64,000 nt of DNA from Heterotrichella gracilis (lineage: Eukaryota; Sar; Xanthophyceae; Tribonematales; Xanthonemataceae). The stretch covers positions 21,814 to 85,813 of the forward strand of contig JAULBX010018192.1 of NCBI GenBank assembly GCA_032358255.1, read 5' to 3'. A program made the position numbers and the translations under genes. Positions 1 to 64,000 of the stretch are shown piece after piece. The first letter of the stretch is position 1; each line of letters opens with the position of its first letter. The notes below the pieces were generated by a model that was not told the origin of the DNA, did no database searches, and worked only from the letters and a program-made list of their open reading frames with translations.

Positions 1-2071
1 TAGAACCCCAGTGTTGTAAAATTATGGTTCAAGCTTGTTTTGGTGTTTGGCAAGGTGGAGCACGCAGTTGGTGCGTGTTGTGTGCATGGCTGTCACCGTT
101 GGTGCTTGCTTGCCAAAGTTTTTATAAGCGGTGTATCAAGCCAATTTGCACTGCTTAGGCTGGTCACCCTACGAGCGCTGATGTGAGGCAACTTTGCCAC
201 GATATTTGGGTCGAGGATCAAGGTGTATTTTTACATTGCCTGTCAAAGGCTGATAATCAAGCTTATTCTGATACACGCCACACAGGAAAGCCTTCGAACC
301 CCACTGACTTGAGCATGTTGTTGGCTGCGCTCAGTGATGTCCTGTGGTGCTGTGATTATCTTGTACAACCAGTTACTTTGAAGCAGCTTCAGGTGCTGTC
401 TTTTAGGGCTGGCGCGTCTCGAGTTGCTTGTCATATGCTGAAACTGGCTTGCCTTTTACGGTAGCGAACCCTACAAGCAGCAAAAATATCGCGTAAAGCC
501 CAAACTCATCCACCCAGAGACTGGTGATTCTCTGTGCCATCTGACTCTGCAGGCTTTCGGACAGTTCACTTGAACAAGCTCGTTCTGCATGTGCGGTGCA
601 CGCGTGGTGGGTTTGCAAACGTGCGAGGCCAACCAACAGAAGTCCTTACCGTGAGGTCAGACGCAATTGTAGCTGAACCAGGTCAGATACCATATGAAGA
701 GAACAACCCAAATGATTACGATATAAACTGGCGCGTGAGTGTCCAAGAAGTCCCACAGCATCCGGCCCACAGATCTCACCTGCAAGTGGGCAGGTAGCTA
801 AAATTTGGATATAGACATATATGTCCCACAGCACACTCTATCTGCTGCATGGGTTGCACAAGCGATGGGTGTTGCAGCGGTAAGTTACTCACTTACCCGT
901 GCACCAACAGCCGAAGTCGCGCCTGACACGGCTGCCACACAGCCGCTAAAGACGTTTGCCTGCAAAAACATTGAACATCGAAACCCTTCCGTGAACAAGC
1001 TGCAGTGGTTACCATGGTCCACCGTGCAAAGCTGCAAAGCCGCGTACATTTTGAATATGCGGTGGATACCTTTGACACTGGGTATGCCTCAGCGTAGACA
1101 TGCTAACCTGGCTTCAAAGCTGGAATGCATATACTTACTTACTTACCTTTGACACTGACCTGCGTGCCCTTGGGCTGCTTCTCTGGATTCCCCGAGTTCC
1201 CCGGCGGGGTACTTGCTGCTATTCCCGAGTTCAGGACGGGAACTTGGCGCTTGGTTGCGCTGGTGCGAGTGCTGCGGGCTGGACCCTGCGGTTGAGAGAG
1301 GTGCAGTGACCGTCCTCGGCCACCTGGTAAAGCTTGCCTGCTGCTGATGCCAACAAACCCATGCTGGCAGTGAACGACTGCCCCTACAGTGGCCATACTG
1401 AGAATATCCTGACACCAAGGCCGAGTGCTGTCGAAAGATTGGTTAGAAAGCTGCAGGTTGGCTGGTTCCCACACCTTTGTCTCCAGCGACAGGAGTGGTA
1501 CGGTCAACAAAAAAACGAGAACAGGAGTCAGGGACAAGTCACTGGTGCTGTAGAAAGCATCTCAAAGAAGTAAACTTTGGCCATAAACAGGTGTTTTCCT
1601 GCGCAACCAACGGACTACTCTGAAAGTCTGTGTCCAGCGGCTGCAACTGCGACATGCATGCATATGCACTATGGGCGAATTATGGTACTGGGACCGACCA
1701 TGTACCCAACAGTGTCAAGAACCTGGTGCGGTGCACCATCCTACTGGGTCCAGTTGGCTACAAACGAACGTTTTTATACACAATCGTCCCGACGAGAATG
1801 CATGCATCGTAAGAGTCCTCCCCGTATCATTCGATATTACTCTTCACATTTCACCAGGCGTGGCCACCCGTTGGGCCCACCTAGCCTAGGTTTGCACTCG
1901 TGCTTCTAAAGCAGCAATAAGGCCCCCGCATTTGCCCTGTTTATCTCACGACACAGGCGACAGAACAGTTCTCTAGGTATTCCTAGCATTAAGCTAGTGT
2001 CGAGTGCCAGGCTCGGTTGGGATAAGGAGCCCACATCCAGCAGCCGCCCTGGAACAGTGACACCAAACACA
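1..2071. other. Leftmost non-coding stretch
   Basis: No convincing gene is seen here. Reading frames are short, lack family motifs and do not join through sensible splice sites. A minus-strand frame near 1139-1537 begins with a hydrophobic run but has no ATG. The stretch contains an ATGCATGC-type motif at 1653-1667. The last few hundred bases presumably carry the promoter and 5' UTR of the plastid bL17 gene. Confidence 0.6.
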
Positions 2072-3040
2072 ATGGCGACGCTTGTAATGAACCAGCTGAC
2101 GTCCAGCTTCAACTCTATGTCAGTCTCCAGACCTGCACGCTGCCAATGCAAGCCCTTCGCCAGCCTATCACAGTACTCCGGACTGGGGAGGGCAACCAGG
2201 CTGGAGCTGGGTGTGCAACGTAAGTTTAGGGAATTGGTTGGACAGCAGCGGGGTTCCTGGCTGTTGCAGTAACAGTTTTAATAGAAAACCTTTCCGTTTA
2301 CAGGTCAAGCTGCCAGCCTTGTGAGTCTGGTTCAGAACGGCAGCAAGTGGTTTGCCATGAGGCATGGCAAGCGTGTGGCAAAGCTGAACAAGCCTGCTGA
2401 CCAAAGAAAGGCACTCATCCGTGCCCTGGTGACAGAGGTCCTGCGTCACGGCAAGATAAAGACCACAAAGGTGTGTGGGCGTTTAGTTGTTAACGCAACG
2501 AGCTGGCGTGCAGCTAGTTTGGTGGTGTGTGTACCCTGCAGCTGCACAGCAAGCTTCAAGTGTCTAAAACCCAATTGCCTTACAGACACGTGCCAAGGCA
2601 ATTCGCAAGTACGTGGACAAGATGATTGGCCTTGCAAAGGACGGCACCCTTCACGCCAGGCGCCAGGTGTGTAGTTCCGTCGGACCCAGTAATATGACAT
2701 GCATGGTGGGCTTGTGGCTAGCCTAGAAGGCATAACTGTGTCAAGGTCATCAGTGCCAAATAACGTGCTTCCTCCGCGTCTGCACGCTATCTGCTTGTGT
2801 GCAGTGCACAGAATTACTGCATAGGTTCTGTCGTTGGCACAGAATTTGGACTGCCAGCTCAGCTGTGGCTTGGTTGTGCAGGCTCTTGGGTTTGTGTACG
2901 ACAAGGAGCTTGTGGCCAGCCTGTTCAAGGAGGCACCTTTGCGGTACGAGACCAGGCCTGGTGGCTACACCAGGGTCATCACCGAGACAATGACCAGGCG
3001 GGGTGACAACGCGGAGATGGCCACCATCGAGCTTGTGTAA
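2072..3040 (+). CDS. rpl17: Plastid 50S ribosomal protein bL17 (nuclear encoded)
   Basis: Bacterial-type large-subunit ribosomal protein, expected to act in plastid ribosomes. Four exons: 2072-2219, 2304-2470, 2586-2666 and 2882-3040; phases agree and give 184 aa. The core opens with [20 protein letters not shown] and continues through the [20 protein letters not shown] block, then ends with [14 protein letters not shown], all hallmarks of bL17. The first 60 or so residues are Ser/Thr/Arg-rich and poor in acidic residues, which suits a chloroplast transit peptide. The ATG at 2072 is the first in frame, since the upstream in-frame codons offer only GTG. A mitochondrial bL17 is the alternative, but the C-terminal block reads more like the plastid form. 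Identity is seen directly; location is inferred. Confidence 0.93.
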
Positions 3041-3955
3041 GGCGCTTCAAGGGGGTGGCGGCCACTGAGCGGCATGTTACTTCCTTTTCTTGATGCTTTG
3101 GGAGGGTATGGGAAAGTATGTTGCTGGATGACAGCTTGCCCTGGGTGTGGCGGCCCACCTGAGGAAAGTTCATCCCATACCACAGTTTTCTTTGTATTCT
3201 ACCTTTCCTGCAAGGAGGATGTAGTCCTGGTACTTTCAGTGACTCGCTTATCTTGCTGCATCAGACACTTGCAATCTGGACTTAGGTGTTCCTTGCACCA
3301 TACGCACCTGACGGTTGTACATATTGTTTATGACAAGGCAGGGCATACCAGTTGTTCATTGAGCACCCCAGCTTCACCTGGGCAAGAGCCACTGTAACCT
3401 GTAGGAGCTTTGCAACAGCTATTGCTCGCGAGAGATGTGGGCAGCCACTTGGGAAACAGGCATTGCTAGCAGTGCGCAGCGTATCTGGGAGTTGTCTGAC
3501 GAGTACGGTTTGTGCGCACCCATGGCTGCTGCGCAAGTGGATCACTGTTGGCCAATACAGTGCAGCAACTTGTGCACATGCAAGCTTCATAGTGATTAGC
3601 TCAGCTGTGAAGTATTGGTCATGTTCGTTTCCATGTGTGGGGGGGCTGAGTTGGCCAAAATAACAAGAAATAAATATTTTAAAATTCAAATATTTTCCAT
3701 CACCAGCATTTATCCAGAAATACCAATGATTTACTGCCAGCGAACAACCTCAAAAACAAGACCTACTCCCACTTGTCAAGCGCAGATTCGTTGGACTAGA
3801 CACTTGAGACTCAAGTTGACTGATAGGTCACAGTGCAGTGCACGCCATTTTGCACAGAATTATCCAACTGCGCTGCCCACCCAGCCCAACAGGGAAGGTG
3901 AACGGACTTGCAGTAGGCTTTCTCGCGCTGCGTTCGTGGCTGGGCACAAAGCAAC
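3041..3955. other. Intergenic stretch between bL17 and the SR gene
   Basis: Presumed 3' UTR of the bL17 gene followed by the promoter and 5' UTR of the SR splicing-factor gene. A TGTAA, the usual green-algal polyadenylation signal, occurs near 3393. An A/T-rich run lies at 3658-3700. No further gene is seen. Confidence 0.5.
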
Positions 3956-6047
3956 ATGGGTGGGAGGGACAGCTACAGGCCTGACAGGCCGGTGAGTGGG
4001 TGCTTCGAGCACTTGCAGTGCATCTTGTGGTGTTAATAGCTGATGCAGGACAACCCCTGATGCCTTTCTGGCCAATTCCGCAGGTGTTTTGCGGCAACTT
4101 TGAGTATGATGCGACCACAAGGGAGATAGAGCGCCTGTTCGACCGGTATGGACCGGTCGAGCGCGTGGATATGAAAACTGGTGAGGCCTGTGGTAGGCAC
4201 CAAGGGCGACTTCCCCTGCTGCCCTTCCCAACCTGCACAACATCATCCCCCACTCGACACCGGCCGGCTTGCACTTCACCATCACTACTACCAAGGCGAT
4301 GAGGGGCCCCTTCCCTGCCCCCTTCCACGTTCAACCCGCCGACCTGCCCTCTCTCAACCTGCCCTCGCATCATCTGTCCCCCTGACCCCTCCGCCTTCCT
4401 GTTACTTCCCGGTGCTCTGTCCATGGCACCACCCTGTCCTACCTACTTCGTTATGGCCACCAGGATGAGGACCAGGTCAGTTTTCTGGACCCAAAACCCG
4501 CGCCACGAGTTGCAGTGAACACTGGTAAAATGGGCTCAGACTGGGCTGGCACGATGGTTCAAGCTGGCTGTTGTGTGCTGCGCAGGGTTCGCTTTCGTAT
4601 ACGTGAAGGACAAGCGGGACGGAGACGATGCTATCCGGGCTTTGGACGGGTACGACGCCAATACCTGGAGAGGTTGTTGCCTGTCTGTCTAGGGACCTGT
4701 ATCTCCCAACAAGGAGCTGTGGGTATCCATGGCATCCTAGGCAGCTGGTAGTTAAGCTGTTCCTCCATGAGCTGATTTATCTGGCCTTTTTTGCAGGAGG
4801 GAATTTGGCTACAGGCGCAGGAAGCTGAGGGTGGAGTGGGCAAAGGTGAGAGGGATCCCTTGCCGCTGGGTTACAGTTGCATACTTGACCCCTGGTCAGT
4901 GGCTAGTGTCACTGGTCTGTACATGTCCCTGCACCCCACTTCCGGCACTGACTGGCACTAAAATTGGCAGCAAATGCTCATTTTATGTTGCCTCAGCTAT
5001 CGATTTCACGCTGGGAGATAACATGTATCCTTGGCACAGGGTGATGGGGACGTCAAGCGCCGGGAAGACGAGCGCCGCACCAAGGCCCTGCCAACCTCCA
5101 CCCTGTTCATCGTCAACTTTGACGTGGAGAAGACGCGCGAGCGTGACCTGGAGAGGCACTTTGAGCCGTACGGCCGCCTACTGCGCGTGCAAATAAAGAA
5201 GACCTATGCCTTCATCCAATACGAGACAGTGGACCAAGCGGCGGATGCCCTCAAGGTACTGCTGTATTAAATTTCTTGACGGGACGAAATGAGTGATACA
5301 CCCCCATGAGCATCACACATGTTTCCCAAGCAGCACTAGGGTTGTCAACCCTAAGTTGTGAGGCCTTAACCCTTAAACTTAGACTATAAGCTGGTGGTGC
5401 TAGACTATAAGCTGGTGGTGCTAGACACTCCACGTCAACCTTCCCCTCAGTAATAATGTATGACTTGATTCGACTAGGGCACTGTGTTGTAATTGTAATT
5501 CTCACATAGGTTGTGGTTCCGCCAGGCCACCCACCTTGGCAAGTTCAACGGGCGCAACATCAGTGTGGAGTTTGTTGCCAAGGAGGCGGAGGAGGCAGCC
5601 AATCGGACACGCAGCAGGTCCCCGTACAAGCGCCGCAGCAGGTGGGTTTGCTGCCCGTTCTGTAGGCCCGCGTTATTGCATAGCAGGGAACTGGAGCCTC
5701 TCGCTGAGTAGGTTGGGGGCTAGGGTTGCTGGGTATTTCATCCAGGGTTTGCATTATGGACAGTGCACGCGTTGATCCACCACTGAAGCTGTTTTGTTGG
5801 GTATGTTTGCATTGCACCCATTCACAGTGTCTGTTGTCCCCCCTCCAGGTCGCGATCCTCCCGTCGCAGCCGCAGCCGCAGCCCTCGCCGCCCCACCCGC
5901 CGCAGCCCCACCCCACGGCGCAGCCCAAGCAAGAGCGCCTCCCCAGCAGCAGCCAGCCGCTCCCGCTCTCGCTCCCCCTTTGCCAAGAAGAGCGCATCGC
6001 CGCGCAGCCCCACGCACTCCCGCTCACGCTCACCCAGATCACCATGA
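3956..6047 (+). CDS. SR splicing factor, plant RS subfamily (two RRMs plus RS tail)
   Basis: Pre-mRNA splicing regulator acting in the nucleus. Seven exons: 3956-3991, 4084-4180, 4586-4649, 4797-4845, 5040-5255, 5526-5641 and 5849-6047; all phases agree and give 258 aa. RRM1 (about residues 13-82) has RNP2 VFCGNF and RNP1 GFAFVYVKD and closes with the [14 protein letters not shown] segment typical of the plant RS30/RS40 type. RRM2 (about 97-185) has LFIVNF and KTYAFIQYE. The last 65 residues are SR/RS dipeptides and SP motifs, ending in TGA. The second RRM lacks SWQDLKD, which excludes the SRSF1/SR34 type. The exon 3 donor is GTACGA at 4650; a later GT would break the frame. Intron 5 (5256-5525) is homologous to an intron of the CHL1 gene downstream. 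Confidence 0.92.
5256..5525 (+). repeat. Introner-like intron, copy 1 (SR gene intron 5)
   Basis: This 270-nt intron shares several blocks in the same order with 8645-8935. They include a GTAC donor, a CATCACACATGT block, TAATAATGT, ATTCTCAC, and a terminal block reading GTTGTGGTTCCGCCAG here against GTTTGTGGTCCCGCCAG there. Homology reaches both splice sites while the flanking exons encode unrelated proteins. It also contains a 21-bp unit repeated twice in tandem at 5380-5421. Confidence 0.75.
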
Positions 6048-7030
6048 CCAGGAGCTGAGCACTTTTAGGAGTTTGGGCGCACGTTATCTCGCGCTGCCTT
6101 GCTGCAAATGCCAAGCAGTTTGTCTTTTTTAGTGTACTGACAGTAGGGTGTGTATTTGCATGTAGCACAACCCAATTTCCAACATACGTGGCACTCCTGC
6201 CTTGCCTTTGTGCAGTGCAATTTGCCTTTGATTGCAAGGGTTGTGAAGAGCTGTGGAAGCCTGCCACCCATTGTGTTGCATAGAGCACCAGCAGTGCACC
6301 AAGTTGTGTGCATCTAATATGCCAGTGACTTGTGGCTGATTTTCCTCGTCAATCGTGTGCAATGTACAAAGGTTGCAAGGCTGAGTGGCTTTGAACGAAA
6401 TCGGTTGCCAACCCCTGTTCCGGCTTCCAGGTCATCATCGTTCCTTGAGACTTTTGCTGGCGTGTTTTCGCTTTAATTGTTGTTGCCAGTGTTGCTTGTA
6501 GGGGTGGGCCTGCGTGTAACTTGTACTAAACACACATACATGTGTCCTTTCCCATGGAAGCCAGGTTATCGTGCCATTGTACCACTCCTGCAAATGCCTG
6601 AGCACTGCAGCACAGTGCGCAAGTTGTCCACACATCTTGCATGCATGCATTTGGCCATGTGGTTCAAACCAAACGTTTCACTTTTAGAGTCACAACAGAC
6701 GTAAAATATTGACAAGAACTGGACTGGAATAAGAACTCCCCATGTCCCTGCCCGATCCTGCTGGGTGCTCACTGGTTTTGGCTAATTCGCCCACTATATC
6801 TCCATACCACAGTCAGTATTTTGAAAAGCCGTTTTGCAGCGCGGAGTAATGCTCTCGGCATACGTAGCCTTCTTAACCCTGCAAGTTTTCCTTGTTTAAG
6901 CTTCCTTTTTCGTGGGTACTGCGCCAGCTGCTTCCTTTGCTTTCCAGATTCTAAAGGAGCTGTACGACCTGCATGCATGCATATGTAACTGAACAACACA
7001 TTGGTTCAACGCTTAACAGCGTCCGTAACG
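6048..7030. other. Intergenic stretch between the SR gene and CHL1
   Basis: 3' UTR of the SR gene and promoter region of the helicase gene. Two ATGCATGC-type runs occur, at 6638-6650 and at 6971-6985. The second lies only 46 bp before the helicase ATG, so it could be a promoter or initiator element. No additional coding signal is seen. Confidence 0.5.
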
Positions 7031-10000
7031 ATGGCAACCTCTGCTATGGAACCCACGGTAAGAGACTCAGCAGAGGTAGCTACTGAAAGCAGTTCTGATG
7101 CCCCTATCACGAGGAACGAGTTTCCAGCCTTCCCTTTCAAGCCATATGGCATTCAGCTGGAGTTCATGCAACACCTCTATTCCGTCTTGCAAGCGGGAGG
7201 AGTTGGCCTCTTCGAAAGTCCGACCGGTGAGTAGTATTGGGTTTCTGCATACTCTGTGAATACACGCCTGTATCATATATTGGTGAGCCTCATCTTGAAC
7301 TATACTCTAACATCCCGTACCCTTGGGGTGCAGGCACTGGAAAGAGCCTGAGCCTGATCTGCAGCACGCTGCAGTGGTTGCAAGACACGAATGCAGCAGA
7401 AGCTGAAGCAAAGCAGACGGCAGCACCGGCAGATGGTAAGACACACCACCAATTGGTGGCACAAATGGGCCAGCCGCAAAACCACCATACTGTTACATCA
7501 GTACATGGTGCAGCACAAGATGGCTAGACACACTGCGTTACCACTCACTCTGCTCCCGCTACGCGCAGACGGGTATGACTTACCAGACTGGATGCTGGCG
7601 CAACCTGAAGCGGCTGCGCCCCGCGCCAAGCCCCACAAGGCCCACACGCTGTTCAGCCAGCAGCGCCAGCGGCCGCCCAAAGCATCACCTGCTGCGGAGC
7701 AAGGCTCCGAGGCGGCTGAGGACAGCTTTGCGCTGGAGGATGAGCAGGAGAAGGAGACAAGGAAGCGGGTGCACGCGGACAGCAGGTACAGTGTAGGGTT
7801 TGGGGCTAAACCCTAAACCATACTGCACAATGCCACTCAGCTGTGCAACCCATTCCACCAGTACAGCTGGGGTAGCAGTCCCCCCTGCAAACAGCCTGCA
7901 TCCCCCATCTCTGCCTTTGCAACCAAGTACATGCATTAGTCACACTCCAACCCCACGCCACCTACCACCCACCTCACCCACGGCCACCTCACCTCCCCCC
8001 ACCATCGCAGCGACGAAGGCGCCAGCAGCAGCAGCGAGTATGTGAGTGGGGCCTCATACCGCACAGCCAACCCGGTGCCTCCCCGGCGCCAGGTCATCAT
8101 CGCCAGCCGCACCCACAGCCAGCTGAGCCAGTTCATCAGTGAGATCAGGCGCACGCCTTTTGCTGACCAGCTGTCAGTGGTCACGCTGGCGTCGCGCAAG
8201 GTGGGTTGTGCTGGCGGTGCATGTGCGTACTCAGATGGCACGCAGGGAGTAGGGGGTGGGGAGTGTAAGTGGTTACTCTGGTGTCACGCAAGGTGGGGTG
8301 GGGGGTGCATGTGGTTACTCTGACGCCACGCAGGGTGGGGGGTGCATGTCTATCATCATGGTACCGTTTGAGGTGGGGGGCGGTGGTGCAAGTGGCCACA
8401 CTGACAACAAGCACGGCGATCAGGGGGGCAGGGGTGCATGTGGCAGGGGTTGGGGGTCCATGCGGGACAATGGTGTCACAGGCACTGCATCAACCCTAAC
8501 GTAGGGTTGTGTTCACAGGCACTGTGTGTCAACCCGACCTTGTCCCGCCTGCACTCCGCTGCCCGCATCAACGAGGCGTGCCTGGACCTGCAGCAGAGCA
8601 AGGGGGGGAAGAAGGCGCCAATAACGGGGACGGGAAAGGGAAAGGTACCGCTCTGGCATCTGGACCACTCTAGTCTCCTCATTGCACCAGTGCACTGATG
8701 TGCTAATTTCCTGACCGGAAGAATGATGCAATGCACCCCATGCGCATCACACATGTCTCCCCAGCATCACTTGAATGTGCAACCCAAACACATGAGTCAG
8801 CAGCCCTGAAACCCTACTATAAGGTGACGCTTAGGCATTTCATTTCAACCTCTTACTAACTGGTGATGCATAATAATGTTTGGCGTGGACGCCATTGTTC
8901 TACTAAAATTCTCACCAAGTTTGTGGTCCCGCCAGGCCAAAAGCACACCCCGGGGATGCCCTTTCCTGCGCCAGAAGCCCCACCAGCGGCAGGCAATGGA
9001 GGACGCCATCCTGTCCCAGCCAATCGACATTGAGGAGCTGGCGGCGCAGGGCGTGACGCACAAGGCCTGCCCCTACTACGCATCGCGTGCCGCGCTCCCC
9101 TTGGCTGATGTTGTGCTGGTGCCATACACTGCGGTGCTGGTCAAGGTGGGGAAGGATGGTGGGGAAAAGGGGGTGGGTTGTGTGTTGGGGAGGTGGGGGG
9201 TGGAGCTGGATGGATGCACATGTGGCTCCATGATGTTTCGTGTGTTAGGCAGAAAAGGTGGTTGGTGTTGTGCTGCATCATTACAGAATACCCATTCGTG
9301 TCATTCACCAACTATTGGGCAATTTGGCCTTGGTTATGAATTTCAAGGTGAAATTTTACCAATTTGACACCTCGATTCATCTAGAGAGAACAAGAATTCC
9401 CAATGGATCCCACACTGCCCATAATGCCTAAACGCAGGGGTTGCAAATAAATAGCCCGCCCCACCCACTACAACTCCCTTCTCTCCCTCCAGGAAACCCG
9501 TGAATCGCTTGGAGTGGCGATCAAAGGCAATGTGATCATCTTTGATGAGGCGCACAACCTGGTTGAGGCTGTGAATGGCAGCCACAGCGCCAGCGTCAGC
9601 AGGGGCCAGCTGGCATCAGCGCTGAGCCAGCTGGATGGCTACTGGGCAAGGTTCAAGATGCAGCTGTCGCCAGGTGGGGAGGGAGGTTGGTAGGGATGGC
9701 GGAGACTGACCAGCCATAATTTGCTGACCAAATCTTCCAGCGATATTGGCATTCTGTTACCGTATACATGTAAATTGAATGTGTGCAATGCCCACTGTGC
9801 ATTGCGGGACGGTACCTAATGCGCATGTGTGGGATGGCTTATGTGGCAATGTAGATCAGTCAGGGCTGTCACAGTACAGCACACCGCATAACGTTTTATA
9901 TTGCAGCAGCCAGTGACTCAGTGACTGTATGCCCCTTACATGCAGTCACTGCATGGGGTAGGCTTTTGAGCGTTTGGAAAGGCCTGGCTGTGCAACTTCA

Positions 10001-13000
10001 CTGGATCAAATGTGCCATGTGTTGGCATGCCTAGTATACTGCGCAGTCAACCAACCTTGCTCGCTCTGCTACGCAGTGAATAGCACACGGTTACAGCAGC
10101 TGATTTCGGTCACCAAAACCCTCTTAGGGTTTGTAGCTAGCCCCCAGCCAGCACCACAACCTGACCAGCCCAGTGCAGCCACCGCCACAACCACAGCCAA
10201 CGCGGCCACCACCACCCACCACAGCAATGCGCCAGCTGGCAGCGCATGTCATCCCCCGACTGCGGCTGCTGCCAGCAGTGCCACGCTGCCTGCTGTGACA
10301 ACTGTCAACAAGTTCCTGTCGGAGACCTCCTTGGACAACTTCAACATGTTTCAGCTGGCAAGGTAAAGGGGTGCAAGGCTACTCGCGGCTCTACAGAAGT
10401 CATATGTGATATGTTTCCACCTCTAAGTCATTGACATGGCAGATACCTTGCCTGCTCATTGCCCTAGCTAGGAGCTAGGAGCTAGGAGGCTCCTGATGCC
10501 TGCTGATGCGCATCACTGCAAAGGCGCAGGCGCACTTGTGATGGGGCCTCTCCCTGTCGCTGGCATGTGACCCTACGTGGACCATCCTGCACCTCTTGCA
10601 TGCAATACAGCCCACAATCGGCACCACCTCATGCGCACCTTGTGTGGCGTGCAGCTTTGTCAAGGACACCAAGCTCGCCTTCAAGGTGGTGGGCTACTCG
10701 GAGCTGGCGAGGGCCAAGGCTGACTCAGCACAGGAGCCACAGGCGGGTCAGCAGGGGGCAATCGCCAATGAAAGCGAAGGGGAGAATGGCCTGCCAGCCA
10801 TGCACAGCCTGGTGGGGTTCCTACTGGCCACCACCAACACGGATGAGGATGGGCGCATCATTTTGGACCCCGTCACGGGGGTGCTGAAATTCGTGCTGCT
10901 GAACGCGGCGGCGCATTTCGACCAGGTAGGAGTGTGGTAGCGTCGGTGGCACAAGAAGTTGGCATGGAGGTGTTGCTGGAACAAATCCTCTTAACCCTGA
11001 TGGGTTGAGGATGATTGATTCAAAGATGGTCAAAGATTTGATCTTGGTGCGCGCCTGCGTCATACCTCTGCATCTTTCCCAACCCTCCTCACGTACCCCC
11101 CTTCCCGAGGACTGCCTCAGATATTCACCAGAACTACCCCAAAGGCCTACTTAAACGACTAAATGCCTCCATTATTACCCTTACCAATCATTAACCATTA
11201 TTAATGGTAATATTACTATTTGTGCTGCAGGTGGTCCAGGCAGCGCACTCGGTGGTGCTCGCCTCCGGCACCCTCTCTCCCCTCCACTTCACCACCCACC
11301 AGCTCCTGCCCCACGTGCCACCTCAGCGCGTGTCGCACTTTGCCTGCGGCCACGTCATCCAGGCAGACAGGCTGGCGGTGCTGCCGGTGGGCAAGGGTCC
11401 CTCGGGGGTGGAGCTGCAGCTAAGGCATGAAGCCAGGGGGAGGGGGGAGATGATGGATGAAGTGGGGAGGCTGCTGCTCAACGTGTGCAACGCGGTGCCG
11501 CAGGTGGGGAGGGTGGTGGGGGGGATCAGGGGAAGGAGGGCCGTCAATGGCATGACAGGCAGGCAGTACAGACGCAGAGTTCAAAGATTCACTGTAATGC
11601 AACCGAGGCAGCAGCCATATTGAGAGTTTTCTTATTCCGTATTACTGGGGCTCGTTGGGATAATTCAGAGGCAAATAATACAGCAACCCCAGGTCACCCA
11701 ATCGGAGGGCAGTGAAAACCCAAATGGTCCGCATGTATGTCTACTACATCCACTCTTTCCGCTGACCCCGTCTATCCTTGCTGTTCCCTCCCCAGGGCGT
11801 GGTCGCTTTCTTCCCCTCCTTTGCCTTTCTGGACACAATTGTGGCCCATTGGACCGCCGGGGGGACCATGTCCTTGCTGTCCAAGCGCAAGCAGGTGTTT
11901 AGCGAGCCCAGGGCAGCGGGGGAGGTGGAGGCCATGCTGCGGCAGTACGCTGCCTGCATCGAGGGGGAGGGAGGGGAGGAAGGGAAGGAGAACAAGGGGG
12001 GAGGGAACGTGGTGGCGCAGGGGAGGCGCAGGGGGGCGCTGCTGCTGTGCGTGGTGGGGGGGAAGCTGTCTGAGGGGATCAATTTTGGGGATGGGCTGGG
12101 GAGGTAAGGAGCTAGCAGGGGTACTTGACCATTTCCAAAAATGAAGAAAAAGCCAATCCATTTTCGTCGCAAGGTTTGTACTGTGTCCAATGTTGGCAAC
12201 GCATGCCCAAGTGCACCAAATGCACATGCGCTGCTGTTGGTTTCCCAGAGCATCATGTTTGTAGCCCAAGCCGAGCTCTGCTGAATGTGGGCAACGTGCT
12301 TGTGGCTCACCAGGGTTTTGAGTCTTACCTACCGTCCCTACCCTTGCAGGTGTGTGGTCATCGTGGGATTACCATACCCAAACCCTACCGACCCAGAGCT
12401 ACGGGAGCGCATGCGATTCATCCAGTCCACCTACAGCGCACAGGAAAACCCTTCCAATCAGCAAAACCCTGCCCGCCAGCAAAACCCTACCCAGCACAAC
12501 CCCGGCAGCAAGCAAAACCCTAGCGGCGCTGCCACCCACGCCACCGCCCCCAGTGCAGCTGGCATAGCCGCCTCTCGGGAGTATTACGAGGACCTTTGCA
12601 TGAAGGCTGTGAACCAGTGCATCGGCAGGTGAGTTTGAACCCTATCTATAGTTCACTTCAAATTAAGTATTAACTTCTTAACTCACAAAAATCTCTAGAG
12701 ATATAATCCTCCCAACTTATTGACCTTCTGCGTGCAGGGTGATCAGGCACCAAGGGGACTACGCGGCGGTGGTGCTGGCGGACGCAAGGTAGGAGGGAAG
12801 GGATGGAAAGCTGGAGGGAGCTGTGGGTCTTGTCCACGCGGGTTGCATGGCCAATGCCAAAAGCCATTGGTTGGGCTGGCATTGGATATCGCCGCATGTG
12901 CTGTTGACTGGCTATGTACCCAGCAAATACCGTCATCACTGCAATTCAGGCCTTTACTGCAAATTCCCTGTGCAGAATGCCATGGCGATCCTATGGTGCA

Positions 13001-13385
13001 TGCATCAGGACAATACACAAATACCTTTACAGTACCCTTGCTAGACTTTGTTCTCCACAACATCAGACACTGGACACTGCATGCTGACGATGACCTGCGT
13101 GCATCAGAATGCCATGGCATTGCCATCACTGAGGATGTGGTGTGAATGCATCAGAATCCCAATGCCCGCGACCCATTCCACCCCACACACTCTCTACACC
13201 ACCCTTCCATGACCGTGTCCCTGCCTCACAGGTATGCCACAGGCTGTGCGACACCTGGCGCCCTCTCAGGCCCCATGCGCAAGCTGCCTGCATGGATGCA
13301 CGCCTCAATCACATGCCACACCAGCTTTGGCCAGACGGTGGGGCACCTGCACCGCTTCTTCAAGGCGCATGCGGCTGGGTGCTAG
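7031..13385 (+). CDS. CHL1: CHL1/DDX11-type Fe-S DNA helicase
   Basis: Superfamily 2 XPD-like 5'-3' DNA helicase used in sister-chromatid cohesion and replication-fork repair. Fourteen exons: 7031-7226, 7334-7435, 7569-7785, 8011-8200, 8519-8644, 8936-9145, 9493-9673, 10077-10362, 10655-10925, 11231-11503, 11796-12103, 12350-12628, 12738-12788 and 13232-13385. Phases agree throughout and give 947 aa, the usual size for the family. Seen in order: FKPYGIQLEFM Q-like motif, Walker A SPTGTGKS (about 63-70), IIASRTHSQ motif Ia, four Fe-S cysteines (about C238, C256, C285, C322), FDEAH box (about 364-368), LASGTLSPL, GKLSEGINF, and motif VI QCIGRVIRH, ending in TFGQ and HRFF. The LCVNP, CPFL and CPYY context fits CHL1/DDX11 better than XPD, FANCJ or RTEL1. 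Intron 4 is a minisatellite built from the exon 4 edge; intron 5 is introner-like. Confidence 0.95.
8201..8480 (+). repeat. CHL1: Minisatellite in CHL1 intron 4 built from the exon 4 edge
   Basis: The last 20 or so bases of exon 4 and its donor (TCGCGCAAG then GTGGG) recur as degenerate units of about 37-46 bp. Recognisable copies carry TCACGCAAGGTGGGG near 8283-8297 and CCACGCAGGGTGGGG near 8326-8340, each followed by a G-rich run and GGTGCATG. Several copies keep a usable-looking GT donor. Confidence 0.7.
8645..8935 (+). repeat. CHL1: Introner-like intron, copy 2 (CHL1 intron 5)
   Basis: This 291-nt intron is homologous to SR intron 5 at 5256-5525, matching from the GTAC donor through the CATCACACATGT block to the CCGCCAG acceptor. 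The best-matching regions are about 8703-8768 and 8888-8935. Both copies lie in sense orientation within their host genes, as introner-derived introns do. Confidence 0.75.
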
Positions 13386-14692
13386 GGTGTTGCGGGGTGA
13401 TGGGAGGGTTTTGGCGTTGGTAGTGCTGAGCAGGGAGTGTGGGCCCAGGTATTGAGTGCCATTGTTTTTGCAGCTGGCGCTGGGCGGCTGGGTGAAGTTC
13501 CGGGTAAGTGCTACGCAGTGTGCTTGTTATTTAGCTATTTTCCCCCGCATACGGTAGTTTATCAAGTTTTCTTGTCTGTTTACATAGTGTCGCTCGTAGG
13601 AAATATACAATGGAAGTTGCCGGTGGGTCTGTGACTTCTGTGTCTCACCGTGGATATATTTGGTCAGGCATGCTGTAACCTGTGGCGGAGCAAAGTTGTC
13701 AACTTGCCAACTTCTATGGCCTCATGGATGCGGCCGACTGAATGGTGGCATAGTGTCAGGAGTGTGTGTGGGAGGTGCTGCAGGCATCAGACAAGAGGCT
13801 GTGAGCTGAAGTGGTTTGTGGGCTTGCAGGATGTCTGCTGGCACGTACAATTGGCTAGATATTGCAGTGCCCATGGCCCATACATGCTTTTTGGCAATAT
13901 TGGGAATCCTCCCCGTTTAGTTTAACATGATTGCCTTCCCAAGGCCTTTTGCCAAGCACAGCATATCTGTAATTGCTGCAGCGCCTTGTGTTGATCAATG
14001 GCTACTTGCACGCGTTTATCCCTCCAATAGCTTGAAACGAGGAGCAGTTGCAACCAGACACTTGGGCTGCGCACTTCACTGTGCCAGTCGTACTGACCCC
14101 TGTGTGAGGGCACTGATCCAGCAGCAACCAGCAACAGCTTGCGCTCCCTCAAAGACCGATATCGCTTTCTGGCACATATCTTGTGTGTCTCGCGAGGTGA
14201 GTCGGTATATCCCATCTCCTAGGACGTGGGGCACCCAGACGGCTCCCGCCCCAGCTACTGCCCAGCTCCATTCATGGTATCCGCCCTGTAGCACACACAT
14301 TGCTTGGGCATTGGCTTTTCTAAGCTACAAACTGTGTGTGTGTGTATGTCTGTTGGGAGGTGGGCAGTGGTAGTTTGGTTAAGCTTGCTGAAAGTTTTAT
14401 GCTGTCAAGTATGTGCATGCATGCATTCTGTGGATACCTATTTGTATATAACTAGTCAATGGGCTATGCAAGCAGCTCGCGAGTTTGTGGGGCGCACATA
14501 TTAGTACATCTCATGAAAACCGCATGTTTTTGCAACCCTTGCGGGTGGTATGTGCTTTGGATGATCTACAACTTCGTGCCTAGCCACTACCATAGTAGCC
14601 AAACAGCTGTCGCTCTTACCCACCAGCTGGCCTCTGTATCAGGGTTGGATCGTCCCTAGCAACGCTCCTGTCAACGCCCAAAGTACCAGAAA
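13386..14692. other. Intergenic stretch after CHL1
   Basis: No gene recognised. It holds the helicase 3' UTR, a short GT-rich microsatellite near 14335-14346, an ATGCATGC-type run at 14414-14426 and the promoter of the secreted-protein gene that follows. Confidence 0.5.
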
Positions 14693-16595
14693 ATGCGCGT
14701 GGAAACATTATTCCTACTCCTCTGGACGGGCATCGCCCATCAAGTAGAAGCACAGAGGGTGGGCAGTGGGCTTGCAGAAGTGTATGTCCACTCCAGGAGC
14801 TTGCAACAAAGCTCAAGTGGAAACCTTACAGTCAACGCGTTCGTAGGTACGACACCTTCACAACTGCAGGCCATAGCTTCCCCAACTTTTGCCTCCACCT
14901 AGCATATCATGCCCATACCTTGGAACCCCATTCGGTAACTGCCCACAAGTGATCCAATGCTATTTGTAGGCATGGTGTACCGTATTTCTAGCCCACTGCA
15001 ACTTGCACACTTACCAGCTCTATTTCCAGGTCCGCCAAGGACATGCTTAACCAAAACCACGCCTTGACACTTTGCTCAAAACCCTATCTTAGGGACTCTG
15101 CAGCAGCGGTATGGCTGGAGCAACGGGGAGACTCAGGCCTGGCAGGCAGGCTCCGCCTCCTACCTGGACCAGTGTTTTGCCACTCTGAGCAGCGTGGATA
15201 GCTTGAATGCCATTGGCGGTGGCAGCACAGCGTGTGCGAGCGCCACAACCACTGGGGTATGCAGCAGGGAGTGCATGGCAAGCCTGTCAAAGGTAAGCGA
15301 GCAAGAGCGCTACATGTAATGCTCGTGCAGTGCAACCATTGGCGTGCCTTGTTCACCCATGTCAAAGGACTGTGGATGGCTGGATCAGTCCAACAGCCCT
15401 GCGGCCATATGTGCATGCTTTTGGAACACTTTACGCCCTTTGGAAGTGTGGACTGGCACGTGCGTACACATTTTTTGGCGGATTGTGCGATGGCATGGTA
15501 TGCTGTGGCTGGTTGCATGTGCTTACTTGCAACCTTGGTGTGCTTTGCAGCTCCCCTTTGCCTGCCGCAATGGAATCTCGACAGCACCAGAGCCCATTGG
15601 ATGCGGATTGTAAGTCACTCGCACAGCACAGCCAGTGTATGCATGCAGGAGCCAGGCGCTGGTGCCATACCCTGCGCTATGATTGCGAAGCAAAGTGCCC
15701 GCCGCTGCATGTGTGATGTGTGATGCCATGGCGGTACGGACATGGCGCCACTGCCAACTGCATGCAACAGAGCTTTTGCCTGGCCATCCTTTCATTCTGC
15801 AAGGTGTGCATGTTACATGCGCACCCATCGCAAAGTGATGGCATGCAACCCATCTCCATTTGCAGGACGTACCTGTTGAAAAAGTGCCGTATCCCAGTCA
15901 CCACCACTGCCAGGAATTGTAACTTTTCCCCCCCAGCATCTAGCTCACCACCCGCACAGCCGCCAGCGGTCGCCCCACAAATCCCACCACCAGCAACAGC
16001 GCCAGCACCAATGCCAGCAGGGAGCCCCATCGCTTCTCCCACCGTTGCACCAGCGCCGGTACCCAATGCTGCAACACCAGCGCCCATGCCTGCTGCAACA
16101 CCCCAGCCAGCCCTTGCACCCCTGATGCCGGCAGTGGTCACACCTGGTGAGCTGATGGCTTGATCTCGCGGCGACTAACGTGCCCATCATATGCTTTTCT
16201 AGGTCATGCATGCATAATCAGCTGCTTTTTAGGCCAAGCATGCATAATCAGCTGCCAAAATGTCAGATTGGGAATCAAGCACCTTGTCCATAGCATGGAA
16301 AGGAGCAAAGTCATCATTGCATGGAACGCTGCATACCGTGTAGCCCACTACATCCAAGCTTTGAATCATAATACTCCTTTTTCGTGTCATGCTGCTGTGG
16401 CGCATTTTCTCTAGTAACGCATGTGTTGTTCACCTTGCAGTGGGTCCTGCGACTGCCCCCAGCACAGACGTCGGGGTCTCTGGCAGCCTAGCCAGCCCCC
16501 CCCCTCCTCCCCACAATGCAGCAGCTACAGTCAGCGTATCCAGCTGGCTAGCTGCAGCTGCTGCCGTGGTTGTCGCGCTGGCGGCGCTTCTATGA
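14693..16595 (+). CDS. Secreted cysteine-rich protein, probably GPI-anchored
   Basis: No family recognised. Five exons: 14693-14846, 15093-15292, 15551-15609, 15866-16146 and 16441-16595; phases agree and give 282 aa. Residues 1-20 form a signal peptide (MRVETLFLLLWTGIAHQVEA). The middle (about 55-160) has spaced cysteines (DQCF, TACA, GVCSREC, FACR, IGCGL, KKCR, NCNF) suggesting a disulphide-bonded domain. Next comes a 100-residue Pro/Ala/Ser-rich stalk. The end is a hydrophobic tail (WLAAAAAVVVALAALL) directly before the stop, as in GPI-anchor signals. The likely site is the cell surface or wall. The layout resembles algal wall or agglutinin-type surface proteins in general form only. Confidence 0.72.
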
Positions 16596-18429
16596 GAGCC
16601 TGCTGAACGAGGTTGCACAGGAATGCTGGATCTCTACTGCACGATCCTCCAGAGTGCGCTGTGCAGTACAGCATGCTTATGGCTGCTTTGCCATTAGCAT
16701 CCTGCGCATGGCAGCTATACAGGCCATGGAGACAATGTCCAGCCTTAATGGAGCTAGAGAGAGGGGGCTGCCGCCGCTCTCATTACTCCTATATGTTTGG
16801 AGCACCGCATATGAGTAGGGGTGCGCAGATGCAGTACATGGGGATGAGGGTTTGGTCCAGGGCTGGGAGGGCGACTCTGTCCTCTGCAAGTTGAAACGAA
16901 TACCTTTGCAATTGCAACGAATGATCATGAATGTGGCTTGCTTTGCATAATGATAGCAGGGCCACCTGTGGTGGTTACAGTACATAGGCCAGCTTGCCGC
17001 AATGTGAGAAACGAACACATCTACCTTGGGCCGGGTCACCCGGCGCCACAAGATAGATTTTTTTTCTTGGAATGTACGTATTTATGAACATAGTAGCATG
17101 AATAACCCAGTGAAACCCGATCGGTGGGCCATCAAGACCCTTTGGCACAGATAGTATGCATGGTACAAAATCTGTAATTTCCACTAGGAGACAGAACATA
17201 AATTTTATTGCAGTGCGCAAAACGAAATTGTTGGTATGTGGAGTAATCGGTGCACCATCAGTCCATGTCACGACTACACAGATATTGCTCAGCATACTAT
17301 CAGTGTACTACTAGTATGGCATACTATTAGCATGTACGGGGCATGGGTACAAAATTTAATGAAGGGTGACCCATTGTACATGATTGTGAGGAACGCGTGG
17401 CTTCACTCGCCAACCGTTACGGTGCTGTCAGCCAGACGTATCGTATCATATAATGATTTTGACCACCTGGGATCTACAATTGGAAGACGAGCGCTCACTT
17501 GCAATATTGTACTCTGAGTCAGTTGCTGTCCCAGTGCTGTTGACTTCGTTGCATTTCACCCAAGGAAATTTTCTGCAGCCTGCCAAAATGTTGCAGGGGT
17601 ACTGTACCATCGCATGGTATACATGTTGCCAAATGGGGACCAACAAAATCGAACAGGTATAGAGGCTGATACTCCAGGCCGCCCCATCACAATTATGATC
17701 ATCATATGCCGTGCGCTCTTATACTATGGCACCAAGTCTTGCATACAGTCCCTGGGGTGGCATACGATGTGATGTTAACAGACATTTAGCAGCAAAGCAG
17801 TCTGATGCTCAGCCTGGACAGTCATTCCTCCATCTGCACTCTTTCGTTTCAGTGACTGCAGTACATGTAAACCATCTCCAGCACTCCTTTCAAATTGTCA
17901 CGGATACAATGGTCAGCACACTATATTCATCACATTACAACCTACTGCTGCGTTGGCAACGCAGCAGTAGGTTGTAATGTGATGAATATAGGTGCAGCAT
18001 GTCCACATTTTGCTGCAAACTTTGAATCAAAACTCCCCACATGGCCATCCGGGTGCAAATGTGTACACCATTAGGTGCGATGTATTTCATTGTACCCTAT
18101 CAGCATGGATGCTGCATGCATGTAGGTGTACTTGACTTAGGTCATTTAAATGGTGTTTTTCTACACATGGCACTCACCCTCATTATGGCCATAATCAGAC
18201 TGATTCAGATACTCTGTTCAACATCCTTTTTTAGCGCTTCCAGTTTCTGTTCAATGTCTTTCATCACTGCCTGCAGCCTGCACAGCATGCCGCATTGAAT
18301 GCATGTACATATTATTTTTCAGTCCCCAGAACAGGCAACTGAAAGCAGCATTACTAATTGAATTTGGCTGTGAGTCAGGTAATGTGCGAAACATAAATAG
18401 AGTGAAACATTTTGAACGCATTGAATGCC
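16596..18429. other. Intergenic stretch with a long palindrome
   Basis: No gene recognised over about 1.8 kb. The only strong structure is the perfect palindrome at 17921-17991, listed separately. The genes on the two sides converge here. Confidence 0.5.
17921..17991. repeat. Perfect palindrome, 35-bp arms with 1-nt centre
   Basis: The left arm starts CTATATTCATCACATTACAA and the right arm ends TTGTAATGTGATGAATATAG. The arms pair over all 35 bases around a single central G at 17956. With a one-base bulge, four further pairs form outside. It does not look like a terminator or tRNA. Confidence 0.9.
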
Positions 18430-19632
18430 TTACTCCTCTAGGCCTGTTCCCCTCTCCACAGATCTCTTTATCTGCGCCACAGCCAGTTCGTTGATCTTCT
18501 TCACATCTGCTGCAAAGTGCTCCTGCAGGTATGGAAAGGGACGTGTTGATCGCCATGATGCGTCATCAGTATTGCAACATGGGCTACAGGTTGGCGGTGT
18601 GTCAATGCCATTCATGACTGTCAGACCAGTGAACAATGTGCCTGAGAACATCAGCGCAAAGGCATTTGCACGCCCATGGATCCATATGCAAGGTGCATAC
18701 CCCAGTTGGCTGTGAGTGCAGTAGTCGCCGTTGGCCAAATGGATGGGGTGTTGCTATTCTGTCACTATGCCATGGCTCAGTAAAATTTGCACAGGCTGGG
18801 CATCATGCATAGCATTGCAGCTTTGGTGTGCAGACTATCAGCTGCCAGCATTGCGACATAATGGGCATGAAACAATCACTGGTGACACATGATGTTTGCG
18901 ACAATATGGATTCTGCAGACTCTTACTTACCATGATTGCACTCTGGAGTTCATCCGACTCTTTCATTCTCCTTGATGTCTGCGTGTGAGCAGCCTTTGCC
19001 TTTTTTTGCATCCTCACTGATGACCCGGATACCGCTGTGAGGTCCTCAGACAGTGCAGACTGCAGCTGTTGCTCAAGCTCCTGTATCTGGCATTGCAAAG
19101 CAGGTTTCAAAAACACATGCGGGTACTCAGGAGTGCTGTGAGCCTTTCACATTCACGCTGCATGGCCCACCACCAATGGCTGGCTTGCGTGGCACACTTG
19201 AGGCGCAGGCGCAGGCTTCTGTGGACTGCACTGGTTTAGGCCATTGGGATGGCAAGTATCAGCATGACCCACTGTGACCCATCTTTTGACTTTCCAAGGA
19301 ACAGCATTGGGTTAATGACAAGGGTAACCAACCTGTTGCTGTAGAGCAGTCCTGAGGCTGTCCACTGATGGGATACCCTCCTCATCCAACAGCAGCCTTG
19401 TGCCACCAATCATGGGGCCTGCTTGATCAACCACTGCCGTTATGTGGCCTCCCTTCCTCTTCTTCGATGCGGGTTTGGCTGCCAAGTCCTGCTTTCCAGT
19501 GGCAGCAGCCTTTGCAGGCTGGTGGGAGCCCTTGCCTGCTTTGGAGCCCTTGCCCAGTGGGACCTTCTCCTGAGTCTCAACTGTGGGCTGCTCTGTATCT
19601 GCAAACCTGAGTTGCTTTTTACGAGGAGCCAT
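18430..19632 (-). CDS. Small basic coiled-coil protein, function unknown
   Basis: Not recognised. Three exons on the minus strand: 19333-19632, 18931-19086 and 18430-18522, all in phase 0, giving 182 aa. The first 60 or so residues are Lys/Ala/Gly-rich with a KKRK stretch, a possible nuclear localisation signal. A conserved-looking segment GPMIGGTRLLLDEEGIPSVD follows. From about residue 95 to the end the sequence is heptad-like (TALQQQIQELEQQLQ, KESDELQSAIM, ADVKKINELAVAQIK), so a coiled coil is expected. The overall form resembles small chromatin, synaptonemal or kinetochore proteins, but no motif proves that. Confidence 0.68.
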
Positions 19633-20738
19633 CGTGATCTGTACCCTTCTCGTCTTGTGCGGCGTGGTTGGTTACCTATTGGAGCCTTATGAGACAGTCA
19701 GCAGACGGTTTCTCAGGCACTGGCCAGGTGTAAAAGTGTGGCAGGAAAACGTCCACAGCAAAGCATGCAGGGCACAGGTAGGTCTATTGTAATGCAACGT
19801 GGTACTCGTATTGTAGGCAGACTGCTGCTGGACTGATGGGCGATTTCTGAACCGCCAAACCCAACTCGATAAGGGATTTAAAATATTCCCTGTTATTTGG
19901 TAAACCAATACCCTTTAGGGTTTTTTGACTGTTTATATTCGCAGTGGGGGGACAGCAGCGATTACCTAGCTATTGTTGCTCGCGCAGCATCTAAGAAGGC
20001 TTGCACAGTGCTCTGGAACAGTTGGAAGCAGCACCTATTGCCTGGCAGATACACTGTTACTTCCTCCGTCGAAAGTGGTGCTGGATGCCGATATGCATGC
20101 ATGAATTCATTGGCAGTGCCTGTTAGTCGACTAAATCTGCAACCGCTTAAAGGTTATGCTTGAAAATTTTATCAAGTGGTGTTGACACGCAATCAAAGAC
20201 TTCAGGTAACCAGCGTGACTAACACTACATGCTTGCCATGTATATGCATGCATATCACCTAGCATCTCATTCCTGGGCCTCCAAAGAACCGTTCTTAGGA
20301 ATAGGTGCACCTCTCTGGATGATTTGACATCGAAACCCACCACTCTAGAAGTAGTAAAACATACCTGGCTAGCGCTGTGTCGTAGTGAAGGTATTGACAG
20401 GGACTAGTTGGTGCCTTGCAATCCCTCTGCAGTGGTCCTGAATCGGGAGGGAATCAAACCCTCTGCAAAGGTCCTGTTGTGGCACTCTATTGGGATAGAG
20501 GGGTTTGCAAAATCTTCACCAGCCTTCATCTGCCCACAACCCGCTGCAACTGCTGCATTGGGTGTTGCACTATTGTTCAGTATTGTGACCCTATTACCCC
20601 AGAGTACCCTACCTCAGTCAGCGGGCTCCGCTCCTCACCAACATCTGTGAGACCTGTATCCACTGCAAATATCCAGGAAAAACAACATATACCTCACCCA
20701 AGTGAGGTGGGACTATTCAAGCCACGACAGGCACAAGC
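19633..20738. other. Divergent intergenic region
   Basis: Shared upstream region of the coiled-coil gene (leftward) and the F-box gene (rightward). It contains a perfect palindromic ATGCATGC-type element at 20242-20255 and another run at 20092-20103. No gene seen. Confidence 0.5.
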
Positions 20739-22643
20739 ATGGCCATCACGAGGAGCCGAGGAGCATTACGCCAGGGGCCTACAGGAGAACCCCAGGGGAC
20801 TGCTGGCCATGAGGATCGATCACCGCCACGTGCTGCCAAACCCCTCCATGCCTGCAACATCAACAGCTTGCCGGATGGGGTCCTGTCGCAGGTAAAGCTT
20901 GCCTGGTAACAAGAAGGCACTGGCAGTCACTGCTTCCAGTGTTTGCACTCGCCAAGTTTGCGGCTAAGCACAGTGCCACCCATATGAGCAGGTATCTGGC
21001 GTACCATCGGGAGGTGTCCTGCTAATGGAGCCATGCCCTCAGGAGGTGTCCGGTGTTGCAGGTGCTTCAGGGGCTGGCACTACCCGAGTGTGCGCAAGCT
21101 GCCACTGTGTGCAAGCGCTGGCATGACCTGATGTGTTGCCAAGGCGGGATGTGGGAGTACATTGATGCTGCTGCTTGCAGGGAGGATGGAGGGACCAGGC
21201 TTTGGCCAAGCTTGAAAGAAGTGCTCCCCCATCTCGCGCATACAAGGCAGTTAGATATTGGATACAATCTGGAGGTCAGTCACGTATTTGTGATGTGTAC
21301 ATGTGCGCATGTTGTTGATGCTGAATTACACCTACCACAGTACCCAGCTGCCTGGTTGGCTGCTACCAACCATCTGCAAGTCAGCTCAAATCATCATTAT
21401 GTCATCGTAAGCATGCTCTTGCTGAAGGTGAAGGGCACAAACCCATTTCTGTATTGTGTGGCCGTGCTAGCATCCTATGACACACGGTTAAGGCACAACC
21501 CACTGCAAACTGTCCGACAAGTAGCAAGTTATCACAATATTTTGATTGCTAGCAGCGGGAATGTCATAATGGTGGTTCCGGCTGCACGTGGCATGCTTTA
21601 CTGCCATCAAATTAAAGTGTACTCAGATTGCTACCATGTTGATTGCACTAAACGCTGATACCCTGTTGCAGTGATCACTTGAAGGCATGCTTTACTTTGT
21701 TGATGCATCAATGTTCCATTCAGTTAAGAAATGCATCACCCTCCCTTGTATGCAGGCCGATGAGTGCCTTCAGGTCCTTCAAGCGCTGCAACCCAACCGC
21801 ATCCGACAGCTGTACATGGATGTCGAAGTATGTCCAGCACCGTCCCGCAGGCCTGACGACAGCATGGCGCCAATCTTCAAGGGCCTGGCGCGCCTGCATA
21901 ACCTGGAGGGATTGAAGCTCCATCCCACTTTGGATTACTCAATGTACATGCACATGGACAGCGCAAAGCTGACTGCCTTGACGCTCATCCTTGAACGCGC
22001 ATCAGTCCTGCGACTCCCAGACACCGGCGACTGGTGGCCACCATCGCTGACAGAACTCAACATCTGGGTGAACATCCCGTTGGCAGTCAATCTGTTGGCT
22101 CCAGGTGCGGAGGGAGGCAATGTTTGGGCCCGCCTTCTGCCTCCTGTGAAGCGCTTATCCTGTGATGGCTTCAACTTTTTTGACCGCCACCTGCCGGCAT
22201 TGGTGCCGCACCTGTCAACCACGCTGCAGCAGCTCGAGCTTCCGAGCAGCAGCTCAACGCTTCCAGTTTCCATCACATTTCCGGCGTTGCCCAACCTCAT
22301 ACAGCTGGATGTGCCGGAAGAGGCATGGGATTGCGTGCTGCTGACTGCACCCATCAACCCTCACCTCCGGCTGCCGTGGGACTGGCGCCCCAGCAGTACC
22401 CTAAGGGTGACTGGGAATGGCTGGGAGATAGCTGTGGATGGTGCAGGGGTGCGAGAGGTAAAGGAGCGGCAACATAGCTGTGAGTGGTTTGTGGGCCAGC
22501 CGCTGGGAGCTGCCACTTCAGCCCTGATAGTCCAGGTCGTTGGGGACCTGGACCGCCTGGCTGCGCTGCGCTGGGTGGGGGAGCTGCTGCATTTAGTGAC
22601 GCAATATCATATCTCCCCAGTTCATCAGATTCCGATAATGTAA
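20739..22643 (+). CDS. F-box/LRR-like protein, intron-containing paralogue
   Basis: Probable substrate receptor of an SCF ubiquitin ligase. Exons 20739-20891, 21062-21274 and 21756-22643 give 417 aa with matching phases. The F-box spans the first junction: INSLPDGVLSQ, then VLQGLALPECAQAATVCKRWHDL. Degenerate leucine-rich repeats follow (RIRQLYMDVE, LHNLEGLKL, LTALTLILE, SLTELNIWV). Near the C-terminus a block with LLTAPINPHLRL, then TGNGWEIAVDGAG, recurs in two more loci of this window (53.8 and 60.0 kb). The start is the first ATG in frame with the F-box. Activity is inferred from the F-box only; no partner is encoded nearby. Confidence 0.8.
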
Positions 22644-24045
22644 ACTTGGATGGTTCATGACTAAGATAACCATTGCACTGTATGCCATGCATGTATACGC
22701 ATATGCAACCCTGCTGGGAAGGGCTGGAGTCACTGGACGGTACTAACAATCAGCTGCAGCTTTCATATGATGCACAGCGAGGCCTCATGTCACGTAATTT
22801 GATGGTGGTGCACCGTGCCGCTGATTTGCTTGGAGTTTTGGCAGCTCAAACACCTCCACATTTTTGCGCAAAATGTGGAGGTGTTTCAACGCCTAGCCTG
22901 CCACCGATATAGCCTACACAATTGCTTCTATGTGTGAAAACTCTTCTTTGTGGTATTTCAAAAAGGGCTATGTGTTCATATCAAATATTATTTGAGTAGC
23001 GAGTCCTCAGTGTGCCCATATTCTGCAGGCTCCCACTGCCACCAATTCTTTCCCCACTTTTTTGAAATATTTCAGAATTTAATTTTTTTTTCAAAATACA
23101 TTGGCAAAATGAATCAATATGTCATGGGTAAACTAGCAGTGTTTCGATGTGTACAAGCTGCTTGTTTTACATGCATGCCGCCATGGTGTGGTGCTGGTAG
23201 TGTGTGGTCAGTGACTAAGAAAATGACTATCGTCAGCAATCTTCTCTTCCTTTGACACACTGTAAAAGTACCCGATATTGTACTCTGTTTTGAATAATTC
23301 CTGATGAGTTATGACATATGAAGCTGGTGAATACAACACCAGATCTGGAATTGTGTCGACACTGTGGCCAATGCACTGGGGATACAACCATGAAAAAACT
23401 ATGAGGAATTGTGCGAGACGCCTATGAGGTAACCATGAGAAACTGTAACCCCCGTTTCCATAATGCCATTGCCCGGGCATGGAACCACACATGCATATCC
23501 TGGACTATTATATCCAATCAGAATTCAGATTTTGAACATTAGGAATTACAGGCAGTACACGGGTATTGCGGTGTACTCCAGATTCCTTTTTAAAAGGAAT
23601 GAATACTCAGCAAACGTTATAGAAGTGCTGAGATTTCAGTCACTGCAATTGAAATTATGCAGCCTCAAATTGCTAAGATCAAAGTCACGGTCACAGCACG
23701 AGTAGTGGAGCAGTGCTGTGCCACAATAAAACATAGAACCAATGGCATTGAAATGCCACCATGGACCACCGTGGACGTCTTTTGTTGAAAAACAAATCAA
23801 TGTATTTTTCAAAAATATCTATGCTCACTGACGTTGCTTATACGAGTCACATCGTGTTGAACTAATTGCAAAATTTTCACGACTCCACACTTGGCTTTCT
23901 CCACGCGTCGCCGACAATTATTGGCATAAAGACCTTCAGCTCTCTGAGCCCTCCAAACTGCTCTGCCAAGCTACTCGAACACAATGAGCGCAGGGAGCTG
24001 AAAGTATGGAGGGGCTCTCACTGGGTGGTTCAACAACTGTGCACC
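22644..24045. other. Convergent intergenic region
   Basis: Lies between the 3' ends of the F-box gene and KdsA. It contains the 17-bp-arm stem-loop at 22848-22886 and A/T-rich sequence around 23040-23110. No gene is seen. Confidence 0.5.
22848..22886. repeat. Stem-loop, 17-bp perfect arms
   Basis: Left arm AAACACCTCCACATTTT (22848-22864), loop TGCGC, right arm AAAATGTGGAGGTGTTT (22870-22886). It lies about 205 bp past the F-box stop codon, so it could shape the 3' end of that transcript. Confidence 0.85.
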
Positions 24046-26933
<2,888 letters not shown>

Positions 26934-26972
26934 ATGTGGCCGGAGCTTTGTTTGTGACGTGGTGTCGTTGAG
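26934..26972. promoter_or_regulatory. Very short divergent spacer between KDSA and D-cysteine desulfhydrase
   Basis: Only 39 bp separate the two predicted start codons. Promoter elements of each gene must therefore lie inside the other gene's first exon or intron, unless a further upstream exon exists. An ATGCATGC run lies at 26827-26839 in KDSA intron 1, and the desulfhydrase ATG itself sits in ATGCATGC. Confidence 0.55.
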
Positions 26973-28863
26973 ATGCATGCACTGCAGCTCAGCCGCGTAC
27001 ACGTGCGGTCACGCGCTTATCACAGCTTGAACAACGCTTTCAGGGTACCACATGCTCGTTACACTAACCATGGACCTCGGTCTGGACCAGTCTCTGCACA
27101 ACCTACCCGCCATTCCACCCACTCTGTTGACACCTTGCTGGACAGGCCTTGGCTGTTCCAATCCCCTGCGACGCGGATACAGCCAGTGAGTTGGCAAGGA
27201 TGCAACTTCTTGGTTATACGAGATGACTGCCTGCACCCACTTCTTGGTGGCAACAAATTCCGCAAGCTGGATGCTGTGATCCCCACCTTGCTGGCACAAG
27301 GCGCAACAGACGTGGTAAGGGTGTTAACGCACCTGCACCTTTTTGCATTTCATGTAAACGCAATCACTCAAAGAGCTTAAGCTGTGGTTACGCCGCAGTG
27401 CTGCTTTCATCAGCACTTGAGCCCTCCCCTGAACGCATGTGTAGGTGACATGCGGGGGCCTTCAGAGCGCCCACACCGCAGCAGTTGCAGTGGCCTGCGC
27501 TGAGAACGGCATGCGAGCACATCTGCTCACCCGTGGAGAACAGCCCGCCATACCCACAGGGTACCACCTCATGTCAAGGCTGTTTGGGAACGTGGTGTAT
27601 GTGTCACGTTCCGAGTACTCGGATCGAGAAGCCATGTTCCAAAAGCGCGTGGAGGAGTTACGGTGCAGCTTGCCACAAGGTAGCAAGGTGTGTTGGATTA
27701 TGAGCACAACATGCATGCAACATGGAGCACGTTTTGAGGGGTTTGTGTGTACGCCTTGCACACATTTACAGCTGTTGCCTATAGGCAGGCGGTGCCATAC
27801 GTGATGTGGCCTTCTGAACGGCAGGTATACCACGCTAGCCCTGATCGTAACCATAAAGCCATTTAGGCCATGCTGAGCGGCCATTACTCATCCCTGCAGG
27901 TGGTTGTGGTGGAGGAGGGTGCTGCCCAGCCAAACGCCTTGCTGGGTATCATCCGCCTTGCCTCATTCCTTGCCAGCCAGCCTCAGTTCAACGGAGAGGA
28001 AGTCCAGCTTGTTGTGGACAGTGGCACAGGCACTACCGCCATAGGGCTCGCTGTGGCAGCTGCAATGATGTCACAGCCATGGACTGTGGTTGGGATAAAG
28101 CTGGCTGGGGACGATGATTACTACACAGGGCAGCAGGAACAGCTAGCAGCGGAGTTCAATTCCCAGTATTGTAGTTCAGGTAGGCATGGCCATGAGATGT
28201 AATTGCCATTTGTGCTCATGAAGTACTTCATAGCACACTAATGACATGTACAGGCCTTGCCCTCCTGCACTGTGCATGCACGCCAAAGCTGCTTCACTAA
28301 TGGTTTTACTCAAGCCGTGAAAGCTTTTTCACTGATGTCTTGCTTGTCAGGTACCAATCAAGGAGACTGTGCTTTCAAGGTGGAAATGAATCTGTCTGTG
28401 TGGCATGCTTCAGGGGTTGCACCTGTGAAGCCATCTGAATTGCTACTGGTGTGGGTGGATCGGGAAACTCCCAGGAAGTTTGGCAAGGTTCTGGCAGGGG
28501 ACATGGAGTATTGCAAACAGGTAGTCCATCATTCAAAATCCATCCTGATTAGAATGCCTGCCGCAGAAATGCGAATCTGCAGTGACACCATTTCGCCTGC
28601 ACAGAAACATGCACTCTCTGCATTTATGGTAAAAATACTTCGGATTCTACCATGGCTTTCAGCTAATTTGCACTGCTGGCACATTGCAGGTTGCCAGATC
28701 CACAGGGATTCTGGTTGACCCCATCTACACCCAGGCAGCCTGGCAGTGTGCTGTGGACCTAGCCGCAGCCAATGGCCCTGGCGAGCCCAAGGTTGCTATG
28801 CTGCACACGGGGGGACACCTGGGAATGCAAGGGCTGGCGCAGCGCTTTCCCCAGGACATGTGA
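26973..28863 (+). CDS. D-cysteine desulfhydrase / ACC deaminase family PLP enzyme
   Basis: Fold-type II PLP enzyme; plant members break D-cysteine into pyruvate, sulfide and ammonia. Five exons: 26973-27314, 27445-27687, 27900-28179, 28351-28520 and 28690-28863, giving 402 aa with matching phases. Seen: [11 protein letters not shown] with the expected PLP lysine (about K95), [28 protein letters not shown] as phosphate-binding loop, [23 protein letters not shown], and [13 protein letters not shown] near the end. The first 50 residues are rich in Arg, Ser and His and nearly free of acidic residues, suggesting an organelle transit peptide. ACC deaminase activity cannot be excluded from sequence; plant homologues mostly act on D-cysteine. 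Confidence 0.92.
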
Positions 28864-29133
28864 ATGGCTGCCACAGGATTGACTGGTTCCAGACTGATTG
28901 GTTCAGAAGCGTTGTGGTGCGAGACAGGTGAAATTGCAATGATTGCATCTGCCAATGCCAAATGATGCACTATTCTAATTGCTATGGATGCGTTTGCTGA
29001 TGCACTTCTTTGTCCTCAGTAACAGGACATACATTTCAATATTTTTGATCACAGCTGTATAGCTAATAGCTCTTGTGTTCTGATCACTGCCTCCTGTTGG
29101 TCCACATTCTCACAACGGGCACCTGTAGGGTGA

Positions 29134-31281
<2,148 letters not shown>

Positions 31282-32183
31282 GCTCTTGCGGACTTGTGAC
31301 CCTTGTTCTCATCGTCCACTTGTGGAATGGTGCTGGCAGGGTGGAAAGCTGCGGTTAGAAACCATGGCAGTCTACCTTCCAGGAAGGGCCAGGGGCACCA
31401 GGAACGCCGGCTTCGAACAGCTGAAGCAGTTACGGGCACGCTCTTGCAAGACAGGCATTGCAGGCTCTGGGCCAGCCCGTCACCACTGATATGACTCAAC
31501 CATGGCTAAGCCAGGGGTTTGGACTCGGCACCGTGCAGTGACTCACGGTGTATTGATCGGCACAAAACCCTAAAGGGTTGTCCTTTCGAGGCCTGCCATG
31601 TGCCATATGGCTCATATGCATGCATGCGCCCACAAGCAGCTACAGCGCCCACCGGTTTTCACACGCGTTTGCGACGTACAGTAGTTCCAAACTCAACTTC
31701 TGCTGGGAGTACGTTCCGAGTTTATGCGCAACGTCGTCCTGAGCACCTCGCTGCCCAGCTACAGACTGCTTAACTCTACTAGTTAGCGGCCAGACTTCTG
31801 TACCAACCCAATTGCCCCTTGCAGCAACGAGCGAAATATGCCTTGCCAGTAAAGGCACCTAGTGCGCTTACCTTACAGTACTTTTGGCCGGGTAGGCTGT
31901 TGAGATCAGCTGCAGCAGCTGAGCAGGCAGCGAGCACTACTTCCCTTCACTCACATAACTTCTACGTCGGCTGCAAAGCACAGCTTTTTCCTTTCCATTA
32001 CTGGGCATTCTTATGGGTAGATGAACCAGAACTGATCCTCGTCCCTTGCTCTGGCCGTCAGCTGAGCTTTGTGCCCTGCAACGATCTCAGGAGGGTGTGT
32101 GTGGCCAGGAGTTGGCCACCAGTTGACAAGCCTGCAAGACAGCTGAAGGTCAAACATATTCGCTGCAAAGGGCTATTGCAGCC
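31282..32183. other. Divergent intergenic region
   Basis: Upstream region shared by the RNF32-like gene and the diphosphatase gene. It contains an ATGCATGC-type run at 31613-31628. No gene is recognised. Confidence 0.5.
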
Positions 32184-34350
32184 ATGGGCAACACAGTGTC
32201 GATGTTTAGACCGTTTGGAGTCAAGCCGTGCACTGCACATGGAAGTGCAGTTGCCCAATCAAGCAGGGCCCAGGCCAGCGGGGGCTTGGTCACCGCCACC
32301 GCCACCGCCAACGCAGCGCCACAAGGTGAAATATCGCAAGGCAAAACTGGCGTTGCCATGGTGGACAAGCTGTATGACGCCACCATAACGCCAACCTCAA
32401 CACCTTGTACCCCAGATCACCTGGTGGGGCCCCCTCAAATCACCAGTGGTGCCTGCGCCTCTCAACTCCTCCTCCTCCTCTCAGCACCGCACTCACGTGC
32501 ACTGCTTCCCTCCACAGGACGGTTATTCAGGTTTGGGATCGCCACAGACGTGCAGTACGCTGACATACCAGATGGGTTCTCATTCCATGGCACAGCGCGG
32601 TACTACAGAGGCAGCCTAGTCGGCCTCAAGCATGCAGTACAGCACTGGAATGACCAGAACGTGGAGTTCGTGATGCACCTTGGAGACATCATCGATGGGA
32701 ATGCTCGCACCCACTCTGAGAAGGCCATGGGGGACGTGCTGGCTGAGTTTGAGCAAGTGGGCAAGCCGGTGTGGCACATCATCGGCAACCACTGCCTGTA
32801 TAACTTCAACAGGTGAGGTAGCAATAAACACCGCAGCTTGGCATGCAAATGGCATATGAGTGGATGACAACAATTGGTTATGTCTCATGTGCCAGTCCTG
32901 GACCTCATCACCTCCCAAACAAAAGCTGGCAGGTCGATGGATCGCAATGCAAAATCGTGACCGCATCCATTTATCCGATATGATGGGGCCCAGCAGTTGT
33001 ATGCATTCCAGCATTCCATCCACACTAGCAGTCAGCCTTGCACATTCGGTGCCAAGCAGTTTGGCCTTGGGTGATCATCGATGTCCCCATTTCTTGACCT
33101 TGCGGGATCTGGAGGTCCTAGGCTTTCCACCGAATCACGCCCCAAATTGTTGCGCTTTACAGGGAGCAGCTGAACGCGTTGCTGAACATCCGTGCAGAGG
33201 ATGGTGTGGGCAGCCACTACTCGTTTATCCCTCACAAGGGGTGGAGGATCGTGGTGCTGGATGGGTATGACATCTCCATGCTGGGCTGGCCAGAGGACCA
33301 CCCCCACCATGCGCTGGCCAAGAAGCTCCTGGGCAAATACAACCCTAATGAGGTATGTGTGATGCCAGTGTGGGGATTCAGATGACGATCGTGACATGGT
33401 GTTGGAACCAGGGCAGCTTGCATGGGGCCAGTGTGATGGCATGTGACCCTGAGCAGGACCTGGCCATGGTACTGATGTCATGAGGGTGCATGCACCTGGA
33501 ACAGAGTGGGATGAATTGCTGACCAGCGCGGGTGCATCATTTCTGCACTCATGCCAGCTGGACTGGACATAGGTATGTAAGCATGCAGCTGTCACAGTTA
33601 TTGCCCACATGCCGTCCCCCCAACCCACTCCCACTCTTCCCACAGGAGAAGAATAACCCCGAGGGACTGGTCGACCTCATGCGCCGATTCGTCAAATTCG
33701 GGGGGGGCATTGGCGTCCCGCAGCTGGCCTGGCTGAAGCGCCAGCTGGCAGATGCTCGCGCCTCCAACCAGCGTGTCATACTCGCATGCCATCTGCCCAT
33801 ATTCCCGGGGACGGCGGCCCCCGCCTGCCTGCTTTGGAATTATCAGGAGGTCCTGGATGCCATAGCTGAGGCGGGGAATGTGGTGGCCACGCTGGCAGGG
33901 CATGCACACCAGGTGGGGAGAGCTGACCAAATACCCTGCCCATTTACCCTTAACACTTTGGGTATATATTTTTTTAATATGTTAATAACACTTATACCTG
34001 CTTTTACTAATAAAAAATTATATGTATTCATTTGAAGATCATGCCCATTATTTCCTTCCCCCCAACCATATTAACTCATGCCCTACATCATGTTCACCCT
34101 CCCTACACCCCCTCAGGATGGCTACATTGTCGACCCCTCGGGGGTGCACCACCGAGTGCTGAAGGCCATCCTGGAGACGCCGCCTGGCGAGCTGTGCTTC
34201 GGCCACATGGACGTGTATGACGACCACCTGATGCTGCATGGGGTGGGCACGATGCAGAGCGCACGCATGGAGTTTGGTCCACTGGGGGTGAAAGAGCAGG
34301 CGAATGGGGAGGTGGGGGTGGAGGGGGTGCAGGTGGAAGTGGAGGCGTGA
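32184..34350 (+). CDS. Mn-dependent ADP-ribose/CDP-alcohol diphosphatase (ADPRM-like)
   Basis: Calcineurin-fold metallophosphoesterase; relatives hydrolyse ADP-ribose, IDP-ribose and CDP-alcohols. Five exons: 32184-32325, 32518-32812, 33163-33352, 33646-33912 and 34117-34350, giving 375 aa. Metal motifs are seen in order: FGIATDVQYAD, HLGDIIDG, IIGNHCLYNF, ACHLPIFPG and LAGHAHQDGY. The first intron (192 nt) is a multiple of three and open in frame; it has a strong CT-rich acceptor, so it is treated as an intron, but its retention would leave a functional-looking protein with 64 more residues. The N-terminus MGNTVSMF fits an N-myristoylation signal, so membrane attachment is possible. The start is the first ATG in this frame. 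Confidence 0.9.
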
Positions 34351-35192
34351 AGGGTGGGGGCTGGGTGGGGTTTTGGCTCATGGATTCTACAGCATTCTTG
34401 TATGCAGTCTTGACATCCCCTTGTATTGCACCGTGATTGATTTGTCAACGGGGCTTGCCGCATGAAAGTGTGGACGGCATCTGACGGGTAGCCAACAGTG
34501 AAAACACCTGCTGCAAATGGGGCTGCACTTTACGTCTCGCTTCATTTGTCAAAGATCTGTGTGTTGCTCACACAATACCAAAAACATTGATTCCCGGGTC
34601 ATTTCCCAGGGTTGGCGCATTGCTATTTTTGATCTGATTTTTGTCCGCATGGATTTCCGTAACAAAATCATGAAAGTTAATCAAATCAAATGTTACTGAG
34701 TGTAACTATTCTGGTAACTGCTTGACTAATAAGTGAGTATTGAGACAGTGAAAATTTATACTACTCGGGGCATTGACTGTGACAATTTGCTGCCGTCAAA
34801 GGCCTTAAATTTGTTTTTTGATAAAGGTTACGGTGATCACGCACCCCTATTGGCTTGGTATATTACCCTAATATGCTTTCTTTTATGGTGTGGTGCCCTG
34901 GTGCGAGCCAGTGGCCCCCTAACTACGCCTCTGTGCGTTCCCTTTCTTTCTTTCTTTCTCTCTATGGATCACACGTGTACAATGTGTAGCGTGACAGCTG
35001 TCAGCATGATGCCGGGCAGGGCCCCTACCGATCGCTGCCATGTCAGCCTGACTCAGAGGTTGCAGCAAGGGTATTGCAAAGGGGCCAGTAATTCATTTGA
35101 CGACAGATGACGGAGAAGGCTAAAACTGTATTTTTGCCATGCATTGTGTGCATTTCCGGTAGATTAAGTGCATAGCTGACAGCGCATGCCCA
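34351..35192. other. Convergent intergenic region
   Basis: Lies between the 3' ends of the diphosphatase and RecQ1 genes. It holds a CTTT/CT-rich microsatellite at about 34939-34962 and otherwise nothing recognisable. Confidence 0.5.
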
Positions 35193-40616
<5,424 letters not shown>

Positions 40617-41152
40617 GGTACTCTGCATATGCATGCATTAGGTCAATGGGGTTCGTTCGCTGAGGGGTTGGACCATGAACCTGCTGTGATATGGGTTACA
40701 CGCCGTTACCATGTTGGCTTGCGCTGACATTCTAGTTCCACAGGTATATGCCCGACAGGAGTGTTTTGGCGGGAAATACAGCGGGCATTCGAGTACTCGT
40801 TCAAATATGAAGCATGAAGAAATGACACTGTTTTCGACCAGAACAACATCGCCCTGCGATCGCCGACCGGTACGTAAACGGCATCGACCTTCGATCGCGA
40901 CGCGTTGGACATGCCGGGCTGTGATCTTTGCAGTTCTCATCAACAACCCCAACACAGCAGGACTTGCCGTGGGGAAAGGCCCATATGCATGCATGCTACT
41001 TGCCTGGACAACGCAGGAACATCCTATCCCACTGGATCACACTCTGCTCATTCTCGACTAGGGTTATGGTGTAAGGGTTCTGGCCCGCCCACTTCACGCC
41101 GCCGCCGCCCGGGGCGTGCTCCTTCGGCCAGCTTCAGGTCCACATATACAGC
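40617..41152. promoter_or_regulatory. Divergent promoter region of RecQ1 and ORC4
   Basis: 536 bp between two start codons pointing away from each other. It holds two long ATGCATGC-type runs, at 40625-40638 (9 bp before the RecQ1 ATG) and 40982-40996 (156 bp before the ORC4 ATG). Joint cell-cycle control is plausible but only inferred. Confidence 0.6.
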
Positions 41153-44100
41153 ATGGCAGGCGTCACCAAGAAGAAACCGCGTGCATCACCCAGCGCTGCC
41201 AGCGACAGCTTGGACGAGTTTGCCATCGAGCTGAGTGACGGCTCAACGTCGCAGGTTGGATTACACTCGCCTTTTTACCCGGGTCTCGCCGCTGTTAACC
41301 ATGTTAACCATCCAGATAAGGGGTTGAATTACTTTGTTCTTACGTGGACAGTGTAGTGTTCTGTGGTCTGTACTGCTAACGTCAGCAGTGTAACGGGTTC
41401 ACACATAGTCAGTCCACCATTACTCCACTCCCCCGTTGATTGCCAATCCAATGAGCGAAACTGCACCCACAAGCAACCCAGGGAGGGATCCCCCCCTGCT
41501 GCAACGTATTCCACAGTGGCTTGTGGGCGTTGTAGAAAGTTGCTCGTTGTGGATGTGGCCAAAAAGGAAAGAGCCCTTGACACCCCCTGAACATCCCAGG
41601 AGGAGATGCCTCAAGTCCAGTCCCGGAAAAAGCAAAAACTGGAGAGCACGCATGGCGCAACCCCGAAACAGGCTGAGGGGACTGGAGGGAGCTCAAAAGC
41701 AGTCCCAGGAAGCTCCAAGTCTGCCAGAAGGATTGCAGGGAGTCACAAGCAGGCTTCGAGGAGCCACAAGCCTGCCACCACACCATACCTACCTCCCGCT
41801 GGCTTATCTGGTGTGCCACATAGGCTGACCTGACCCAGCAGAACAGAACTGCGCAAGGTCAATAGATGGTGTAAACAATGCCGGGACAGAACTGCTTGGC
41901 GCCGCTTGTGCAAGGCTCACTACTTATAGGCTGCACTGCTGGAATGCATGCATCTCAGTGTTCCTTCACAACAGCAGCAGTAGCTACATAGCAAGATGGC
42001 AGCCGATCACTCCCAAGGGACTGACCTTGCAAGTGCACCCATCATGCGTATTTTGTTGCAACTTCAAAGGGTGACAGTGACATTGTGCCGTGGGCATCCG
42101 CACGCGTACGTGACTGACGTGCGCCACTGGTGCGGTCCCTCGCAGGCACCAGCCTACAGGCCCAGCCCAAGCACACAGCCCCAAATGCAGCTCCCAAGCG
42201 TGTGGTTTCTCCAACAGCCTTCTACGGCACAAACCCTCCACCCTTCCAACAGATGCGCATGGCAACCCCCCTGGCATCAGCACCAGCACCAAGCCCAGTG
42301 GGCAAGCAGCGTGATAGGCAGGGGGCAGGGGCGCCCTCGCCCATCAAGGGAGCGGCCCAACAGCTAGGAAAGGGGATGGCGGGGGGGGGGCTAGCGAGCA
42401 GGGGAGGGGCGTCGCCGGCTGGAAAAGGGAGGGGGCCGGTGGCGCCTGGTGTGGAGACAGCGGGGAAAGCCAGTGCGAGGGTTGAGCAAGGGGGAAAAGA
42501 GGAAAGGAAGGGGACCAGCAGGGCAGGGGAGCATGCCAGCCAGCAGCCCAAACCTCTACAGGCCAAACCGTCACAGGTCAAAGCTGCTCAGAGCGTTGCC
42601 TCCCCAAGCAAACAACCGCAGGCAAAACCCCAGCAGGGCAAACCTTCCCAGGCCAGTCCTTCACAGGCCAAGTCTGCACAGACCAAAAGTGCACAGGCCA
42701 AACCTGCCAGCCAGCCAGCAAAACCCGCACAGGCCAAACCTGCCGAAGCCAAAGCCTCCACCAGTAAACCCCACCAGCAGGCGCAACCTCAAAACCAGCA
42801 ACAGCAGGCGAGTGGTCGGGGGGGTGCACCCACTCACATGCCCTCCCTACCTGAGAGGAGGGCCACCCGCCACACCCAGCAGCAGCCTGCGCCCTCCCCT
42901 CCTCACTTGGAAGACGATGCACCCCCCCTTGCATCGACATCCACAGCACCCCCTCCTGCCGCCAAGCAGCCCTCACCATCCAAGGGAGGGAAAACAGCCA
43001 CCACAAATGGGAGGCCGCGCGCCCCGGCTCCAGAGCCTCCACCACCACCACCACCAGCGCCACCAGCACCCACCCCACCAGTGGCGGACCCCTCCCACCA
43101 CCCCACCATCCAATGGCAGCGCCCCGCCCCCTCCCAGAGCGCTGAGCACCCCACCACCACCCCCTTTGCCGAAGCCCGCACCTACCTGCGGCACCGCCTG
43201 TCTGACATGCGGTCGGACGCAGCGGCGGAGATGGTGGTGCGGGAAACCCTAGTTGGGGTTCAGCAGCGCCTGACTGCCCTATTGGCTGAGACTGTGGAGG
43301 AGGAGGGGCACAACAACTCGGTGCTGGTCATCGGGGAGCGAGGGGCGGGGAAGACCCTGGTAGGTTAAATAAGGTGTTGGGGGGTAGATTTTGGGCTTGT
43401 GTTTGGAGGGTAATGATGCCATTGGTTGAGGGTGGTGGGGCCGCAGGACGCCATTGTGATTGAATAATTTGGGGTGGGTGTTTGATTGCATTTGAAATAA
43501 TGGTGATTGAGGATGATAGAGCCAGTAGACGAGGAGGGCCAACAACTCAGTGCTGGTCATTGGGGAGCGGGCCCTGAGGAACACGCACTGGTAGGGTTTT
43601 GTGGGGTTTGTGCATGTAGATCTGTGGGGTGTGGGAGTTGAATGAGGCTCTGACCGCCCCATGTGGCAAATCAACCCTGCAATTTGATGAGCAAACACAC
43701 CGCTTTCGATTAACCTGGCGCAGGTCGCTCAAAAAGCACGCCTACCATCCCTCTCAATACCCAACGCATTTCATCTAAAAATGCCTTCACACACCCTCTA
43801 GAACCCTACCCTTCGGCTCCCAAACGTGCACTACAATGCCCCTCTCAAACCCTATCGTGGGTGGAACCCTAAACCCTACCCCATGATGTTGATTCTCAAA
43901 CCGTACCGTAGGTTATTGAGCGCACCCTCAAGGCCCTCCTGCAGCACACCAACAGCGAGGGCACAAACCCTAGGGTAGGGTTGGTGCGCCTGAGCGGCCT
44001 GGTGCACACCGACGAGAGAGCGGCGTTTCGGGAGATTGCTCGCCAGCTGTGCCGCACCTTTGGGTGCGGGTTTGTGAAGAGTGCGTCGTTTGACGAGAAC

Positions 44101-46780
44101 TTGGCATTCCTAAGGGAGGTGCTGCAGGAGCTGCGCAGGTGGGGAGGAAAGGGGGGAAAGGGAAGGGTAAATGCATACGGGTTCTGTAGTGGGGAGCAGT
44201 GGGGGATGGACTGGGGAGTGGAAGAGGGTGCGCACGTGGTACAAAAATGCAATCTAGGAGTACAGCAAGGCAAGAAGTGCATGCGAGGGGTGACCACATG
44301 CCTGTTCAGAGATCATTGCTCCTTCATGATTAATGTATGGATGATCAGTGAAACCGCAAGGCACCCTGCTCTGACACACCCACCCCTGCACCACCCAGCT
44401 TGGAAGCCTGGGCCACTACCGGAAGTGTGAAACCACTGCCCACCCTCACTCATCCCACCCCCCTCCCTCTGCAGGAGCCACAAGGTGGTTGTGTTTGTGC
44501 TGGAGGAGTTTGACCTGTTTGCGCGCGGCGCCAAACAGACTGTGCTGTACAACCTCCTGGACACGATGCAGGCATCAAACATGCAGGTGGGTGGGCTGGA
44601 ACTTGACCCCAAAACCCTAAATCCCAAATCCTAAACCCTGACCCTGGTTGCCCCCTGTCCTCCCACAAGCTGCGAGTCTAATGTAATTGATCTGGAACCC
44701 TGAAACCCACAGGAAGAAGACCTAGCGCACTCTGCTGTACCTCCATCCCTGGCCGCTTCCATACCTCCCAAATTGATACGTATATGTGTTGGCAATTTCA
44801 ATCTGCGCCGGTAAAAGCACACATATGTGCAGTAATTAAAACCACAATGGGGCTACGGTGGTAACTAATAATACCCTCGTGTGTGGTACAGGTAGCGGTG
44901 GTGGGCACCAGCTGCCGCCACGACGTGGTTGAGCACCTTGGCAACCCTAAACCCTACAGCAAAAGCCTGAAACCCTTGTGTGGTCAGAACCAGCTGCCGC
45001 TTTTGGCTCATTGCCTTCTGTGCCCTTACAAAACGCATTTGTGTGGTGATCAATTGGGCGAGTAGCTGTTAAAACCCTTGTGGGGGGTTTGCAGGCAGCG
45101 GTGGTGGGCACCAGCTGCCGCCACGACGTGGTTGAGCTCCTAGACAAGCGGGTGAGGTCACGCTTCTCGCACCGCAAGCTGGTCATCACCCCCCCCGCCA
45201 CCTGCTCCACCCCCTCCGACCTCCTCTCGGCCACCCTGACGCTTCCCCCCTGGATGCGCCATGCGGAGGCTTTCAACGCATCGCTGGGGGTGGCCCTGGG
45301 GGGTGCGGAGGTGCAAAGGGAGCTGGAGCAGTGCTTCAGTTTCACAGGTAGGGGGGAGGGCTTTTTGGGGTTAGTATTTGGGTTCAGGCCTTGGTTAATA
45401 TTACATTAGGACCTATTGTAAAAGTGGCGCTCCTTCTATTGGCAGGGATGCGGAGTGGTTAGGGAATGGCTACCGTATTAGTAAGTCGTGTTCCTGTCAA
45501 GTAGCTAGTCAGCCTTGTACACAAGGCGCCAGGCATTGTCCTCACGCTACATTGCAGCCAAAAACCACTTCATGAAATCAGCTTTCATATTTAATGGGGA
45601 TGGCTCGCAAACCCTCCCATTTACCGCTCCAACCACTCCCCCATTTACCGCTCTGCCCGCTCCTCCATAGGGTTCACTGGGCGCGACATCGTTGAGCTTG
45701 GTACACGCGCGCTGTGCAATGTGGAGGCGCCAGGTGGCACGCTGGCAGCGCGACACATCAGCGCAGCCCTCCGGGAATACAAGGAGACGGACCTGGGCCA
45801 GGTGAGCTCAACCCCCTGGTTGCTGTCATCCCCTGCATGGCGAATTAGGGGCATGGCGATTCAGGGTCGAGAAAGGCTAAGCACCTAGGGGCTTGGCGAT
45901 TTTGTGTTCAGTTAGGGCCATCTGTTGAAAGCCAACATTACCTGTACTCTGTCCCCAGTATTCCTGCATCCCCAGCTGTCAGGTACAGCTGTCAGGTACT
46001 TGTCATTGTACTTATCCTGCCTCACCCCAACCCACCACACACCTCACCCAGGTCGCCGCCGTCGCCTCCCTCTCCGTGCTCGAGCTCTACCTCCTGGTAG
46101 CCATGCTGCGGCTGCGCGCGCGGGACCGGCTGGTTGTCAACTTCGCCATGGTGTGGGGGGAGTACGCTCGCCTGGTTGCACTCAAGCCGGACCTGCAGGA
46201 CAGGTACCAGCGACCCGCAGCGCTGGTTGCCTTCCACCACCTGCTGGCCAAGGCGATGGCGGGGCCGGTGGACGCACGGTGCGTGGTTTGGGATGGTGGA
46301 TGGTGAAGGGTCCAGGGTTGTAGAGCTTTGCGATGTTGGGCGGGGAATGCGCAGGTTCAAGCGGACCGGTGCACTGCTTGCTTTCCGCCATAGTGCTGGC
46401 CATGGCGGGGACCGGGGCTGTGCGCTGGGTGGCGCTGGATTGTTTAGGGTTTAGGGTGGCTAGGGTGTGGGGTCTGGGTTGAGCCATGTGACTAGGAACA
46501 TGTGAGTAGATGTAGATGACTAGGCCACGCTGATAATGGCCCAGCCATCCGGGGCATTCCAATCCCTGGAATACCCCCGGGCATCCTAACCCCCACCCTT
46601 TCCTGCAGTGCCGAACATCGTGGGGGCCTCCAGGAGTTCCAGGGAGTTGAGGTGTATGTGGCTGTGGCTGAGGTGGCTGAGGGCCTGGACCGCCACCCCA
46701 AGTGCCCCGCTGAGCTGCGCAGCTGGCTGACCAGGCCTGCGGAGGAGGGGGGGGATGCTGCGGATGTGGTCATGGACTGA
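41153..46780 (+). CDS. ORC4: Origin recognition complex subunit 4 with a long disordered N-terminus
   Basis: AAA+ subunit of the replication origin-binding complex. Nine exons: 41153-41254, 41600-41810, 42146-43359, 43912-44138, 44475-44586, 45095-45347, 45671-45801, 46052-46278 and 46609-46780, giving 882 aa with all phases agreeing. The ORC4 core occupies about residues 450-882: VIGERGAGKT Walker A (about 499-508), VVVFVLEEFDLFA Walker B, VVGTSCRHDVVELLDKRVRSRF with the sensor and arginine region, then a winged-helix end. Residues 35-440 are low complexity: Lys, Ala, Pro and Gln with repeated QAKP-type units. Typical ORC4 is about 420-440 aa, so this one is doubled. The join of exons 1-2 to exon 3 rests on phase and splice signals only. 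Introns 3 and 5 carry decayed exon copies. Confidence 0.92.
42530..42830 (+). repeat. ORC4: QAKP-type low-complexity repeat within ORC4 exon 3
   Basis: Degenerate units of 4-6 codons encode LQAKPSQ, PQAKPQQ, SQAKSAQ, AQAKPAS and similar. The nucleotide core is CAGGCCAAA. The protein segment would be basic, proline-rich and disordered. Confidence 0.8.
43528..43597 (+). repeat. ORC4: Decayed copy of the ORC4 exon 3 edge inside intron 3
   Basis: Matches 43297-43366, covering the Walker A end of exon 3 plus its donor. Shared blocks include CAACAACTC, GTGCTGGTCAT, GGGGAGCG and CTGGTAGG. The copy has an indel and a broken P-loop code, yet keeps a GGTAGGG donor. Confidence 0.85.
44892..45000 (+). 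repeat. ORC4: Two partial copies of the ORC4 exon 6 start inside intron 5
   Basis: 44892-44938 repeats the first 45 or so bases of exon 6 (45095-45141) with one or two differences, including its CAG acceptor. A shorter copy with CCAGCTGCCGC lies at 44984-45000. Using the upstream copy would shift the protein into unrelated sequence after VVEHLGN. Confidence 0.9.
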
Positions 46781-47718
46781 GGGGTGGGGTGTGGGGGGAG
46801 CGAAGCCTGGTGATGCGTCATCAGGGGCTGGGATAGTAATCACAGTGGATCGAGGTGGGGCGGCGGATGTGGTTGAAGACTGCGGGGAGGGGTTTAGGGG
46901 TTATGACTTCGGGAGGACCGGGTGGTGGGTAGTGTGCGGGGAGACGTTGTCATTGGTTGTTTACAACAAATGTTGCGCTTCAGATGTGGCTGGCCCTGAT
47001 GCCATGCATGGGGTTGTGGCGGGTATCTATCATTGCTCATGAGATTCATGAGAGTGATCGTTGTTTTGATTGTGTGTACCATATCTAGACAACAGCCACC
47101 TGAACAGGGGGGTGACTGTTCTATTTCATGCATGGAAAGTCTCCATCTTGAGGGTCCACTGTGTCTTGAAATTGCTGGGATTAAAAAGTTGCCATGGTGC
47201 AAATAGTGCTCTTGCCACCAGTATTCCAGCAACATAGTATGTTGCTGGTATTACCATACGCACGTATTGTAATCACACAGAATTTCGTTTACAAAGGCGC
47301 TGCTAATTTTCAGGGAATGATGTATCATGGCTTTGCCAACGCAATGCCTGCCATTATTGAAGCTCATAATATGAGCTTTGATGGTCTTTTACCCAATTCA
47401 TGGTTGCACAGCGACTGGCAGGCGGGAGCTGGTCCACACTGTTTATCAAGTTGTGCAGCAATGTTGCCAACAAGGCAGTATTGAAGCTGGCCTCAACCCC
47501 TGGAGGCCGTTCAGCTACCAATCAAAGAGTGGCAGTTTACAATATTGAAGCTGTGAACGAGTTCATACACTATTTTCCACAGCAATTTCACAAAAATGTG
47601 CACCCTCAAAGCACCAAGTCAGGCACAAAGCCCATGGGGACTAGCTGAAGAATGCATCCTCCATGCCAATCACTGCCAAGGCAAGTGTGGATGTATTTGC
47701 AACCAGCCCAAGGTTGGC
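46781..47718. other. Convergent intergenic region
   Basis: Between ORC4 and the minus-strand secreted-protein gene. Short plus-strand frames near 47194-47648 lack motifs and splice partners. Nothing else seen. Confidence 0.5.
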
Positions 47719-48936
47719 TCAACATGGGTAAAAGCGGCACAGCTCATCGCCAACCCAGACTAAATCAAAACAATTCTTGAAGGGGTTCTTTGCATTCATC
47801 TTCAGGAGGCAGAAGACGCAGGGATTGCACTTGTTCCTCAATGCCCCAACCCCTGGACAAGCATTCTTCACACTGTCTGACTCACTCCTCTCAGTGACGG
47901 TATAGTACAGGCACTTGCACCCCTGTACAGGAGCCGTACCTCCACTACCTTGGAAACGTGCAACAACTCTGAAAAAAGCATTCTGATAGGCGTCAGCTAC
48001 AGCTGCACTGCATTGGAGAGTGCTTGCGCCACAGACGTCACCACATTGGATGATAGCTTCTTCTTCCATTGGTTCCAATGGCGGCGTTGGCGGGGCTAGC
48101 TGGGGCGTAGCACCTGTGGCAAGCAGAGCCTGCAAGGCCGGTGCAGCAGTCAATGATTGAGTTGCGTATGCTGCAATGCATTTTATAGTGATGGCAACTA
48201 TATGCTTTAATGGTCCCAAAAAGTCTTTGCACATTGTGTCAAGCTATCTGACGAATTTGTAACGTTCCCTATAAACAGCGACACCCTAGAGGGTTTGCCC
48301 TGTGATTTGTGAACCCTTTTAAGTTAGCATGTCAAAGGGTGCTCAGAGTGCACGCAAGGAAAGATCAGAATAGGAGCTGGCTCAGGCCAACGTGCAGGAG
48401 GAGAGTCACCTCACAAACTTAAAGTGCGCATAATTGCATGCGCACTTCCAGATGCGTAAAGCCTATACTGATTTATGCTCTTAGATCCATGCTGTGATCA
48501 TTGCGTTCATATATTATATAAAAAGTGCGACAATGTTTTCTTAAAGCATTTTGTATAAGATCATCGATGATAATATTGTCCATAATGAAGAGAGCTGGAA
48601 ACAAAGCCAATGCAAGAATGATGCATCAAATGCCACTACAGACTTGCGCAACATCTGGCTGTCAGTGATGTGGCTCTACTGCTGATGGAGTGCATATATT
48701 TAGCAGTCCATTTTGCATTGCCATGCATCCTTTTCCCTTAGGCAGACGCTATTTACAAGTACACGAAATCTTCCCCTGTGCAGGCACATGTACATCAAAA
48801 TGAATGCCATGCGCACCTCATTGGGGGCAGGGGCTATGACTGGTGGCTGCGCCAATCCACTGGGTACACAGCATAGCACACACAGCAGGGCCAATGTGGC
48901 AGCGGTGGCAGGGGGAGCCATGGATGTGGGAGACAT
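47719..48936 (-). CDS. Secreted cysteine-rich protein, unknown family
   Basis: Two minus-strand exons, 48817-48936 and 47719-48129, both phase 0, giving 176 aa. The leader (MAPPATAATLALLCVLCCVP, starting at residue 6) is a signal peptide ending near SGLAQ; the start could be 48936 or 48921. The mature part begins with a Pro-rich stretch. It then has about eleven cysteines (IQCGDVCG, LQCS, GCKCLYY, NACPG, NKCNPCVFC, KNCF, ELCRFYPC), so a compact disulphide-rich extracellular domain is expected. The intron is 687 nt. No known domain was recognised. Role at the wall or in the medium is inferred from the signal peptide only. Confidence 0.62.
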
Positions 48937-50622
48937 GGGGAGCGCGGGCGTGGGAATGAGGGTGGGAGGAAGAGAAGTGAGATGGTGCAGCCTGCTTGAA
49001 GCGTGTCTGACCTGCAACAGCACGGGCTTCTTGTTGACAAATTCATCAAAAGTCTTGGTAGCTGGGTTTGGTCTGGTGATCAGTTATGTGCTGAGAACAT
49101 GCAACCAAAACCTTTTGAAAATGAAATTTCAGGCCCTAGGCCACAAATGAGTTATGGAAGTGCACGGTAGACCTTCAGCATGCCTTGTCCTCAGTGAGAG
49201 CTCACTTTAAACGCACATGCAGACCTAGGCTAGGTGGGATGCTACTGTGGGTGTACGCAATCTTGCGTGTCCCTGCATGGCATTGCGTTCTACTGACAGT
49301 GTACACCCGAATCAACCCTGGCTGCCAGCGATAGTAGGGGACCTTGAGACTGACCTTCGACGTTCTACTTTGCCTCAACCAGAACCCTCTGTGCTTACAG
49401 CAACCCCAAAAACGTTTGGTCTTGCGTCTGACGTGTGAAGGATTCTGTGGGTTCTTTCCTATCCAAACAACTGCTGTCCCTCGTCTGTGAAGTCTTCTTC
49501 TTAAAGTGAAAAAGGGTGGTCTCCTGCTTATTGTACAGCTTGTACTGAGGCCTCTATATTCGGCTGAACCCTTCGTCTGGATGGCATGAGGTACCTGTAC
49601 AAAAGGGGATTATTGTACTGCATGCATTGTCAATGGGACGTGGCTGATTCATAGAAACCAGGCCTGGTTTGTGCCCGATTTGCTCGAGTTGTAAACGCAA
49701 TCAGTACCCACTTTGGTGCCATTTTGTTTGTTTGTTTGTACCCGCTTTGCCTTGTTTTCTTCAGACACTGTGAGTGTGGTACCTGAGCGTTTGCTTCATC
49801 ATCCACACAAAACGTCTTATCACAGAAGGGAGGCCTCCCCAGATTTCCTGCCCACAGGCTACCTGAGTGCCACCCCATGCATTTCAAACTGTTTCACCCT
49901 TGGAAGAGCTTCACTTACCAGCGGATGGGTGACTCATTGAGCTTTCTCAATTGACATGTAATGAAGGAAAGAAGTGTAACTTTGGTATCCCACTTCGATA
50001 CTGACGGCTTTCGTACATGGGGTACAGAATAATCAACTAAAACTTTGCTGGCAGGGTACATTTTAGGAACCCCGTCCCTCTTCCCCTGGGATTGTACACA
50101 TACTCAACGGGGAGGGTGACAAAGCCTGACCATCTGGACACAGTGTTTCTCACTCTCCTGAAGGCACCACCTACTTCACGCCAAAACCCTGTATGAACCC
50201 CAAGGGTAAAACGAGAGCAAACAGCCTTCCAGGACTATTTGTAATCACACTACCCGATGGGATGTCAAAGTGTTCAATGATCTACCATGACCAGCTCCTT
50301 GAAATCGCCACCCTTCTGTGGCACCCTGCACCCCATCAACCCACATGGGACCCCTCCCACTGTGACAGCTGCAAGCGCACTCCCATCATCCACACACTAC
50401 AACCGGTGCTAGCAGGCACACCTCCGCCTCACCCGCCTACCATCCCACACCCATTACTAGTAGGTCCTTGACCAGCTTAATTCAGGAAACCTTGCATCAG
50501 GCATGATGCAAGCATTTTGTCCAAGAAACAGTCAGTCAAAATCAAACGCCAACATTCTGCCATCCCGACACATGTGCACACTATTGCTTATTGATAGTTT
50601 CTCGCTGTGTGCCCGTCTCCGA
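48937..50622. other. Intergenic stretch
   Basis: No gene is recognised over about 1.7 kb. A GTTT microsatellite occurs near 49725-49740. A plus-strand frame at 50193-50471 with CDSC could be a mobile-element relic but has no diagnostic motif. Confidence 0.45.
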
Positions 50623-52201
50623 TTATGGCCCAGATCCTGTGTTGCCACGATGTGCTTCATTATTGCTCTTTGCCTTGGCCAATCCAGAACCGACCAGCAC
50701 CCCCATCATCGCCATGTAAGCCCAAAATGGCATCAGCACTCCCGCAAGCACAAGCACCTGCTCCAGCGCCACAAACAGGTAGTGCAAGGGGACGATGCAG
50801 GCAAACCTCGGCGCCAGCGTCAGAAACTCCCGCACCGGCTCGCGCAGCTCCAGCTGCTCGCTGATGAGCTTCTGCTGCGTGATGATGGGATGCAGTCGGC
50901 TGATGAGGAAGAGCGACACGCCAAACTTGCCCATAGACATGCCCAACTGGTTGCATGCCACGCGAAACTTGGTGGCCTGCGCAAAGGGTAAACATCCTCC
51001 GTCAGTACATGTTTCTGACATAAAGCAACAAACACGTTGATATGCCGCTGTTGAAATGGCCAAAGATGGTGGTAATGTAATGAAAAGAAACATTTTCTGT
51101 TAATTTTGAAAAAAAGGGAAAAACCTGCGCTTGTTTGCATATTTGCTTTCCCCGACAAGCGCAGGTTATTGGTCCAAACTAGTGCTCAGCCTCTTTGCAC
51201 GCTCATGTGCTGGGTGCCTGTGGATGCACGCCATTCAAGTAGGCAAGCAGATTTGCTCAACGCAGACTTTGGTGAAAAGCTCGCCAGAGGAACAACTTGT
51301 GAGAGAAAGCTAGTACCAGATACTATAGATTTCCCAACTGACTGTTCGGTCGTACCCCACGCCATTTTGCCATTTTAATGCCAATTGTCAGCCATTGGGC
51401 GTAACACTCAGGCATGGGTGATACCCTAAAAATATGCTGCAATTGTCAGTTTTCCTACCCTATATTGTGTCGAATACTATAATTTGCTCAGCAATTCAGT
51501 TGCAAGGAGCCAAATATAGGGCAGAGGACACCATGCCAAGCAGATCACCTTGGTGGGCATGGCAATGACCAGACTGGGATGCTCCCTCTTCAGCCTGGCG
51601 AGGTAGCTGTCACTGGCCCGCAGCTCCCCCTCCAGCACCGACACGCGCTCCCAGAGCTGCACAACCTCCGCAGTTGGCTGCGCATTGCCTGTGCACACAG
51701 CGTACATTGGTATTCAAACAATAGGAACAAAATTGCTTGCTGATGTTAATATGGCGGAAAGCAGGCTCAGTCACACTCTGTTCCATCCTCAATCAGCACC
51801 GTACAGATACATAAAAAATAATGCCCAGCATCAAGCCGCCGACAGTAGTACAAGGGTTGATGGCAAAGACATTGCTGCATGAACCTGGCCCTGAAGCGCA
51901 AACCTCTCACATAGCCCGGCCGAAGCCAACTGGCTGATAAAAAATATATAGGTAGCCCAGCACCGTTGTCTGATGCAGGCACAATGCCCCTGCATGGCTT
52001 TGCTGTGCACGCACACTCACCGATCGAGCTTGCTCTCGCCACTTGTGGACGCATGAAAGCCCCCATGCCACAGCCCAAGGCCAGGGCAGCCACGCACAGC
52101 ACCCTCTGCACCAGGCGGTGCCCCTTGGTCACCTCGCGCGCCTGCTGTGCAACATTGACAGGCGTGAGCACATGTACATGGACATATGACAAGCGAGGCA
52201 T
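50623..52201 (-). CDS. Predicted multi-pass membrane protein with a coiled-coil segment
   Basis: Not recognised. Minus-strand exons 52021-52201, 51549-51688 and 50623-50976 join in phase and give 224 aa. Exon 1 holds a hydrophobic helix (LVQRVLCVAALALGCGMGAF). Exon 2 is a short heptad-like stretch (VVQLWERVSVLEGELRASDS). Exon 3 has ATKFRVACNQLGMSMGKFGV and two more hydrophobic helices (FACIVPLHYLFVALEQVLVL and a following GVLMPF segment). The first ATG at 52201 is the best start, but a CACAG acceptor at 52145 offers an alternative with an unseen upstream exon. Membrane location is read from hydrophobicity; the organelle is unknown. Confidence 0.58.
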
Positions 52202-53825
52202 AAGTAGAACGGAACGAATTGAAACAAAGCGCAGGCGCCCACTGGAAATGGCCTCAGCCAAGACTTTGTGTTGCGGCTGCTGATTGTAAACAGAGGCTTG
52301 TATAATTCATCACATTCTGTTTTCTATTGATGTGGCAGCTAAGTTGTTCTACTCACATTGGTATTTGTCAATAAAGCAATGAACAACCATTGCATTAATC
52401 CATTCAATGAAATACAATATATATGCATACCCGTGCTGCCCTGATGTACTCACTGAATAGCAAATTACCTTTCCAATGTCAGGGTAATTTGTACCAAATC
52501 CCATGTGACAAATTACCCATAGCTCACTGTGGGTCTCAAGGGTGGCCTGGAGCGTCGATGTTTGCCCAAGAGAGAAGTTGGGTGGAGAGCGGGGTGCGAT
52601 GCAATTGTTTTTACAGTACGTTTGCACAGAGCACATGGCCAAGGGTGGCGTGGGCAGTGTTGGGAGGCAAGGGTTGTGAGGGATGGAACTGAGATTGCGT
52701 GCGATGCCGCATTCACATGGCTCAGCATAAAAGAGATATGTACCACATTAGGGGTTGGGAGCGGTGACCACAGTGAGCAATTGGCAACAATGGACAACGC
52801 AGGGTGTTCTTGTACCTCCGCCGTAGTAAGCATTGCTGTCATGTCTGAGCCTGCTCCAGAGCGTGCAATGGGCCGCAATGCTTCCTATGCGGGAGGTATA
52901 AGACCACCCAGCATTGCCCCATTGTTGCCAACCCCATTGATGACCCCATTGCTTACTGTGGCCACATTACTCAGCAAACATTGCACTGCTGTCAGAATAC
53001 ATGCCACTGCCCTTTGGAGGCATGCCACTGATCCCAGGAGACGTGCTGGCCTGCATGCTGGCCTTCACCAGGTGTGATAGCCCTGCAAATGGAGAGCGCA
53101 GATATTAAGCTAGCTAGCGCACTGATCAGGCGAAGAGGGTCAGAAGTTAAGCAGCTCTATTGGCAGCGCAATCGCAAGATCTTACCATACTTGCCTGCCC
53201 CAGTGGGCCACTGTCGGCCATGGTACCCCACAGCTGGTGCGCGTACAGTGCCTGCATGGTTCACCAATAGATTTTGACACCTTGGCAGGAAGCACTTCCT
53301 ATAAGGTTAGCACTTCAGCAAACTTGCCACCATACCTCGCTTCAGAGATGTCACATCCTTCTTTAAAGGGTAAGTGTGGCCACAGTGGGCATGGTTGAGC
53401 CCAGTGGGCCTTGCCAGCATCAAGGTGGCCATGCTCCCAAGGGACCACCACTTCTTTGAGGCACCTGCAGTGAAGGCCATGCCACACAAGTATCAAGGCG
53501 GTCAGGTTTCCTCAGAACAGCACCTGCAACTCACAGTGTCAGGTTTTAAGCACCTCTTATTACCAGTGGAAGGTTCAGGCTCTTCCAGTAGCTTCCGGAA
53601 AGTGTGAAGATGGTGCACCGGGGGTGATAGCTTGTAGATCCCGAACCCAAGCTACCCAAAGTGCTGGCCCAGGCTGAGACCATAACAACGATGCTATGTT
53701 TTAGTTGGTATACAAGCTATTGATATCAAGAGCCTTCGGTGCGCCGCACGCAAGCTTCGAACGTTCCTAGGGACACACAAGGTGACACGTAGTCGCTCTG
53801 AAACCACTGCAGAAACCCTTTATGC
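52202..53825. other. Intergenic stretch
   Basis: No gene is recognised. Sequence around 53130-53150 faintly recalls a 5S rRNA internal region (GTCAGAAGTTAAGCAG) but the rest does not fit. Otherwise nothing is seen. Confidence 0.45.
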
Positions 53826-54638
53826 ATGCATGCTACCTACGCACTCGAAGCGTACGCTGCAGTCTTCAGAGCACTTGATCTTATTCAGATCACGAGACTC
53901 TGTGTCGGAGCAACCTTGGCACGGTTGGCCCACGACAGCTGCCTGTCGGTGCCAGCGGGAGGGCGGTGGTGGCCAGACGCCCTGCAGCACCTCACCATCT
54001 CCACCGCCGAGCGCCTGAGTGGATTCATGTGTTGGGAGAGGATGCAGCACGAGGAGGTCACCAACTGGTCCCGCCTGCTTGCAGTCCCGGTGCAGGCATT
54101 GGAGCTCAGTGGGTGCGGCATACATGGCCCGTGCGTGCACGCCAACCACTCCAGGTTTCCATGCGAGCGATTTGAGATGTTGTCGCACCTGCCCCCCACA
54201 CTCTGCCACCTGGCCCTTCCGGATGTGGTTGGTGGCGCAACTGGTCCGGAAGGAGATGACACCTATGAGCTGCAGCTACCCCACCTGCCCCACCTCGTCA
54301 CCATCTACCCGTCCACCCCCTTCAAAGATGACGAGTGGCGCCTTGTGCTCACCGCCCCTGTCAACCCCAGCCTGCAGCTGATCGAGTGCCAGCCCAAGAA
54401 CAGGGTCAAGGTGGCGTGCAAGGGGTGGGTGGTGTCTGTGGATGAGCACGGCATCACAATGGAACAGGGGGTTGCAGGCGGGGGGGCAACCACGCAGCAG
54501 AGGGTGGCGGTGGTGGAGGCACCGGGGGAGGAGGATCTGCCAGGAGAAATGCAAGGGGTGGAGGTTGGCGAGCTTGCGGCAGTGCTGCGCTGGGTGAGGG
54601 GGCAGTGGGCGCAAGCTGGTGCAGCGCTTGGGGGCTGA
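53826..54638 (+). pseudogene. 5'-truncated F-box/LRR-like paralogue
   Basis: An open frame homologous to the C-terminal half of the intact F-box protein at 60034-61626. Shared segments include WWPDALQHLTIST, HLPPTLCHLALP, ELQLPHLPHLV, DEWRLVLTAPVNPSLQL, NRVKVACKGWVVSVD and ELAAVLRWVR. The F-box and first LRRs are missing, and nothing upstream (53280-53825) resembles them. The first 35 or so residues match weakly and may be fortuitous. The open frame shows no stop or shift, so recent truncation or a retained partial protein are both possible. Confidence 0.7.
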
Positions 54639-56318
54639 AAGTATGGCGCAGCGGTGCATGCGCCACCTTCTGAAGTGTGTGGTGCTGGACATGGCAGGAT
54701 AATTTGTGCATGCAGTGCGGGTGGCTGGACATTGGCCTTTGTACTGTCATGTTGCTTGGCGGGGGATCATTGCGGGCAGGATTCGGCATTTCTTGATTGA
54801 TGTGCATATTTCACGTTATTTGATTGGACAGATGACTGGTGTGCACGAGTTTCATGCGACTTGCATGTATGACAGTGCCTGGATAAACTGTTACGCACCT
54901 GGTATTTTATATGATTGTGCTGGAAGAATGTTTGCGTTGAAGTACATCAACAAAGTACTGATTATTGTCTCATGTACGACAATTGCACCACTCATACGAT
55001 TATTCTTGAAGGCAATTGTTGGAGTAGAAGCAAAGCCAGAAGAAGCAGCATGCATCCTCTCAGTGAGTGGCCCGTGTTCCTATCATGATGACCAATTTTG
55101 CCCCGTTGCCAATGTTATCCCGTGGCAAATATCAAGGCCTGGTCAAGCGGTAGCCCCCTAGGCCAGCTATCTCCGCCGGCGGGGATTGTTTATTTTGATG
55201 CTGAATCAAACATTGGAGGAAAATCACGATTTGCCCCAATATGTTGCACACAACATGCTTTAACTGAATAATTTTTGAAGTCGTCCGTTGTCAATGACAG
55301 CGGCTTTCTGCACTTGCATATCAGTCCTCATGTGCTAAGCAAGTCTTGTGCAACATGTCATGCACATGCACTGTATACCGCTGAGCCGCAATGCCATATG
55401 CCGTGCATGCAATGTTCATCGTCTCCTGGTTGCTGTCTGTGATTGGGAAGACTGCTTTGCACACCATGGTGGCCAGGATTAGTCAGACCGTATTATTACA
55501 ATTTAATACGCATTGCACAATTGGGTGCACACTCATTCAGTGCGCATAACACTTGCTACTTCTATTACAATGGAGCTACATATCCTAACCCAAAACTGTC
55601 AAAATGTACACTCATTAATGATATGTATCAAAGTCAATGACATTGACAATTGGTGTAAGAATGCGCAATACCATCCACTGAGATTGCACCATTGCATCAC
55701 TACATCTGCGCACCAAGGTTCTTGTAAGCTGGCCAGCCTGATGATAACCTTCTGCGCAGCAGTGCTCACCCTTCCGAGTCTGTACATTGGCACACTCCCT
55801 GCCAGGGCTAGCGCACCAGGCCCTAAGGCCACATCGCCACCACGCTGAGAATGATGCTACACAGCTTAGTGCACCATTCCCCCGTCTGCCCTCACCGCCA
55901 GATGACCCCACTAGTGTAATCACCCCCCCCTGGCTATGTGCTGGGTGCATCCATTGGCGCAAGCCCAACAACCCAGACCTTAAATGGGGAATGGCCAGCG
56001 CCGCAAAACTAGGCAAATGCTGCCTCACATATGTTGCCAATTTAAAAAACCGCACTTCCAAGGGTGCTGCAATGGAAAAGTATCTTTAGGGATGAACCAA
56101 ACATTCATTCCAGTACAAGCCTATCCCCCATATGGGGAAGGTACCTAGACATTTGAATGCCCCCCTTGCATTTTTCAAAACCCTACCACCCTACAGAAAG
56201 TGGCGACAAATTGCGCAATCACACGGATACCATGTGCCACAACCAAAAACTACCCCACTTGCATCCAAACGCACTTCCAGCGCCCCCCATCCTGGCCGCT
56301 GTGACTTGAGCACCAATT
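54639..56318. other. Intergenic stretch
   Basis: About 1.7 kb without a recognisable gene. Minus-strand frames near 55615-56061 lack motifs and a good start. Nothing else is seen. Confidence 0.45.
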
Positions 56319-57836
56319 CTAGGCCGCCTTTGTGGCGCACACCTTCACACTCCCTATCCCCGTCCACTCCGGCCTGCACACCGACATGCCCAGCGGTGTG
56401 TTCGCATATTCAGGGTCTGAGGCAGGCACGCGGCTGACATCGGCGCTCACATCTGCCTGGGGGTCACCGGTGCACCCCGGGGACTGGTAGGCCACCACGC
56501 CGGGGGTTGAAGGGCCGCCCAGGGGCCAGGTCTTAGGGTCAAAATAGGAGAAGTAGATGGAGATCTGGGGGGTGGGGGCAAAATGGGCATGATGCTAGAG
56601 GTATAGGGGGTTTTAGGGTTTAGGGTTTAGGGTTTCGAATGACTTTCATCGATTCCTGTACTAATATTGCCACATTTCACCCCACGCACTCGCATGTCAG
56701 CTTCAAGCAAGTTGCGAAAAAGCTTTGCAGCAATGCACACCTTCTCCTTTTTGGCCCCTACACCTACGTGAGGTCAGCCGTACAGCTCTGAGACAGGTCA
56801 GGCTCTAGGCTGAAGGAAAATGCTCCCTACCAGGTTTAGAAAAATCAAAGTTTGGGGTTCAGGGGTTTACAATTTCTGCATGCTCACCTTCTTCACACTC
56901 CCTGGGATGTCCCTGCAGATGCACCACAGCCCCTGGCCCACAGGAGCGATTGGAGTCGTCCCAAGCGGCTCTGGGGCAGCACCAGTCGCACTGCTGAAGT
57001 CCGTGCAATCAGTGTTGTTTTTGTAATCGTTGCGGATGTTGATATAAGGGATGGTCCCCTCTGCCTGAGATGGTGGTGGTGATGGGGTGATGGGGCCTCC
57101 CTCTGGGGGAAGAGGGACTGTGTTGTCTCCCGAACTGACAGAGGTGGTGACACCGGCGTTGGTCTGTGGGTGGGAGGAAGGGGGTCGGGGCTGTTTATGC
57201 TCGCATTGGTAGCATGCGCCCTGAGCACAAAAACTATTATAATTTACAGACAAATTTACAGAGATGTCAGTACTGACATTTCTGTACATTTGTCTGTAAT
57301 TTGTAATAGTTTTTGTGCCCAGCATGTGCACATGTGTTGCAAATTGCATGGGAGTCAACGTGTGATACCTATCCACTGCCTGGTGAGGGGTTCAGCATGA
57401 GCTCGCCTGCCTTCATGACTGTACTGCATATCTTACAAAGGCTTGGTACCGCAGAGGGGTCCCACAGGCTGTCAAATGGCCTGGCTGGAAGCCACCAGCT
57501 GTCTATCTTCCCATGTCCTCTACTTGCAGGCACATGATCGCAGCGCAAACCCCCTGCCACAGCTGGCCACAAAGGCCTGGCAGGGAGCTTGCGCTGGGAT
57601 GGTATCTGTGCAAGCGGAGGACGTGGCAAGGTATCATGCGACAGATGATGGCATGACCACCACCTCATCACCACATCACCACGTCACACTCATCACCACC
57701 AGCAACATCGCGTGCAATACCACTAACAATTGTGCCCCACCTGTGATGTGGGCTGCGTGCCACCATACCCAAGCAGGGACAGTACCAGCGCCAGCAGCGC
57801 CAGCGTGGTGGGGAGGTGGAAAGCCATGCAAGCCAT
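56319..57836 (-). CDS. Secreted protein with a proline-rich linker, unknown family
   Basis: Four minus-strand exons in phase 0: 57741-57836, 57450-57605, 56888-57163 and 56319-56564, giving 257 aa. Exon 1 encodes a signal peptide (MACMAFHLPTTLALLALVLS). Exon 3 has a Pro/Ser linker (PLPPEGGPITPSPPPSQ) and then INIRNDYKNNTDCTDF and GLWCICRDIPGS. Exon 4 has ISIYFSYFDPKTWPLGG, SPGCTGD and MSVCRPEW, ending KVCATKAA. Exons 3 and 4 look genuinely coding. Exon 2 is supported only by frame and splice sites. Intron 2 contains the 94-bp inverted repeat and intron 3 a TTTAGGG run. An extracellular or wall role is inferred from the leader. Confidence 0.58.
56611..56635. repeat. Interstitial telomere-type repeat
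   Basis: About 3.5 head-to-tail units of TTTAGGG, the plant-type telomere repeat, within intron 3 of the secreted-protein gene. Confidence 0.85.
57225..57318. repeat. Inverted repeat, 47-bp arms without a loop
   Basis: Left arm begins GCACAAAAACTATTA and right arm ends TAATAGTTTTTGTGC. The arms pair at 43 of 47 positions with no spacer. It is A/T-rich, unlike its flanks, and lies in intron 2 of the minus-strand secreted-protein gene. It resembles a foldback or MITE-type insertion. Confidence 0.9.
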
Positions 57837-60033
57837 GTGGACAAGAGTGGTTGCAAGTAGGTCACCTGCAAACCGTTACGGAGGCAGAAGGTAACAGTCA
57901 GTCTGGGGAATGCCATGGTATACATCCGCAGGGTGTTTGTGATGAGCATCAGGGGAACTTCATGTCATTAATTGAATCAGGGCAGGCCTTCGGCATGGTG
58001 GCCAGGCCCAGCAGCTGGCATGCTGATGGGACATGTGCACACGGCCATGAGGAACATAAGGCCATTGGCATATGCCATGTCATGTGGCCAGCACATGCAA
58101 GTCCAAAGACAGCGGATATATACCTCAGGGTGATTGCTGTGATTGCTGTTGTGAAAGTGGGGTACACAGCAATACGCACATTTTGGCCCTGGGCCTGGTT
58201 GATGTAGTACAGACAAGGGCTATAAGTAATAATAATAATAGCTATTATTATTTATATTCTGGTTGCATGGCAGCGCCTGCAGGTAGTACACTCAGTGGTG
58301 GTCCACAGCAAGTACAAGAGTTCTACAAAAAGTCTCACAGTCAGATATACTAATGCGAGTTAGCGCTTGCTGATGTACAGGGCTATGTGACGACTGCGGT
58401 GAGACTCTCTGAGACTGCGGTGAGCTAAGCTAGACTAGGTCTACTAGGCCTAGCCTAAATCCCAAGTTTGGGACAGGATGGTATAACCATGACAGCGTAA
58501 GGCAAGCTGGGCCAGGCCTTTACTAGTGTACGAGTATAAGACCGTGTCACTGACGGTCCAGCTATGCTGTTCAAGGATGGCTGTGCCACTGAGAAAGTCG
58601 TGTCAGTCACAAGCACTTCGGGATGAAAGCGTTTGTAGGGTCCTGGAGTCCGACCCATGGCGTGCATGACCCAGGCTAGCTGCATGCAAGACCCACCTTT
58701 GTAGCAACGCCCTTATCAAGGAACCCAGACTTGGTTACTGCAATGCCTTCCGAGTTGCAAAGGATTGACAACTGAATTATCAGGCCTCACAGGAAAAGCT
58801 TCAGCTTAAGTACGTTTTTTTTTAAGTTTAACCAGCAAGTCAGCAACACAGTTGGCAAATATTGATGTGCCTCCGGACAGTTTCGACCGATGTTTCGTTT
58901 GCCACGAACACTGGAACGGACGCTTGATGCATGTGGCAACCTCTCAGTTACACAAGCCTAGACTGTGCAGCCTCCTAGGTGGTGCCGCTTCTTGGGCAGC
59001 TAATCATGCGCCAAGCTCTCACTGAGACGACTGGCAAATGATTATCAGCTTTGTATCAAGCTCGAAGCTTTTGAGCGACTGCTTCAGTCAGCCATGCAAG
59101 GCCCTGGCAGCCAACGGGACTGCCACGGCATCATGCACGTAATAATTATGTGCCCTTGGTAATCCACTCTAGGGTGAATACCCTCTAAGAGTTGGCTGCA
59201 TGCACATCAAGTCCTCGACTGCCCGCCCACTGTAGTGCGGCTGCACTGCCAACTGTGCCTGGCGGCGGCTCATGGGCGGCGGTGGCGTGATTTAATTGAT
59301 GGCATTTATGGTCTATAGTCTAGTAGGTCTAAATCAAAACAAAAAAAATATATTATTGTTAGAATTAGTAGACACCATCGAGAATCCATTTCAGCTTTAG
59401 CTTAGAAGTGGGTTGTTGCTCACGTTTATCACGTCATAATATGTGTTCTGCTGGCGCTGCAATGCCTGTGCTTGCGTTCAACACTGCTGATTTGGGGCGT
59501 GCGCCTTTTGCAGGCGGTGCTTTTCTATAAATAACATTTCAAACAATCCACGCAATGAGAGAGCCTGGCGGCCACTGAGATCTAGAAGGATATAGCAAAA
59601 TGGACTACAATGCATTGAATTGAAATTGAAGATGTCACGCATGACACTCTTGATCTTGGTTGAATGGTTCCAATTGGCACACCACACGACTTGGTGTCCT
59701 ACACCGCCCAGGTCACCCAACGTCAACTGCCATGGCACATGCCCTAATGGCACATGTGCTCATAAATGCCAATAACAAACTTAGTTACAGGAATATGAAG
59801 GACCACATTGCCCATGCGCAGCTGCACACTTTCACCTGCTACCTGCCTGCCTAACTACCATTGATATAAATGCTGGCAGCATTCCAACGTGTAAATGTGA
59901 CACCCACTCTGCCCAATCCCCAAGTGGCCACAAATCCCCAAATGGCCACCAGTCGCCCCCAATCAATGCAATCAATGTGTTCAACCTACACAGTGACAGC
60001 ATCCTCGTTAAGGGAGCTCAAGCCATTGTCCAG
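57837..60033. other. Intergenic stretch
   Basis: About 2.2 kb without a recognisable gene. A short AAT microsatellite occurs near 58230-58252. The region includes the 3' flank of the intronless F-box gene. Confidence 0.45.
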
Positions 60034-61626
60034 TCAGCCACCCCGCATGCGCATAGACTTTTTTAACCACCCTCTGTTGTACCCGACGTCACATGCTTGT
60101 GGGGGGGCGCATGCGCCCCCACCACCTGCCTCAACTTGGTCCCTCATCCAGCGCAGCACATCTGCAAGCTCACCCTGCTCCACACCCATTGCCGCCACTG
60201 GCACCACCTCCATCCCCTCCCCCATTGCTTGCCCACTGCTGTCGCCCCCTGGCGCCTCTTGCATACTGATGCCCTGTGCATCCAGCGACACCATCCACCC
60301 CTTGCACGCCACCTTGATCGTGTTCTTGGGCTGCCAGCCAACCACGCGCAGGCTGGGGTTGACAGGAGCCGTCAGCACCAGGCGCCACTCAGCATCCTCC
60401 AGGTCTCTCCCAATCCATGGCCTGGGGGCGTGGATGTTGACGAGGTGGGGCAGGTGGGGTAGCCGCACCTCGTAGGCCACATGTGGCACCCAACCACGCT
60501 TGCGAGATGCGGCGAGTGGGGCCAGTGGCAGCCTCGGCATGCCCAGCTGGCAGAGTGTGGGCGGCAGGTGGGGCAGCAAGCCCAGCCACTCGCAGTCGGT
60601 CATGCCGCAGCGCTCAAGCTCCAATACTCGCAGCGGGGGTGCAACCAGGCGAACCAACTGATCCGCCACCCCAGAGGCGGCGGATGCAATGGTAAGGTGC
60701 TGCAGGCTGTCTGGCCACCAGAGCTCTTCCAGTGGCACTGCCAAGCAGCTCTTCTCTAAGGAAAGCACAAGGGCGGTGAGTGCAGTCAAGTGGCGCATGT
60801 CAAGCGCCAGCTCCGTAAATTCCACCCACAGCTCCAAACTGGTAAGGTTGGGCAGCTGGTGTAGTGGCAGCATGCTGCAGTGCCGTTGCAGAAGGTGACC
60901 ATCTGTAGGCTCCTCCGGTGAGCCACAGCAGAGGAGAGCCTGGGTGACTGAGGGAAGCGGTGGCAGCGGGAAGTCCGAGCACACCGCCTCGTTGCGACTG
61001 TCTCTGGCAGGTTGTATCACCAGTGATAAGCGGGTGAGGCGGGTGAGCTTGGAGAGATGCTGTGTGACAGGTGCTCGCAGGGCCACTGGTGCATCGCTAT
61101 CCTCGCCTCTGTGGAAGAACACAGATATAGCTAGGTCCTCCACTTTGTGCAGGCGCCCTATTGCTGTGAAGATCTCCGTCATCTTGAGCAGCGGATTCTG
61201 CTTCAAACCTGTGAGGGGCAGCCTCACTGTCTGCACGCGATCTGGGTTCAACGCCGCCAGTAGGTCCAGACTGTTCTGGAACTCTTCCAGCATATACCAA
61301 TTGCTGGCGTCCAATACCCGTATCTGAGCCAAATGGGCAGTCAGATGACTGAGCTTGGGCTGTGGGTTCCTGACCGGCCATATGGCACTTTGGCCATCCA
61401 CCACCTCCCACAGGAGCCCTTGGCTGCAGAGGAGGGTGTACCAGTGCTTGCATACTGTGGTTGCACAGGCACGCTCGTGGAAGGGGAGTCCCAGCAAGAT
61501 GAGGCTCAGCGCCTCGTCTGGTAGGCTGTCCAGCTGCAGTCCTCGAGAGAGGCATGGGGAAGGAGCTGCCCGCTGCTGACCGGCTGTACCTTGGGCATTG
61601 TGGGCTGCAACACGTGCTTGCCCCAT
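60034..61626 (-). CDS. F-box/LRR-like protein, intronless paralogue
   Basis: Predicted SCF substrate receptor of 530 aa in a single exon. The F-box is at about 33-75 (LDSLPDEALSLILLGLPFHE, then TVCKHWYTLL). LRR-like segments follow (VQTVRLPLTGL, LTRLTRLSLVI, LPNLTSLELWV, LTALVLSLEKS, LRVLELERCGM). The C-terminal block DAEWRLVLTAPVNPSLRV, then NTIKVACKGWMVSLD, is shared with the 20.7-kb and 53.8-kb loci. The 20.7-kb paralogue has two introns in the equivalent region, so this copy lost them or arose through an RNA intermediate. The tail after about 490 is Gly- and Arg-rich and divergent. The start is the ATG at 61624-61626. Confidence 0.85.
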   Translation of the reverse strand: MGQARVAAHNAQGTAGQQRAAPSPCLSRGLQLDSLPDEALSLILLGLPFHERACATTVCKHWYTLLCSQGLLWEVVDGQSAIWPVRNPQPKLSHLTAHLAQIRVLDASNWYMLEEFQNSLDLLAALNPDRVQTVRLPLTGLKQNPLLKMTEIFTAIGRLHKVEDLAISVFFHRGEDSDAPVALRAPVTQHLSKLTRLTRLSLVIQPARDSRNEAVCSDFPLPPLPSVTQALLCCGSPEEPTDGHLLQRHCSMLPLHQLPNLTSLELWVEFTELALDMRHLTALTALVLSLEKSCLAVPLEELWWPDSLQHLTIASAASGVADQLVRLVAPPLRVLELERCGMTDCEWLGLLPHLPPTLCQLGMPRLPLAPLAASRKRGWVPHVAYEVRLPHLPHLVNIHAPRPWIGRDLEDAEWRLVLTAPVNPSLRVVGWQPKNTIKVACKGWMVSLDAQGISMQEAPGGDSSGQAMGEGMEVVPVAAMGVEQGELADVLRWMRDQVEAGGGGACAPPQACDVGYNRGWLKKSMRMRGG

Positions 61627-63116
61627 GGTGTGGCTGCTGTTACCCCTGTTGACCTGAGACAGTGCAGAGGCGTGTCAAATGTATATGAAAGAGCTAATGT
61701 TGTGCGGTCGTGGGGCTTGCTAGTTTTGAACTTGTGTCAAGCATGGATTAATGCGAAATAGGTCATGTGGGCTGGAGTGATCTTAAGTTCTTCTACTGAT
61801 TAGGGAAAGGTTGATGAGAAGCACTCAGAGCGGCTGATGAGTGCTGTATGAGGCGTCAGTAAAAGGGCAGGGGCACAACAATACCAGAGCAGGGAGCAGG
61901 GCACATCAGGTATGCCAACACAAGCAGGGAGTGCACAGTGCTACTTAGCAACCTTTAGGGTAGATCCTTACCACTGAAGGCGAAAGTTATCCCGGTGATC
62001 CTCCTCAGTGGGGTGTTGCAGTGAAGTACATATATGTGGCTTCGTTAAAATATCGCACTTGACAGTTATCACAGGGTTGGCTTAAGAGAAGTCTGCCGCG
62101 TATCATTGCCAGAAGCAGCGGTCACTACTATTAGGTCTGGTGGCAGAAAAGTGCCTCAGCGTCGACGATATGGTTCACGGTGTTGGACGGCGAAGCCAGT
62201 TGTTTAAACCGTTCAACAAAGTTTGAACTGGCTCGCACAACCTCCCCGCTAATACCTCACTAGTACTCGTAACCCACCTTCGACTCGACCTGGACGCTCA
62301 AAACACGCAGCACAAACTTTCTAAGCCTTCTAGGTTAAACTACCTGCCATACAGGGAGCCTTTGCATGTGGGCAGTATGCATGCATGTGGCGACCTAGCC
62401 ATCAGGTCAGCGGCATGTCATGACATGCTAGCCGGATGCACCCTAGCACCCCACTTGCTGCAACGTGCCGGTATGCCCCATTTCTCTTGTAGTGACCGAG
62501 ACACATATGTAAACTCTTCCTCGAGGTCTCGAAACGCACTCTGTTGAAGGCGAGATATGTTTTCCCCTTGCCGGCCGCGACCTGTCGTGACAGGTGGGCT
62601 GCTCGAAAGGGAGCTGGTGTACCGACACTGGAGGCAGAAAGCGGATACACCGGTTTTTTCGAGCGTTCGAAGGCAAAATAAGGCCTTCCGCACAGTTGAT
62701 TGGCGTACCTGCGGAGTAACCACTGGATCACAGGCCTGCTGGTACTGGTTCAAAGTAGTACTGAACTGATTCGCACAGTGGACAGCTAGTATGAACAACT
62801 AGCGAACCCAGTTCATACTAGGAGGCTATGCACACTTTATTGTATTTTCCAGCCGTAACTAACCGTTAGTACACCCTGTCAAGGGTGCAGTGACACACTT
62901 TGGGTTCTTCCGCATCACCTTGGAGGGTACGGTGTCAACCTGCAGGGCTTGACACACCAAGCTCGCCATTAACGGCCATAACATCCAACTCATGAGCAGC
63001 TGGCAAAGTTTCATAGCCCCGACTGGCCACACCACGGCCCTCAGGTGAAAAAAGCCCTCGGTTTCATCAGGGAGCTAGGCCTAGGCCTAATTACCCGTAG
63101 GGGTCTGGATCGAACC
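61627..63116. other. Intergenic stretch
   Basis: No gene recognised. It contains an ATGCATGC-type run at 62376-62387 and a stem-loop with 11-bp arms at 62786-62821 (CTAGTATGAAC and GTTCATACTAG, 14-nt loop). Confidence 0.5.
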
Positions 63117-63769
63117 ATGGCCCTCCTTCCCCTGCACGCCTTGTGTCCTTCTCTCCCCTTGATGCTGCAGCTATGTGCCTGGTCAGCAGTGCTCGTAGCT
63201 CTGGTGTGGAGGGTATGCGCAAAGGTAGGGTACCCTATCCAAAAACCCTATCCAGGAACCCTAGTGTACACAGGCAGAGTACCCTAGTCATTGGCCCCCC
63301 TTGACCATACCTTTTCTAATGGCCTTACATGTCATAGAAGTAGGGTGTACCATCTGGACTTGCTTTGTGGCTGTGCTGCTTCAGGGATTGTGGGGTAATA
63401 GGGTTTTGCTAGGGTTTTGGGGCGTACTGGGCACTTTTTTTATCAGCCGAGACAAAAGGAACAATTACAAACCAGCCGACAGTAAATCGAATGGCTGATA
63501 TCTACTTCCCCTTGCCTGGAACCCCCTTCCATCCCTTCAAACCCACCTACAAACCCTACCTTGCACCCTAGGTCCATCAGGAGCACGCCAGGCGGGCAGC
63601 AGAGTCGGGACATGCCAGGTGGCACGCCCTGCATGGCCCATCTGGCATGCCCAAGGCCGATGTCACATGTGAGATGCTGCCCTCCCATTGGCTCAACACG
63701 CTGCTGGGCTCCACGTGGCAGCACCTCATGCAACGCCAGGTGTCAGAGTCTGTGGCTAGCTCCATCAAG
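63117..63769 (+). CDS. Start of a probable SMP-domain / extended-synaptotagmin-like protein (runs off the window)
   Basis: Two exons are seen, 63117-63224 and 63572-63769, both phase 0 (102 aa). The donor at 63770 shows that the gene continues past the right edge. Exon 1 holds a hydrophobic anchor (LPLMLQLCAWSAVLVALVW). Exon 2 ends with MLPSHWLNTLLGSTWQHLMQ and then a helix ending SSIK, which matches the start of SMP domains (xxWLNxxLxxxW) in plant synaptotagmins and tricalbins. Those proteins tether the ER to the plasma membrane and move lipids. C2 domains would be expected beyond the window. Assignment rests on this short match and the anchor-first layout. Confidence 0.5.
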
Positions 63770-64000
63770 GTGTGGATCATGCAGCATGTCGAGGGTTGAG
63801 GGTTCTATTCGACCTTTAAATGTTGGATGGATGCCAATGCAGATAAGGGCCCAGAATCAGCCCACTATTGTGGAGTAGTGGTGCAAATTGGAACCTCCAT
63901 GACGTCATTTATTGGATAGTTACAGTTAGTTAGTTACATGCATTCCAGCAAAATAGCCAAATTAGCAGTCAGTCTTGCACATGCGGCGCCACGCAGCTCT

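Follow-up and report, generated by a model that had tools for sequence, protein, structure and literature searches.

Decayed copies of exon edges in Heterotrichella gracilis introns point to probable local tandem duplication across existing splice sites

Introns in the sampled genome of Heterotrichella gracilis (68.5 Mb, 903 contigs, unannotated) carry decayed copies of their own exon edges, and the best reading of these copies, one that we hold to be probable, is local tandem duplication across existing splice sites, acting at exon-intron borders. Five cases lie in the genes CHL1, ORC4 and RecQ1 of the window, by which we mean the whole 64,000-nucleotide stretch of contig 183 that was analysed. 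The copies are wider in the genome than these five cases, being present in about one sampled intron in eight. In the sample, they sit at borders in the sense orientation, are confined to the adjacent intron, decay neutrally, occur in longer introns and fall into two offset classes.

The five cases had been named in an earlier note on this DNA. Each exon edge was re-aligned with its own intron, using 1,000 dinucleotide shuffles of the intron as the control (Table 1). The observed score was reached by 0 of 1,000 shuffles in every case: CHL1 scored 52 (shuffle maximum, 28), the first and second ORC4 cases 58 and 99 (maxima, 27 and 28), and the first and second RecQ1 cases 65 and 40 (maxima, 31 and 26). 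All five copies are therefore real, and they are found in sense only, as the note had claimed, since the antisense scores (16 to 19) are close to the shuffle means (16 to 18). A blind self-BLAST of the whole window recovered four of the five named cases, the weaker RecQ1 copy at 37798 being absent. It returned six direct repeats within 2 kb, namely, these four cases and two exon-internal repeats, and no direct repeat within that distance was wholly intronic or intergenic. For the first ORC4 and second RecQ1 cases, the tested alignment ends before the splice site, and its continuation to the splice site was followed by eye.

Table 1. Host gene models, exon edges and their intronic copies in the window
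Feature	Position	Strand	Basis
CHL1 (DDX11/FANCJ-like helicase) gene model	7592..13385	+	HMM gene finder and homology; first exons upstream of 7592 missed
CHL1 exon end (exon ends 8200) with donor, original	8172..8225	+	Re-alignment; exon end from HMM model
CHL1 decayed copy of exon end and donor, intronic	8264..8313	+	44/50 identical; 0/1000 shuffles
CHL1 further partial copy	~8308-8342	+	By eye only
RecQ1 helicase gene model	35193..40616	-	HMM gene finder and homology
RecQ1 acceptor and exon start (exon 36920-37098), original (first case)	37022..37115	-	Re-alignment; RecQ1 homology
RecQ1 decayed intronic copy of acceptor and exon start	37210..37301	-	70/92 identical; 0/1000 shuffles
RecQ1 exon stretch near donor edge (exon 37915-38137), original (second case)	37940..37979	-	Re-alignment
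RecQ1 decayed copy in following intron, weakest of five	37798..37837	-	32/40 identical; extension to donor by eye
ORC4 gene model	42253..46780	+	HMM gene finder and homology
ORC4 exon stretch near 3' end (exon ends 43359; Walker A region), original (first case)	43288..43340	+	Re-alignment; ORC4 homology
ORC4 decayed copy in following intron	43519..43569	+	44/51 identical; donor-like site 43591 by eye
ORC4 acceptor and exon start (exon from 45095), original (second case)	45062..45147	+	Re-alignment; homology to human-type ORC4 continuous here
ORC4 copy of acceptor and exon start in preceding intron	44861..44944	+	72/84 identical; copied acceptor ends 44891

The sample consisted of the window and 25 stretches of the genome (24 of 10 kb and one of 813 bp), from which two AT-rich stretches and the 813-bp end were left out, so that the window and 22 stretches (0.28 Mb) were analysed. 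Three stretches, L002 (contig C1, 894 kb), L005 (C100) and L023 (C520), have a GC content of 36 to 39%, the sampled genome otherwise having 51 to 58%, and may represent an organelle or another organism. Gene models were obtained with a simple two-strand HMM gene finder that was trained on the sample and then applied to the last five stretches. This gene finder called some copies exons (CHL1 8334-8433, ORC4 44892-44924 and several in L011), which lowers the counts given below and mislabels some repeats. The identities of the host genes were established with hand-edited queries for RecQ1 (483 bits versus 7a8r), ORC4 (180 bits versus 5uj7) and the CHL1 fragment (80 bits versus FANCJ 9ej9); from the ORC4 and CHL1 queries, copy-derived or read-through residues were taken out by hand before the search. 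The HMM itself left the copy at 37210 out of the RecQ1 model, and in the homology-checked genes the real junctions run without the copies. Homology also backs the L017 DEAH helicase model, and six of seven further model pieces matched a Pfam family, the seventh matching none. Among the 120 matches listed, the nearest to the RecQ protein were those of trebouxiophyte green algae (Trebouxia, Myrmecia and Micractinium), at 62 to 64% identity.

When the 60 nt of each flanking exon that lie next to the intron were searched in that intron (score of at least 36), a copy was found in 37 of the 289 introns of the window and the 22 stretches; an initial run had given 36 introns of 251. The same edges matched in 0 of 11,320 comparisons with length-matched introns of other genes and in 0 of 3,326 comparisons with non-adjacent introns of the same gene, and antisense copies occurred in none of the sampled introns. 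The copies are thus confined to the adjacent intron, and chance as their source is ruled out by the shuffles together with these edge-intron controls. Comparing introns with their own and with shuffled exon edges was the check that the earlier note had proposed, and the outcome supports both its reading of a process rather than chance and the origin that it had suggested, tandem duplication across exon-intron borders. In the window, the automatic count flags 2 of 65 introns, which is low because the gene finder calls some copies exons and because one case either scores too low or falls outside the 60 nt that were searched.

A self-BLAST of the sample (at least 42 bits, offset up to 450) returned 73 local direct HSPs: 53 of border type, 6 exon-exon, 5 intergenic, 4 intron-intron and 5 mixed. 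The border-type HSPs, 38 spanning the border and 15 matching exon with intron, group into 44 clusters; the donor edge was duplicated in 21 HSPs, the acceptor edge in 21, and 11 had no assigned edge. By eye, several of the 20 non-border HSPs resemble exon edges of missed genes (L011 2271, L016 7734, L012 7395 and 7420, and L004 7097), and two intron-intron HSPs resemble simple-repeat arrays (L014 4986 and L015 1702); the counts keep all of these as first classified. A single, weak inverted HSP of border type was seen (at least 31 bits, 120 to 200 bp apart).

Mismatches between exon and copy amount to 94 of 930, 89 of 936 and 186 of 920 at codon positions 1, 2 and 3, respectively (10.1, 9.5 and 20.2%), a 1:1:2 pattern that fits a freely decaying copy combined with synonymous change in the constrained exon. 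The copies decay neutrally and lack the coding constraint by which tandem exon duplications or alternative exons would be recognised. Among 18 alignments with at least 25 intron bases, the mean difference is 17% in the intron part and 10% in the exon part. The estimated ages of the clusters spread from K = 0 to 0.195 substitutions per site per copy, which fits a process running until recently. Since the splice dinucleotide is identical in 38 of the 42 copies where it could be aligned, decoy splice sites, as predicted from the sequence, do exist. The other expected consequence, lengthened introns, is likewise borne out: the median intron length is 427 with long-offset copies (n = 22), 333 with short-offset copies (n = 21) and 261 in the others (n = 246), although long introns also offer more room for a distant copy.

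The offsets of 47 adjacent-copy pairs form two classes, about 108 and 186 bp, with 22 offsets in the range of 67 to 118, 19 in the range of 171 to 213, two between (144 and 146) and four above (231, 237, 258 and 393). A fitted lognormal expects 17.8 offsets in the gap of 119 to 170, where 2 were observed, this test having been picked after the gap was noticed. The exon part makes up a mean share of 0.45 of the offset in short clusters and 0.30 in long ones. In 14 of 24 short-offset HSPs (offset up to 150), the alignment covers at least 0.75 of the unit. Two of the 14 come from multi-copy overlaps; in the 12 others, the join ranges from an 8-nt overlap to 25 nt extra, with the ends blurred by decay. 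Such joins may be products of end joining. The remaining 10 of the 24 leave 37 to 83 nt unaligned. In long-offset units, the stretch between the copies can scarcely be recognised. Decay has gone much further in their intron half than in the exon half, which is not what one simple event decaying at a fixed rate would leave. Compared with control introns, this stretch shows likeness on the side predicted by full-unit duplication (P = 7e-7; 10 of 28 units exceed the control 95% level) and none above control introns on the opposite side (P = 0.30; 3 of 28). Such units may be old full-unit duplications or copies inserted with unrelated filler.

Borders seem to be duplicated far more often than plain non-coding DNA: 44 clusters are at borders, 4 are intron-only and 5 are intergenic, and two of the intron-only clusters sit inside border arrays of L011. 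A different account is that tandem duplication is uniform over the genome and that border pairs merely stay visible, because selection holds the exon copy while both members of a non-coding pair decay, twice as fast. The long-offset units speak for it, in that they keep the exon half well and have an intron half that is nearly unrecognisable yet above control introns on the predicted side (28 units). So does a simulation in which duplications were planted in real introns and intergenic DNA (25 trials per setting; 0.15 indels per substitution): the share of non-coding pairs detected was 96 to 100% at K = 0.10 and fell to 40 to 92% at 0.15 and 4 to 28% at 0.20. At the estimated ages of the 44 clusters, however, mean detection is 0.85, and most non-coding pairs should still show. 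Uniform placement, with clusters weighted by age, predicts about 81 intron-only and 153 intergenic clusters, and the short-offset class alone predicts about 62 and 101; these predictions rest on a single rate for the whole sample, at odds with the differences between contigs, and on detection simulated at one unit length, so that their direction and rough size can be trusted and their tail probabilities cannot. Even at a lower cut (31 bits, direct pairs 40 to 280 bp apart), we counted 62 border-type pairs against 7 intron-only and 5 intergenic ones, along with 11 exon-exon and 8 other pairs. We therefore regard uniform duplication as unlikely.

Other origins can be weighed against the same data. 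If a mobile piece had inserted at the border, the duplicated exon edge would be its long target-site duplication, and one filler (L011 6652-6724) is indeed a dispersed repeat that is also present in the window and on two other contigs. Of 22 other fillers (one searched in part), 21 are unique in the genome and the last one matches two short stretches elsewhere, and insertion would be expected to strike intron interiors more than borders, which makes this origin very improbable. Slightly less credit still can be given to the idea that the copies are alternative exons or splice-control elements retained for their function: the splice dinucleotide is identical slightly more often than the roughly 81% that would follow from 10% decay, but the copies show the 1:1:2 pattern rather than codon constraint, have gaps within the exon part in 17 of 53 cases, lie at offsets divisible by three in 14 of 47 pairs (counted by hand) and hold one exon edge, not whole exons.

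Intron gain via tandem duplication of an exonic AG/GT segment is a mutation of the same class, described from other eukaryotes (PMC3443670, PMC2891723). It should leave copies across donor and acceptor with an offset equal to the intron length, a label pattern present in 1 of the 53 border HSPs; on inspection, that HSP is the CHL1 case, whose copy was mis-called an exon, and we give this origin hardly any weight. An assembly or sequencing artefact would agree with the concentration of cases on short contigs, yet errors would not leave copies that differ from the exon by about 10% at each of the first two codon positions and by 20% at the third, and searches brought up no second version of the ORC4 region or of the L011 gene; we consider an artefact practically out of the question. 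A second haplotype or organism was rejected on the same absence of a second L011 gene or ORC4 region and on the similar codon usage of long- and short-contig loci. Overall, intron gain, introners and alternative exons fit worse than tandem duplication at the border.

The clusters are unevenly distributed, with 36 in 130 introns on contigs of up to 65 kb and 8 in 159 introns on longer ones (Spearman, -0.66; P = 9e-4; 22 loci). Short contigs may be where such sequence breaks the assembly, or the effect may be regional. Each of the seven rotations of the telomere-like heptamer CCCTAAA is present 92 to 182 times in the sampled introns, same-letter permutations having a median of 15.5, and these heptamers are denser in duplication-rich loci (Spearman, 0.63). 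Interstitial telomere repeats were nevertheless rejected as the cause: there is an association per intron (odds ratio, 3.6; P = 2e-4), but long introns favour both. Short runs of the heptamer are strongly enriched in introns of the window and the sampled loci, with TTTAGGG found preferentially towards the start and CCCTAAA towards the end of the intron. The G content just past the donor is 0.361 in donor-duplicated introns (n = 20) versus 0.285 in others (n = 251; P = 0.013), but the C content before the acceptor shows no matching excess in acceptor-duplicated introns (P = 0.35), and targeting by G or C runs was not retained.

Several other repeats were noted. The introns at 5256-5525 (SR-protein gene) and 8645-8935 (CHL1), in neighbouring genes, have a 69-bp stretch in common (81%), and their 3' ends with the acceptor are also alike (33 bp, 88%); when each intron was searched against the whole genome, it matched the other and no third copy, which looks like a one-off copy from intron to intron. 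A dispersed intronic repeat of about 75 to 130 bp occurs at 38844-38950 of the window, at L011 6652-6724, and in L030 and L031, the window copy being flanked by two 14-nt copies (~38815 and 38946) that resemble a target-site duplication. Another, of about 65 bp and 80% identity, is found in both orientations at 32995-33059, 41888-41950 and 63932-63996 of the window and also in L018 and L008. Self-complementary hairpins of the window (17916-17995, 22848-22886, 52781-52931, 57221-57322 and 57504-57633; best, 96% over 81 bp) are reminiscent of small inverted-repeat transposons.

In plants, fill-in tandem duplications, with overlap or filler at the join, arise after paired nicks or patch-mediated breaks; the copies described here are likewise short, direct and tandem and may have similar joins, and we know of no border preference in the plant events. 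Introners and intron transposition also let extra sequence accumulate in introns. Here, no shared intron family was found, either in the between-locus comparison of the sample or in genome searches with the fillers and two introns (very common words skipped), which lends introners no support. Tandem genomic duplication that creates introns, as outlined in PMC3443670 and PMC2891723, similarly involves a short direct genic duplication with splice motifs, the extra copy of which is spliced out; in our cases, unlike in that process, the splice site pre-exists within the unit, and the intron would lengthen with no new intron position. Local repair-mediated duplications of vertebrates can include splice sites and, as described in PMC2671141, are local, span tens to hundreds of base pairs and leave a copy without coding constraint, all of which resembles our cases. 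The extra copy here also lies near its source (adjacent intron only; offsets, 67 to 393). In that report, however, partial exon/intron pieces account for 4 of 824 donor sequences, and an exon copied in the opposite orientation is mentioned, whereas here border units and direct copies dominate: instead of non-coding sources in either orientation, we find 44 border clusters versus 4 intron-only and 5 intergenic ones, with the copies in direct orientation. The comparison is a loose one, as that study relied on transposons that had been interrupted and removed close tandem copies from its set. In PMC11782384, direct repeats found at splice borders are taken to be left by break repair; they are 4 to 30 bp long and come from comparing the 5' border with the 3' border, while here a single border contributes tens of bases to the intronic copy. 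Among titles and abstract openings of the open-licence literature, we found no published description of border-directed duplication. Our cases differ from the known systems in that duplication strikes borders that already exist, would give rise to no intron and seems to pass over plain non-coding DNA.

Under local tandem duplication, a unit of mostly about 70 to 120 or 170 to 215 bp, made up of tens of exon bases, the splice site and a stretch of intron, would be duplicated in place. The outer site (the first donor or the last acceptor) would stay in use and leave the mRNA unchanged; the extra copy would become intron and decay without constraint, so that the intron grows, and repeated events would produce the two- and three-copy arrays. 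We infer that end joining or slippage generates the units and that a feature of the border (polymerase pausing, G-rich intron starts or nucleosome phasing) attracts the lesion. What sets the process off is the least secure element of this explanation, and nick or break repair at borders is put forward tentatively. Equally speculative is a mutation process aimed at borders. It would favour units of about 108 and 186 bp and be concentrated in neighbourhoods rich in telomere-like heptamers; transcription, splicing or chromatin phasing would place the new DNA, and introns would grow inwards from their edges; the larger unit length lies close to a nucleosome repeat.

For annotators, the copies are a warning, given that a gene finder took several of them for exons. 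For the biology of this genome, fossil copies of an intron's own border in about one sampled intron in eight provide a dated series of events, many of which keep the copied splice motif. Intron lengthening and the birth of alternative splice sites are usually discussed in terms of transposons or intron gain. With such copies, it can be tested whether splice borders attract mutation and how the spliceosome chooses between near-identical neighbouring sites.
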